Part shown: one piece after another, positions 1 to 47,146 of the stretch
Layout: every line of letters begins with the position of its first letter
How positions within the stretch are numbered: position 1 is the first letter of the stretch
NCBI GenBank assembly: GCA_017432365.1
Contig: JAFRJG010000010.1
Span: forward strand, 1 to 47,146
Direction of reading: 5' to 3'
DNA from: Candidatus Saccharimonadota bacterium
GTDB taxonomy: Bacteria; Patescibacteriota; Saccharimonadia; Saccharimonadales; Saccharimonadaceae
Length of the DNA: 47,146 nt
Translations under genes and position numbers: made by a program
The notes under the pieces: generated by a model
What the model saw: the letters and a program-made list of their open reading frames with translations, nothing else
Database searches by the model: none
Told to the model about the DNA's origin: nothing

Positions 1-261
1 AAACAATATACGGAGAAAGAGCTCGAAGCCATCCTCAAAAATGCTGAGGCTTCATTCAAAAAAGCCTCAGTTGTTCGAAAAGACCTCATTATTCGCGAGA
101 TTTTTTCGAACTTATATTTCAACAAAGAAAAAATCGCCTTTCTATCTGTTAAGGAGCCTTTTGCATCGCTCCTAGGAGTAAAAACTGGCGATATAATCTC
201 TGTTGGCGGAGGGTGGGAGATTCGAACTCCCGCTCCAGGTCTCCCCAGACTAACGATTTAG
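1..261 (+). CDS. Serine recombinase, C-terminal end (partial; 5' end outside window)
   Basis: Frame 1 is open from the first base to a TAG at 259-261, giving 86 residues. The stretch IIREIFSNLYFNKEKIAFL followed by KEPFASLL looks like the C-terminal end of large serine recombinases of mobile elements (a coiled helix, a short beta segment, then a conserved EPFASL motif). The last ~18 codons (from about 205) lie inside the tRNA-Ser gene read antisense, giving the tail GGGWEIRTPAPGLP. Such tRNA-derived tails are common in recombinases of elements integrated into tRNA genes. The enzyme would catalyse site-specific integration and excision. The family call rests on a short fragment; the catalytic Ser domain is not visible. 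Confidence 0.72.
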   Translation, partial: KQYTEKELEAILKNAEASFKKASVVRKDLIIREIFSNLYFNKEKIAFLSVKEPFASLLGVKTGDIISVGGGWEIRTPAPGLPRLTI

Positions 262-296
262 CAAACCGTCCCCTTCAGCCACTTGGGTAACCCTCC
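204..296 (-). tRNA. tRNA-Ser (anticodon GCU)
   Basis: Read on the minus strand from 296, the acceptor stem GGAGGGT pairs with ACCCTCC, followed by discriminator G (207) and an encoded CCA (206-204). The anticodon loop TTGCTAA gives GCU. The T arm carries GTTCGAATC, and a long variable arm (class II tRNA) is present, as expected for serine. The gene lies antisense to the end of the recombinase reading frame, so it is probably the chromosomal attachment site of the element to the left. Confidence 0.93.
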
Positions 297-308
297 GTAC
301 ACCCCTTT

Positions 309-337
309 ATTTTACCAAATCAAAATCAAAGCGTAAA
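309..337 (-). promoter_or_regulatory. Promoter of tRNA-Ser
   Basis: On the minus strand a TTTACG box (337-332) is followed after 17 nt by TAAAAT (314-309) with an extended TGG. The predicted start is about 6 nt before the mature tRNA 5' end. Confidence 0.6.
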
Positions 338-340
338 CTG

Positions 341-369
341 TTGTATTTCTTAAGAAACTGTGCTATAAT
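341..369 (+). promoter_or_regulatory. Promoter of the pilin-like gene at 403
   Basis: TTGTAT (341-346), 17 nt, then TATAAT (364-369) preceded by TGC (extended -10). It is nearly back to back with the tRNA promoter. The leader before the start codon is about 27 nt and has no clear SD. Confidence 0.7.
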
Positions 370-402
370 AGATGAAAAGAATCATTAACTGCGAGATTTT
401 TA

Positions 403-771
403 ATGAAAAACTTAGCTAAAACCGCTTCCCAAATCTTCACTGGCGCCGCCGCGATGACGACTCTTCTTGCCGGAAAAGTCATGGCGCTCTCTGTCCGTGA
501 AGGAATCGACGCCGTAAAAACCGACGATATGCCCGAAACCTTAATCGGCGACTCTGGAATTATCTCTAAAATCACCGGAATTATTCTTTACCTCGTCGGC
601 GCTCTCTCCGTCATCATGTTAATCTACGGTGGCTTCAAATACGCCACTTCCGCTGGCGACTCTAAGAAAGTTACTGACGCTAAAAACACGATTCTCTACG
701 CAATTATCGGTCTCGTCATCTGTCTTCTCTCTTACGCCATCGTCAAGTGGGTTCTCGGAATCGTCGCCTAA
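403..771 (+). CDS. VirB2/TrbC-like pilin (Mbov_0395-type pilin-like conjugal transfer protein)
   Basis: 122 aa. It has an N-terminal signal-type hydrophobic segment (about residues 8-28), a short polar stretch, then two membrane helices (about 55-75 and 95-120) flanking the loop YGGFKYATSAGDSKKVTDAK. The motif YGG.(K/Q)Y..(S/T).GD...V..AK.TI is shared with the four pilin-like genes at 4467-6186. The size and topology match VirB2/TrbC pilins, which polymerise into conjugative-type pili, and the CPR proteins named after Mbov_0395. It is a single-gene transcription unit with its own promoter and terminator, away from the main locus. Pilus assembly is inferred from family. Confidence 0.8.
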   Translation: MKNLAKTASQIFTGAAAMTTLLAGKVMALSVREGIDAVKTDDMPETLIGDSGIISKITGIILYLVGALSVIMLIYGGFKYATSAGDSKKVTDAKNTILYAIIGLVICLLSYAIVKWVLGIVA

Positions 772-795
772 CCCCTCGCTAGATTAGCTTCAATC

Positions 796-825
796 AAAGT
801 TAGCTCGAAAGGAGCTAACTTTTTT
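796..825. terminator. Bidirectional intrinsic terminator between the pilin gene and comF
   Basis: AAAGTTAGCTC (796-806) and GAGCTAACTTT (812-822) form a perfect 11-bp stem with a 5-nt GAAAG loop. T follows on the + strand and A precedes on the other side, so it can serve both convergent genes. It overlaps the comF stop codon (824-826). Confidence 0.85.
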
Positions 826-1660
826 ACTCCCCCATCTCTCCTCCGCGAATCACCGGACTCGCCCCTCTCCGATTTTTCACAATCACTAATCCGTTCAATC
901 TCTCAACTCCCGCCTCCCGTAAAACCCGCCCCGCCTCTTTCATACTCGCCCCCGTCGTCCACACATCGTCCAACAGCACCACTCTCACCCTCCGTACCTC
1001 CTCCGAAAACTCCCCCGTCTCCCCCTCCAAAAACTTCGGGTTCACTCTCACTGCCCCCTTCGCCTGTGCCTCTCGCACCTTATCACTCGCCCCAACCTGC
1101 ACCGTATCTTTCGCCCGCTCTAACAGCGGCACAACTCGCACTCGCCCCCTCGCCTTCCGCTCGACCCCCTTCGCTACTAACTTCATATGGTCAAACCCCC
1201 TCTCCCTCACATGCCTCCGATTCGTCGCCATCGGCACTAAAATCACCTCCGAACAGCCTCTCCCGCCCTTCCGCTCTCTTGCCTCCTCTCTTAACAACTC
1301 CTTAAAATACATCTCATACACCATCTCCCCAATCACCCTCCCCATTCCCCTGACCGCCTGATACTTATACTCCTCCACCATCTCCCCAAGCAACTCATCT
1401 CTAAAGCCCAAAAACTCCGCCCTCTGAAAAATCTTCTCAAGCTCCCTCGCTGCTTCCTTCTCCTCAGCGCACGCCGCCTCCTCCATATATAAAATCTCCC
1501 GCGGCTGGAACCCTCTCAATATGTACTTTTTACAACGCTCACATAAATACCCTCCCTCCGCTCCACATCCACGACATAACAGGGAAGAAAAGACCGAAAC
1601 AAGCCCTCCCCACACCCCTTCCGTTGTAAAAAACACTTCCTTTTCTTGCCTTTTTACCAT
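824..1660 (-). CDS. comF: ComF family protein (phosphoribosyltransferase-like, DNA uptake)
   Basis: 278 aa. The N-terminal zinc-binding motif has Cys 29, 32, 40 and 43 (CRGC and CERC). In the middle, PMATNRRHVRERGFDHMK matches the ComF P.P....R.R.RGFNq signature. The C-terminal half has the PRPP-binding loop VVLLDDVWTTGAS (about 227-239). ComF proteins have a phosphoribosyltransferase fold and are needed for uptake of single-stranded DNA in naturally competent bacteria; they are common in CPR genomes, which depend on salvaged nucleotides. It is a monocistronic gene, convergent with the pilin gene. The protein is rich in Arg and Glu because its coding strand is G-rich, following the strand skew of the window. 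Confidence 0.9.
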   Translation of the reverse strand: MVKRQEKEVFFTTEGVWGGLVSVFSSLLCRGCGAEGGYLCERCKKYILRGFQPREILYMEEAACAEEKEAARELEKIFQRAEFLGFRDELLGEMVEEYKYQAVRGMGRVIGEMVYEMYFKELLREEARERKGGRGCSEVILVPMATNRRHVRERGFDHMKLVAKGVERKARGRVRVVPLLERAKDTVQVGASDKVREAQAKGAVRVNPKFLEGETGEFSEEVRRVRVVLLDDVWTTGASMKEAGRVLREAGVERLNGLVIVKNRRGASPVIRGGEMGE

Positions 1661-1747
1661 ATTCTCTATTGATTTTAACAGGGAATTAGCCTAAAATAAA
1701 GCTTATACTATATAACGCGTAAAACGCAAAGTGGAGGAAAACCGAGT

Positions 1748-2284
1748 ATGGCTCGTAAAACCAACGATGACATGCTGATGGAAGATGAACTCGCTGCCGC
1801 CTTCCTAGAAGACGACGCGACCACTATGCTCGAGCCCGACGAGCCAGCTCTTGCCGCTCCCGCGGAAGAACCGGAAGAACTCGCCGACGCGCCCGAAGAA
1901 GCTTTAGAACCATCAGACGAGGGGGATGATGGGTGGGAAGATAGCGGAGATTTTCCTGGACAGCTCGCCGTAGATGTCTATGAAACCGCCGACAAATTAG
2001 TTATCAAGGCGCGGACCGCCGGAATTAAAAAGTCCGACTTAAACGTCTCAATTCACGACTCAATTCTGACCATTTCCGGCGTCCTCTCCGGCGGGGAAGA
2101 TGACCAAACAACCCGTTGGCACATCCAAGAATGTTACTGGGGCGAATTCTCCCGAACCATCGCCCTCCCGGTTCAAGTCCGCGAGGACGAAAACTCCGTC
2201 AAGGCAGAACTCCGCGACGGCGTCTTAACCATCACTTTCGACAAAGAAAAAGTTGAAGCCCCGAAAGTCATCCCGATTCAATAG
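1748..2284 (+). CDS. Small heat-shock protein, Hsp20/alpha-crystallin family
   Basis: 178 aa. Residues 1-70 are a very acidic, low-complexity extension (Glu/Asp/Ala/Pro). The alpha-crystallin domain spans about 72-168, with the family signature KAELRDGVLTITF near the end and a C-terminal IPI (IxI) tail used for oligomer contacts. This is an ATP-independent holdase chaperone that binds unfolding proteins. The ATG at 1748 is supported by a strong SD (GGAGGA, 1733-1738). The acidic extension is longer than usual for the family. Confidence 0.92.
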   Translation: MARKTNDDMLMEDELAAAFLEDDATTMLEPDEPALAAPAEEPEELADAPEEALEPSDEGDDGWEDSGDFPGQLAVDVYETADKLVIKARTAGIKKSDLNVSIHDSILTISGVLSGGEDDQTTRWHIQECYWGEFSRTIALPVQVREDENSVKAELRDGVLTITFDKEKVEAPKVIPIQ

Positions 2285-2306
2285 AAATTAGACTCAAAGG
2301 GCGGAG

Positions 2307-2415
2307 TCAAGTGTCTCTTCTCGACGGCGTACCGCAGCTTACGAGCGAGGTCCGGCAAGCGCGACCCCCGCAACGGCGGGCGGGCGCGACTTGCGTCCGG
2401 CGAAAGAGACCTTGA
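2307..2415 (+). ncRNA. Candidate structured RNA element (unassigned)
   Basis: The gap after the hsp20 gene holds a GC-rich segment that can fold into one long hairpin. TCAAG (2307-2311) pairs with CTTGA (2411-2415). GTCTCTT (2313-2319) pairs with AAGAGAC (2404-2410). CCGG (2352-2355) pairs with CCGG (2397-2400), CAAG (2356-2359) with CTTG (2390-2393), CGCG (2360-2363) with CGCG (2385-2388), and CCCGC (2367-2371) with GCGGG (2376-2380) across an AACG loop. No reading frame fits. I found no conserved motif of SRP RNA, 6S RNA, RNase P RNA or tmRNA. It could be a small RNA, a 3' UTR element of hsp20, or a degenerate mobile-element end. The strand is not established. Confidence 0.4.
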
Positions 2416-2419
2416 CGCA

Positions 2420-2447
2420 AGCCCTATCCCTCAAGCCCTATTCCTCA
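2420..2447. repeat. Tandem 14-nt repeat
   Basis: CCCTATCCCTCAAG is followed directly by CCCTATTCCTCAAG (one difference). It lies between the structured element and the promoter of the 2489 gene. No function is apparent. Confidence 0.6.
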
Positions 2448-2474
2448 AGCTCTGCTCATCGAGCCTATTTTTTT

Positions 2475-2482
2475 GCTATAAT
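2475..2482 (+). promoter_or_regulatory. Extended -10 promoter of the gene at 2489 (leaderless)
   Basis: TGCTATAAT, with TATAAT at 2477-2482 and only 6 nt before the ATG. Transcription should start at or next to the A of the ATG. No convincing -35 box is visible. Confidence 0.7.
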
Positions 2483-2488
2483 TATTTC

Positions 2489-4429
2489 ATGTCTCGCTTG
2501 CTCAAAAACCAACGCCTCCTCCTCCCTCTCTCCCTCGCCCTCCTCTCAATCCTCCTCGCCGTCCCTTGCTCCCTCCGTTTCTCGACCAACCCCCTGACCG
2601 TCCTCATGAACCTATTGCTCCTCCTCCCCCTCTTCGGACTCTTCCTCGCCTTGACCCGCCGCACCCCCTTCGCCTTCCTCCTCACAGCGCTCGTCTTCCT
2701 CTTCATCTCTTATATCGACGACGTCGTTTATAAAAGCCGCCTTATCCACCTCCGCTTCACCGACTTCCTCACCGCCGGCGACGGTCTCCGTGTCGCCAAT
2801 CGTTATAGTCTCGCCCCGACTTTTCATACCTTCCTCCTCCTCGCCGTCCTCCTCGCTTCCTTCATCGCCCTCTACCGCCTCAGAAAAACCCTCAAAACCC
2901 GATATAACTTCGAAGAATCTCGTCGAGAAAACCTCCTTGTCGGTCTCGCTCTCTGCCTCTGCTCCTCTCTCGTCATACTCGGCGGTACCAAGTTCAATCT
3001 CCTCTCCGGTCCATACTCTTCCGTCAGATACATCTTCGATACAAACTACACAACCGAACACGCCGGTCTTCTCTACGCTCTCTACGGCGAATACCTCGAT
3101 AGTAAACTCATCCCTCCTGACAACTACTCCGACGAAGCCGCCGAAGCCGTCCTCGCTCAATATACCGACCCCGCCTCCGAGAACCCCTCCCCAAAGTCCG
3201 CCCATAGCGCCGACTCAGACAACAATCAACCATCCGACTCAAAAAACAACTCCTCAACCGCCCAAGCCCCCCTCGACCTTATCGTTATCATGAACGAATC
3301 TCTCGCCGACTACGCTCTCGTCGGCGACCCCCTCTTCGAAACCGACCCCTTAAAAAACCTCCATTCCGAAAAAAACTCCTACTTTGAAGGAAAACTCGTC
3401 GTCCCCGTCTTCGGCGGCGGAACCGCCAACTCCGAGTTCGAATTTCTCACTGGAAACTCCATGCACTTCCTCCCCGCCCTCTCCTCTCCCTTCTCTCAAT
3501 ACCTCGTCAAACCGACCTCCTCTCTCGCAAGCGACCTGTCCCAGCTCAACTTCCATACCGTCGGTATTCATCCTTATTACTCCGAAGAATGGAGCCGAAA
3601 AACCGTTTACCCGAACCTCGGTTTTCAGGAAACCATCTTCGGTGAAGATTTCTCTTCCGGTTTATCAGTCAGCTCAAACCCCTTCACAAACTCAACCAGC
3701 ATGTACGACCGCCTCGATTTCGGCGATAACCTCGAATATCTCCGCGGCTTCATTAGCGACGCCGAATGTTACCGTAAAATCCTCTCCCTTCTCAATTCCT
3801 CCGCTTCAGTCTCCGCTTCAATTTCCTCCGACTCGACAACCTCAAGCTCCTCATCTTCTGAGTTCCTCTCAAAAACCTCTAATTTCATCTTCGCCGTCAC
3901 TATCCAAAACCACGGTAGCTACGACTACGATAAAGACGACTTCTCCTCGACCGAATACCTCCCCGATAACCCAACCGCGAACCAATACCTCACCCTCTCC
4001 TCCCTCAGCGACCAAGCTTTCCACGATTTTATCTCCGAATTAAAATCCCGTAAAAAACACACACTCGTCCTCATGTTCGGTGACCATCAGCCCGCCCTAG
4101 AAACCGCCGACCTCGTCTCGGACTTCGACGAATCCGTTTACAATTACTACATCACCCCTTATATCGTCTGGAGCAACTTCGACCTTGCGGTTGACTTCCC
4201 AGAAATTACCAGCACCAACTACCTCTCCGTCTTCTTAAAACAATCCGCCAATCTCCCTCTGACCACCTGGGACAACTTCCGCCTCGCAACTCTCTCCAAT
4301 TACCCCTTAATCAGCACTTACTACGCCCTCGACCGCTCTGATAATCTCTCCAGTCGCACAGATTCCCCCGCCGCCCTCTCCGATTACTCCCTCTTAACTT
4401 ATTACCGTCTCTTCGTCGAACCAAAATAA
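2489..4429 (+). CDS. LTA synthase/phosphoglycerol transferase family membrane enzyme
   Basis: 646 aa. The N-terminal part (about 1-190) has about five membrane helices. A Ser/Asn/Asp-rich linker follows (about 225-260), then an extracellular alkaline-phosphatase/sulfatase-fold domain. Motifs typical of LtaS-like enzymes are IVIMNESLAD (metal-site Glu), FGGGTANSEFEFLTG (catalytic Thr), HPYYSEEWSR, QNHGSYDYD and MFGDHQP. Family members transfer glycerol-phosphate or similar head groups from lipids to surface polymers outside the membrane. A Ser-rich tract (about 437-460) interrupts the catalytic domain. No other teichoic acid genes are visible here, so the acceptor is unknown. It is a single-gene unit with a leaderless start and its own terminator. 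Confidence 0.87.
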   Translation: MSRLLKNQRLLLPLSLALLSILLAVPCSLRFSTNPLTVLMNLLLLLPLFGLFLALTRRTPFAFLLTALVFLFISYIDDVVYKSRLIHLRFTDFLTAGDGLRVANRYSLAPTFHTFLLLAVLLASFIALYRLRKTLKTRYNFEESRRENLLVGLALCLCSSLVILGGTKFNLLSGPYSSVRYIFDTNYTTEHAGLLYALYGEYLDSKLIPPDNYSDEAAEAVLAQYTDPASENPSPKSAHSADSDNNQPSDSKNNSSTAQAPLDLIVIMNESLADYALVGDPLFETDPLKNLHSEKNSYFEGKLVVPVFGGGTANSEFEFLTGNSMHFLPALSSPFSQYLVKPTSSLASDLSQLNFHTVGIHPYYSEEWSRKTVYPNLGFQETIFGEDFSSGLSVSSNPFTNSTSMYDRLDFGDNLEYLRGFISDAECYRKILSLLNSSASVSASISSDSTTSSSSSSEFLSKTSNFIFAVTIQNHGSYDYDKDDFSSTEYLPDNPTANQYLTLSSLSDQAFHDFISELKSRKKHTLVLMFGDHQPALETADLVSDFDESVYNYYITPYIVWSNFDLAVDFPEITSTNYLSVFLKQSANLPLTTWDNFRLATLSNYPLISTYYALDRSDNLSSRTDSPAALSDYSLLTYYRLFVEPK

Positions 4430-4452
4430 CCCCCGCGCACGGGGGTTATTTT
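4423..4452. terminator. Bidirectional intrinsic terminator
   Basis: A perfect 12-bp stem, AAAATAACCCCC (4423-4434) with GGGGGTTATTTT (4441-4452), and a GCGCAC loop. The A and T flanks allow use from both sides. It separates the convergent genes at 2489 (+) and 4467 (-) and overlaps the stop codon of the former. Confidence 0.92.
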
Positions 4453-4466
4453 CTCAAGCTCTCTTC

Positions 4467-4859
4467 CTAGCTTCCGAGCTTCGTCACGACGAAGTTCACA
4501 ATCGCATACGCTAAAATAGAAATCGCTAAACCTACTAACCCGTAAATAATCGTATTTTTCGCCGAAGTTACCTTGCTCTGGTCGCCCGTAGAAATCGTAT
4601 ATTGTACGCCACCATAAATCACCACTACGACCGACAAAATACCGACAACATATAAAATCGTATTGATAATGTTCTTCACTTTATCTTGAAGTTGTAAACT
4701 TCCCGCGCCACTCCCTAAGCCAGTCGCACTCAACCCTCGTCTAACCTGGTCTGTCGCCGGACTCGCATACGCCGCACTCGGCGCCATAACCGCGGAAATT
4801 CCTGCTAAAGCTAACCCCGCCGCCAAAACTGCAGTTTTAACTCTTTCTGATAATTTCAT
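4467..4859 (-). CDS. VirB2/TrbC-like pilin (Mbov_0395 type)
   Basis: 130 aa. A signal peptide ends near AAYA-SP (about residue 32). Two membrane helices (about 65-85 and 105-128) flank the conserved loop YGGVQYTISTGDQSKVTSAK. It is the last of four pilin-like genes on the minus strand but is separated from the previous one by 57 nt holding its own promoter and an AAAGGA SD, so its dose may be set separately. It may be the major pilin; that is a guess from the independent promoter. Confidence 0.82.
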   Translation of the reverse strand: MKLSERVKTAVLAAGLALAGISAVMAPSAAYASPATDQVRRGLSATGLGSGAGSLQLQDKVKNIINTILYVVGILSVVVVIYGGVQYTISTGDQSKVTSAKNTIIYGLVGLAISILAYAIVNFVVTKLGS

Positions 4860-4886
4860 TTACATCCTTTCTTTTACCTTATGTTT

Positions 4887-4915
4887 ATTTTACCAACTTA
4901 AACCGCTCATGTAAA
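4887..4915 (-). promoter_or_regulatory. Promoter of the pilin-like gene at 4859
   Basis: On the minus strand TTTACA (4915-4910), 17 nt, TAAAAT (4892-4887) with an extended TGG. The -35 box abuts the stop codon of the upstream pilin gene. Confidence 0.65.
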
Positions 4916-4916
4916 G

Positions 4917-5336
4917 CTAAAATTTATCGACTACAAACACCACAATCACATACGCTAAAATCGCCAAAGCCAACCCTGCCAACGCATAAATCATTATCAT
5001 CTTCGCCTTCGCTACTTTCCCCGAATTTCCTGTCGAAATCGTCATCTGTAACCCCGCATAAATCATCATCACAACCGATATTACTCCTACCAAATACAAC
5101 AGAACCTTCACCACGTTCTTTATCGGACTCGTTACCGTCCCCGTCTCTTCACAACCCGCTGCCTTTCTCAATTCCTCGTTAATATCCGACCCACATAAAT
5201 CATCTGACGCAATCGACGTCGCCGCCGCTTCCTTCACCATTAACCCCTGTCCGCCAACTTCCAACCCCACTCCCACGAAATTAAGCCCCAACATCAAGCT
5301 CACCGCCAAAATCGCCCCAATCCACCTCTTTTTCAT
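4917..5336 (-). CDS. VirB2/TrbC-like pilin (Mbov_0395 type)
   Basis: 139 aa. N-terminal signal segment (about 8-38), a Cys-containing polar region (LCGSDINEELRKAAGCEE), then two membrane helices around YAGLQMTISTGNSGKVAKAK. Its start overlaps the stop of the preceding gene by ATGA, and an AAGGAG SD lies 8 nt upstream. It is the third gene of the operon read from 6186. Two Cys residues about 10 apart could form a disulfide outside the cytoplasm. Confidence 0.8.
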   Translation of the reverse strand: MKKRWIGAILAVSLMLGLNFVGVGLEVGGQGLMVKEAAATSIASDDLCGSDINEELRKAAGCEETGTVTSPIKNVVKVLLYLVGVISVVMMIYAGLQMTISTGNSGKVAKAKMIMIYALAGLALAILAYVIVVFVVDKF

Positions 5337-5647
5337 TGTCCCATCTCCTTCAACACAAATTGTACCAGCGCAAACGCCGTAATCGCTACCACAAGCCCCA
5401 CAATCGAATAAATCAGCGTATTCCGCGCCTTCGTTACCGCCCCCGCGTCCCCCGCCGAACTCGTCATCTGTAACCCTGAATAAATAATCATTATCACCGC
5501 CGCCACTCCGAGTATCCCAAACACCCAGGACAACACATTCGTCAAAAACGTCCCCGTCCCCCCGCCCGGCAATTTCGGCAATCTCGCCGCCGCGTCATCC
5601 AACTCGTCCCCGAACCGCGTTAAAACTCTTGTCATTTCTAATTTCAT
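5333..5647 (-). CDS. VirB2/TrbC-like pilin-like membrane protein
   Basis: 104 aa. Two membrane helices flank YSGLQMTSSAGDAGAVTKAR, the same core as the neighbouring pilins. Unlike them it has no obvious cleavable signal peptide; it starts MKLEMTRVLTRFGDELDD, a charged N-terminus. It overlaps both neighbours by 4 nt (ATGA), with a GGAGGAGG SD 6 nt before the ATG. It may be a minor or non-cleaved subunit. Its TGA stop is one of only two in the window. Confidence 0.75.
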   Translation of the reverse strand: MKLEMTRVLTRFGDELDDAAARLPKLPGGGTGTFLTNVLSWVFGILGVAAVIMIIYSGLQMTSSAGDAGAVTKARNTLIYSIVGLVVAITAFALVQFVLKEMGQ

Positions 5648-6186
5648 TGGAATCCTCCTCCCGAACTAAATATCCCTAAAATCGTATTCACAATCATGTG
5701 TGCCGAAATCCCTAAAATTAGCCCGACCACCGCCCCAACAATCGTCTTCTTCGCCTTCGCCGCTGCTCCGGCATCTCCGGCACTCAACACATACTGGAAC
5801 CCCCCATAAATAATCATCACTACCGCCAACAACCCCACAATAAAGAACAAATCCGTCAAAATCGTCAAAATAATCGTCCAAATCGTCTTCGTTATCTTAT
5901 CTTTCTCAAAATTACTCCCCGCTACTGTCTGTCGCCCGTTAACCGTCTCACAATCCAAATACGCATACCAACCTTTCAGCCCGAAAAAGTCCGCCGCCGA
6001 CCCTTCACCCCCGTCTCCCCCTGAACAAGCCCCCGTCGTCGCAGTCCCAGTCGTTGCACTCCCTACTCCGCTCGACAATCCCGCACTCCCCGACGGAGTT
6101 GGCGCCGCATACGCCACCCCCGCACTTAACAACCCCGCCCCTATCATCCAAACCCCCAAGATAACCCTAAAAACTCTTTTTCTCAT
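5644..6186 (-). CDS. VirB2/TrbC-like pilin, long form
   Basis: 180 aa, first gene of the minus-strand pilin operon. A signal peptide ends at about AYA-AP (residue 28). A Gly/Ser/Thr-rich region with two Cys (about 30-75) follows, then two membrane helices around YGGFQYVLSAGDAGAAAKAK. It is longer than usual for the family because of the central insert. It is divergent from the VirB6-like gene across 84 bp, so pilins and channel are likely controlled from one intergenic region. Confidence 0.8.
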   Translation of the reverse strand: MRKRVFRVILGVWMIGAGLLSAGVAYAAPTPSGSAGLSSGVGSATTGTATTGACSGGDGGEGSAADFFGLKGWYAYLDCETVNGRQTVAGSNFEKDKITKTIWTIILTILTDLFFIVGLLAVVMIIYGGFQYVLSAGDAGAAAKAKKTIVGAVVGLILGISAHMIVNTILGIFSSGGGFQ

Positions 6187-6192
6187 ACCCTC

Positions 6193-6198
6193 ATTATA
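6193..6198 (-). promoter_or_regulatory. -10 box of the pilin operon (leaderless)
   Basis: On the minus strand TATAAT lies exactly 6 nt before the ATG at 6186, placing the predicted transcription start at the start codon. The -35 is weak. Confidence 0.65.
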
Positions 6199-6224
6199 TC
6201 ATTTTCTTCTTATCTTAAAATACC

Positions 6225-6253
6225 TTGAATTTTTTACTCTTTCATGCTATAAT
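6225..6253 (+). promoter_or_regulatory. Promoter of the VirB6-like gene
   Basis: TTGAAT (6225-6230), 17 nt, TATAAT (6248-6253) preceded by TGC. The GTG start follows after 17 nt. Confidence 0.75.
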
Positions 6254-6270
6254 TAACAGGTTAAATCTAC

Positions 6271-9200
6271 GTGAGTTTTACCGTGTTAGAACGACTAAAA
6301 ACGTCCTTCCGGACTATACTCCTCCTCTTGGGCTTGCTTTTTGCTAGTTCCGCCCTCTCCCTCTCTGTTTCGACCGCCGTTTTCGCCGAACCCGACTCTA
6401 GTCAGTCCCAAGATCAATCTCAAGATCAGTCTCAACAACAGTCCCAAGACCAACAACAATCTCAGGACCAAACCCAATCCACCGACACTACAACCGACAA
6501 CTCAACCGACACTTGTCTTACCGAAGCCGGCTCTCTCGGCTGGGTCGTCTGTCCCTCAACCGGCTTCCTCGCTAAAATTACCGACGGACTCTACGACATC
6601 ATCGAAGAATACCTCGTCGTTAAACCTCTCGGACTCGACTCGAAAAACCCTTTTTATCAAGTTTGGTCTATCTTCCGCGACATCACCAACATCGTCTTCG
6701 TCATCTTCATCTTCGTCGTCCTCTATTCTCAACTCACCGGTATCGGTATTAGCAACTATGGAATTAAAAAGGCGCTCCCGAAAATCATCGTCGCCGCCAT
6801 CATGATTAACCTCTCTTACATTCTCTGCGCCCTCCTCGTTGACCTCTCCAACATCATCGGCGCTTCTCTCCGCGGTATCTTTACTAGTATCGAAACCTCG
6901 ATTACTCCAACCGGCATCCTCGCTTCCGCCTCCTCGAGTTCAGAAATCAACTACTCCTCTCTCGTCGCCGCCATCACCGGCGGTACCCTCATCGCTGGCG
7001 TCACCATCAGCGCCACTGGCGGTCTCGGCGCTCTCTTCCTTGCCCTCGTCCCTATGCTCCTCGGCGCCATCATTGCCATCGTCATCGCTTATATCACCGT
7101 CGCCGCCCGCCAAGCCTTCGTTTATCTCCTCATCATGATTAGCCCCCTCGCCTTCGTCTGCATGTTCCTCCCGAATACAGAAAAATGGTTCGAAACCTGG
7201 AAAAAATCTCTAACAACCATGCTCTTCTTTTACCCCCTCTTCAGCGTCCTCTTCGGCGCCTGCTCTCTTATCGGCTGGGTCATCATCGCCGCCGCTGAAT
7301 CTTCGATGCTCCTTGTCCTCGGTATGGCGGTCAAGGTCATTCCTCTCTTCATGTCCTGGAAACTCCTTAAAATGTCTGGCACTCTCCCCGGTCAAATCTC
7401 CTCCTCCCTCTCGAACTTCGCCAAAATCCCCCTCGGCGCCACCTCTCGTTACTTCGCTTCGCGCGCCGCCTTAAGTCGCGCTCGTTACCTTGGCGGCTCT
7501 CCGAAACCTTACCAAAACTCTCGTTACCTCGCCCAATATCTTGAAGACCGTCGCAACCGTCGCGAAATTGACACACGAAAATATATCGAAGCTGCCAAGC
7601 TCCGTGGTCTCGCCTCTGCCTCCGATTATCATGACGTTTATGGTCGCCTCACTCGTCGCGGGGAAGACCTCTACGCATTAAGTTCCCAGAACGCCCGCTC
7701 CCAGACCCAGGTTGCCGCCGGCGAAAACGAATTTGAGCGTGGTCTCGACGTAAAGCACGCTCGCAGCCATCTCCAAGCTCGCCGTATCAACTCCCTTAAC
7801 ACCGACGCCGTCCGCTCCTGGGACGCCCTTAAATGGGAAAGTGCTAACTCCACCAAAATCAAACATGACAACGCCCAAGGCTACCTCTCCCGCACGAACC
7901 AAGCTCTTAACTCCCACATTAAAAGCTCTGTCCGTGGCGAAGCTCTCTCTGCTGCCGACCGCGCAAGTCTCGGCAATTACCGTCGCATGCTCGATACCAT
8001 GAACGGCGACCATGAAGCCGTCCATTACATCGAAGCTGGCGCCGCAACCGAAGCTCTCGTCCAACAAAAAATCGTCTCCAAACAATTCACCGACTACTTC
8101 TCGACCCTCCCCCCGACTCAACACGTCCACGACCGTCTCAAAGACCTCACCAACTACCGTCATTCTAACGACTATATCGAACCGATTATCTCCGGTATGC
8201 GTGTTTTGAACCAGCGCGGCGACACAGACCTTGTTTACGACATCGTCAAGCGCACAGTCGAAGGTGGTCAGCTCAACCTCGGTACTCACGCTTCCCAATC
8301 TCTCGCCAACTTCTGCATGTTCGAAACTAAGGACTCCGACTTCACGCTTCGTCGCTTCGGTAAATACATCAACCTCGAAACCGCCCGCGTCTTCAACGAT
8401 GGTGTCCCCGACGCCGACCGCCGCCGCAATCCAGTCTTCGACTTTAAGGAATATGTTACCGGTAAATACGTCAACTACGACGAACACGGTAATACCATTA
8501 CTGGAACCTCAAAACTCTCCCTCGCCCCTCTTCTCAAGGGTACTTCAATCGACGGCATCGAACGCACCTCTTTCGCCGTCCTTGACCAAGCTCTCTATGA
8601 CGCCTACGGTACCGACGTTGACGCTAAGCGCGCCACTCGCCGCACTATCTTTAACAACATGCTCTCCGCTCTCATTGGTGGCGGTCTCAAGTTCCCGTCT
8701 GGCTCCGAACAAATCGAAAACGAAGCCACCTGGATTACCGGTCTTAAAAAAGGGAAGAACGGTACCTGGAAAAAGACTTGGCTTGACCCCGATAGTCCGC
8801 TTGCCGGTCTCAACGAATCTGACTTCTTAAAGAACGCTCGTGACTTCCTCGCCGCCCAGACCCCGTCCCAAATCTTCGCTCTTCGCACCGACCTCTTCCT
8901 CCCAATTATCGAACTCCTCGCCGACGCCCACGCCGACTCCTTAACCGGCAATAAAAAGACCGCCTACGATGCTCTCGTCGCCGACGCCGCCGCGAACCCT
9001 AACGATAAAGATAAACAACAAGCCCTTAAAGACGCTCGCGAACAAGGCGCCAAACAAGAGTTCCGCAAACTCCTCCACGAAAAAGGTAAACTCGGTCAAA
9101 TCCTCCTCACCCGCTCTGCCGGTGGCGCCAACAGCGCTAAAGATAAACTCCGCGACTTCCTCGGTCTCGACGACGATGCCTTCGTCAACGAATACCTCGA

Positions 9201-9525
9201 AAAATACCGTCCAGAAAACGACGGCAAACGTAAAAAACGTGGTAAAAAGGGCGGCGCTGACCCGAACGACGCCCACGTTGACACTGGTATTTATGACGAA
9301 TCCGACCGCCAATACTTCCAAGACCTCATCACTGACCTCTACATGAGTAGCCCCGATAGTCCGACGTTCGCCGACGACGCCCTCGACATCATCCGCCACA
9401 ACATCGGTAAATCCTCTTACCTCGCCTCCGCTTTCACCACTCTCCTGAAATCCCACCCAACCGCCTCCAACGCCGACCTCCTCTCCGAACTCTACTCCCT
9501 CCTCTCCGACCCCTCGAACTATTAG
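6271..9525 (+). CDS. VirB6-like polytopic T4SS membrane protein with large soluble C-terminal part
   Basis: 1084 aa, GTG start chosen from promoter spacing. A signal-type segment (about 12-39) is followed by a Ser/Gln/Asp tract (43-70) and then six or so membrane helices (about 135-380), including VRDITN-like and AYITVAARQAFVYLL segments typical of VirB6/TrbL proteins, which form the inner-membrane channel. Residues about 390-1084 are hydrophilic and charged with no family I recognise, and include a Lys-rich stretch KRKKRGKKGG (about 990). The soluble part, about 700 residues, is far larger than in classical VirB6 and may be a secreted or cytoplasmic docking domain. It heads the plus-strand secretion genes. 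Confidence 0.78.
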   Translation: MSFTVLERLKTSFRTILLLLGLLFASSALSLSVSTAVFAEPDSSQSQDQSQDQSQQQSQDQQQSQDQTQSTDTTTDNSTDTCLTEAGSLGWVVCPSTGFLAKITDGLYDIIEEYLVVKPLGLDSKNPFYQVWSIFRDITNIVFVIFIFVVLYSQLTGIGISNYGIKKALPKIIVAAIMINLSYILCALLVDLSNIIGASLRGIFTSIETSITPTGILASASSSSEINYSSLVAAITGGTLIAGVTISATGGLGALFLALVPMLLGAIIAIVIAYITVAARQAFVYLLIMISPLAFVCMFLPNTEKWFETWKKSLTTMLFFYPLFSVLFGACSLIGWVIIAAAESSMLLVLGMAVKVIPLFMSWKLLKMSGTLPGQISSSLSNFAKIPLGATSRYFASRAALSRARYLGGSPKPYQNSRYLAQYLEDRRNRREIDTRKYIEAAKLRGLASASDYHDVYGRLTRRGEDLYALSSQNARSQTQVAAGENEFERGLDVKHARSHLQARRINSLNTDAVRSWDALKWESANSTKIKHDNAQGYLSRTNQALNSHIKSSVRGEALSAADRASLGNYRRMLDTMNGDHEAVHYIEAGAATEALVQQKIVSKQFTDYFSTLPPTQHVHDRLKDLTNYRHSNDYIEPIISGMRVLNQRGDTDLVYDIVKRTVEGGQLNLGTHASQSLANFCMFETKDSDFTLRRFGKYINLETARVFNDGVPDADRRRNPVFDFKEYVTGKYVNYDEHGNTITGTSKLSLAPLLKGTSIDGIERTSFAVLDQALYDAYGTDVDAKRATRRTIFNNMLSALIGGGLKFPSGSEQIENEATWITGLKKGKNGTWKKTWLDPDSPLAGLNESDFLKNARDFLAAQTPSQIFALRTDLFLPIIELLADAHADSLTGNKKTAYDALVADAAANPNDKDKQQALKDAREQGAKQEFRKLLHEKGKLGQILLTRSAGGANSAKDKLRDFLGLDDDAFVNEYLEKYRPENDGKRKKRGKKGGADPNDAHVDTGIYDESDRQYFQDLITDLYMSSPDSPTFADDALDIIRHNIGKSSYLASAFTTLLKSHPTASNADLLSELYSLLSDPSNY
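6397..6480 (+). repeat. In-frame Ser-Gln-Asp low-complexity repeat
   Basis: Codons 43-70 of the VirB6-like gene encode repeated SQDQ and SQQQ units just after the signal segment. At DNA level this is an irregular CAA/CAG-TCC-CAA-GAC repeat that could change length by slippage. Confidence 0.75.
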
Positions 9526-9527
9526 AT

Positions 9528-9557
9528 TTGTCTTAACCTTTTTCAATATGCTATAAT
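9528..9557 (+). promoter_or_regulatory. Promoter of the PrgI-VirB4 operon
   Basis: TTGTCT (9528-9533), 18 nt, TATAAT (9552-9557) with extended TGC; 11 nt to the ATG, and no SD. Confidence 0.72.
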
Positions 9558-9568
9558 ATATAGTACGT

Positions 9569-10417
9569 ATGGCTCAATACAAAGTCCCCCAGGACGTCGA
9601 AGCCGACGATAAACTTCTCGGTCCTCTGAGCTTCCGCCAATTCATCTATCTCGGTATCGTCGCCGCGCTCGTCGCCGTTGGCTGGTTCCTGGCACAAATT
9701 TTCCTCGCTCTCGCGATTATTCCGGTGCCTTTCGCACTCTTCTTTCTGATTCTCGCCCTCCCTCTCCGTAAAGACCAGCCCATGGAAACTTACCTCGCCG
9801 CCCTAATTAGCTTCTACACAAAGCCCAACAAACGCTTCTGGAACCCCGGTCAGCGCGAATCAACCATCACCATCATCGCCCCGAAAGTCGTCGAAAAAAC
9901 CCAAACTAAAAACCTCAGCGGGGAAGAAGCTAACCGTCGCCTCTCCTTCCTCGCCGGACTCGTCGACTCCGAAGGTCAGTCTCTCCGCACTTCCGCCGAA
10001 CCCGGCGACTTCCCGCCCGTCTCTGAATCCCCCGTCCGCTCCGACATCATGGCAGAAGCCGTCGCCACGACCGACCTCTTCGACTCTTACTCCCCTTCCG
10101 TCAACGCCGTCGAAACCGAGGCTGAACGAACTCACGCCGCCGCCGTCGCCCAAATGCGCGCCGCGCTCGACGCTCGCGACCCAGAAAAAGCTGCCAAGTC
10201 TCCTCGCCCCGCCCCAACTCCCGTCTTTAACCCCGCCACTTTGAACACCCCCTCGATTCCGATGACCGCTCCCGAGCCGAAGCCCGCCGTGACTAACCCC
10301 CGCCTAGAAAACCTCTCGAAAAACTCCCCCTTCACCGTCGCCACCGTCGCCAAAGAAGCGTCCCGAAAGTCCAAGTCCGAATCTAACCCTAACGAAGTCT
10401 ATATAAAACTACATTAA
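9569..10417 (+). CDS. PrgI family T4SS protein
   Basis: 282 aa. Residues 1-95 match the PrgI family: YKVPQDVEADDKLLGPLSFRQF, then two adjacent membrane helices (about 28-70) and a conserved MEtYLAALISFY segment. PrgI proteins are small VirB3-like inner-membrane parts of Gram-positive and CPR T4SS that associate with VirB4. The rest (about 110-282) is Pro/Ala-rich and charged, probably disordered, and longer than usual. It starts the operon PrgI - TraC-like - VirB4; the next gene follows 8 nt after its stop. Confidence 0.85.
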   Translation: MAQYKVPQDVEADDKLLGPLSFRQFIYLGIVAALVAVGWFLAQIFLALAIIPVPFALFFLILALPLRKDQPMETYLAALISFYTKPNKRFWNPGQRESTITIIAPKVVEKTQTKNLSGEEANRRLSFLAGLVDSEGQSLRTSAEPGDFPPVSESPVRSDIMAEAVATTDLFDSYSPSVNAVETEAERTHAAAVAQMRAALDARDPEKAAKSPRPAPTPVFNPATLNTPSIPMTAPEPKPAVTNPRLENLSKNSPFTVATVAKEASRKSKSESNPNEVYIKLH

Positions 10418-10425
10418 GGAGCCGC

Positions 10426-11256
10426 ATGAATCCTCAACAATACGGAAACCAACCCCAAGCCCAAGCTCAACCTTACCCGGCTCAGCCCGGCGCCCCCGCC
10501 AACGCCCCAATCACCTCTAACCCCGCTCAAGCTCCCGCCCCCGGCGCCCTCGCTCAAGCGACCCCCGACTCCCCCCTCTCAACTCAAACCACTCTCCTGA
10601 TTTCCGAACTTCGCGACGGCATGGTCATCATGAAAGACGGCTCTTTCCGCGCCGTCATCGCCTGCCAGTCCATCAACTTCGACCTCATGTCCTCAACCGA
10701 ACGCGAAGGTGTCGAATACTCTTATCAAAACTTCTTAAACTCCTTAAACTTCACAACCCAAATCCTCATTCGTTCTCAACGCGTCGACATCTCTCCCTAC
10801 ATCTCCCGGCTCACCGAAGTTCGTCGTAATAACGACAACATGCTCCTCGGAATCCTCATGGACGACTACATTAACTTCATCTCCGTCCTCTCCGAAGAAG
10901 CCAACATTATGGACAAGTCTTTCTATATCATCGTCCCATATTACCCCGACTCCGAACAAGAAAAAATGCTAACCCAAACTAAAAACCTCTTCGCCTCTTT
11001 CCAAAAAACCAAGCCCCAACAAATCACCCGTATCAACCGCGACGTTTACGAAAAAGCCGTCTCAGAAATCCAAAACCGCGTTGAAGTCGTCACTTCTGGT
11101 CTCTTCAGTATCGGTATTCATTCCGTCCGCCTCAACACAAAACAGCTCGCCGAACTTTATTACGACTATAACAACCCCGACACCGCCGTCCATGAACCCC
11201 TTGTTGACTTCACTAAAGTCGCAACCACTTACGTTAAGAAAGGAGGAGACCGCTAA
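10426..11256 (+). CDS. TraC-like N-terminal half of VirB4 (split VirB4)
   Basis: 276 aa. Residues 1-60 are Pro/Gln/Ala-rich. The remainder (LLISELRDGMVIMKDGSF..., then FLNSLNFTTQILIRSQ and FYIIVPYYPD) resembles the N-terminal TraC/CagE domain of VirB4 ATPases, which contacts the membrane parts. There is no Walker motif, so it is not itself an ATPase. Its stop overlaps the start of the ATPase gene (TAATG), and an AAGGAGCC-like SD precedes its own ATG. This two-gene arrangement of VirB4 is common in CPR genomes. Confidence 0.82.
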   Translation: MNPQQYGNQPQAQAQPYPAQPGAPANAPITSNPAQAPAPGALAQATPDSPLSTQTTLLISELRDGMVIMKDGSFRAVIACQSINFDLMSSTEREGVEYSYQNFLNSLNFTTQILIRSQRVDISPYISRLTEVRRNNDNMLLGILMDDYINFISVLSEEANIMDKSFYIIVPYYPDSEQEKMLTQTKNLFASFQKTKPQQITRINRDVYEKAVSEIQNRVEVVTSGLFSIGIHSVRLNTKQLAELYYDYNNPDTAVHEPLVDFTKVATTYVKKGGDR

Positions 11257-13046
11257 TGTCTCGCAAGAAAAAAACCGCCCCTTCCGCCGCAGAAATCGCC
11301 GCCCAGAGCCAAATCAACGAAGACTTAATGATTCAGCGCGCTTTCGAGCAGGGAATTACAACTCTTCGCGACTTGATTTCCCCCTCCTCGATAGAAATTC
11401 ACGCCGACTATTTCCGCCTCGGCACTAAATACGGACGCACTATATATATATACGGTTACCCCCGCGCCATCTACACCGGCTGGCTCTCCCCAATTATCAA
11501 TATCGACGAAGTCCTCGACATTTCCATGTATATTTACCCCGTCGACTCTCAAGTCATCATGCGTAACCTCCGTCGAAAAGTCACCCAGCTTGAAGCTTCC
11601 ATGAACGTCAACGCCGAACGCGGTAAAGTCCGTGACCCAGAACTTGAAGCCGCAATTACCGATGCCGAAGAACTCCGCGACCAACTCCAAGTCGGCGCCG
11701 AACGCTTCTTCCGCTTCGGACTTTATATCACTCTCTGGGCGGACTCCCTCGACGAACTTAAATTCGTCCAACAAAAAATCGAAACCATCTTCGGTCAACA
11801 AATGGTCTTCTCTAAAGTCGCCACTTCTCAACAAGAACAAGGCATGCAGTCCTCCCTTCCCCAATGTACCGACCAGCTCCAAATCCGCCGTAATATGAAC
11901 ACCGGCGCCATCTCGACCTCTTTCCCCTTCACTTCCGCCGACTTAACTCAAGACAACGGTATTCTCTACGGCGTCAACATGCACAACAACGGTCTCGTTA
12001 TCTTCGACCGCTTCTCCCTGGAAAACGCCAATATGGTCGTCTTCGCTAAATCCGGTGCCGGTAAATCCTTCACTGTCAAGCTCGAAGCTCTCCGCTCCAT
12101 GATGGTTGGCGCCGAAGTTATCATTATTGACCCAGAAAACGAATATCAAAAACTCTGCGACGCCGTCGGTGGCGCTTATATCCGCCTCTCTCTGAACTCC
12201 GACGTCCGGATTAACCCCTTCGACCTCCCGAAAGTCGTCGACAGCGAAGACGCCAACGACGCTCTCCGCGCTAACCTCGTCACCCTCCATGGTCTCTTCC
12301 GTCTCATGCTTGGCGGCTTGAACCCGACCGAAGAGGCTGACCTCGACCAAGCCTTAATTGACACTTACGACCGCGCCGGTATCACCTCCGACCCCCTGAC
12401 CCACCAATCCACCCCTCCGACCATCATCAATCTCTACGACACTCTCCTTCACATGGACGGTACCGGTCCTGCTCTCGCTAATCGCCTCCGGAAATACACG
12501 ACCGGAACCTTCGCCGGCATCTTCTCCCAACAGTCCAACATCGACATTAACAACCCCATGGTTGTCTTCAACATTCGCGACCTCGAAGACGAACTCCGTC
12601 CCGTCGCTATGTATATCGTCCTCTCTCATATCTGGAACGTCGTCCGCGCCGACCAACGCCGCCGTCTCCTCATCGTCGATGAGGCTTGGCAACTCATGCA
12701 ACACGACGACTCCGCTAACTTCCTCTTCTCCCTCGCTAAACGCGCCCGGAAATACTATCTCGGTCTCACGACAATTACTCAGGACGTCGAAGATTTCATG
12801 GGTAGTAAAATGGGTCGCGCCATCGTCGCGAACTCCTCAATGCAACTCCTTCTTAAACAATCCGCCTCTGCCGTCGACGTCCTCTCCGACGTGTTTAAGT
12901 TAACTGACGAAGAAAAGAAACGCCTCGCCAACTTCCCCGTCGGTCAAGGTCTCTTCTTCGCCGGACCTAACCACGTCCACATCCAAGTCATCGCCAGCGA
13001 AACCGAAGAATCCCTCATCACCACAAACCCGAGCAATAAACGCTAG
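11256..13046 (+). CDS. virB4: VirB4-like T4SS ATPase
   Basis: 596 aa. An N-terminal domain (about 1-230) includes a coiled segment. The RecA-like motor follows, with Walker A GAGKS (267-271), IIIDPENEYQ after it, Walker B LLIVDEAW (471-478; DE at 475-476) and TITQDVEDF (about 506-514). VirB4 is the hexameric inner-membrane motor that drives pilus assembly and substrate transfer. It is translated with the TraC-like gene (4-nt overlap, AAGGAGG SD). It is the only recognisable secretion ATPase in the window; no VirB11 or VirD4 is seen. Confidence 0.93.
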   Translation: MSRKKKTAPSAAEIAAQSQINEDLMIQRAFEQGITTLRDLISPSSIEIHADYFRLGTKYGRTIYIYGYPRAIYTGWLSPIINIDEVLDISMYIYPVDSQVIMRNLRRKVTQLEASMNVNAERGKVRDPELEAAITDAEELRDQLQVGAERFFRFGLYITLWADSLDELKFVQQKIETIFGQQMVFSKVATSQQEQGMQSSLPQCTDQLQIRRNMNTGAISTSFPFTSADLTQDNGILYGVNMHNNGLVIFDRFSLENANMVVFAKSGAGKSFTVKLEALRSMMVGAEVIIIDPENEYQKLCDAVGGAYIRLSLNSDVRINPFDLPKVVDSEDANDALRANLVTLHGLFRLMLGGLNPTEEADLDQALIDTYDRAGITSDPLTHQSTPPTIINLYDTLLHMDGTGPALANRLRKYTTGTFAGIFSQQSNIDINNPMVVFNIRDLEDELRPVAMYIVLSHIWNVVRADQRRRLLIVDEAWQLMQHDDSANFLFSLAKRARKYYLGLTTITQDVEDFMGSKMGRAIVANSSMQLLLKQSASAVDVLSDVFKLTDEEKKRLANFPVGQGLFFAGPNHVHIQVIASETEESLITTNPSNKR

Positions 13047-13062
13047 TTTCTGAGGCTACAAC

Positions 13063-13091
13063 TTTCACATCCGACAATCTTATGTTATAAT
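13063..13091 (+). promoter_or_regulatory. Promoter of the first cell-wall enzyme gene
   Basis: TTTCAC (13063-13068), 17 nt, TATAAT (13086-13091) with TGT; 9 nt to the ATG, and no SD. Confidence 0.7.
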
Positions 13092-13100
13092 ATATAAGTC

Positions 13101-15611
13101 ATGAAGGTTATCAAACGCCTGCTCTTTCTTCTCGTCGCTTGCGCGATTACTTTTGCCTGCCCAACCTCCGCCATGGCGCTAACCAAGCTCCAACAACTCC
13201 TCTTTTCCCAAAACAACATCATTGGCTATGACCCTGACCCGGAATGTCTAACCGACTCCGGAACCTGTTCCATCCCCTCTGGCTCCAGTATTACCTGGAT
13301 TGGCGACTCTTACTCCGTCGAGTCCCTCGATAAGCTCAAGGAAAAGTTCTCCGGCGTTGACCTCGGTCCAGAAAACTCCAACAACAGCTTCTCCCCTTAT
13401 AAATATATCCAATACAGTAAACACTCCGCCTCCCCCTCTTATACCTCTCTAACCGACGCTCTCGGCGGTCCTTCCGGCACTACTCTCCTCGACGAACTTA
13501 TCTCAACCAACTCACTCCGCGATTATCTCGTCTTCGCTCTCGGTACTAACGACCAGCTCGGCTCCGCCGGTACTACCTCCCTCCTTGAGGGAATCGCCAA
13601 TAAAGTTGGCGATAAAAAAGTTGTTCTCGTTACCGCCTATACCGCCGATCATCTCGATTATTCCGCCGACAACGCCGCCAAAAAATCTTTCGCCGATTCC
13701 CATGATAACTTTTACCTCGCCGACTGGGCTGCTGTCGCCAAAGATGAATACTATAAAACCGACAAGTCCCATCCTTCCGACAACGGCGGCTATGACGCTT
13801 GGCTCAGCACTATCTACTCCGCCTTCCCCAGTAACTGCGGTACCACCGCCGACGGCGTAACGACAACGACTTATAACGGCGCCACTCTCGCCTTTCCTAT
13901 CGCCGGCGCAACCAAGGCTATGACTAGTACCGTCTCCACCATCCCCTGCAACCATACTATCGGTTGTCATTACGGCGCTGGCGTCCCCGCCGGTCTCGCC
14001 GCCGCCGCCTTCGACGTCTGTATGACCGGCGAAGGCGCTTCCGACTGTAACGACCAAGCCGTCGTCGCCATGTTAAGCGGCACCATCACTCGCGACATCC
14101 AAACTACCCGTAATGGCGCTGCCTGTAATCACGTCCGTATTAAATCCGACCTCGACGGAACCGTCATCGCCTATATGCACCTCCGCTCTGAAGACCTCGG
14201 TCTTCATGCTGGCGACCATGTTGAAGCTGGTCAGCTTATCGGTCATATCCAAGCCGGCGTCCACCCTTGTAATGACAGTTCAACCGCCCATGTCCATATC
14301 GACAAAAGCGCCGACCCTTCCGCCGATGGCGGACCCAACATCAATGAACGCGACCCCGCTATCACGAAGCTTATGAACGCCGCCTACGAAGCTCTCCCCG
14401 CTAACGCTTCCGGTCTCAACTCCGGCGCCGTCACCACCACTACCGCCAATACCTCCACGCATACCTCCTCCAGTAACAACGGCGTCTCCCTTAACCTTCC
14501 CCAAGAAACCATCGCTCGCCTCGACCAAGAGGGAATCAAAGAAAAAGCCGAACAAAACATGGACATTTACAAACACGGTGAAGAAGTTTCCGGTCTTCCT
14601 TGGCAAGCTTTCGCCGCCATCCATTACCGTGAAGCCGGTATGCGCACCGGCTCCTCCCTGAGTAACGGGGAAGGACTCTACGACCATGTCAATGTCGATG
14701 GTATCCATATCTCCGGAGATAAATATAAAGACGTTGAAGATACTGCTACTCATCTCAAAGAAATGGCAAAGGCTGTTTATGGCGTCGAACTTTCCGCCTC
14801 CTCGTCTCTTGAAGATTGGGGCAACGCCTTCCTCGCGTACAATCGCGGCGTCATGTATAAGGAAAACGGTAAAACTTGGGAAGAATCTCCTTATGTTGCC
14901 GCCGGCATGGACTCTTCTCACCCAATAAACATGAAGTTCCTCTATGCCGACTCCTGCTCCCCCTCCGCCGGTTGCCAAAACTCCGTCGCCGGTCTCACCA
15001 ACCAAAACGTCGGCGCCCTCGCTGTCATGTCTTATCTCGGCGGCTCCCTCTCCTCCTCCGGTATCTCTCGCTGTACCTCGTCTTCCTCCGGTAGTACCGG
15101 CTCTTCGCGTAACCTCTCCGACGCCGAAGCGAAAAAACTCGCCGAATATTATAAAACCGACGCCGCCACCGCCGGCTATAACCTCCCCTCTGACATGGGA
15201 AAATGGAACTGCGTCAGTTTCTCCGCCTGGTTCGTCCAGGTCTTCACTTCTATCGGTAAATACGACCCCGCTACTGGCTGGGGCAACGGAAAAGATACCG
15301 CTTATTATCTCAGTCAAAATAAAAACCTCCCAACCGGCTCCGAGCCTAAGCCATTCGCCGTCTTCTCCGTCACAAGTGGCGTCACCGACTGCGGCGGTTA
15401 TAAATGCGGTCACACCGGCATTGTCGTTGCCGTCAACGGCGACGATATTACAACCGTCGAAGCCGCCTACCCTCAAGTCGGCTATACCGAAGTCGTCCAC
15501 CGCGATAAATCTTACTTCGTCAACGCTCAACACGGCGACGCCTTTACTTATCTCGACTCCGTCCTCGACATGTCTAAGCTAGAAAACCTTATTCAAAAGG
15601 GAACTCTCTAA
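13101..15611 (+). CDS. Secreted multidomain peptidoglycan enzyme: SGNH - M23-like - lysozyme-like - CHAP
   Basis: 836 aa with a signal peptide (about 1-26). Domain 1 (30-245) is an SGNH/GDSL-type hydrolase with IGDSYS (Ser70), GTND (148-151) and D221-x-x-H224. Domain 2 (265-410) looks like an M23/LytM metallopeptidase with His290, Asp305, YMH (His360) and HVH (397-399); the spacing between His290 and Asp305 is longer than the usual HxxxD. Domain 3 (465-650) is lysozyme- or transglycosylase-like, with WQAFAAIHYREAG (Glu511). Domain 4 (675-836) is CHAP-type with Cys704 and His771 (amidase/endopeptidase). Together these could act on sugar O-acetyl groups, cross-links and glycan strands. Ser/Thr linkers separate domains. 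It follows VirB4 directly and is translationally coupled to the next gene. Confidence 0.85.
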   Translation: MKVIKRLLFLLVACAITFACPTSAMALTKLQQLLFSQNNIIGYDPDPECLTDSGTCSIPSGSSITWIGDSYSVESLDKLKEKFSGVDLGPENSNNSFSPYKYIQYSKHSASPSYTSLTDALGGPSGTTLLDELISTNSLRDYLVFALGTNDQLGSAGTTSLLEGIANKVGDKKVVLVTAYTADHLDYSADNAAKKSFADSHDNFYLADWAAVAKDEYYKTDKSHPSDNGGYDAWLSTIYSAFPSNCGTTADGVTTTTYNGATLAFPIAGATKAMTSTVSTIPCNHTIGCHYGAGVPAGLAAAAFDVCMTGEGASDCNDQAVVAMLSGTITRDIQTTRNGAACNHVRIKSDLDGTVIAYMHLRSEDLGLHAGDHVEAGQLIGHIQAGVHPCNDSSTAHVHIDKSADPSADGGPNINERDPAITKLMNAAYEALPANASGLNSGAVTTTTANTSTHTSSSNNGVSLNLPQETIARLDQEGIKEKAEQNMDIYKHGEEVSGLPWQAFAAIHYREAGMRTGSSLSNGEGLYDHVNVDGIHISGDKYKDVEDTATHLKEMAKAVYGVELSASSSLEDWGNAFLAYNRGVMYKENGKTWEESPYVAAGMDSSHPINMKFLYADSCSPSAGCQNSVAGLTNQNVGALAVMSYLGGSLSSSGISRCTSSSSGSTGSSRNLSDAEAKKLAEYYKTDAATAGYNLPSDMGKWNCVSFSAWFVQVFTSIGKYDPATGWGNGKDTAYYLSQNKNLPTGSEPKPFAVFSVTSGVTDCGGYKCGHTGIVVAVNGDDITTVEAAYPQVGYTEVVHRDKSYFVNAQHGDAFTYLDSVLDMSKLENLIQKGTL

Positions 15612-16363
15612 TGAAACCCTCCAATCTTTACCATAAAAGACCTCTTTACCTCCTTGTCTCCGCCGGCTTTTTCTTGATTGTCTTTCTCCTCCTCTCAATT
15701 ATCGCCGTCGCCCATCAAAACCCTTACGGCGCCTCAATCAAAATCTCCGGTCTTAACAACATCTCCGGACTCCCCCGTAACGAAAAAGACCTTCTTGAAT
15801 CCGAACTTTATCGCCTCGTCCAAGCCAATCTCTCTTCTGACTCCTTTGCCATCCCTACCTCCGGCGCTTCCGTTGTAAAAAGTACAATAACTTACTCTAG
15901 CGACAACTCAGTTGACGATAAAAACTACCGCTCCGCCCGCTTCCTCGTCGAACTAAAATCTCTAAAACTTATCTACGTCGCCACCGTCGAATGGACTTCC
16001 TCTCGGAATAAATCCTCCCTCTCCGGTTACCCTGTCGCCTTGACTTGCCCGACTCTCGTCTCGGAAAACTTCTACCCAGAAACCCCCTGTACTGATTTTC
16101 TCTCTACCGACCTTGGCTCCTCTCTCCCCCTCCTCCGCTACCTCCCTTATCGCACAAACGACTTCATCTTAACCCCCGTTGACCTCTCCGCCGAACGACC
16201 CAAGCTCCTCGCCACCCTCCTCATCCACTCTTACCAAACTTCCTCTGAACAAATCGACGAAAAATCCGCCGAATTAAAACAAGCTATCGAAACTTACATT
16301 AAATCCGTCGGCGCCTCTCCTGAAGATTACGACCTCTCTTATAAAATCGAATACGGCGATTAG
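15611..16363 (+). CDS. Single-span membrane protein of the secretion locus, unknown function
   Basis: 250 aa. One membrane helix (about 12-33) anchors an extracytoplasmic domain with two Cys (CPTLVSENFYPETPC). The C-terminal segment, with a helix (about 210-230), SVGASPEDYDLS and a final strand, resembles the C-terminal ends of the proteins at 19806 and 20919. The start overlaps the stop of the large enzyme gene (TAATG), so the two are probably made together. The size and topology recall VirB8-like assembly proteins, but I see no sequence support for that. Confidence 0.7.
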   Translation: MKPSNLYHKRPLYLLVSAGFFLIVFLLLSIIAVAHQNPYGASIKISGLNNISGLPRNEKDLLESELYRLVQANLSSDSFAIPTSGASVVKSTITYSSDNSVDDKNYRSARFLVELKSLKLIYVATVEWTSSRNKSSLSGYPVALTCPTLVSENFYPETPCTDFLSTDLGSSLPLLRYLPYRTNDFILTPVDLSAERPKLLATLLIHSYQTSSEQIDEKSAELKQAIETYIKSVGASPEDYDLSYKIEYGD

Positions 16364-16399
16364 CCCCGCCTCTTCATCTCCGCTTCTCTCGCCCCTCTC

Positions 16400-16428
16400 T
16401 TGCATAAAAACCATAAACTCTTTATAAT
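16400..16428 (+). promoter_or_regulatory. Promoter of the second cell-wall enzyme gene
   Basis: TTGCAT (16400-16405), 17 nt, TATAAT (16423-16428); 8 nt to the ATG, and no SD. Confidence 0.75.
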
Positions 16429-16436
16429 AAACCTAA

Positions 16437-19400
16437 ATGAAAGGTCATCGAGGTTTTCTTAGTCGTTTTTTCCTCCTTTTTCTCGCCTTTTTCCTCTCTC
16501 TCTTCCTCCCCGCCTCTCCCGCCTTCGCCACCTTCTCCGACCTCAGAATCGACTACTTCGCCCAAAACAATATATTTATGTATAGTGACGACGAATGGTG
16601 TAACCCGACCGGCGCCAATATCAATAACATCGCCGGCGGTAAACCTTCCGGCGACCAAGTTACCTGGATTGGTGACTCTTACTCCGTCGGCGCAGTTCAA
16701 CAAATCCAAGACAAGCTCCCCGGCGTCGACCTCGGCCCGGGAGAAATCAACACCTCTTCTTCCTATATTCAAATCTCTAAATGGCCTACTGGCTCCATCG
16801 CTAGTAACCCGACCGGTACCACTCTCGTTAAACAAATCGTCTCAGAAAACAAGCTCCGTCCCTATCTCGTCTTTGCTCTCGGCACCAATAACAATACCGA
16901 CGGTGGCGAAGATTCCGTCCGCTCCATTATGAAATCCGCCGTCGATGAGGTCCTTTCTTTAACCGAATCTTTAAACACTAAAATCATCTTTGTTACCGCC
17001 TACACTACGCAAGCCAACGCCTACGCTAAAGCCAACGAGCTCCTCAAAGAAACCGCCACCGGTAACGACCGCGTTTTTGTCGCCGACTGGGCCGCCGTCG
17101 CTAAAGACGAATATTACTCCGACGGAACACACCCCGCCAACAACGGTGGCTACGACGCCTGGGTCAATTGTATCTATGATGCACTCCCTGGCTCTACTAG
17201 CGGAGCCATCTCTGGTAGTACTAACGAAGAAAAAATCTGGAACTATTTTCTCAGTGCCGGTATCTCTGGCGTCTCCGATAACCCAGCCGTTATCGCCGGC
17301 ATCGTTGGCAATATTGCCGCCGAATCCGATTACGACCCTTTCGTCACCACCAACAGCGGTTCCAATAAAGTCTATGGACTAACTCAAGTCAACGGCTCTT
17401 TCTACCCTGATTTCCTCGAAGCTATGGAAAACGCCGGACTTTCTCAGTACTGGGACAAAACCGAAGTCGACTCCACCGCAACCGATGCTGCCATCAAAAT
17501 CCAGCTCGATTACTTAACTCAAAAGCTCGACCGCTGGACCGGAACCGGAAACGGCGATTGGACTAAAAATTTCGCCTTCTCCACTCATCTTGATACCCCC
17601 ACTAACAAAACCCCCTCGTCCTATGCTGAACTCTTTGCGGTCTCCATCGAAGGTGCCGTTACCTCCGACTCCTCTCAAGCTATTCTCGATGATGGTGTTC
17701 GTCGCCTCGGCACCAATAATTTCTCCTCCGCCTCTGGTGGTGGAGCCTACTACCAAGGCATCGCCATCCGTCGCCAAAACGCCGAAGACCTCTATAAGAA
17801 ATACTCCAACTCCTCCGCTTCTACAACTTCCTCTTCAACAACGACAGCAACCACCACTACCTCTTCAACTTCTAACACTTCTTCCACCTCTTCAAATTCC
17901 TCCTCTCTTTCTCTCAACCTCCCCCAAGAAACCATCACCCAACTCGAAAGCGCCAACGTAAAAGGCCTCGCCGAAAAAAACATGGAACGTTATCGCTACG
18001 GTCAAGAAAAAACCGGCGTTCCTTGGCAAGCTCTCGCCGCTCTTCACTGGCGCGAAGCTGGCATGGGCTCCAATCAAAGTATCTCCAACGGCGAAGAACT
18101 TTATGACCACATCAATGTCGATGGTGTCCATGTCGGCGCCGACCCTAACCAAGACGCCGTCGACGCCGGTAATCACCTCAAAGAACTAGCTAAAACGGTT
18201 TACGATATTTCCAGCGAACCCTCCTCTTGGACTCTCGACGACTGGGGTAACGCTTTCCTCGCCTACAATCGCGGCACCATGTATAAAGCCCGTGGGAACA
18301 CCTGGCAAGAATCACCCTACGTCGCCGCCGGTATGGATAGTGAACACCCGATTGGGATGACCTGGATTTATGCCGATAGCTACACTCCCGACGGCACTCA
18401 AGTTAATAGTGTCTATGGGAAGAAAAACGGTGTCGTTGGTGCTCTCGCCACTATGTCTTACCTCGGCGGTACTTTAACCGGCTCCAGCTCCTCCACTGTC
18501 CTTTGTAGCTCCTCTAGCGGCAACGGTGGTGGTAGTATTATTGAAACTGCTCGCCGTCTCGGCTGGACCGACGACTCCCACTTTAACGAAGTCAAACCTG
18601 AGTTCATTTCCGCCGCCCAAGCCCTCGGCGGAGGTAGTCGTAGCTACTGTAGCGGCAAAAGCTCCGACCTCGACTACTCCCAGGACTGCGGTATTTACGT
18701 CTCCGTCGTTGTTCGTACCTCTGGTGTTGACCCGAATTTTCCCGCAGTCGGCACTTACGAAATGGAACCGTATATGAAAAGTTCTACCCTCTGGCAAGAA
18801 ATCCCCAATCTCGGCAATGAGTCAAATCTCCAACCTGGCGACATCATGGTCTATAACTACAATGGCGGCTCCGGCGGAAATGGACATATCATGATTTATA
18901 ATGGCAACGGCACCGTCTGCCAAGCCTCTCTCTGTAATCAAACCGGTTGGTGTGGACGCGCCATCTATTATGAGTCTCAAGGCGTTAAATACTCCATTTT
19001 CCGCTCTACCGCCAATGCTAATAGTAGTCCACAGGGAACTACTGGCTCCTTTGATGGTGACCTAAAAGCTCTCGAAACCGGCTCAACCCAAGTCGGTGCC
19101 GCCGTCACCGCCCCGGGAAATACTGATGCTTCGAAAGTGGTCGTTGGTGGCTCCTATACTGGCGCTCGCGCCTGGTCTACTATAAAAGTTCCTCTTGCCA
19201 TCGCCGCTATCCAAAAAAACGCCTCAACCGGCTCCGTCACCGAACCTTATGGCACTTCTTGCTCTGGTCCTCTCTCAACTGCTGTCCAAACCGCCATTAC
19301 TCGCTCCGACAACTGCGGTGCTTGGTGGCTCTGGCAAGCTCTCGGCGGTGATAATTCCTCCGCCGCCGCTACCGTCACCGATATCCTTCGCGCCGGAAAA

Positions 19401-19787
19401 GATACCACAACCTCGGTCAACGGTACTGGCGATGGCACAAGTCTTACCTCGGGAAAAACTAACTGGTCTCTCGTCAACCAAGCCCTCTTTGCCGCCAATA
19501 TGCCCCCCATAAATGGCGCTTCAACCGTCATGACCCACATGAAAAACCAATCCGGCGACGACAGTACTCACGGTCTTAACACTTGGAGTTCCAGTATGAG
19601 CAAGGGCGGGTGGGGCTCCGACGCCACTCGTCAATTCGGCATCATTAAACTCTCTTCCGGCAAATGTTCCGCCATCGCCATCGGCACCAACGTCGCCTCT
19701 GACTTTAATGTTTTAGACAAAATCGCTGAAAAAATTAAAGCCCATGAAAGCGAGCTCCCCTCTGGAACTTGTCCCACTGGACTATAA
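16437..19787 (+). CDS. Giant secreted peptidoglycan enzyme: SGNH - phage-tail-lysozyme-like - lysozyme-like - NlpC/P60- or CHAP-like - beta-lactamase-like
   Basis: 1116 aa with a signal peptide (1-31, ending SPAFA). Domain 1 (35-250) is SGNH with IGDSYS (Ser81), GTN (149-151) and D229-x-x-H232, clearly paralogous to domain 1 of the 13101 protein. Domain 2 (262-458) resembles phage tail lysozymes (GIVGNIAAESDYDP, Glu296). Domain 3 (493-680) is paralogous to the lysozyme-like domain of the 13101 protein (WQALAALHWREAG, Glu540). Domain 4 (698-860) is an NlpC/P60- or CHAP-like peptidase (Cys751, His817 in GHIMIY). Domain 5 (870-1110) has class A beta-lactamase/DD-peptidase motifs: S914-T-I-K917, S957-D-N and K1056-G-G. 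A Ser/Thr linker occupies 459-490. It lies in the secretion locus and probably remodels the wall around the channel or attacks host wall. Confidence 0.84.
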   Translation: MKGHRGFLSRFFLLFLAFFLSLFLPASPAFATFSDLRIDYFAQNNIFMYSDDEWCNPTGANINNIAGGKPSGDQVTWIGDSYSVGAVQQIQDKLPGVDLGPGEINTSSSYIQISKWPTGSIASNPTGTTLVKQIVSENKLRPYLVFALGTNNNTDGGEDSVRSIMKSAVDEVLSLTESLNTKIIFVTAYTTQANAYAKANELLKETATGNDRVFVADWAAVAKDEYYSDGTHPANNGGYDAWVNCIYDALPGSTSGAISGSTNEEKIWNYFLSAGISGVSDNPAVIAGIVGNIAAESDYDPFVTTNSGSNKVYGLTQVNGSFYPDFLEAMENAGLSQYWDKTEVDSTATDAAIKIQLDYLTQKLDRWTGTGNGDWTKNFAFSTHLDTPTNKTPSSYAELFAVSIEGAVTSDSSQAILDDGVRRLGTNNFSSASGGGAYYQGIAIRRQNAEDLYKKYSNSSASTTSSSTTTATTTTSSTSNTSSTSSNSSSLSLNLPQETITQLESANVKGLAEKNMERYRYGQEKTGVPWQALAALHWREAGMGSNQSISNGEELYDHINVDGVHVGADPNQDAVDAGNHLKELAKTVYDISSEPSSWTLDDWGNAFLAYNRGTMYKARGNTWQESPYVAAGMDSEHPIGMTWIYADSYTPDGTQVNSVYGKKNGVVGALATMSYLGGTLTGSSSSTVLCSSSSGNGGGSIIETARRLGWTDDSHFNEVKPEFISAAQALGGGSRSYCSGKSSDLDYSQDCGIYVSVVVRTSGVDPNFPAVGTYEMEPYMKSSTLWQEIPNLGNESNLQPGDIMVYNYNGGSGGNGHIMIYNGNGTVCQASLCNQTGWCGRAIYYESQGVKYSIFRSTANANSSPQGTTGSFDGDLKALETGSTQVGAAVTAPGNTDASKVVVGGSYTGARAWSTIKVPLAIAAIQKNASTGSVTEPYGTSCSGPLSTAVQTAITRSDNCGAWWLWQALGGDNSSAAATVTDILRAGKDTTTSVNGTGDGTSLTSGKTNWSLVNQALFAANMPPINGASTVMTHMKNQSGDDSTHGLNTWSSSMSKGGWGSDATRQFGIIKLSSGKCSAIAIGTNVASDFNVLDKIAEKIKAHESELPSGTCPTGL

Positions 19788-19805
19788 AGGATTATAAATA
19801 ACATT

Positions 19806-20465
19806 ATGAACAACCAACCCCCATCTTCTACCACTTACGACCCAATCCGTATCCAATCCCGCTTTCTCTTTCTTTGTGGCGCCACTGCTTTTATTATTCT
19901 CCTCCTTATTGTTCTTTTCTTCTCCACTCGCCATGCCACCTCCTCCCAATTTGAAATTGTCTTTGCCCCCGCTTCTGCTACCGCCACTCTCGACGGCAAA
20001 GTCATTTCCTCCGGTACAGTCACAACCTCTCTTGGTGACCATGAACTTATTGTAGAAAAATTCGGCTTCGCCTCAGAAACCGTCCACTTTTCCACCACCA
20101 GTGGTAAAAACCCCACCGTCTACGCTATCTTAACCTCTAATTCCGACTATACTTCCGACTGGTATACCAAACACCCTTCCGATGCCACCTTAACTGAAGG
20201 TATCATCGGCTGGAAAGCTACCGATACCCAAGACGCCATCGCTGGCTCCCTTCCTGCCTACAAAAAACTCCCTTATACTGGCCCTCATTTTAAACTCTAT
20301 CTTGGTCTCTGCGGCTCAACCGAAACCTGCGTCATTGTCGACTGTCTCACCGCCTATCAAAACGAGGCTCTTGCTTATTTTCGTACTCACCTCGATAGTA
20401 ACCTCGGCGCCTATCGTTTTTCCTTCCTCTATCCAACCATTAACCCGTTCCGCGGAGAAGGCTAA
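19806..20465 (+). CDS. PEGA-domain membrane protein of the secretion locus
   Basis: 219 aa. One membrane helix (about 22-44), then a PEGA-type beta domain (about 48-105; ATATLDGKVISSGTVTTSLG... with VEKFGFASE), then a C-terminal domain with three Cys (LCGSTETCVIVDC) and an ending similar to the proteins at 15611 and 20919. PEGA domains are small extracytoplasmic folds of surface proteins. It follows the giant enzyme by 18 nt, probably in the same operon. Function unknown; a structural or adaptor role next to the wall enzymes is an inference. Confidence 0.72.
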   Translation: MNNQPPSSTTYDPIRIQSRFLFLCGATAFIILLLIVLFFSTRHATSSQFEIVFAPASATATLDGKVISSGTVTTSLGDHELIVEKFGFASETVHFSTTSGKNPTVYAILTSNSDYTSDWYTKHPSDATLTEGIIGWKATDTQDAIAGSLPAYKKLPYTGPHFKLYLGLCGSTETCVIVDCLTAYQNEALAYFRTHLDSNLGAYRFSFLYPTINPFRGEG

Positions 20466-20466
20466 T

Positions 20467-20916
20467 ATGGAATCCCCTCAACCCTCTATTATTTCTTTTA
20501 TCAAACAATACCCCCACTACTTTGCTAGCACAATTCTCCTCTTTCTTCTTATTATTGCCCTCCTTATCCCCTGGAATAAACTTTTCTCTCCCGACCCTAC
20601 CGCTCCCTCCGCTAAAAGCTCTCTTACTAGCTCCTCACTCTCTACCGCCCTCAATTCCGAACGCGACTCAATCGAAACTACTTTTCTCTCTAAATACAGC
20701 TTTGTTGCCGAGTCATTCACTATTAAGGATATCGTCCTTTTTAGAGATAACATCGCCGGACTCACTCTTACCTACGGTTTAACCACCTATCGCACTCTCC
20801 TTCAAAAACAAGATGATTCTTGGACTATACTCGCCCCTCCGGAAATCGTCCTTTCCTACGCCGACTTCCCCGACATCGACCAATCTATTATTAAAGACCT
20901 CAACAACTTGGAGTAA
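20467..20916 (+). CDS. Small single-span membrane protein, unknown function
   Basis: 149 aa with the ATG at 20467, one base after the stop of the preceding gene. An upstream in-frame ATG (20302) would overlap that gene by 164 bp and is unlikely. There is one membrane helix (about 19-38), a Ser-rich linker and an extracytoplasmic domain (about 65-149) ending WTILAPPEIVLSYADFPDID. No family recognised. The gene sits tightly between two PEGA-type genes, so it probably belongs to the same envelope complex. Confidence 0.65.
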   Translation: MESPQPSIISFIKQYPHYFASTILLFLLIIALLIPWNKLFSPDPTAPSAKSSLTSSSLSTALNSERDSIETTFLSKYSFVAESFTIKDIVLFRDNIAGLTLTYGLTTYRTLLQKQDDSWTILAPPEIVLSYADFPDIDQSIIKDLNNLE

Positions 20917-20918
20917 CT

Positions 20919-21566
20919 ATGCGCAATAAAATCATCTCCCATCCCATCATCTTCACTACCGTCATCGCCGTTATCATCCTCCTCATTCCGCTCGTTTCTA
21001 CTATCCTCTCTAACACCAAATCCTCTACTGTCATCTTCCATCTCGCCCCCTCTACCGCCACAGTCGAATTCAAACATCAACGTTACTCCTCAAACTCTCC
21101 TATCAACCTTACTCCCGGTACCTACACCGCCACCGTTTCCGCCCCTGGCTTCGAATCGAAAGAAATCTCCTTTACTCTCACTAAAAACTCCAACGTAACC
21201 GTTCGCACCTTTCTTGTCTCCCCCGATTCCGGTTTTCTCCCCTATGAATCCAATTACGACGCACTTTATACTCTCCGAGAAATTGCCGCCTCTGACTCCG
21301 CCCCTTCCGACCTGACCGAATTCCTCACAAAGTATGATCAAAAACTGACCATCGTCGACCGTCTTCCCGTAACTCATAACCTTGATGTTATTTCCGACCC
21401 AGGCAGCTTTTATATATTCAACGGCTCCAACTTACCCCAGTGCCAACGTATCTTCTGTCTAGAAATTGGTGCTGGTACAAATTCCGGTTTTACCGACGCA
21501 GAGGACTTGATTAAAAGTTGGGGCTACAACCCTTCCGACTATCAAATCATCAAATCCCAAAAATAG
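20919..21566 (+). CDS. PEGA-domain membrane protein, paralogue of the 19806 protein
   Basis: 215 aa. One membrane helix (about 10-32), a PEGA-type domain (about 38-95; ATVEFKHQRYSSNSPINLTPG and VSAPGFESKEI), a middle helix-rich part and a C-terminal part with CQRIFC and DAEDLIKSWGYNPSDYQI. This matches the layout of the 19806 protein. It starts 2 nt after the preceding stop, and is the last gene of the secretion locus, ending 3 nt from the convergent recF stop with no visible terminator. Confidence 0.72.
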   Translation: MRNKIISHPIIFTTVIAVIILLIPLVSTILSNTKSSTVIFHLAPSTATVEFKHQRYSSNSPINLTPGTYTATVSAPGFESKEISFTLTKNSNVTVRTFLVSPDSGFLPYESNYDALYTLREIAASDSAPSDLTEFLTKYDQKLTIVDRLPVTHNLDVISDPGSFYIFNGSNLPQCQRIFCLEIGAGTNSGFTDAEDLIKSWGYNPSDYQIIKSQK

Positions 21567-21569
21567 CCC

Positions 21570-22583
21570 CTACATCTTCACCGCTCCCACGCTCGTAATA
21601 AACACCTGGTTCTCCTTAAAATTCTTCACGAGCGCCCTTTGTCTCGCCTCATCAAGCTCAGAAAACACGTCATCAAGCAGCACAACCGGCTTCTTCCCAA
21701 GCTTCATATATAACTCCTGCGCTTCGATAAACTTCAGCGCCACAATCATCGACCTAACCTCCCCGCGACTCGCCGACCCGTCCGCCTCCTTCCCGTTAAA
21801 TAAAAACCGATAATCGTCTCGATGTATCCCGAAACTCGTATGCCCTAAAATCCGGTCTCGCTCAAACCTCGCCTCAAGCTCCCGTAAATACCTCCCCTCC
21901 TCCAGCTCCCCCCCCGCCAAATCCCCACTAACCTCAAGCCAAATCTCATCCTTATTCTCCGCAATCGACCGATATTTCTCCGTCAACTTCCGATTGACTC
22001 GCTCTATCATCTCCCGTCTCGCCTTCTCAATCTCGACCCCGAGCCGCGCCAACATCACATTCCAAGAAAACGCCATCGCAAAATCAACCCCCTCCCCCTT
22101 CAATAGCTCATTCCGTTGCTTTAGTGCCTTATTATACTTCGCCAGGGAATTACTATACTTCTCACTCATCTGCCCTAAAAACCGGTCAAAATACTCCCGT
22201 CTCCTCCCTGGGCTTGCCGAAACCAAGTTTAAATCGCTCGGCTCAAACAGCACAACCGGATATTTATACTTCTTCGGCAACCTCGCCGTCTTCTTATCCC
22301 CCACTAAAAACGTCTTTTTATCCTTCTCTACCTCATAAACCCCTATCACTCTCTCTCCGTCTTCATACCCCATCTCCACTCGATAAAACTCTGCCCCCCG
22401 CCTGACAATCTCTCTATCAACCGCCCTGAAACTCCTCCCCTGTAAAATCTCATAAATCGCCTCTAAAATCGACGTCTTTCCGCTCCCATTCTCCCCAGAA
22501 ATCATCGCCGTCGACTTCTCGCACTCCAAAAAATACTCCTCATGACACCGAAAGTTGTTCAGCTTAATCGTCTTAATTATCAT
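21570..22583 (-). CDS. recF: RecF DNA repair ATPase
   Basis: 337 aa. N-terminal Walker A SGENGSGKTS (about 29-38), RecF/SMC-type signature SASRGEVRSMIVALK, Walker B VVLLDDVFSELD near the end. RecF loads RecA at gapped DNA via RecO/RecR. It starts 4 nt after the dnaN stop, in the usual dnaN-recF order. Length is slightly shorter than E. coli RecF (357 aa). Confidence 0.95.
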   Translation of the reverse strand: MIIKTIKLNNFRCHEEYFLECEKSTAMISGENGSGKTSILEAIYEILQGRSFRAVDREIVRRGAEFYRVEMGYEDGERVIGVYEVEKDKKTFLVGDKKTARLPKKYKYPVVLFEPSDLNLVSASPGRRREYFDRFLGQMSEKYSNSLAKYNKALKQRNELLKGEGVDFAMAFSWNVMLARLGVEIEKARREMIERVNRKLTEKYRSIAENKDEIWLEVSGDLAGGELEEGRYLRELEARFERDRILGHTSFGIHRDDYRFLFNGKEADGSASRGEVRSMIVALKFIEAQELYMKLGKKPVVLLDDVFSELDEARQRALVKNFKENQVFITSVGAVKM

Positions 22584-22587
22584 ACGC

Positions 22588-23694
22588 CTACGATTTTAGT
22601 GGCATGATAATATGCGTATATTTCTCGCTCTTCTCATTTCTTACGGTTACCGGCGCCGTTTTCCCGGAAAACCCTAACCAAACCTTCTCTTCCTCTAACG
22701 CGTTCAGCGCATCAATCAAAAAGCGCGAATTTAACACTACTCGCTCATCTTTCTTAATCTCCGTCTCAATCTCTGACGTATTTTCCCCAAACTCATTCGC
22801 AACCGCCCCGACCGCAAACGTCCCCGTACTCGTCTTCGCCTCCAGTACAATCGACCCCCCAACTTCCCGCGCAAATAACGCCGCTAGCTTCGTCACTCTT
22901 AATAACTCCGCCTTCTCTACTACTACCTCCGCTTCGTGTTCCTTCGGTATTAGTTGCCGATAATCCGGAAAACTCCCATCAATCAACTTCGACGTAATCT
23001 CAATCTCCCCAATCCTGAACCTTACTTGCGTCTCATCAAATAAAATCTCAATCTCCTCCGCTTCCTCCCCCATCGACCGCAGAACCTCCGCCAGGGAATT
23101 AGCCGGCACAATCGCTTTTATTTCGCTCTCAACTTTCTCAATAAACTTCCGCTCAGCCAACCTATATCCGTCCGTCGCCGCAATATATAGCCCACCCTTG
23201 TTCGTGTTAAAATATACCCCCGTCAACGCCGGTCGTGTTAAGTCGTTCGAACTTGTCACCGTCACTTCGTTTACCCCAAGCTTAAACTCGTCCACCCCCA
23301 TCTTAAACCTCACTGCTTTCTCCTCGTTAATCTCCGGTAACTCTGGGAAATCGTCCGCCACCGCCCCGTTCAGCGTCGAACTATACCTCCCCGCCACAAG
23401 CGTTACCTTCGTCCCCTCGGTCGTCACTTTTACTACCTCCCCCTTCGGTAAATTACTCGTAAACTCCGCCAATAACTTCGCCGGTACCGTAATCACCCCG
23501 TCTTCACTCGCACTGACCGGCAAATACGCCACAACCGCCATATCTAAGTTCGTCGTCGAAAAACTCACCTTCCCCTCGTCAACTCGAATCAACACATTGT
23601 TCAAAATCGGCAACGTCGTCTTACTTCCTGCCGCCACTCGGCTCACAATCCCGAGTACTTTTGCTAGTTTTCCCGATTCAGCTTCAATTTTCAT
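22588..23694 (-). CDS. dnaN: DNA polymerase III beta subunit (sliding clamp)
   Basis: 368 aa, the usual length. Three-fold clamp repeats are recognisable: N-terminal KLAKVLGIVSRVAAGSKTTLPIL, middle TRPALTGVYFNTN...ATDGYRLAE, C-terminal end YTHIIMPLKS with the conserved MP.(R/K) motif. It forms the dimeric ring that tethers polymerase to DNA. A strong SD (AAGGAGGA) precedes the ATG, and a minus-strand TACAAT (23722-23717) is a candidate -10. Operon with recF. Confidence 0.97.
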   Translation of the reverse strand: MKIEAESGKLAKVLGIVSRVAAGSKTTLPILNNVLIRVDEGKVSFSTTNLDMAVVAYLPVSASEDGVITVPAKLLAEFTSNLPKGEVVKVTTEGTKVTLVAGRYSSTLNGAVADDFPELPEINEEKAVRFKMGVDEFKLGVNEVTVTSSNDLTRPALTGVYFNTNKGGLYIAATDGYRLAERKFIEKVESEIKAIVPANSLAEVLRSMGEEAEEIEILFDETQVRFRIGEIEITSKLIDGSFPDYRQLIPKEHEAEVVVEKAELLRVTKLAALFAREVGGSIVLEAKTSTGTFAVGAVANEFGENTSEIETEIKKDERVVLNSRFLIDALNALEEEKVWLGFSGKTAPVTVRNEKSEKYTHIIMPLKS

Positions 23695-23881
23695 ATTTCC
23701 TCCTTCTACTACTCTTATTGTAATCTATAATCCCCTAAAAGTCTCTCTTTTTTTCTCTCCAAAGTTTTTCTTTTATTTATTTTGTCTCACTATGTGTCTT
23801 CTGTGGAAATCCTCGTGGACATCTCCGTGGAAACCTTCCGAAATCCTTGTGGAAATCTATGTGGAGATTCCTTCTCCTTTG

Positions 23882-23940
23882 TGTTCGGGTTGTTCGGTTT
23901 TGTGGAATCCTGTTCGGGTTTGTGGATTTTTCGTTCGGTT
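23882..23940 (+). repeat. Short repeats interleaved with DnaA boxes
   Basis: Four copies of (T/C)GTTCGG(G/T)T occur at 23882, 23891, 23911 and 23932, interleaved with the boxes at 23901 and 23921. They may be origin-specific binding sites; no known family recognised. Confidence 0.6.
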
Positions 23941-23988
23941 TTTTGTTTTTCTCTCCTTCCACGTGGAAATCTTTTTCATATCAATAAA

Positions 23989-24034
23989 TGGGGGTTAGTC
24001 GGAATCTTTTGCGCTCGATTCCGCCCAACCCCCA
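23989..24034. other. Large imperfect hairpin in the origin region
   Basis: TGGGGGTTAGTCGGAAT (23989-24005) pairs with ATTCCGCCCAACCCCCA (24018-24034) with two mismatches and a 12-nt loop. T5 follows on the + strand. It could end transcription leaving dnaA or be a structural part of oriC; the inverted DnaA box begins 2 nt beyond it. Confidence 0.6.
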
Positions 24035-24137
24035 TTTTTCCACATAGACTACTACTACGACTACTAAAATAATAAGTAAGTAAGCATAATTAAAGGTGCC
24101 GTGTGAGCTTTAACATAAAAACTAAATAATGAATCCC

Positions 24138-25532
24138 TTAACTATAAACCGACTCCTTAATCTGCTCAACCTGGTCTCGTAATTGCCCATCTGTCTTTTG
24201 GTCTCTCTCAATCTTCCGAATCCCATTCATCACCGTCGTATGGTCTTTCACCCCAACCTCCGGCGCAATCTTCGTCGTTGACATCCCAAGTTCCTTAGAT
24301 AACAAATACATCGCCACTTGCCTTGCTGTCTTAATATTTGACACTCGACTCCTCCCCGTCATCTCTACTACCGTCAGCCCATAATACTTTGCCACCTTCT
24401 CCACGACTTGCCTCGCCGTCACATTTCTCCGCCTCTGCACGACTGACCCCGACACATATCCTTCATTAATAATCTCAAGCGGCGTCATCCCCTTCACTTC
24501 GCTCATCACTAATAACTTCTGAAACTCTCCCTCGAGGTCGCGAATATTCGTCTTTACACTCTCCGCAATATACTCCACCGCCGCGTCCTCGATCTCCGCC
24601 CCCATCATCTCCGCCTTCGCCTTCAGAATTGCACACCTGTCCTCGAACCCCGGAAACTGTAAGTCATACGCCCCCGCCCAGGTCAACCGGCTTGCTAACC
24701 GCGCATCGAGTGTCTTAATCTGCTCTGGTAGTCGGTCGCTCGTAACGATAATTTGCTTATTCGCCTGATGCAGGTCATTAAAGATATTAAAAAATTCCTC
24801 TTGGCTCCGGTCTTTCCCAATAATCAGCTGAAAATCATCAATAATTAACACATCAAGCCGCTGATACTTTCGCACAAACTCCTCCCCCTTATTTGCTCGC
24901 ACTGCATTAATAAACTCTGAATAAAAATGATTTGTCGGCGTATATAAAACCTTTAACTTCGGATTCCGTTCTAAAATCGCATTCCCAATCGCCTGTACCA
25001 AATGCGTCTTCCCGAGTCCCGGTCCCCCATATAGGAAAAACGGATTATACTTTCCGCCCGGGTCTTGTACGATTAGTCTCGCAACCCCCGCCGCGAGGTC
25101 ATTATTACTCCCTACGACGAAATTATCTAACGTATATTTCGAGTTTAGCCCAGTCGTAAACGTCTTAATTGGCATTCTCGGCACGGCAATATGTTCCGCC
25201 ACCTCTCTCGCCGACGCGACTCGCTCTCCCCCTCCGAGCCGTACCCCTTCATCATTTATCACCTCTCGCGGTCTAACCCGTGTTGCTGCCGATTTAACGG
25301 AAAACTCGAGCCGCTCTAGCTCAATATTATTATGCAAAAACGCCTCTCTTAGCATCCCCGCATACTTCGCCTCCATCTGTTTCGTCACAAACACGTTCGG
25401 TACGTTAATTACGGCGACTTTTTGCTCTTTATCAATTTCGGCGAGCTTGACGTCTTTGAACCATGTCTTGAAATTCGCCTCAGAAATCTCCCCCTCAATT
25501 TCCGCTAACACGTTTCTAAACACGTCAAACAC
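24138..25532 (-). CDS. dnaA: Chromosomal replication initiator DnaA
   Basis: 464 aa, GTG start supported by a full AAAGGAGGT SD. Domain I (about 1-80), short linker, AAA+ domain III with Walker A GGPGLGKTH (169-177) and Walker B LIIDDFQLI (229-237), and domain IV with the DNA-binding signature KDHTTVMNG near the C-terminus. It binds DnaA boxes and opens the origin. The flanking box-rich regions on both sides suggest both origin function and autoregulation. Confidence 0.97.
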   Translation of the reverse strand: MFDVFRNVLAEIEGEISEANFKTWFKDVKLAEIDKEQKVAVINVPNVFVTKQMEAKYAGMLREAFLHNNIELERLEFSVKSAATRVRPREVINDEGVRLGGGERVASAREVAEHIAVPRMPIKTFTTGLNSKYTLDNFVVGSNNDLAAGVARLIVQDPGGKYNPFFLYGGPGLGKTHLVQAIGNAILERNPKLKVLYTPTNHFYSEFINAVRANKGEEFVRKYQRLDVLIIDDFQLIIGKDRSQEEFFNIFNDLHQANKQIIVTSDRLPEQIKTLDARLASRLTWAGAYDLQFPGFEDRCAILKAKAEMMGAEIEDAAVEYIAESVKTNIRDLEGEFQKLLVMSEVKGMTPLEIINEGYVSGSVVQRRRNVTARQVVEKVAKYYGLTVVEMTGRSRVSNIKTARQVAMYLLSKELGMSTTKIAPEVGVKDHTTVMNGIRKIERDQKTDGQLRDQVEQIKESVYS

Positions 25533-25561
25533 GCTTTCTCGACCTCCTTTTAACTTCCCTC

Positions 25562-25591
25562 ATTATACCAAACTCCTTCAAGTTTTCCACA
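25562..25591 (-). promoter_or_regulatory. dnaA promoter with overlapping DnaA box
   Basis: Minus-strand TATAAT (25567-25562). A box TTTTCCACA lies on the + strand at 25583-25591, covering the position expected for the -35 element (25585-25590). DnaA binding here would block dnaA transcription. Confidence 0.62.
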
Positions 25592-25618
25592 ACTTTTCTG
25601 ATAATTCTTTGAAACTCC

Positions 25619-25647
25619 TTGCTTAATGTGGAAAACTGCGGTATAAT
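25619..25647 (+). promoter_or_regulatory. rpmH promoter with DnaA box in the spacer
   Basis: TTGCTT (25619-25624), 17 nt, TATAAT (25642-25647). The spacer carries TGTGGAAAA (25627-25635), the exact inverse of the box in the dnaA promoter. Confidence 0.65.
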
Positions 25648-25688
25648 AGTTTTAATTTTTTGAAATAATTTAACTTAGGATTCTGACT

Positions 25689-25826
25689 ATGCCGAAACGC
25701 ACTTATCAGCCTCATAAACGCCAGCGTAAAGCTGAACATGGCTTCATGAAACGTAACAGTTCCCATGCCGGTCGCCTCGTCCTGAAGCGTCGCCGCCTCA
25801 AGGGTCGTAAACGCCTAACTTATTAA
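25689..25826 (+). CDS. rpmH: 50S ribosomal protein L34
   Basis: 45 aa. [19 protein letters not shown] followed by [17 protein letters not shown] is the standard L34 sequence pattern. It sits in the conserved dnaA-rpmH-rnpA order. The weak SD (AGGATT) lies about 11 nt before the ATG. It is followed by a hairpin that overlaps the promoter of rnpA. Confidence 0.97.
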
Positions 25827-25832
25827 ACCTCA

Positions 25833-25861
25833 TTACATAACGCCCGCTCGGGCGTTATAAT
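25833..25861 (+). promoter_or_regulatory. rnpA promoter (leaderless)
   Basis: TTACAT (25833-25838), 17 nt, TATAAT (25856-25861), then 6 nt to the ATG. The spacer is almost entirely the hairpin at 25837-25858. Confidence 0.65.
25837..25858 (+). terminator. Hairpin after rpmH, overlapping the rnpA promoter
   Basis: ATAACGCCC (25837-25845), GCTC loop, GGGCGTTAT (25850-25858): a perfect 9-bp stem. The U tract is poor (AATATAT), so termination may be partial. Confidence 0.65.
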
Positions 25862-25867
25862 ATATCT

Positions 25868-26209
25868 ATGCTATCTTCAAAATACCGGTTCCATTCTCGC
25901 GGCGGCGTTAAATATACTTATAAACACGGTAAAACCCTGCGCTCGCCCGACCTCTCTCTCGTTTTTGCGGAAAACTCTCGCGGTAAAACCCGCTTCGCTG
26001 TCGTTGTCTCGAAAAAGGTGTTAAAATCCGCCGTCGGTCGTAACCGTATCCGTCGCCGTATTTACGAAGCTATCCGTCTCAACTTTGATAAGTTCAAACA
26101 GCCTCGCGACTATATTATCGTCGTTTATAACTCTCGGCTCAAAGACCTCCCCTTTCCTGAACTAGAAAAATCTCTCCGCCTCCTCGCTCATGATAGCGCA
26201 ACTCAATAG
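25868..26209 (+). CDS. rnpA: Ribonuclease P protein component
   Basis: 113 aa. LSLVFAENSRGKTRFAVVVSKK and then VGRNRIRRRIYEA (the RNR signature, about 56-68) define RnpA, the protein cofactor that helps RNase P RNA cut tRNA 5' leaders. The start is fixed by the TATAAT 6 nt upstream. Synteny with rpmH and yidC is the normal bacterial order. Confidence 0.95.
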   Translation: MLSSKYRFHSRGGVKYTYKHGKTLRSPDLSLVFAENSRGKTRFAVVVSKKVLKSAVGRNRIRRRIYEAIRLNFDKFKQPRDYIIVVYNSRLKDLPFPELEKSLRLLAHDSATQ

Positions 26210-26228
26210 TCGCCCCTCGCGCTCACAG

Positions 26229-26258
26229 TTGCCAACCTCCCCGTAAAAGTGTTACAAT
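26229..26258 (+). promoter_or_regulatory. yidC promoter
   Basis: TTGCCA (26229-26234), 18 nt, TACAAT (26253-26258); 9 nt to the ATG, and no SD. Confidence 0.65.
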
Positions 26259-26267
26259 AATCTCACT

Positions 26268-27329
26268 ATGTTTCGTCTTATCGACTTTCTGATTGTCCGT
26301 CCAATTACCAACCTCCTCTTCTTGATTTATAACGGCGTCGACGATTTTGGTCTTGCGATTATTATTTTCGTTATTCTCGTTAAACTCTGTATGTGGCCTC
26401 TCGTCAAGCGCCAGCTTCATCAAACCAAGCTCATGAAAAAGCTCCAGCCCGAGCTTGCCGAAATCAAGAAAAACTGCAAAGGGAATCGCCAACTCGAGTC
26501 CCTCCAGACCATGGACTTATATAAAAAATATAACGTCAAACCTTTTCGCTCTGTCCTCTCCCTCCTGATTCAGCTCCCGATGTTAATCGCTATCTTCGGC
26601 GCTATTCGCGTCATGGTTACCGCCCCGACCGAAGGCGTCTCGAAACTCGACCAGCGCGCCTACTCTTTCGTTAAGTCGGAAAACTCCAATATTTCCGAAG
26701 TTATCAGTCTTCAAAACGCCTACATCGAGAAAAAATCCGCCTATGACGCCGCTGTCTCAGGAACCCCCTCCGACGGCGACTCTGAGACGTCCTTTTCAAC
26801 AGAAACCCATGAAGCTCCCGTTTACGAATTTCACCCTCGCCTCTTCAATATCGTCAATCTCGAAGAAAAGCCTGGACTCGCCTCCCCGAGCGCTATCGTC
26901 GCCCTCTTCTTCTCCATCCTCTCCTGTCTCCTTCAATATCTAACCTCGAAACAACAACGCCCCTCCGGAAAGTCTAAGTCCAAGTCTTTCCGTCAGCTCA
27001 TGAAAGAAGCCGGAGAAGGGAAGGAACTCGACCAAGCAGAAATCAACGACATGTCTTCCGCCCAGATGTCTTACCTTATGCCTATCATGCTCCTCTTTAT
27101 CATGCTCTCTCTCCCTGGCGCCTTGATTCTTTACTACTTCCTCTCCTCGCTCATCACTTACGGTCAACAATGGCTCGTCCTTCATCAAACTGAACAGGAA
27201 CTTGAAGTCTCCGCCGATAAAGCCATTCTTAAAGAACTCAAAACCGCCCAAGAAGCTCAAATCATTCAAAACAAACAAGGTCAAACCGTCACTCGTATCT
27301 CCGCCAATAATAAAAAGAAAAGGAGATAA
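26268..27329 (+). CDS. yidC: Membrane protein insertase YidC/Oxa1 family
   Basis: 353 aa, short Gram-positive-type YidC without the large periplasmic domain. Membrane helices at about 8-22, 28-48 (with the hydrophilic-groove lysine region after it), 100-120, 205-225 and 265-300. The coiled hairpin KRQLHQTKLMKKLQPELAE and the motif PFRSVLSLLIQLPMLIAIF are typical. The loop 150-200 is Ser/Thr-rich. It inserts membrane proteins with or without Sec. The next gene follows by 2 nt. Confidence 0.94.
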   Translation: MFRLIDFLIVRPITNLLFLIYNGVDDFGLAIIIFVILVKLCMWPLVKRQLHQTKLMKKLQPELAEIKKNCKGNRQLESLQTMDLYKKYNVKPFRSVLSLLIQLPMLIAIFGAIRVMVTAPTEGVSKLDQRAYSFVKSENSNISEVISLQNAYIEKKSAYDAAVSGTPSDGDSETSFSTETHEAPVYEFHPRLFNIVNLEEKPGLASPSAIVALFFSILSCLLQYLTSKQQRPSGKSKSKSFRQLMKEAGEGKELDQAEINDMSSAQMSYLMPIMLLFIMLSLPGALILYYFLSSLITYGQQWLVLHQTEQELEVSADKAILKELKTAQEAQIIQNKQGQTVTRISANNKKKRR

Positions 27330-27331
27330 TT

Positions 27332-27793
27332 ATGAACAAAGATGAATCAATTCGTTTCGCCACTAAATACCTTGAAGACCTCTTGAGCTTCTTCGGAATC
27401 AACGTCGCTGTCGACTCAACCGCCGACGAAGAAGTTATCCAACTCTCCGTCCCTTCAACCTCGATGAACTCGCTCTTAATTGGTAAAAACGCCGACAATC
27501 TCCGCGCCCTCCAATACATCGTCTCCCAATCTCTCGTCTCGCGCAACGCCGAACTGACTCGCGTTAATATCGACATCGCCGATTATAAACGCCACCGCGC
27601 CGACCGTATTGCCGAACGCGCCGAGGAATGGATTAAAAAGGTTAGAAAAACCGGCGAACCGATGACCGTCAACTTAAACGCCGCCGACCGCCGCGTCATC
27701 CATAAACTCGCTGAAGATTATAGCGACATCACAACTCACTCTGAAGGGGAAGGTCGCGACCGCGTCCTTATCATCAGTAAGCTAGGAGAATAA
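27332..27793 (+). CDS. jag: Jag/KhpB-like RNA-binding protein (KH and R3H)
   Basis: 153 aa. A KH domain (about 35-80) has the loop IGKNADNL, and an R3H domain follows (about 85-150; MTVNLNAADRRVIHKLAED). The N-terminal Jag_N domain of longer family members is absent. KhpB binds RNA and is linked to cell elongation in Gram-positive bacteria. It has an AAAGGAGA SD and is co-transcribed with yidC, as in most bacteria. Confidence 0.93.
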   Translation: MNKDESIRFATKYLEDLLSFFGINVAVDSTADEEVIQLSVPSTSMNSLLIGKNADNLRALQYIVSQSLVSRNAELTRVNIDIADYKRHRADRIAERAEEWIKKVRKTGEPMTVNLNAADRRVIHKLAEDYSDITTHSEGEGRDRVLIISKLGE

Positions 27794-27820
27794 AAAACGC
27801 ACTAAAAATAATATTGAGAA

Positions 27821-29671
27821 TTAAGAACCAATAACTATAATAAAATCATACCCAATCGGCGACACTCCCGCCGGCAACTCCGTCATATCTCTCATCTCAA
27901 CCCCATAAAACTTCTCAAGCGCCTTCTTCGTCTCTGGTTTCTCTCCCTCGCTCGTATCATAAACTACAACCCCACTATACTCTCCCGCCGGCGCATCGCC
28001 AATCTCTGCCACTTTATACCCCGCCTCCTCGAGTTTCTCACGTTCACTACTCGCTACTCCGGCTTCCTCAGTCCCGTTCAACACTTCAAGCTTCGCCCCT
28101 TCTCGCTCAACCGGGTCGCTTAACAACATCGTCTGTACATATTCTTGAACCGCCGTATAATAACTCGCCCCTCCGACCGGCACCACATAAGAAATCCCGT
28201 TAATAGTCGATGTTGTCATATAACTACTCTCTTCATCTACGAGCGGAATTTGCCGCATACTCTCAAGGTCGAACTGCTCCAATAAATGCGCTGTCGTCTT
28301 CATCTCGCTCATATTTAGATTCGTCCGCAAATTATCTCCGAGCGCCGATAAAATCCCGAGCGCATCTGCCACCCCAAGCCCCTTCTCGACAATCTTCTCT
28401 TTAATCGCAATTAACAACTTCTGCTGACTGTTGCCTCGCGTAAAATCTCCGTTCGTCGTCCCGTGTCTCGCCCGTGCCAGCCCTAACGCTTCCTCCCCGT
28501 TTATGGTCGTCGGTACTCCCGCCTCAAACACCGCATTTGTCCACCCCCAGTCGTTTATATCTTCGTCTAATGTCACGGTCACTCCTCCAAGCGTATCTAC
28601 AATCGACACTAACGCCCCCCAGTTAATATGTACAAAGTATTGCGTCTCAATCCCTAAAATCGTCTGCACTTTCGCCTGTAACGCTCGCGCTGCCCCCGCC
28701 TCATCTTCTCCCTGCTCCAACGCACACCAATATACCTCATTTACTTTCCCTGTCGCCGTACAAGTTGGCACCGCATATAAATCCCGCGGCAAACTCACCA
28801 TCGCCACGTCCCCCGTCTCCTGGTCCAAACTAATCACCATAATCGAGTCCGTCAGTTGTGACCCGTCATGCTCATACCCTCCATAGCTCGTTCCGTCCAT
28901 ATTGTACCCGCTCGTTCCAAAGACTAAAACATTCGTCCGCCCGTTTCCGTCCGTCTTCAACGGCTCATAAGTCTCACTTGTCAACGTCCCAATTGCGCTC
29001 CAAATATCTCCCTCCCCTCCCGTAATCCTCTTCAAAATCTCGTTCCCCCAAAAATAAAACACCACACCCCCGCCAACGAGTAATAATAATAAAACTACCA
29101 AGATAATTACGACAACTTTTTTCTTCGACTTCTTCTGTTTCTTTAGTTCTTTCCGTTCCTGCTTCGCTCGCTTCTCCGCCGCTTTCAGCTCTTTCTTACT
29201 CTTCTTCATATCAACTATCTCCTCGTCGCCCACCTCTTCAATCGCCCCCTCCTCAGTCTCGTCTCGTTCCTCCTCTTCCGCCACAAACCCAAACGATTCA
29301 ACCGGCGCCAAAAAATCTTCGTGCGCTTCCTGAATCTTTACCTCGCGCTCCTGCGCACTTAACGCAGTCACATCCTCAATTTCTTCTTCATCGCGAATCT
29401 CAATTTTCTCTTTCGGTTTCGCCGGCTTAGCCACTACCGGTCGTACTGGTCGCGCTACTTTACGCGTCGCCTTCGTCGTCGTTTTTACTGCCGTTTTTCT
29501 TGGAGTCGTTTTTTGTGCCGTTCGCTGAGCTGTCTTTTTCGCGGCTACTTTCTTCGCTGCTGGCTTTCGCGCAGTCGCCTTCAACTCCCCCGCTCGCGAA
29601 CGTGTCACGAGCTTAGAATCTTTCGCACTTCTGACGGAGAATCCGTCAATCGTCTTTTCTTCTTTCGGCAT
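27821..29671 (-). CDS. LytR-CpsA-Psr (LCP) family protein with basic N-terminal tail
   Basis: 616 aa. Residues 30-90 are rich in Lys/Ala/Thr/Arg, like histone H1 tails; 92-152 are acidic; 155-183 are Lys-rich. One membrane helix lies at about 185-207. The LCP domain (about 240-440) has DSIMVISLDQETGDVAMVSL, PRDLY and LARARHGTTNGDFTRGNSQQ (Arg residues that bind the polyprenyl phosphate). A LytR_C-type domain (about 530-605) starts LEVLNGTEEAGVA. LCP enzymes attach phosphate-linked polymers to peptidoglycan, so it may link the surface glycan made by the genes to the right. The cytoplasmic tail is unusual. Confidence 0.9.
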   Translation of the reverse strand: MPKEEKTIDGFSVRSAKDSKLVTRSRAGELKATARKPAAKKVAAKKTAQRTAQKTTPRKTAVKTTTKATRKVARPVRPVVAKPAKPKEKIEIRDEEEIEDVTALSAQEREVKIQEAHEDFLAPVESFGFVAEEEERDETEEGAIEEVGDEEIVDMKKSKKELKAAEKRAKQERKELKKQKKSKKKVVVIILVVLLLLLVGGGVVFYFWGNEILKRITGGEGDIWSAIGTLTSETYEPLKTDGNGRTNVLVFGTSGYNMDGTSYGGYEHDGSQLTDSIMVISLDQETGDVAMVSLPRDLYAVPTCTATGKVNEVYWCALEQGEDEAGAARALQAKVQTILGIETQYFVHINWGALVSIVDTLGGVTVTLDEDINDWGWTNAVFEAGVPTTINGEEALGLARARHGTTNGDFTRGNSQQKLLIAIKEKIVEKGLGVADALGILSALGDNLRTNLNMSEMKTTAHLLEQFDLESMRQIPLVDEESSYMTTSTINGISYVVPVGGASYYTAVQEYVQTMLLSDPVEREGAKLEVLNGTEEAGVASSEREKLEEAGYKVAEIGDAPAGEYSGVVVYDTSEGEKPETKKALEKFYGVEMRDMTELPAGVSPIGYDFIIVIGS

Positions 29672-29677
29672 TTGTCA

Positions 29678-29687
29678 TACAATTATA
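29678..29687. promoter_or_regulatory. Overlapping divergent -10 boxes (LCP gene and LexA-like gene)
   Basis: The + strand TACAAT (29678-29683; 10 nt before the ATG at 29694) shares 2 bp with the minus-strand TATAAT (29687-29682; 10 nt before the ATG at 29671). The two promoters cannot both be occupied at once. Confidence 0.6.
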
Positions 29688-29693
29688 ACATAC

Positions 29694-30029
29694 ATGAGCA
29701 TAAAACTTACAAAAAAGCAGAAGCAAATTATCGACTTTATCGAAACCTTCCTTGAAGAAAATAACTACTCCCCGACCTATCGGGAAATTATGACTGGACT
29801 TGGTCTTTCTTCGGTTTCCGCTGTTGCTGAACATGTGGAAAACCTTGTGGAGAAAGGCGCACTCAAGAAAACCCCTGGCGAAGCTCGCTCTCTTGAAGTG
29901 ACTTTTGACGAACATAAAGAAACCGTTAAACTCTTCAACGAAAAACTCGATTCGCCCGATTTGTCCGAACCCGATATAAAGACCCTACTGAGAGCCGCGA
30001 AAATCCTCGACCTCGACTTAGAAAATTAA
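29694..30029 (+). CDS. LexA-like DNA-binding protein without peptidase domain
   Basis: 111 aa. Residues 1-70 match the winged-helix domain of LexA: LTKKQKQIIDFIETFLEENN, then SPTYREIMTGLGLSSVSAV (recognition helix) and GALKKTPGEARSLEV. The S24 self-cleavage domain is missing; instead there is a short charged tail of about 40 residues. It would bind DNA but could not be inactivated by RecA-driven autocleavage. It is divergent from the LCP gene with overlapping promoters, so it may control that gene and itself. Confidence 0.83.
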   Translation: MSIKLTKKQKQIIDFIETFLEENNYSPTYREIMTGLGLSSVSAVAEHVENLVEKGALKKTPGEARSLEVTFDEHKETVKLFNEKLDSPDLSEPDIKTLLRAAKILDLDLEN

Positions 30030-30045
30030 TATAGGAATCATTATC

Positions 30046-30627
30046 ATGTCCGACTCCTCTCATAATCAACTCAACCTCCCCCGCCTCTTCGGTCTGATTG
30101 CTCTCCTGCTCGTGACGGCCGCCGCGAGCTTCTTCCTCTTAAAAACCTTCGTCTCTCGCCGTAACTCCTCTTCGGAAACCCCTGTCGTCTCAGATTCTTC
30201 CTCTTCGACCGACTCGACTGAACCCGAAGTAAAAACCTCCGCCGAAAAAATCGACACCTCCTCGAACTCTGATAACCCCGACGGAAAAACTCCGGACCAA
30301 TACGATGGGGAAAACCCTAACTCCGCCGATGCTTTGTCTGGCGCTTTCACGGCAGCTCGCTTCTCGTCTGACGGCACCACTCTGATTCTCCGCGTCGTTA
30401 TCGACCAATATCTCTCCTCTGGCTCTTGTCATCTCGTCATCTCCGACGAAATCGGTAGCGCCCTTGTGGAAAAGTCTGTGGAAATTGTCCCCGAAGCCTC
30501 AACTTCAACCTGTGCCGGCTTCGACGTCTCCACTTCCGAACTGTCTCATCTCTCCCGCCCCCTCCTCCTTACACTTTCCTTCTCCTCCGACGCCAAATCC
30601 GGCACCCTTGAAACCACTCTCGAATAA
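30046..30627 (+). CDS. Single-span membrane protein, unknown function
   Basis: 193 aa. One membrane helix (about 14-34), a Ser/Asp/Glu-rich linker (38-95) and an extracytoplasmic beta-rich domain (about 98-193) with two Cys (SGSCHLVI and STCAGF) that could be linked. The topology suggests a small surface or envelope protein. It lies 16 nt after the LexA-like gene with AGGAATC before the ATG and is probably co-transcribed. No family recognised. Confidence 0.68.
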   Translation: MSDSSHNQLNLPRLFGLIALLLVTAAASFFLLKTFVSRRNSSSETPVVSDSSSSTDSTEPEVKTSAEKIDTSSNSDNPDGKTPDQYDGENPNSADALSGAFTAARFSSDGTTLILRVVIDQYLSSGSCHLVISDEIGSALVEKSVEIVPEASTSTCAGFDVSTSELSHLSRPLLLTLSFSSDAKSGTLETTLE

Positions 30628-30634
30628 CCAAACC

Positions 30635-30664
30635 TTGCCCTTCTGATTTAGCTCGTGTTATAAT
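30635..30664 (+). promoter_or_regulatory. Promoter of the ChW-repeat protein gene
   Basis: TTGCCC (30635-30640), 18 nt, TATAAT (30659-30664) with TGT; 10 nt to the ATG, and no SD. Confidence 0.7.
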
Positions 30665-30674
30665 CGTCTTATAA

Positions 30675-31991
30675 ATGTCAATACAAACACAAAAAATCAC
30701 TCTCGCTAAACTCTCCTTCCTCTTCGCTTTTGTTGCCGCCTTTGCTTTTCTTGCCTTGAAGTTCCCAACTTTCTCCTCTGCTGCCTCCCTTGATAATTTT
30801 CATCCTGGCAACATTATCTCCGATTATACAATGAGCAACGTCGATACGATGTCCGTCTCTGACATCCAACACTTCCTGACCGAAAAAGGGAACTGTAACG
30901 ACACCGCAACTTATCGCGCTGATTGGTACCCTTCGGTTCATTATCATATCGAAAACGGTCACTTCGTCTGTCTCGCCGACGAACGCTTCGCAACCTCCGG
31001 AACTCATTACGGCGACACTCTCGAATCCGGCGAATCGTCCCAAACCGCCGCCGAAATCATCTACGAAGTCGCTCATGAATACGAGATTAACCCTCAGGTT
31101 CTCATCGTCCTTCTTCAGAAGGAACAAGGTTTAATCACCGATTCTTGGCCTAATTCCACTCAATACCGCTCCGCAACTGGCTACGGTTGCCCTGATACTG
31201 CTGCCTGTGACAGTAAGTATTATGGTTTTAAAAACCAGCTCAAGAACGCTGCTGCTCTCTTCCGCACCGTCCTCGACGGCGGCTGGACAAACTACCCTCT
31301 CGGAGAAAATTACATTTATTACAACCCGAACCGCGACTGTGGCGGCTCCGTCGTCAATATCGAAAACCTCGCCACTTCCTCGTTATATCGTTACACTCCA
31401 TACCAACCGAACTCCGCCGCTCTCGCCGCCGGCTACGGCACAGTCTCCTGCGGCGCCTACGGCAACCGCAATTTCTACCTTTACTTCATGGATTGGTTTG
31501 GTGACCCGACCGTAACCGTAAAATTACCAACCAAAGAAGAAGTCTCTGCTAGCGTCTCTTCGGTCGAAGCTTTACCAACAGACCTTGAGCTCGAGTATCG
31601 CTCTAGCGTTAAGCGGGTCGGCTGGCTCGACTGGGTTTCTGGTGGTCAGGCTTCTGGCAGCTCTGGCTATGCGCTACTTATGGATGCCTTCGCCGTTCGT
31701 CTTTCTGGAGATAATACCGGTATTTCTTACCGGTCTCATATCCAAGACCTCGGTTGGGAATCAACTTTCCATCAAGACGGTGATATAAGTGGTGAATCTG
31801 GTAGCGGAAAACGCATTGAAGCTATCCAACTCAAACTCAACGATGAACTCTCCTCTACCTACGACATCTATTACCGCGCTCACGTCCAAGATATCGGCTG
31901 GATGGACTGGGTCAAGAACGGGGAAATCGCCGGTACAACCGGTAAGTCTAAACGCCTTGAAGCACTAGAAATTAAATTAATTCAGAAGTAA
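30675..31991 (+). CDS. Secreted protein with lysozyme-like domain and three ChW repeats
   Basis: 438 aa. Signal peptide about 1-37. Residues about 42-280 form an enzymatic-looking domain with PQVLIVLLQKEQGLIT (Glu150), in the style of lysozyme-like glycosidases, and conserved YRYTPYQPN. Three ChW (clostridial hydrophobic with W) repeats follow at 305-345, 347-389 and 395-436, each with a GW motif and ending in (A/E)(I/L).(I/V)(K/R)L. ChW repeats are cell-surface binding modules. The gene is a single unit, and its 3' end overlaps the convergent glycosyltransferase by 15 bp. Catalysis is not proven by the sequence. Confidence 0.8.
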   Translation: MSIQTQKITLAKLSFLFAFVAAFAFLALKFPTFSSAASLDNFHPGNIISDYTMSNVDTMSVSDIQHFLTEKGNCNDTATYRADWYPSVHYHIENGHFVCLADERFATSGTHYGDTLESGESSQTAAEIIYEVAHEYEINPQVLIVLLQKEQGLITDSWPNSTQYRSATGYGCPDTAACDSKYYGFKNQLKNAAALFRTVLDGGWTNYPLGENYIYYNPNRDCGGSVVNIENLATSSLYRYTPYQPNSAALAAGYGTVSCGAYGNRNFYLYFMDWFGDPTVTVKLPTKEEVSASVSSVEALPTDLELEYRSSVKRVGWLDWVSGGQASGSSGYALLMDAFAVRLSGDNTGISYRSHIQDLGWESTFHQDGDISGESGSGKRIEAIQLKLNDELSSTYDIYYRAHVQDIGWMDWVKNGEIAGTTGKSKRLEALEIKLIQK

Positions 31992-33143
31992 TTCGCGAAT
32001 CTTCCGAATTAATTTCCAACTTTTACTTTGATATATCTCCTGCAAAGTCGTCTCTAGTGTCTTCTTCTGCTCTTTTAGGATAAAATTCTCGTTTATTAAC
32101 TTAGCATTTTGTAACCAAGCATTCTCACTAAACTCAACCACATCTTCTCCCGCCATAGGACGCATGCTTAATTTAATAGATAACTTATCACCTTGCTGAA
32201 ACTTCCCATTGAGTACAATAACATTACAACTTGAACAAAAAGCTAGCTTATCCTTATACGCAATAGCTCCGTACGACTCAATCTTGTTTGGTTTCGGGGC
32301 GATATTAATTTTCGTCACTAATGTCCCCGCCAAATTTGTTGGATTAATCTCTATACGTTTGGTAGTAATTGGTATAATATCTTCTATCTCATAGCATTCT
32401 GGTCGGGCATATTGTTTGACATGGTAATGTTCAAAATTAAAATCTTCCTCTCGTCGATTACCATAATATATATGACAGTCGGAAGCTGAACTTTTGATGG
32501 TATGTCTCACTGTTTTAAACCAATCATTATCCCAAACATTCAGCTTAATCGGGGAGATTTCTAAACCGGTCTTCCATATTGCGTAGGGTAGACTGAGTTG
32601 GTCTCGCTCCGTATATTGAGCCACTATCTTATACCATTCTTTGAGCATTTTTAAGACCTCGGCAGTATTTTTCCTAACAAAAACTGTCGATTCAAATAAG
32701 CCGTTATTATCTGGATATCCAATCTTTTTATAAAACTTCAATACCTTTTGAATATTCTGAATTGTATCTTTTCGGTTCTCTAAACAAGCAACTGCTTCTT
32801 CATAGATTTGTATACGCGAATGATGCATAAAGACCGCAAAATCCTTTTCCCCCAAAAACTCGACAAAATCCTCAAAAGCTCTCTCCCAGATCACATCTGC
32901 ATCAGTCCAGACAAACACCTCATATTTTTTATTAATTGTCGGATGCCCTAAAATTTTTATTTTTCTCGCCAATAAACGATTGCTCAGCTCTAGTTCGTGT
33001 ATTTGAATAACTTTCCAAGTTTTCGATTTTAGCTTTACATTATTTGTAAAACAAACATAATCAACGCCTTTTTCTGGCTTTTTAATCTCATTTAATTTAT
33101 CGTACTCTCCCGTTATACATGTATAAACACAAATTTTTCTCAT
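31977..33143 (-). CDS. Putative glycosyltransferase (DUF616/TOD1-MUCI70-like)
   Basis: 388 aa. The start VYTCITGEYDKLNEI, the acidic motif VWTDADVIWE, YTERDQLSLPYAIWK and HYHVKQYARPE resemble DUF616-type glycosyltransferases. Residues 240-388 are an extra domain with a helical C-terminus. The gene is distinctly AT-rich compared with flanking genes, and its ATG follows the dehydrogenase stop directly (TAGATG). The transferred sugar is unknown. Its C-terminal codons overlap the convergent ChW gene. Confidence 0.68.
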   Translation of the reverse strand: MRKICVYTCITGEYDKLNEIKKPEKGVDYVCFTNNVKLKSKTWKVIQIHELELSNRLLARKIKILGHPTINKKYEVFVWTDADVIWERAFEDFVEFLGEKDFAVFMHHSRIQIYEEAVACLENRKDTIQNIQKVLKFYKKIGYPDNNGLFESTVFVRKNTAEVLKMLKEWYKIVAQYTERDQLSLPYAIWKTGLEISPIKLNVWDNDWFKTVRHTIKSSASDCHIYYGNRREEDFNFEHYHVKQYARPECYEIEDIIPITTKRIEINPTNLAGTLVTKINIAPKPNKIESYGAIAYKDKLAFCSSCNVIVLNGKFQQGDKLSIKLSMRPMAGEDVVEFSENAWLQNAKLINENFILKEQKKTLETTLQEIYQSKSWKLIRKIRELLLN

Positions 33144-34307
33144 CTAATCCCTTTCGAATAAATCCCTAGTGTAGAGTTTTTTCTTGTGGTCTAATAATTT
33201 TTTATCTACCCTATTTGCAATAATTACATCACTTTGCTGACAAAATAATCCCAAATCGTTTTCGACTTTACAATCAAGAAACGTCTCAATCGATAAGGTC
33301 GGTTCATAAATAATGATTTCTGCGCAATCTTTTTTTAGTTCCTGAATTATATCTTGTATTGCGCTTGACCGAAAATTATCCGAAGCGGATTTCATTGTGA
33401 GCCTATAAACCCCTACGGTACGAGGTTTCTTTTTTTGTATCATCTCAACAATATGATGTTTTCTAGTCTGGTTTGCTTTGACTATCGCGCCAATCAAATC
33501 TTGCGGCACATTGACGAAATTTGCCAACAATTGTTTTGTATCTTTCGGCAAACAATATCCGCCATACCCAAACGAAGGATTATTGTAGTAATCTCCAATT
33601 CTCGGGTCTAAAGAAATCCCCTCGATGATGCTCATCGTGTCTAAGTTTTTTAATTCCGCATAAGTATCAAGCTCATTAAAATACGCAATTCTTAACGCTA
33701 GATATGTATTCGCAAAGAGCTTGACGGCTTCCGCTTCTGTGGACGACATATAGAGCACCTTCGGCTTATTTTGCGCAACATTCTGTAACAATTTCCCAAA
33801 CCTTTTCGCCTCTTCATTTTTTTCACCAACAATAATCCTGGAGGGATACAAGTTGTCGTATAATGCTTTTCCTTCTCGTAAAAATTCCGGGGAGAAAATA
33901 ATTTTTACCCCCACGTATTTCGCTTGCATTTTTTCCGTAAACCCCACCGGTACCGTAGATTTTATCACTATGGTTGCTGTGGGATTCAATTCTGATGCTT
34001 TTGCTATTGTCTGCTCTACGCTAGTCGTATCAAACCGATTTGTCTGGTCATCGTAATTCGTTGGCGTACTGACAATAATATATTCGGCATCTCTGAACGC
34101 CTCTGCACACTTTGTAGTGGCGTGTAATCTTAATTGTTTCTCCGTCAACCATCTTTCAATCAAGTCATCTTGAATTGGCGAAATACGCTTATTTATCAAA
34201 TCAACTTTGTCGGGTACAACATCAAACGCCATAACTTCATGCTCTCCACTCAAAAGCACAGCCAAGGAAAACCCTACATATCCTGCGCCTACAATCGCAA
34301 TCTTCAT
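33144..34307 (-). CDS. UDP-glucose/GDP-mannose-type nucleotide-sugar 6-dehydrogenase
   Basis: 387 aa. NAD-binding Rossmann motif GAGYVG (7-12), STPTN (80-84), STVPVG (117-122), the central AEAVKLFANTYLALRIAYFNE and the catalytic Cys252 in GYGGYCLPKDTK. It oxidises a UDP-hexose to the uronic acid using two NAD; UDP-glucose is the usual substrate (Ugd). This suggests uronic acid in the surface polymer. Operon with the DUF616-like gene and equally AT-rich. Confidence 0.92.
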   Translation of the reverse strand: MKIAIVGAGYVGFSLAVLLSGEHEVMAFDVVPDKVDLINKRISPIQDDLIERWLTEKQLRLHATTKCAEAFRDAEYIIVSTPTNYDDQTNRFDTTSVEQTIAKASELNPTATIVIKSTVPVGFTEKMQAKYVGVKIIFSPEFLREGKALYDNLYPSRIIVGEKNEEAKRFGKLLQNVAQNKPKVLYMSSTEAEAVKLFANTYLALRIAYFNELDTYAELKNLDTMSIIEGISLDPRIGDYYNNPSFGYGGYCLPKDTKQLLANFVNVPQDLIGAIVKANQTRKHHIVEMIQKKKPRTVGVYRLTMKSASDNFRSSAIQDIIQELKKDCAEIIIYEPTLSIETFLDCKVENDLGLFCQQSDVIIANRVDKKLLDHKKKLYTRDLFERD

Positions 34308-34354
34308 CTCTCAATCATTATAGCGCCTTTTGCTATGTTTGACTAAAGAAATAT

Positions 34355-34362
34355 GTTAAAAT
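34355..34362 (+). promoter_or_regulatory. Extended -10 of the glycan operon at 34372
   Basis: TGTTAAAAT with TAAAAT at 34357-34362, 9 nt before the ATG; no clear -35 and no SD. Confidence 0.5.
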
Positions 34363-34371
34363 AATCTAGAT

Positions 34372-36549
34372 ATGACCAAGCCAAAGAATACGCCAGCAGA
34401 TTTAATTAAAAAAACGGCTTGGACGCTGAAAAATGAAGGAGTTCAATCTCTCCTCCGTAAGACAAAAAACTATACTATCTCTAAAACCATCCAGCGCAAG
34501 CGTGCAGAGGCTAAAGATATCTTGTTCATCAACGGTTGTACGCTTCCTCATCCTGAACGCTACCGCGTAGACCATCAAATCGAACAGCTTAAGTCGCGAG
34601 GTTGGACGGTCGATAAAGTCTTCTATGAGGCTCTCGATTTGTCTCAACTGAAATTCTATCGCGCCTTCGTTTTTTTTCGTTGTCCTATTACCAACGAAGT
34701 CAGGTCTTTTATTGAACGCGCACATTATTTCAACAAGACCTGCTTTTTCGATATAGATGATCTTGTTATCAACCGTAAATATACCGACCAAATACCGTTC
34801 GTTGCCTCTATGAATCAAGCCGACAAGTCCCAATACGACGACGGCGTTTATCGCATGGAACAAACCCTTCAACTATGCGATTGTCTTATTACGTCTACTC
34901 CAGTACTCGCCAGAGAGCTTTCGTGTAACTATCAAAAAGAGGTCTTCGTCAATCGTAACGTTGCTAGTGAGGAAATGTTTAAACTTTCACTTGAAGCTAA
35001 CCGGTCTCAGCTCTTCAAAACCAACAAGTTTATTATCGGTTATCTTTCGGGCAGTATTACTCATAATCCTGATTTTGAGCTTATTAAGCCCGCTATTCTT
35101 CAATTTCTTGAACGGCACGATAATGCTTATCTTGAGATTATGGGCTATCTAGATTTACCGCCAGAGTTCAAAGCTTTTGAAAACCGAATCATCAGAAAAA
35201 AATTTACAGATTGGCATAAACTCCCTCAAATCATCGCTGAGCTCGATGTTAATCTCGCGCCGCTCGAAAAATCCATTTTTAATGAAGCAAAATCAGAAAA
35301 CAAATGGACTGAGGCCGCCCTAGTTAAGACCATCACTATCGCCTCCAACTTTGGTGCTTTTGCCGATGTTGTTCAAGACAAAAAAACCGGTTTACTCGCT
35401 GACTCCCCCGAAGAATGGTTAGAAAAGCTCGAGTTCGTTATTAATAATCCAAATCGTGTTACTACAATCGTCGACAACGCCTTTGCGGTCGCCAGTCAAC
35501 AATACCTCACCACTCGTTCTGGTAAAGGTCTATCATCTTACATTGCAGCGCACCTTTCTCGGAATATCGGCTTCGTTCTGCCTACAACCAATATTTCTGG
35601 CGGAGTTAATGTTGTTCTGAAGCATAGTCATATTTTGCGCGAACACGGATACGATGTCTCGATTATCAGTATGGCTAAGCCATCTGAAAATATCCAAAAC
35701 TCAGATGGGGAACTTAATGTCATCTCCAGTGTTAGCTACGATATTAATACTCGTTTTCACGCCCTAGTTGCCACGCTCTGGACTACAACCAATTTTATCA
35801 ATTCTTACCCTAGCGTTAATCATCGCTTCTACCTCGTTCAAAATTTTGAAACTGGTTTCGCCGAACCCGGACATCCCGCTCGTCTTGAAGCTAACGCTAC
35901 CTATTGCTCCCCAGGTGCCCTACAATATCTCACCATTTCCAAGTGGTGTAAGGCATGGCTCAAGCAAGACTTCGACCAAATCGCTAAATTCGCCCCTAAC
36001 GGTCTTAATCTTCCCCTCTTCCCGTTTAAAGAACGCAAGCTCGGCAAGAAAATCAAAATCCTTATTGAAGGTAATTCAATTGACCATTATAAGAACGTTG
36101 ACGAGAGCTTTAGAATCGTTGAATGCCTCGATAAAAATCGCTTTGAAATTTCCTACCTTTCATATCAAGGCGAACCGAAATCCTGGTATCATGTTGACCA
36201 TTTCTATCACCGCATTCCGCATGCTGAAGTCGGTCAACTCTATGCTAAGCACGACATTTTATTAAAATCAAGTCTTCTCGAGAGCTTCTCTTATCCTCCT
36301 CTCGAAATGATGGCGACCGGCGGCTTCGCTATTGTTGCTCCGAATGCCGGTAACGCCGAATATCTCAAAGACCGTGAAAACTGCCTCCTCTATGAACAGG
36401 GAAATATCGATGATGCTGTTGCAAAAATCCACGAATTAATTTCTGATCGAACTCTCCAACAATCCCTCTCGAAACATGGTCGAGAAACCGCCGAATCTCG
36501 CGCCTGGGAAAAACTCGAAGACCAAATCCTCAAACTCTATGAATCGTAA
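34372..36549 (+). CDS. Two-module glycosyltransferase (GT4-like/WsaF-like fusion)
   Basis: 725 aa with two GT-B-like modules. Module 1 (about 50-390) has CFFDIDDLV, GYLSGSITHNPDFELI and LDVNLAPLE and is paralogous to the separate gene that follows. Module 2 (about 400-725) starts IGFVLPTTNISGGVNVVLKH, resembling WsaF-type rhamnosyltransferases, with a GT4-like donor site SSLLESFSYPPLEMMATGG. It may add two sugars in succession, plausibly including rhamnose from the rfb operon downstream. It is the first gene of a run of glycosyltransferases and overlaps the next by 11 nt. Confidence 0.8.
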   Translation: MTKPKNTPADLIKKTAWTLKNEGVQSLLRKTKNYTISKTIQRKRAEAKDILFINGCTLPHPERYRVDHQIEQLKSRGWTVDKVFYEALDLSQLKFYRAFVFFRCPITNEVRSFIERAHYFNKTCFFDIDDLVINRKYTDQIPFVASMNQADKSQYDDGVYRMEQTLQLCDCLITSTPVLARELSCNYQKEVFVNRNVASEEMFKLSLEANRSQLFKTNKFIIGYLSGSITHNPDFELIKPAILQFLERHDNAYLEIMGYLDLPPEFKAFENRIIRKKFTDWHKLPQIIAELDVNLAPLEKSIFNEAKSENKWTEAALVKTITIASNFGAFADVVQDKKTGLLADSPEEWLEKLEFVINNPNRVTTIVDNAFAVASQQYLTTRSGKGLSSYIAAHLSRNIGFVLPTTNISGGVNVVLKHSHILREHGYDVSIISMAKPSENIQNSDGELNVISSVSYDINTRFHALVATLWTTTNFINSYPSVNHRFYLVQNFETGFAEPGHPARLEANATYCSPGALQYLTISKWCKAWLKQDFDQIAKFAPNGLNLPLFPFKERKLGKKIKILIEGNSIDHYKNVDESFRIVECLDKNRFEISYLSYQGEPKSWYHVDHFYHRIPHAEVGQLYAKHDILLKSSLLESFSYPPLEMMATGGFAIVAPNAGNAEYLKDRENCLLYEQGNIDDAVAKIHELISDRTLQQSLSKHGRETAESRAWEKLEDQILKLYES

Positions 36550-37612
36550 ACTTCAACATATCGCATATCTTTCCGAAAACCAATCATCTGCTCAGTTTCG
36601 CTATCGTGTTCAAAACCCCATCGCGGCTTGCCAAGACAGTCGCCACTATCAAATCTCCTCCTTCACGAAACAAGATCTTGCCGAACTCTCTCGACGCCTT
36701 CCCGGATTCGACCTTCTTATTATCGTGCGCCAAACCGCTAAAACTCAAGAAATCCCGACGCTAATCGAAACTGCTCAGAGTCGAGGAATTAAAGTTGTCT
36801 TCGACCTCGACGACTTAATCTTCGACTGTCGCGACCTCCCCCTCCTCATGTCTTCGACTAACAGTAAAAACGTTCTCTATTGGCTCGGTTATATCTGGGG
36901 TATTCGCAATATTGCTCGTCGCGTCGACGGCTTTCTGACAACTAATTCCTTTCTCGCAGAAAAACTCAAACGTAGCTTTGATAAGCCCGTCGCCGTTATC
37001 CCTAACTCTCTCAATCAAGCTCAAATCAAAACCTCAGAAAAAGCTCTCAAGACCCAAAAGCCTCATGTCGGTTTCCGTCTCGGATATTTTTCCGGCTCCC
37101 CGACCCACGCTAAAGACTTCCGTCTGATTGAACCGGAGTTGCTTCGCTTCCTCGAAACTCACCAAGACGCCGAATTGAAAATCGTCGGCTACATGGATTT
37201 CTCGCCTCGTGCTAAAGCTCTCCTCGACGCCGGTCGTATCTCTTTTGAACTTCCCGTGGATTATCTCAAGCTCCAAACGAAAATCGCCGCTGTCGATGTT
37301 AATCTTGCGCCTCTTGTCGAAAACGATTTTACTAACTGTAAATCCGAACTCAAGTTCTTCGAAGCGGCAATTACGGAAACTACGACTATTGCCTCCCCGA
37401 CTTTTGCCTACAAACACGCCATCCAGGACGGAACGACCGGTTTCCTCGCTCGCCCCGGTGAATGGTTCGATAAGCTCGAATATCTCTACCGACACCCTCG
37501 GGAAAATCAGAAAATCGCTCTCGCCGCAAAAGCCTACTGTCTCGAAAACTATTACGGACCAAAGCTCCAGAAGGAAATCATCAAGGCCTATGCCGAACTC
37601 TCTAAAATCTAG
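36539..37612 (+). CDS. GT4-like glycosyltransferase, paralogue of the preceding module 1
   Basis: 357 aa from the ATG at 36539, which overlaps the previous stop by 11 nt; an upstream in-frame ATG at 36476 is less likely. It shares VFDLDDLIFDCRDLP, GYFSGSPTHAKDFRLIEPEL and VDVNLAPLVENDFTNCKSE with module 1 of the gene before it. No counterpart of module 2 is present. A tandem duplication of the first module is the simplest origin. Cytoplasmic, nucleotide-sugar dependent; sugar unknown. Confidence 0.78.
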   Translation: MNRKLQHIAYLSENQSSAQFRYRVQNPIAACQDSRHYQISSFTKQDLAELSRRLPGFDLLIIVRQTAKTQEIPTLIETAQSRGIKVVFDLDDLIFDCRDLPLLMSSTNSKNVLYWLGYIWGIRNIARRVDGFLTTNSFLAEKLKRSFDKPVAVIPNSLNQAQIKTSEKALKTQKPHVGFRLGYFSGSPTHAKDFRLIEPELLRFLETHQDAELKIVGYMDFSPRAKALLDAGRISFELPVDYLKLQTKIAAVDVNLAPLVENDFTNCKSELKFFEAAITETTTIASPTFAYKHAIQDGTTGFLARPGEWFDKLEYLYRHPRENQKIALAAKAYCLENYYGPKLQKEIIKAYAELSKI

Positions 37613-38525
37613 TCTCGTACGTCGCCTAAAGTCCTCCTGCCTCCTCCCTGCTCTCTATACCGCCATCACTCGCCCTTTCTCGCGTCGCCTCCGTCATCTC
37701 GCTCCCCCCGCTCAACTCCCCAAAATCCCCGAACACCCAAAAAGAGTCTCGGTCGTCGTCCCGAACTATAACTACGGTCGTTATCTTGAAACTCGTATCG
37801 ACTCAATCCTGAACCAAACCTATCCGATTTTTGAACTCATCATTCTTGATGACGCTTCAACTGATAACAGCAAAGATATCATCAACCACATAATCTCGGA
37901 ACAAAAAAATTCGTCCCATGATATAAATATCCGCTTCCTCCCCAACCGTAAAAATTCCGGAAAATCTATCAGTCAATGGCAAAAGGGTTTCGAGGAGGCG
38001 AAGGGCGACTATGTCTGGCTCGCCGAAGCTGACGACCTCTCCGATAACAACTTCCTCGCTATTCTCATGGAGAAGTTTGACCAAGACCCAAAGCTCGTCC
38101 TCGCTTATTCCAACTCCGTCGCCATCAACTCAAACGGGCATACTTTCCTCTACGATTTCATGTGCCACTCCGTGGACAAAGAAAAAACCAGACACTGGGC
38201 AACCGATTTTCTCGTTGACGGTCAACAAGAAATTAGTACCTACCTCTCTCGCCGCTGTACTATTCCGAACGTCTCCGCCGCCGTCTTTAAAAACGACCCG
38301 AAAATCCCCTTCGTCAAATATCTCAAAGATGCTAAACAATTTACTCAAGTCGGCGACTGGTATTTCTATCTTCAAGTCCTAACTCACGGAAAACTCGCCT
38401 ACTCTCATCAATCTCTCAACTTCTTCCGCATCCACCAAAACTCCGCTACCGCCCGCTCGAATCGTCTCAAGTCCGCCACCCACGCCCAAGAAATCGCCCA
38501 AATCCAAGCCCTCTTTAGAGAATAA
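37590..38525 (+). CDS. Family 2 glycosyltransferase
   Basis: 311 aa from ATG 37590, which overlaps the preceding gene by 23 nt. Residues 1-50 are basic; the GT-A domain begins KRVSVVVPNYNYGRYLETRI, with LILDDASTDNS and WLAEADDLSD (the DxD-like metal site), and the acceptor region ends HQNSATAR. An inverting GT2 adding one sugar to a lipid-linked glycan is expected. The open frame continues upstream without a plausible start. Confidence 0.85.
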   Translation: MPNSLKSSLVRRLKSSCLLPALYTAITRPFSRRLRHLAPPAQLPKIPEHPKRVSVVVPNYNYGRYLETRIDSILNQTYPIFELIILDDASTDNSKDIINHIISEQKNSSHDINIRFLPNRKNSGKSISQWQKGFEEAKGDYVWLAEADDLSDNNFLAILMEKFDQDPKLVLAYSNSVAINSNGHTFLYDFMCHSVDKEKTRHWATDFLVDGQQEISTYLSRRCTIPNVSAAVFKNDPKIPFVKYLKDAKQFTQVGDWYFYLQVLTHGKLAYSHQSLNFFRIHQNSATARSNRLKSATHAQEIAQIQALFRE

Positions 38526-38542
38526 GTGAAGCATGGTAAAAT
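38514..38542 (+). promoter_or_regulatory. Promoter of the gene at 38549 (leaderless GTG)
   Basis: TTTAGA (38514-38519), 17 nt, TAAAAT (38537-38542) with TGG, 6 nt before the GTG. The -35 lies inside the end of the previous gene. Confidence 0.55.
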
Positions 38543-38548
38543 AACCTT

Positions 38549-40087
38549 GTGAAACATATAGCCTCCAAACTATCACCTCTACTGAAAAACCCTAAACTTT
38601 ATCTGATTGTCGTCTGTGGTCTTTTGCTAACCCTCTCGGTGCGACATACGCTTTCCGTTAACTCGGTTGGTCACTCTCTAATTGTTGTTCCAATTATTCT
38701 TACCTGTTATCTTGGTTTCCTCTGGGTTTTTTTCTATCTTCGTAAACGTCAAACCCCCATCGAAAAATTGTTCCTTCTATTTGCAATCCCTCTTGGCATT
38801 TTTTTCATCATCTTTCTTCCTCCGGGAGAGTCGCCTGACGAAATCTCCCACTTTAAACGCGCTTATGCCATCACGGAGGGACATTTCGTATCAGAAGTTT
38901 ATGACGATACAAGGCATGCTGGCGCTCAACTACCTGCCGGTTTTCAGGATTCTTTAGTTCTGTCTCCCGAACCGGGGACTTACTCTACGGTTATCTCAAA
39001 ACTTTCCGAATCGATTCCCACCGAAACCGATTACGCAGCTTTTAATAATACCTCTCTCTATCACTGGCTTTGCTATTTGCCTCAGATTCTTGGTATTTTG
39101 CTTGGGAAAACCTTTGGAGCATCACTTGAACTTATAGCATACTTTGCTGAAATTGCGGACTTTATCGTTTGGTTGATTCTCGGCTATTTCGCCATTAAAC
39201 TCGCCCCTAAGTATAAAACCATCATTGTTTTTCTTCTATTATTACCAGTTACTCTGCAAGAAGCCACATCGCTTGCCCCAGATGCTCTCGCAATCGGGCT
39301 AGGGCTTTTTCTCACATCTTACGTCTGCCACTTGACCTACGTTCGTAAAACTCGGTTAAAGTCCTTAGAAATTGTCCTTCTTTATGTTATGGCTATCCTC
39401 GTTGGATACTGCAAGATTGTCTATCTCCCTATCGTTATCTTATATCTTCTCATCCCCGAAACGCGTTTTGGGTCAAAACGCACCAAATGGATTCACGCCT
39501 CCGCACTTATCATTCTGCTACTCGTTCTCAATCTCAGCTGGCTTGCTACTTCGTCTCAATTTTTGCGCGAGTTTAATCCAGGCGTCGATTCCGCTGCTCA
39601 ACTTTCTGGCATCCTCCATAATCCACTCCGCTATCTGATGGTCTTGTTCAATAGCCTGAATGTCATGGGCGAATTCTATTTCTCTTCGCTCCTCGGCATG
39701 AATCTCGGCTCATTTACCTTTAATCTTCCTGCCATCTTCTTCTTTATCTCGTACGGTCTTTTTATCGTCTTATTTGCCCAGCGTGATGAAAATCTCAAGA
39801 TAAAACCATTTGAACGCATTCTCTTTGGTGCAACGTTCTGCTTAATCAGTCTTCTAATCTTTACCAGTATCTATATTCAGTGGAGTCCCGTCGGACTCCC
39901 GTATGTCGACGGGGTTCAAGGACGTTATTTTATACCCATCCTTTTACTTGTTCCGCTCGCCATTATTCCTACGCATTCCAAGTCCTCTTCGAAGCAACGC
40001 TCGATAGTTACGTTAAACACTATCGCCTGCTATTCGCTCGCCTTGAACCTTATCGCAATCACTATGTTCTTCGCGCAAAATCTCTAA
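38549..40087 (+). CDS. DUF2142-like polytopic membrane protein (probable GT-C type)
   Basis: 512 aa, GTG start. About 11 membrane helices. After the second helix pair, the motif PPGESPDEISHFKRAYAITEGH matches DUF2142 proteins, which resemble GT-C glycosyltransferases that use polyprenyl-phosphate sugars outside the membrane. The acidic DE in PDE would be the catalytic loop. It probably modifies or extends the surface glycan. The gene has more AT than the rfb genes. Confidence 0.75.
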   Translation: MKHIASKLSPLLKNPKLYLIVVCGLLLTLSVRHTLSVNSVGHSLIVVPIILTCYLGFLWVFFYLRKRQTPIEKLFLLFAIPLGIFFIIFLPPGESPDEISHFKRAYAITEGHFVSEVYDDTRHAGAQLPAGFQDSLVLSPEPGTYSTVISKLSESIPTETDYAAFNNTSLYHWLCYLPQILGILLGKTFGASLELIAYFAEIADFIVWLILGYFAIKLAPKYKTIIVFLLLLPVTLQEATSLAPDALAIGLGLFLTSYVCHLTYVRKTRLKSLEIVLLYVMAILVGYCKIVYLPIVILYLLIPETRFGSKRTKWIHASALIILLLVLNLSWLATSSQFLREFNPGVDSAAQLSGILHNPLRYLMVLFNSLNVMGEFYFSSLLGMNLGSFTFNLPAIFFFISYGLFIVLFAQRDENLKIKPFERILFGATFCLISLLIFTSIYIQWSPVGLPYVDGVQGRYFIPILLLVPLAIIPTHSKSSSKQRSIVTLNTIACYSLALNLIAITMFFAQNL

Positions 40088-40097
40088 GATTCGTTAT

Positions 40098-40105
40098 GTT
40101 ATAAT
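40098..40105 (+). promoter_or_regulatory. Extended -10 of the gene at 40120
   Basis: TGTTATAAT with TATAAT at 40100-40105, 14 nt before the ATG; no clear -35. Confidence 0.55.
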
Positions 40106-40119
40106 CATGAATAACTAGT

Positions 40120-41781
40120 ATGAAAAAACAAGAACTCAATTTCTTCCAGAAACATCGCGGCAAGCTTCTCACGCTCCTCTTCTTTTTGATTTTATTCTGT
40201 TTCGGCTTACATTTTATCCCTCGAGTCAATGGTAATTTCGATGAGAATACTGAACAGAATATTCTCTTGTCGAACATCAAAGATTATGCCGAAGCTTTTC
40301 ATATCGACGAAGTTGCGAGCGCAATTCATGACAAACAAATCCTTGCCATCAGTGTCGACCCAAATCGCGACCACGGAATTGCGCCCTATTATCTCTTCAC
40401 GCCAATACTAATCCTCAAAGGTAAATATCCGCATATTACATCCGTTCTCTGGCATTTTTACACCTACTGTCTTGCCTTCCTTGGCGTTATCTTCTTTTAT
40501 CTCCTAACACGCTATCTATTCAAAAATAAAAAACTCTCACTACTTCTCACAGCACTTTATTATCTTACGCCACGCATGTTTGTTGATAGTCTTCATAATA
40601 ACAAAGACATTGTCTTCATGGCTCTTCTCGTCGCAATGATTTACTTCGGGATTAGATTCATTAAAGAGAGGCGTTTTAGCTGGGCATTATTATTCGCGTT
40701 CTTCGGTGGTTTTGTTTGTAATATTAAAATCCTTGGGCTATTTTTCGTAGGCGTCATAGGGCTTGGTTATATCATCCATCTCACGATTCAAAAAGCATGG
40801 ACGAAGCGTCATTTTTTGTGTGGTTTTACGGCCGCCGTGGCAGTCTTCGGTTGGTACCTGTTCCTAACCCCTGCTATCTGGGGTAACGGTTTTGCTCTCG
40901 TTGAGTATATTCAGTACTGTCTAGGCAACGCGGTTAATTTCGACGTTAACACCGCCGTCGTGTTTGAGGGGGTAATTCATCGTCACAGTGAGAACCCGCT
41001 CCCTTGGTACTACATCCCAAAACTTATTGTTGTGACTCTTCCTATGCTTCTCTCAATTCTCTTTGTTGCTTCCAGCGTCCTAATTGTCGTCGACCTCGTT
41101 AAAAGTCTGAGGATGAAGAAACTTGAGTTTAATAACTTCGTTTTTCTGTTAGTCCTCACGATGTTTATAGTTCCATTTTTGTTTGCGATTCTGTCTAATC
41201 CTAATCTCTATAATGGTTGGCGTCATTTCTACTTTTTATATTCACTCATGCTCATTATCGGCAGCTACGCAGTCTTTAGATTGAAAGAATATAAACTTCC
41301 TCATCCGAAACAAGTTAGCCTAGGACTCATATTCCTCATCAGTCTGACTCTCTTCGGCGATATCTTTTGCATTTTTAAGTACAGCATGGCAAACACCGCT
41401 TATTACAATCTGCTCCTCGGAACCAAAAACCTCGCTGGTGTTTACGAGCTAGATTATTACAACGTTTCCTCTCAGGAAGCACTAAAAAAATTTATCGCTT
41501 CTGGTCAACTCGAAGAAAATGAAGATAAGCTACTTTATCTTTATGGTAGCGGTTTCGGTGAAGTTGTGCTGAGTGATATGAAAACTTATATCAACTCTAG
41601 CCTCAGTCAACGCATAGTCCTTGTCACTGATGACACATACGAAAAATATTTCAAACAGGGCAAAATTATTTACAACATGTCTAATCCGGTCTATCGTTAT
41701 AACGACGTTTCGACTTATGAGCTAGTTTATTCCTATAAGATGTTTAACAGCGAAGTTATCAACTTTTATAGAATGAGCTAG
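40120..41781 (+). CDS. GT39-like membrane glycosyltransferase (GT-C fold)
   Basis: 553 aa. About ten membrane helices (20-430) and a C-terminal extracytoplasmic domain (about 435-553). NGNFDENTEQN after helix 1 supplies the acidic pair typical of GT-C enzymes (the DE loop of protein-mannosyltransferase-like families); YYLTPRMFVDSLHNNKDIVFM is a second conserved-looking loop. It would use a polyprenyl-linked sugar, possibly made by the neighbouring GtrB-like enzyme at 41791. Family assignment is by topology and motif only. Confidence 0.7.
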   Translation: MKKQELNFFQKHRGKLLTLLFFLILFCFGLHFIPRVNGNFDENTEQNILLSNIKDYAEAFHIDEVASAIHDKQILAISVDPNRDHGIAPYYLFTPILILKGKYPHITSVLWHFYTYCLAFLGVIFFYLLTRYLFKNKKLSLLLTALYYLTPRMFVDSLHNNKDIVFMALLVAMIYFGIRFIKERRFSWALLFAFFGGFVCNIKILGLFFVGVIGLGYIIHLTIQKAWTKRHFLCGFTAAVAVFGWYLFLTPAIWGNGFALVEYIQYCLGNAVNFDVNTAVVFEGVIHRHSENPLPWYYIPKLIVVTLPMLLSILFVASSVLIVVDLVKSLRMKKLEFNNFVFLLVLTMFIVPFLFAILSNPNLYNGWRHFYFLYSLMLIIGSYAVFRLKEYKLPHPKQVSLGLIFLISLTLFGDIFCIFKYSMANTAYYNLLLGTKNLAGVYELDYYNVSSQEALKKFIASGQLEENEDKLLYLYGSGFGEVVLSDMKTYINSSLSQRIVLVTDDTYEKYFKQGKIIYNMSNPVYRYNDVSTYELVYSYKMFNSEVINFYRMS

Positions 41782-41790
41782 GAGCCTACC

Positions 41791-42744
41791 ATGAAGAAAG
41801 AAAAGATTCTGTATCTCGTCATCCCGTGCTATAACGAGGATGCCGTATTGCCCGAAACTACACGCAGATTGACTGTCAAACTTGACCAAATGACCAAAAC
41901 AAACCTAATTTCGTCCAAAAGTAAAATCTTATATATTGACGATGGCTCCACGGACAATACTTGGTCTTCTATTGAAAGTTTACACAAGGAATATAAACGC
42001 GTTGCGGGTCTTAAATTAGCTAAAAATCGCGGACATCAAAACGCCCTTCTTGCCGGGCTTATGACTGCTAAGGATTGCGCCGATATTGCGATTTCCATGG
42101 ATGCCGATTTGCAAGATGATATCGAAGTCCTCAATCAATTTATTAAAGAATATCAAAACGGTTCCGAGATTGTTTACGGCGTTAGGTCTTCTAGAAAAAA
42201 AGACAGTTTCTTCAAGCGTAATACGGCACAGCTTTTTTACACATTCATGAAATGGCTCGGTGTTGATATTGTTTATAATCACGCCGATTATCGTCTAATG
42301 AGCAAGCGCGCGATAGAAGAATTGGCGAGATATGGAGAAGTTAACCTGTTTTTGCGTGGCATTATCCCGCAAATTGGTCTCCGTACCGCTGTTGTCAAGT
42401 ATGAACGTCAGACTAGATTTGCTGGTGAGAGCAAATATCCCCTGAAAAAAATGCTTAATTTCGCTCTTGAAGGAATCTTGTCATTTAGCGTACGCCCCTT
42501 GAGAATTATCACTATTCTTGGCTCGCTTATCTCTCTCGCTAGTTTTATCTTTCTAATTTATGTAATCATTGGGCATTTTGTCAACGGTAACGTCGCCGGA
42601 TGGACTACGACTGTCGCTCTCGTATGCTTCTTCGGCGGCTTCCAAATCCTCTGTATTGGCATTATTGGCGAATATATCGGCAAAATCTATAGCGAAACCA
42701 AACGTCGCCCCCGCTATATTATCGAAAAATCATTAATCAACTAA
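41791..42744 (+). CDS. Polyprenyl-phosphate glycosyltransferase (GtrB/DPM1-like, GT2)
   Basis: 317 aa. GT-A domain with LVIPCYNEDAVLP, LYIDDGSTDNTW and SMDADLQDD (metal site), RFAGESKYPLKKML, then two C-terminal membrane helices (about 235-258 and 268-292) and a basic tail YSETKRRPRY. Such enzymes move a hexose from a nucleotide sugar to undecaprenyl phosphate on the cytoplasmic side. Together with the GT-C protein just upstream (10-nt gap) it forms a typical three-step glycosylation pair; a flippase is not seen. Confidence 0.9.
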   Translation: MKKEKILYLVIPCYNEDAVLPETTRRLTVKLDQMTKTNLISSKSKILYIDDGSTDNTWSSIESLHKEYKRVAGLKLAKNRGHQNALLAGLMTAKDCADIAISMDADLQDDIEVLNQFIKEYQNGSEIVYGVRSSRKKDSFFKRNTAQLFYTFMKWLGVDIVYNHADYRLMSKRAIEELARYGEVNLFLRGIIPQIGLRTAVVKYERQTRFAGESKYPLKKMLNFALEGILSFSVRPLRIITILGSLISLASFIFLIYVIIGHFVNGNVAGWTTTVALVCFFGGFQILCIGIIGEYIGKIYSETKRRPRYIIEKSLIN

Positions 42745-42750
42745 GCTCAT

Positions 42751-43536
42751 ATGTCTCGAACCTCCCCAACCCATACTTTTGTCATCTGCGCGTATAAAGA
42801 GTCGCAGTATCTTGAAGAGTGCATTAAATCACTACTAAGCCAGACCGTTCCGGCTAAATGCGTCATCGCCACCTCTACCCCTAATCGACATATCCAATCC
42901 CTTGCTAAAAAATACCATCTCCCTTACTATGTTCGTCGTGGAAAATCGGACATTCAGACCGACTGGAACTTTGCCTATAACCAAGCCGACACCGAACTGG
43001 TGACTATCGCGCATCAAGACGACATCTACGAACCCGAATATTTGCAATCCATTCTCAACAACTACGACAAACAAATTCTTTTATATAATACAGATTATAT
43101 CCCATACAAAAATGGCGTCGACGCTCAAGATAGTAACAGTAAAATTAAACGAGTCCTTAAAGTTTTTACAAAATCGAAGTTCTTCGCCCAATTCAGGTTT
43201 TTTAAGGTTATGTCGCTCGCGTTTGGCAATACCATTAACTGTCCATCTGTCACGTATAATAAACTGCTACTCGGGGACTCAGTTTTTACCTCAGAACTTA
43301 AATTTGGTCTCGACTGGGATACCTTTCTTAAGATTGCTCGTCAAAAGGGAATTAGTCTATATATTCCTCGCAAGTTAGTTAAATACCGCATTCATGATGA
43401 CGCCACGACGAAAAAATTTATTTTAAACAATCAACGCCAAAAAGAAGATTTGATTATGTTTAATAAAATTTGGCCTAGCTGGATTGCGAAGCTCATCATG
43501 AAAGTTTACGTCAAGTCGTACGACACCTATAAGTAA
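42751..43536 (+). CDS. Family 2 glycosyltransferase
   Basis: 261 aa. TFVICAYKESQYLEECIKS at the N-terminus, VIATSTPN, VTIAHQDDIYEP (DD metal site) and a late LVKYRIHDDATTKK loop. It lacks membrane helices. It follows the GtrB-like gene by 6 nt, with AT-rich codon choice like the two genes before it. Sugar specificity unknown. Confidence 0.85.
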   Translation: MSRTSPTHTFVICAYKESQYLEECIKSLLSQTVPAKCVIATSTPNRHIQSLAKKYHLPYYVRRGKSDIQTDWNFAYNQADTELVTIAHQDDIYEPEYLQSILNNYDKQILLYNTDYIPYKNGVDAQDSNSKIKRVLKVFTKSKFFAQFRFFKVMSLAFGNTINCPSVTYNKLLLGDSVFTSELKFGLDWDTFLKIARQKGISLYIPRKLVKYRIHDDATTKKFILNNQRQKEDLIMFNKIWPSWIAKLIMKVYVKSYDTYK

Positions 43537-43567
43537 TTCCTCCTTCTCGAGTATAGCGGTTTTTCAT

Positions 43568-43575
43568 GTTATAAT
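43568..43575 (+). promoter_or_regulatory. Extended -10 of the rfb operon
   Basis: TGTTATAAT with TATAAT at 43570-43575. The expected start (about 43582) falls right at an AAAGGAG SD (43582-43588), 8 nt before the ATG, giving a very short but SD-containing leader. Confidence 0.62.
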
Positions 43576-43596
43576 ACCTCCAAAGGAGCTCCATAT

Positions 43597-44484
43597 ATGA
43601 AAGGTATTATTCTCGCTGGCGGTTCCGGAACCCGCCTTTATCCTCTAACTCTCGCGACCTCGAAGCAGATGCTTCCGGTTTATGACAAACCGATGATATA
43701 TTACCCTCTCTCGACTCTCATGCTTGCTGGGATTCGAGAAATTCTTATTATTTCAACCCCGACCGACCTCCCGAACTTCGAACGTCTCCTTGGTGACGGG
43801 AAAAAATTCGGACTCAGCCTCTCGTATAAAGTCCAACCCTCTCCCGATGGTCTCGCGCAGGCCTTCCTTCTCGGCGAAGAGTTTATTGGCAACGACAGCT
43901 GCGCCATGGTTCTCGGCGACAACATCTTCTATGGCGACGGCTTTACGGCCGCTCTCAAGAACGCCGTAAAAAACGCCGAAGACAATTTTCGCGCTACGAT
44001 TTTCGGTTATTATGTTAACGACCCCGAGCGTTTCGGCGTGGTTGAATTTGATAAAAACTGGCACGCTCTCTCTATCGAAGAAAAACCGGCTTCTCCGAAG
44101 TCGAACTACGCCGTCACCGGCCTCTATTTCTACCCCGCCGGCGTCTCGGAAAAAGCGAAGCACGTCCAGCCCTCCGCTCGCGGCGAACTGGAAATTACAA
44201 CTCTCAACGAATTTTATCTAACCGAAAAAACTCTCGATGTCCAGGTTCTCGGTCGTGGCTTCGCCTGGCTTGATACTGGAACCATGGACTCTCTCGCCGA
44301 CGCCTCCGATTTTGTCCGTGTCATCCAAAAACGCCAGGGAATCGAAATCTCCGCCCCCGAAGAAATCGCCTATAAAAACAGCTGGATTTCTAAAGAGGAA
44401 CTGCTCGCCTCGGCAGAAAAATATGGCAAGTCCAGCTACGGCGCCCACTTGAAAAACGTTGCCGAAGGAAAATTAAAGGACTAG
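43597..44484 (+). CDS. rfbA: Glucose-1-phosphate thymidylyltransferase
   Basis: 295 aa, standard length. Nucleotide-binding [11 protein letters not shown] (8-18), [33 protein letters not shown] and LDTGTMDSL motifs identify RfbA/RmlA. It makes dTDP-glucose from dTTP and glucose-1-phosphate, step 1 of dTDP-L-rhamnose synthesis. First gene of a four-gene operon with 1-nt gaps. Confidence 0.97.
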
Positions 44485-44485
44485 C

Positions 44486-45052
44486 ATGCTTACATTCGAA
44501 CCGACCAAAATCAAAGACGTCTATATCATCACCCCGAAAGTGTTCGGCGACGACCGGGGATATTTCATGGAAACTTTCTCCGACCAGGATTTCCAGCAAC
44601 AAGGTCTTCACTATACTTTTGTTCAAGATAATCAGTCCTCAAGTAAACAAGGCGTCCTTCGTGGTCTCCATTTCCAAAAGTCTCACCCCCAGGCGAAGCT
44701 CGTTCGCGTCTTGAAGGGGGAAGTCTTTGACGTTGCCGTTGACCTCCGGAAAGATTCGAAAACTTACGGCCAGTATGTCGGCGTCCTCCTCTCGGCAGAG
44801 AATAAAAAACAGCTCCTTATTCCTCGTGGCTTTGCCCATGGCTTTCTCGTCGTCTCCGACTCTGCCGAGTTTGCTTATAAATGTGACGAATTTTACCACC
44901 CCGAAGACGAAGGCGGTCTCAAATTCGATGACCCCGACGTCAATATCGCCTGGCCAAAACTCGATTGCGACTACATTTTAAGCGAAAAAGACAAACTGCA
45001 CCCCTCGCTAAAAGATTCAAAAATCACGTTTGCTTTAGAAGGAGAAAAATAA
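44486..45052 (+). CDS. rfbC: dTDP-4-dehydrorhamnose 3,5-epimerase
   Basis: 188 aa cupin-type epimerase. DDRGYFMETF, VLRGLHFQ (catalytic His), KLVRVLKGEVFDVAVDLR, PRGFAHGF and the late DPDVNIAWP are family signatures. It acts on dTDP-4-keto-6-deoxyglucose, step 3. It begins one base after the rfbA stop. Confidence 0.96.
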   Translation: MLTFEPTKIKDVYIITPKVFGDDRGYFMETFSDQDFQQQGLHYTFVQDNQSSSKQGVLRGLHFQKSHPQAKLVRVLKGEVFDVAVDLRKDSKTYGQYVGVLLSAENKKQLLIPRGFAHGFLVVSDSAEFAYKCDEFYHPEDEGGLKFDDPDVNIAWPKLDCDYILSEKDKLHPSLKDSKITFALEGEK

Positions 45053-45053
45053 C

Positions 45054-46082
45054 ATGTCGAAAACTCTCGTCATCACCGGAGGTGCCGGTTTTATCGGTTC
45101 CAATTTCGTTTATTATATTTTGAAAAAATATCCCGACTATTGTGTCGTCTGTGTTGACGCCCTGACTTATGCCGGGAACCTCTCGACTTTGAAAGAAGCC
45201 TTGAAAAACCCGAACTTCCGTTTCGAAAAACTCAACATCTGCGACTATGCCGGCGTTAAAAACCTGTTCGAAGAAATAAAGCCCGATATCGTCATTAACT
45301 TCGCTGCCGAGTCCCACGTCGACCGCTCAATAACAACCCCAGGTATTTTTGTTGACACAAATATCAAGGGAACTCAAAACCTCATGGACATCTGCCGAGA
45401 ACTCGAGATTCCTCGTTTTCATCAAGTCTCGACCGACGAAGTCTATGGCGACCTTCCGCTCGACCGTCCCGACCTCTTCTTTACTGAAAACACTCCAATC
45501 CACGCTTCCTCTCCATATTCCGCCTCGAAAGCCGGCGCCGACCTCCTCGTCCTCGCTTATTGTCGCACTTTTAACTTCCCCGCGACCATCTCTCGCTGCT
45601 CGAACAACTACGGTCCCTTCCATTTTCCGGAGAAACTGATTCCTCTGATGATTACTCACGCTCTTGCTGACGAGCCTCTCCCGGTTTATGGCGACGGGAA
45701 AAATGTCCGCGACTGGCTCTACGTCGAAGACCACTGTAAAGCTATCGACCTCATCATTCACGACGACCGCCTCGGCGAAGTCTATAACGTCGGCGGCCAT
45801 AACGAAATGTCCAATCTCGACATCGTTAAACTCATTCTCCAAAAACTCAATAAACCGGAAAGCCTCATCACCTTTGTCGAAGATAGAAAAGGTCACGACC
45901 GTCGTTATGCTATCGACCCGACTAAAATCCACGACACTCTCGGTTGGTCTCCAGAAACCAAGTTCAAGGACGGTATCGAAACAACGATTGACTGGTACCT
46001 CTCCCACGAAGACTGGTGGCGCGAGATTCTCTCTGGTAATTATCAGAACTATTACGAAAAAATGTACGGAGGAAAAATCTAG
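45054..46082 (+). CDS. rfbB: dTDP-glucose 4,6-dehydratase
   Basis: 342 aa, extended SDR. NAD motif TGGAGFIGSNFV (7-18), AAESHVDRSI, STDEVYGDL with catalytic Asp-Glu, and YSASKAGAD (Tyr/Lys pair), then RCSNNYGP and VRDWLYVEDHC. It makes dTDP-4-keto-6-deoxyglucose, step 2. A GGAGAAA SD lies before its ATG, and the next gene starts on the base after its TAG. Confidence 0.97.
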   Translation: MSKTLVITGGAGFIGSNFVYYILKKYPDYCVVCVDALTYAGNLSTLKEALKNPNFRFEKLNICDYAGVKNLFEEIKPDIVINFAAESHVDRSITTPGIFVDTNIKGTQNLMDICRELEIPRFHQVSTDEVYGDLPLDRPDLFFTENTPIHASSPYSASKAGADLLVLAYCRTFNFPATISRCSNNYGPFHFPEKLIPLMITHALADEPLPVYGDGKNVRDWLYVEDHCKAIDLIIHDDRLGEVYNVGGHNEMSNLDIVKLILQKLNKPESLITFVEDRKGHDRRYAIDPTKIHDTLGWSPETKFKDGIETTIDWYLSHEDWWREILSGNYQNYYEKMYGGKI

Positions 46083-46994
46083 ATGAAAGTTTTCGTCACC
46101 GGCGTCTCTGGACAGCTTGGTCATGACGTCATGCTCGAACTTCAGAAACGAGGAATTGAAGCTCTCGGTGCTGACCGCTCCGGTAAAAGCACTGAATTCC
46201 CGACCGTCGCCCTCGATATTACGGACAGGGAAGCGGTAGAAAAAACTCTGAACTCGATAAAACCCGACGCTATCATCCATTGTGCCGCTTGGACCAACGT
46301 TGACGGCGCAGAAGCTCCCGAGAATCGACCCCTTGTGGAAAAAGTCAACGTCGAGGGGACTGCAAACCTCGCTCAGATGGCTAAATCTCTCAACGCTAAA
46401 ATGATTTACATTTCCACGGATTATGTTTTTTCAGGGGAGGGAACCGCTCCCTGGACGCCCGACGATAAAAGTTTTGCCCCGCTTAACTTCTACGGAGAAA
46501 CCAAGCTCGGTGGGGAACGGGCTGTGGAAAACTGCGTGGAAAAGTTCTTCATCGTTCGTATCGCCTGGGTCTTCGGAGAAAACGGGAAAAACTTTGTCGA
46601 CACCATGCTCCGCGTCGGAAAAACTCATGACGAAGTCAAGGTTGTCAATGACCAAATCGGCACCCCAACCTACTGCCCCGACCTCGCTCGACTCCTCATC
46701 GACATGCTCGAGACCGAGAAATACGGCTTTTATCACGCCACAAACGAAGGTGGCTATATCTCCTGGGCGGACTTCACAAAAGAAATCTTCAACCAGGCTC
46801 AAATCAATTCAAAGGTCGTCCCCGTCTCAACCGCCGAATACGAAGCTATCGCCGGTCAATCCGTCGCCAAGCGCCCCAAGAACTCTCGCCTCGACAAATC
46901 AAAACTTACCCAAAACGGCTTCACTCCCCTCCCAACTTGGCAATCCGCCCTCTCGCGCTACCTCGCCTCGCATACTCCTTCGAAAAATGTGTAA
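46083..46994 (+). CDS. rfbD: dTDP-4-dehydrorhamnose reductase
   Basis: 303 aa, SDR. GVSGQLGHDV (7-16), CAAWTNVDGAE, STDYVFSGEG, YGETKLGGE (catalytic Tyr/Lys) and RIAWVFGENGKNFV. It reduces the keto sugar to dTDP-L-rhamnose, step 4, completing the pathway. The AGGAGGAAA SD lies within the end of rfbB. The rhamnose probably feeds the glycosyltransferases upstream and wall glycan attachment by the LCP protein. Confidence 0.96.
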   Translation: MKVFVTGVSGQLGHDVMLELQKRGIEALGADRSGKSTEFPTVALDITDREAVEKTLNSIKPDAIIHCAAWTNVDGAEAPENRPLVEKVNVEGTANLAQMAKSLNAKMIYISTDYVFSGEGTAPWTPDDKSFAPLNFYGETKLGGERAVENCVEKFFIVRIAWVFGENGKNFVDTMLRVGKTHDEVKVVNDQIGTPTYCPDLARLLIDMLETEKYGFYHATNEGGYISWADFTKEIFNQAQINSKVVPVSTAEYEAIAGQSVAKRPKNSRLDKSKLTQNGFTPLPTWQSALSRYLASHTPSKNV

Positions 46995-47078
46995 AGCCTC
47001 TTGCGGTCTGACGTGTCTCGCCGGACTCTTGGACGATTATATAAAAGCAGCATTATAAGTACTGTAAGCATTTTCATA

Positions 47079-47111
47079 TTGACAAACTCGGGGGGGGGGG
47101 GGGGGTAACAT
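47079..47111 (+). promoter_or_regulatory. Candidate promoter with poly-G spacer
   Basis: TTGACA (47079-47084) and TAACAT (47106-47111) are separated by 21 nt, of which 16 are a run of G. No gene is visible downstream before the window ends. Confidence 0.4.
47090..47105 (+). repeat. Homopolymer tract of 16 G
   Basis: Sixteen consecutive G. Such tracts change length by slippage. It is also a common sequencing or assembly artefact near contig ends. Confidence 0.9.
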
Positions 47112-47146
47112 TAAAAACAAAAAGGTCAAAAAGTTAAAAAAAACAA

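Follow-up and report, generated by a model that had tools for sequence, protein, structure and literature searches.

The 17-kb block at 4467–21566 of the window is a chromosomal, relaxase-less type IV secretion system (T4SS) of the MPF_FATA type of Saccharibacteria, combined with swappable, secreted VirB1-like wall cutters; the full explanation, in which these cutters are docked or tethered at the machine, has, in our judgement, an even chance of being right. The window is the whole analyzed stretch of 47,146 nucleotides (positions 1–47,146, forward strand, of contig JAFRJG010000010.1) from a Candidatus Saccharimonadota bacterium of the Saccharimonadaceae, assembly GCA_017432365.1. The machine itself is not new, as Patescibacteria T4SS were described in 2023–2025, and the original prediction of an incompletely described system does not hold in this respect: an orthologous machine already appears in PMC10633639 and PMC12102498. 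New are a common N-terminal tag on the enzymes, the swapping of enzymes over a constant machine, and a membrane-anchored partner gene that usually accompanies them.

The secretion machine and its genomic position

The block consists of pilins, a VirB6-like protein, PrgI, TrsD, VirB4, two wall enzymes and four single-span proteins. Four ORFs on the minus strand match the T4SS pilin family PF18895 above the cut-off, a VirB2-like pilin at 4467–4859 (2e-9) and further pilins at 4917–5336 (4e-9), 5333–5647 (1.2e-12) and 5644–6186 (2e-12), and a pilin-like gene outside the block, at 403–771 on the plus strand (PF18895, 2.9e-13), brings their number to five. On the plus strand follow a VirB6-like polytopic membrane protein of 1084 aa (6271–9525), a PrgI/VirB3-like protein (9569–10417; PF12666, 3e-13), a TrsD-like protein that is a remote homologue of the N-terminal part of VirB4 (10426–11256; NF041427, 7.9e-7) and the VirB4 ATPase (11256–13046; NF045971, 388 bits). 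For the VirB6-like protein the position is conserved, being the same in loci L035–L074, while the sequence match to TrbL/VirB6 is sub-threshold (E 0.008). A split VirB4 had been predicted; two genes are indeed present, but they are not the halves of a broken gene, as the arrangement of TrsD and VirB4 is conserved across the order. Pilins, PrgI, two modular wall enzymes (nine domains in all) and four single-span proteins had been predicted as well, and all are present.

The block directly adjoins the replication-origin genes recF, dnaN and dnaA (21570–25532, minus strand), of which DnaN and DnaA were assigned by Pfam and recF (21570–22583, minus strand) by SMC_N/AAA matches and position. The order comF-hsp20-pilins-virB6-prgI-trsD-virB4-(enzymes)-recF-dnaN-dnaA is kept across ~20 families of the order; because pilins-virB6-prgI-trsD-virB4 recurs in the loci of ~20 other families, this gene order is far beyond chance, and the synteny that the original prediction proposed to check is conserved. 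Note that the Saccharibacteria are tiny parasites, and that they keep this T4SS next to the replication origin.

VirB4 with TrsD and PrgI/VirB3 nearby, an array of VirB2-like pilins and proximity to dnaA, which are features of the Patescibacteria MPF_FATA type, are present. Such systems, without relaxase, were described phylum-wide by Quinonero-Coronel et al. 2025 (PMC12102498), and the orthologous cluster of Southlakia (SEML1_0006-0019) was found to be essential for epibiotic growth by Wang et al. 2023 (PMC10633639). The block shares with these systems VirB4, TrsD, PrgI, the VirB6-like protein, tandem VirB2-like pilins, the lack of a relaxase, the location near dnaA and the peptidase and lysozyme genes 3' of virB4, both of which are reported to be essential in Southlakia (PMC12102498). 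It differs in carrying a four- and a five-domain enzyme, and the likeness is one of gene content and location. The tag, the swapping of catalytic domains and the partner families go beyond what the available parts of both accounts contain.

Relaxase, VirD4 and VirB11 were not found within 4467–21566, in agreement with the prediction. We further searched all contigs of the 677-kb genome with profiles, and PF03432, the one relaxase family included, had no match. PF00437 retrieved three ATPases elsewhere, which we read as type IV pilus ATPases, and a VirD4/TrwB-like ATPase is encoded on another contig (L003; PF10412, PF12696 and PF02534 above the cut-off). Of the VirD4 and relaxase genes that were to count against the prediction if found elsewhere, a VirD4-like ATPase thus exists and a PF03432 relaxase does not. 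That the block is the conjugation system of a mobile element would agree with this ATPase and with the fact that VirB4, PrgI and TrsD are homologous to proteins of conjugation, but in view of the lack of a match to PF03432, the one relaxase family searched, the position beside dnaA that is fixed across the order and the occurrence of VirB4 in 56 of 60 relatives (the block's VirB4 is ~62–91% identical to others in the order) we consider it very improbable. The predicted non-conjugative T4SS with unusually many wall-cutting domains is supported.

Two multi-domain wall enzymes

Wall enzyme 1 (13101–15611, plus strand; 836 aa) has a signal peptide, the tag, and SGNH (aa 60–242), M23 (312–401), lysozyme-like (475–609) and CHAP (701–820) domains. 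Wall enzyme 2 (16437–19787, plus strand; 1116 aa) has a signal peptide, the tag and five domains, namely SGNH (aa 71–250), phage-lysozyme (258–443), lysozyme-like (503–639), NlpC-like (695–857) and a beta-lactamase-like serine hydrolase (871–1110). With four domains in the first and five in the second enzyme the total is nine, and the expected catalytic motifs are visible in the sequence. In enzyme 1, CHAP and M23 were assigned by Pfam and the other domains by iterated domain HMMs; the assignments in enzyme 2 are based on PF18013 (2.4e-9), weak Pfam matches to NlpC and Beta-lactamase2, and domain HMMs. Note that the SGNH and lysozyme-like calls in both enzymes denote homology to relatives, with no direct Pfam match. 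A direct phmmer comparison of both enzymes with PDB sequences gave no match. A PADLOC search was likewise negative.

A wall hydrolase with several catalytic domains, encoded within a T4SS cluster, is characteristic of the VirB1/PrgK type and is present here. The prediction saw in these enzymes more than the usual single VirB1, and the nine domains bear this out, but multi-domain VirB1 proteins are common in Gram-positive systems, PrgK being a LytM-muramidase-CHAP protein (PMC12857230). Like PrgK of pCF10, a DELTA-class VirB1, the block's enzymes are secreted T4SS proteins that each unite more than one wall-cutting domain, with LytM/M23, muramidase and CHAP among them; unlike PrgK, they add SGNH, phage-lysozyme, NlpC and beta-lactamase-like parts, exist in two copies, carry an N-terminal signal peptide and tag, and are paired with single-span proteins.

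A common tag and exchangeable enzymes

Just after the signal peptide, both enzymes start with the tag ALSxxxLxxYxxNNIxFYxPxG, which reads ALTKLQQLLFSQNNIIGYDPDPEC in enzyme 1 (13167–13247, plus strand) and FSDLRIDYFAQNNIFMYSDDEWC in enzyme 2 (16524–16601, plus strand). With tag profile A1 they score E 3.7e-10 and 5.5e-10, respectively, in the whole genome, and are its only matches up to E=10. The tag was matched in 99 of 116 congeneric genomes (E<=0.01), nearly always in ORFs of 260–1435 aa. Outside the genus the strict profile is limited to a few relatives; as it is rare elsewhere in the order, few of the matches will be due to chance. Other families show no more than a degenerate form, and the tag as an order-wide motif was rejected, since the leave-one-family-out analysis was clear in 3 of 9 families, weak in 4 and gave nothing in 2.

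Across relatives one slot holds varied chemistry, with lysozyme, glucosaminidase, CHAP, NlpC, C39, amidase, M23 and SGNH domains swapped. VirB4 is 85–91% identical between species whose enzyme chemistry differs, and the distances of enzymes and VirB4 are almost uncorrelated (0.06–0.12). A secreted wall enzyme lies 3' of virB4 in 18 of 19 loci from other families, including a CHAP enzyme in L052 and a VanY in L053. Within the genus this applies to 51 of 76 loci, and in the remaining 25 the enzyme is absent there. All six genomes checked that lack an enzyme beside virB4 carry tagged enzymes elsewhere, and enzyme islands, partners included, are found away from virB4, some genomes having several enzymes of ~1000 aa. 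For the co-conservation of enzymes and VirB4, which the original prediction named as a condition, the picture is mixed: with 25 of 76 loci enzyme-free and islands elsewhere, the tie to the T4SS is made by slot and tag, rather than by obligate linkage.

These enzymes might be ordinary VirB1-type assembly factors that open only the bacterium's own wall; the host would then not be a target, and the variability would come from drift and the shuffling of domains. The multidomain VirB1 proteins of Gram-positive systems such as PrgK (PMC12857230) and the old, conserved slot beside virB4 are in line with this, yet nine domains in two enzymes, several ~1000-aa enzymes in some genomes and a change of chemistry at 85–91% VirB4 identity, where the own wall is presumably stable, make it unlikely. 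The quick swapping of cutting chemistry over a near-constant VirB4 rather favors an external, host-specific wall as the target.

Single-span partner proteins

The first of the four single-span proteins, at 15611–16363 (plus strand), has an S1N head, was assigned by HMM families and is the sole S1N-family match in the genome; its AF2 model has a mean pLDDT of 84. Behind enzyme 2 follow, all on the plus strand, a partner with a PEGA head (19806–20465; sub-threshold PEGA match, HMM family PEG), a protein with an S3 domain (20467–20916; HMM family S3, modelled in the L111 homologue) and a second PEGA-headed partner, which carries the shared C-terminal domain (20919–21566; PEGA, CarboxypepD_reg, HMM families PEG and LPI). 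Note that the start at 20467 is the ATG that comes right behind the preceding stop, whereas the ORF as listed opens at a TTG at 20302.

Of the 92 enzymes that have a gene behind them, 79 are followed by one for a single-span protein; among background genes the figure is 47 of 700. Three kinds of partner have their C-terminal domain in common (hhalign probability 96.6, 89.4 and 96.7), and the head is variable. Of 39 CHAP enzymes of the genus, 38 are accompanied by an S1N head and none by PEGA, and the divergence of the NlpC domain parallels that of the PEGA partner (Mantel r 0.74; partial r given VirB4, 0.74). In the discovery set the S1N/PEGA counts were 23/0 for CHAP and 0/31 for NlpC; in a hold-out set fixed beforehand for this pairing they were 15/0 for CHAP and 5/11 for the 16 labelled NlpC enzymes. 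A strict one-to-one immunity rule was rejected on account of these five exceptions, whose C-terminal domains did not rescue it, and the pairing thus amounts to a strong bias rather than a code.

One alternative is that the tagged enzymes serve as weapons that degrade walls or as effectors for host entry, while the single-span proteins are membrane-tethered immunity proteins guarding the episymbiont's own wall, comparable to X-Tfe/X-Tfi. The partner gene lies directly 3' of the enzyme, and its head tracks the peptidase and not the glycosidase in front, as evidenced by the discovery counts and by a peptidase–partner r of 0.86 versus 0.47 for PLYZ2–partner in the same 16. Those enzymes of the islands that combine NlpC with CHAP sit among both S1N and PEGA proteins, the S3 domain weakly aligns to a Tae3-Tai3 complex entry (Z 4.2), and in Xanthomonas X-Tfi keep the cell from being damaged by its own lysozyme-like T4SS effector (PMC10933484). 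As in X-Tfe/X-Tfi (PMC6536674, PMC10933484), chemically diverse wall-degrading proteins have one conserved segment and an adjacent gene for a membrane-associated partner, some at the T4SS locus and others dispersed. However, the tag follows the signal peptide and thus opens the mature protein, whereas Xanthomonas has the C-terminal XVIPCD domain, and the block's partners have a domain in common and no strict specificity for one enzyme type; translocation and inhibition of the Xanthomonas kind are putative here. Besides the five hold-out NlpC enzymes with S1N instead of PEGA, S1N also follows C39, M23/VanY-type and Amidase_2 enzymes, CHAP enzymes of other families have an Ig-like (Big_5-looking) head, and roughly five LYZ-NlpC enzymes lack a partner immediately 3'. 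The C-terminal domain that all partners share points to a structural role they have in common, and we regard the immunity explanation as rather doubtful.

The single-span proteins might instead be diverged VirB8, core T4SS subunits and not enzyme partners, as they have one transmembrane segment and small extracytoplasmic alpha/beta domains. NTF2-like/cystatin folds align to the S3 domain, among them the conjugation NTF2-like protein 3ub1 (Z 4.5), Foldseek weakly matches 15611–16363 to TraH of pIP501 (E 0.57), and no VirB8 was recognized in Southlakia (PMC12102498). Nevertheless, all fold scores are under the level that exceeds a common arrangement, and in Foldseek/VIA searches with both partner models neither VirB8 nor an inhibitor family stood out. 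The single-span proteins are multicopy, vary with enzyme type, travel with enzyme islands and are absent from enzyme-free loci, although a core subunit is expected at every virB4 locus. We thus hold a VirB8 identity to be improbable.

Proposed mechanism

In the preferred reading of a T4SS with docked wall cutters, VirB4, TrsD, PrgI and VirB6 would act as motor and channel in the membrane, with a pilus made of the VirB2-like pilins. Judging from their signal peptides, the enzymes are probably exported by Sec, and the tag at the mature N-terminus may recruit them to the machine or keep them there. VirB8 recruits VirB1 in other T4SS; the neighboring single-span partner, with its common C-terminal domain and a head that varies with enzyme type, may similarly hold or position the enzyme at the membrane. 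The enzymes lacking an adjacent partner, the enzyme-free virB4 loci and the narrow range of the strict tag profile speak against this reading, and none of the fold matches shows the partners to be VirB8-like. The enzymes would open the peptidoglycan at the contact site, first that of the episymbiont and probably also that of the host, allowing the pilus or channel to reach the host. More specifically, but tentatively, an essential T4SS might be armed with an interchangeable cartridge of tag-recognized, Sec-exported cutters, each with a controlling or protecting membrane partner, that is exchanged between species to fit the host peptidoglycan. The tag marks few secreted cutters per genome, and together with their linked partners these are concrete candidates for host-wall breach and for the determinants of host range. 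Should the host be what these enzymes act on, their exchange over an unchanging machine would allow host specificity to be read from sequence data.

In most other families a protein of ~900 aa is encoded 3' of virB4. It is absent at this locus and was not lost, a relative being encoded on contig C17.

A T4SS of a described kind

The window, contig 19, belongs to a genome of 677 kb that is 96% complete; among named relatives the nearest are Saccharibacteria MAGs, many of them of ruminant gut origin. Four T4SS pilin genes open the block (4467-21566) on the minus strand, and all later genes lie on the plus strand in the order VirB6-like, PrgI, TrsD-like, VirB4 (11256-13046), enzyme 1 (13101-15611), a single-span protein, enzyme 2 (16437-19787) and three single-span proteins. 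The block stops a few bases short of recF, followed by dnaN and dnaA, and a fifth pilin gene is located upstream (403-771). The presumed split VirB4 is not one divided gene, but the TrsD and VirB4 pair known from MPF_FATA systems. Note that the source data are MAGs and that ORFs were called mechanically.

According to Quinonero-Coronel et al. (2025, PMC12102498), VirB4, TrsD, PrgI, VirB6 and arrays of VirB2-like pilins occur across Patescibacteria, mostly lacking a relaxase and often near dnaA; in Southlakia epibionticum, the essential genes include the peptidase and lysozyme homologues directly downstream of virB4. Wang et al. (2023, PMC10633639) describe the cluster SEML1_0006-0019 as essential for epibiotic growth, with no recognisable coupling protein or relaxase. 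A 2025 review (PMC12857230) counts such systems as newcomers to the T4SS superfamily and ascribes three extracellular domains to the wall enzyme PrgK. The block is a member of this described kind; the original prediction of an incompletely described system is not supported for the machine, already published, but stands for the enzymes and single-span proteins.

A relaxase and VirD4 had not been seen in the block. Profile searches of the genome returned no PF03432 relaxase and, at the genome-search threshold, no PF02534 match. Nevertheless, a VirD4/TrwB-like ATPase of 931 aa is encoded away from the T4SS block (locus L003, 322-3117, contig 10) and, scanned as a protein, scores above the cut-offs of PF10412, PF12696 and PF02534; it is a candidate coupling protein or exapted motor. 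Three PF00437 ATPases outside the block are, we infer, type IV pilus ATPases.

Elsewhere in the window, a gene between hsp20 and the pilin array (2489-4429, plus strand) encodes a membrane protein of 646 aa that has a sulfatase domain and may be lipoteichoic-acid-synthase-like. A ChW-repeat protein (30675-31991, plus strand) and a LytR_CpsA_Psr protein (27821-29671, minus strand), the latter with a weak CD1107-like match, lie near glycosyltransferase genes (about 31977-37612).

Wall enzymes and their N-terminal tag

Iterated HMMs built on both enzymes and their relatives recovered all nine predicted domains, four in enzyme 1 (SGNH, residues 60-242; M23, 312-401; lysozyme-like, 475-609; CHAP, 701-820) and five in enzyme 2 (SGNH, 71-250; phage-lysozyme, 258-443; lysozyme-like, 503-639; NlpC-like, 695-857; beta-lactamase-like, 871-1110). 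The corresponding motifs are present in the sequence: GDSY..GTN..HP for SGNH, HVHID for M23, REAG for the lysozyme-like domain, C..H for CHAP and NlpC, and STIK..SDN..KGG for the beta-lactamase-like domain. The SGNH family takes in proteins of loci L041 and L046, with Lipase_GDSL_2 matches of 1.3e-9 and 2.1e-11.

Whatever domains follow, the enzymes have in common the motif ALSxxxLxxYxxNNIxFYxPxG directly after the signal peptide. Searched up to E=10, a profile of this tag matched only the two enzymes in the whole genome (3.7e-10 and 5.5e-10, values flattered by their membership in the alignment, which leaves the lack of a third match unaffected). Matches at E<=0.01 were found in 99 of 116 congeneric genomes. 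Of 100 genomes sampled across the order, only six had any match, three of them from the window's genus; in some other families the tag can still be made out in degenerate form.

Single-span partners

A single-span protein of 120-420 aa is encoded next after 79 of the 92 enzymes that have a next gene, versus 47 of 700 other genes, with transmembrane calls based on hydropathy and a few of the counted enzymes being other proteins with one catalytic domain. Three kinds of head occur on these partners, namely S1N, PEGA (alone or with S3) and Ig-like, and profile comparison showed a C-terminal domain common to all three. The only S1N partner in the genome is 15611-16363. In the discovery loci, CHAP-terminated enzymes were followed by S1N in 23 of 24 cases (one unlabelled) and never by PEGA, and NlpC enzymes without CHAP by PEGA 31 times and never by S1N (Fisher 9e-16, ignoring relatedness; 8e-6 for distinct architectures, hand-counted, 12 versus 8). 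As the rule had been noticed on these same loci, a hold-out on other genomes, covering tag-positive matches only, was fixed beforehand. It yielded 15 S1N and 0 PEGA for CHAP, and 11 PEGA and 5 S1N for NlpC (Fisher 7e-5), the remainder being unlabelled or without a next gene. Strict pairing was rejected on those five NlpC enzymes; the bias is real, the strict pairing is not.

NlpC distances correlate with the distances of the PEGA partners at 0.74, also with VirB4 distance removed, and CHAP distances with those of S1N more weakly (0.25-0.36). Between enzyme and VirB4 distances there is hardly any correlation. The enzyme-partner modules therefore move largely independently of the machine. At L047, two small genes between an enzyme's partner and recF (2778-3451, minus strand) look like a toxin-antitoxin pair.

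A serious rival holds the partners to be immunity proteins. The model of the S1N partner (pLDDT 84), with a transmembrane helix, an alpha/beta head and a beta-beta-alpha-beta C-terminal domain, gave no confident fold match in structure searches. In the PEGA-S3 homologue L111 (pLDDT 92) the head is transthyretin-like (Z 6.3 to 5aq0, rmsd 2.3 over 66 residues), and S3 gives weak alignments to folds of the cystatin/NTF2-like type, including YpeB, a conjugation protein (NTF2-like) and the Tae3-Tai3 effector-immunity entry. All scores lie below the level that parts relatives from common arrangements, so that neither VirB8 nor immunity is deducible from the fold. We prefer a tether or recruiter, as the partners share one domain and span enzyme types in the hold-out, and as an Ig-like head replaces theirs in other families. 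The best-supported model is a T4SS whose tag-bearing wall cutters would leave the cell via Sec and be positioned at the membrane by such single-span partners.

Changing chemistry behind virB4

A secreted wall enzyme was found downstream of virB4 in 18 of 19 loci from other families, usually preceded by a membrane-associated protein of about 900 aa, and its catalytic domains include CHAP, M23, amidase 2 and 3, GH3, glucosaminidase, SLT, C39, NlpC/endolysin-like, VanY and SGNH; the 460-aa protein in this slot at L042 had no recognised domain. Within the window's genus VirB4 identity is mostly 85-91%, yet neighbouring species carry glucosaminidase-CHAP, phage-lysozyme-NlpC, lysozyme-NlpC or five-domain enzymes in this slot. 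Loci of sister species are not independent of one another. As enzymes are swapped over a constant machine, we infer that their target is the host wall.

Co-conservation of the enzymes with VirB4 holds in part: of the 76 genus loci with sufficient sequence, 25 have no enzyme in the slot, but in all six such genomes examined (G001, G003, G005, G022, G024, G034) tagged enzymes (about 300-1140 aa) are encoded at other sites, for the most part within islands that also contain single-span genes. G024 keeps its enzyme block beside recF, with the T4SS core at another place on the contig. Islands away from virB4 (loci L185, L187, L188, L191) encode proteins of about 830-1050 aa with up to three NlpC-like domains and CHAP, with single-span genes nearby.

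The protein of about 900 aa may also cut the wall, since in several families (L048:11164-14385, L037, L039, L046, L049) its C-terminal end is a VanY/D-Ala-D-Ala carboxypeptidase-like domain. On contig 17 of the window's own genome (L197:5962-10759, plus strand), a 992-aa relative of it is preceded by a secreted protein of 600 aa in which inspection by eye suggests a cutinase-like GSGS motif region; genome G028 has a similar pair (L200). The record L110 is titled Nomurabacteria, yet its VirB4 is 84% identical to that of the window, and it is probably mislabelled.
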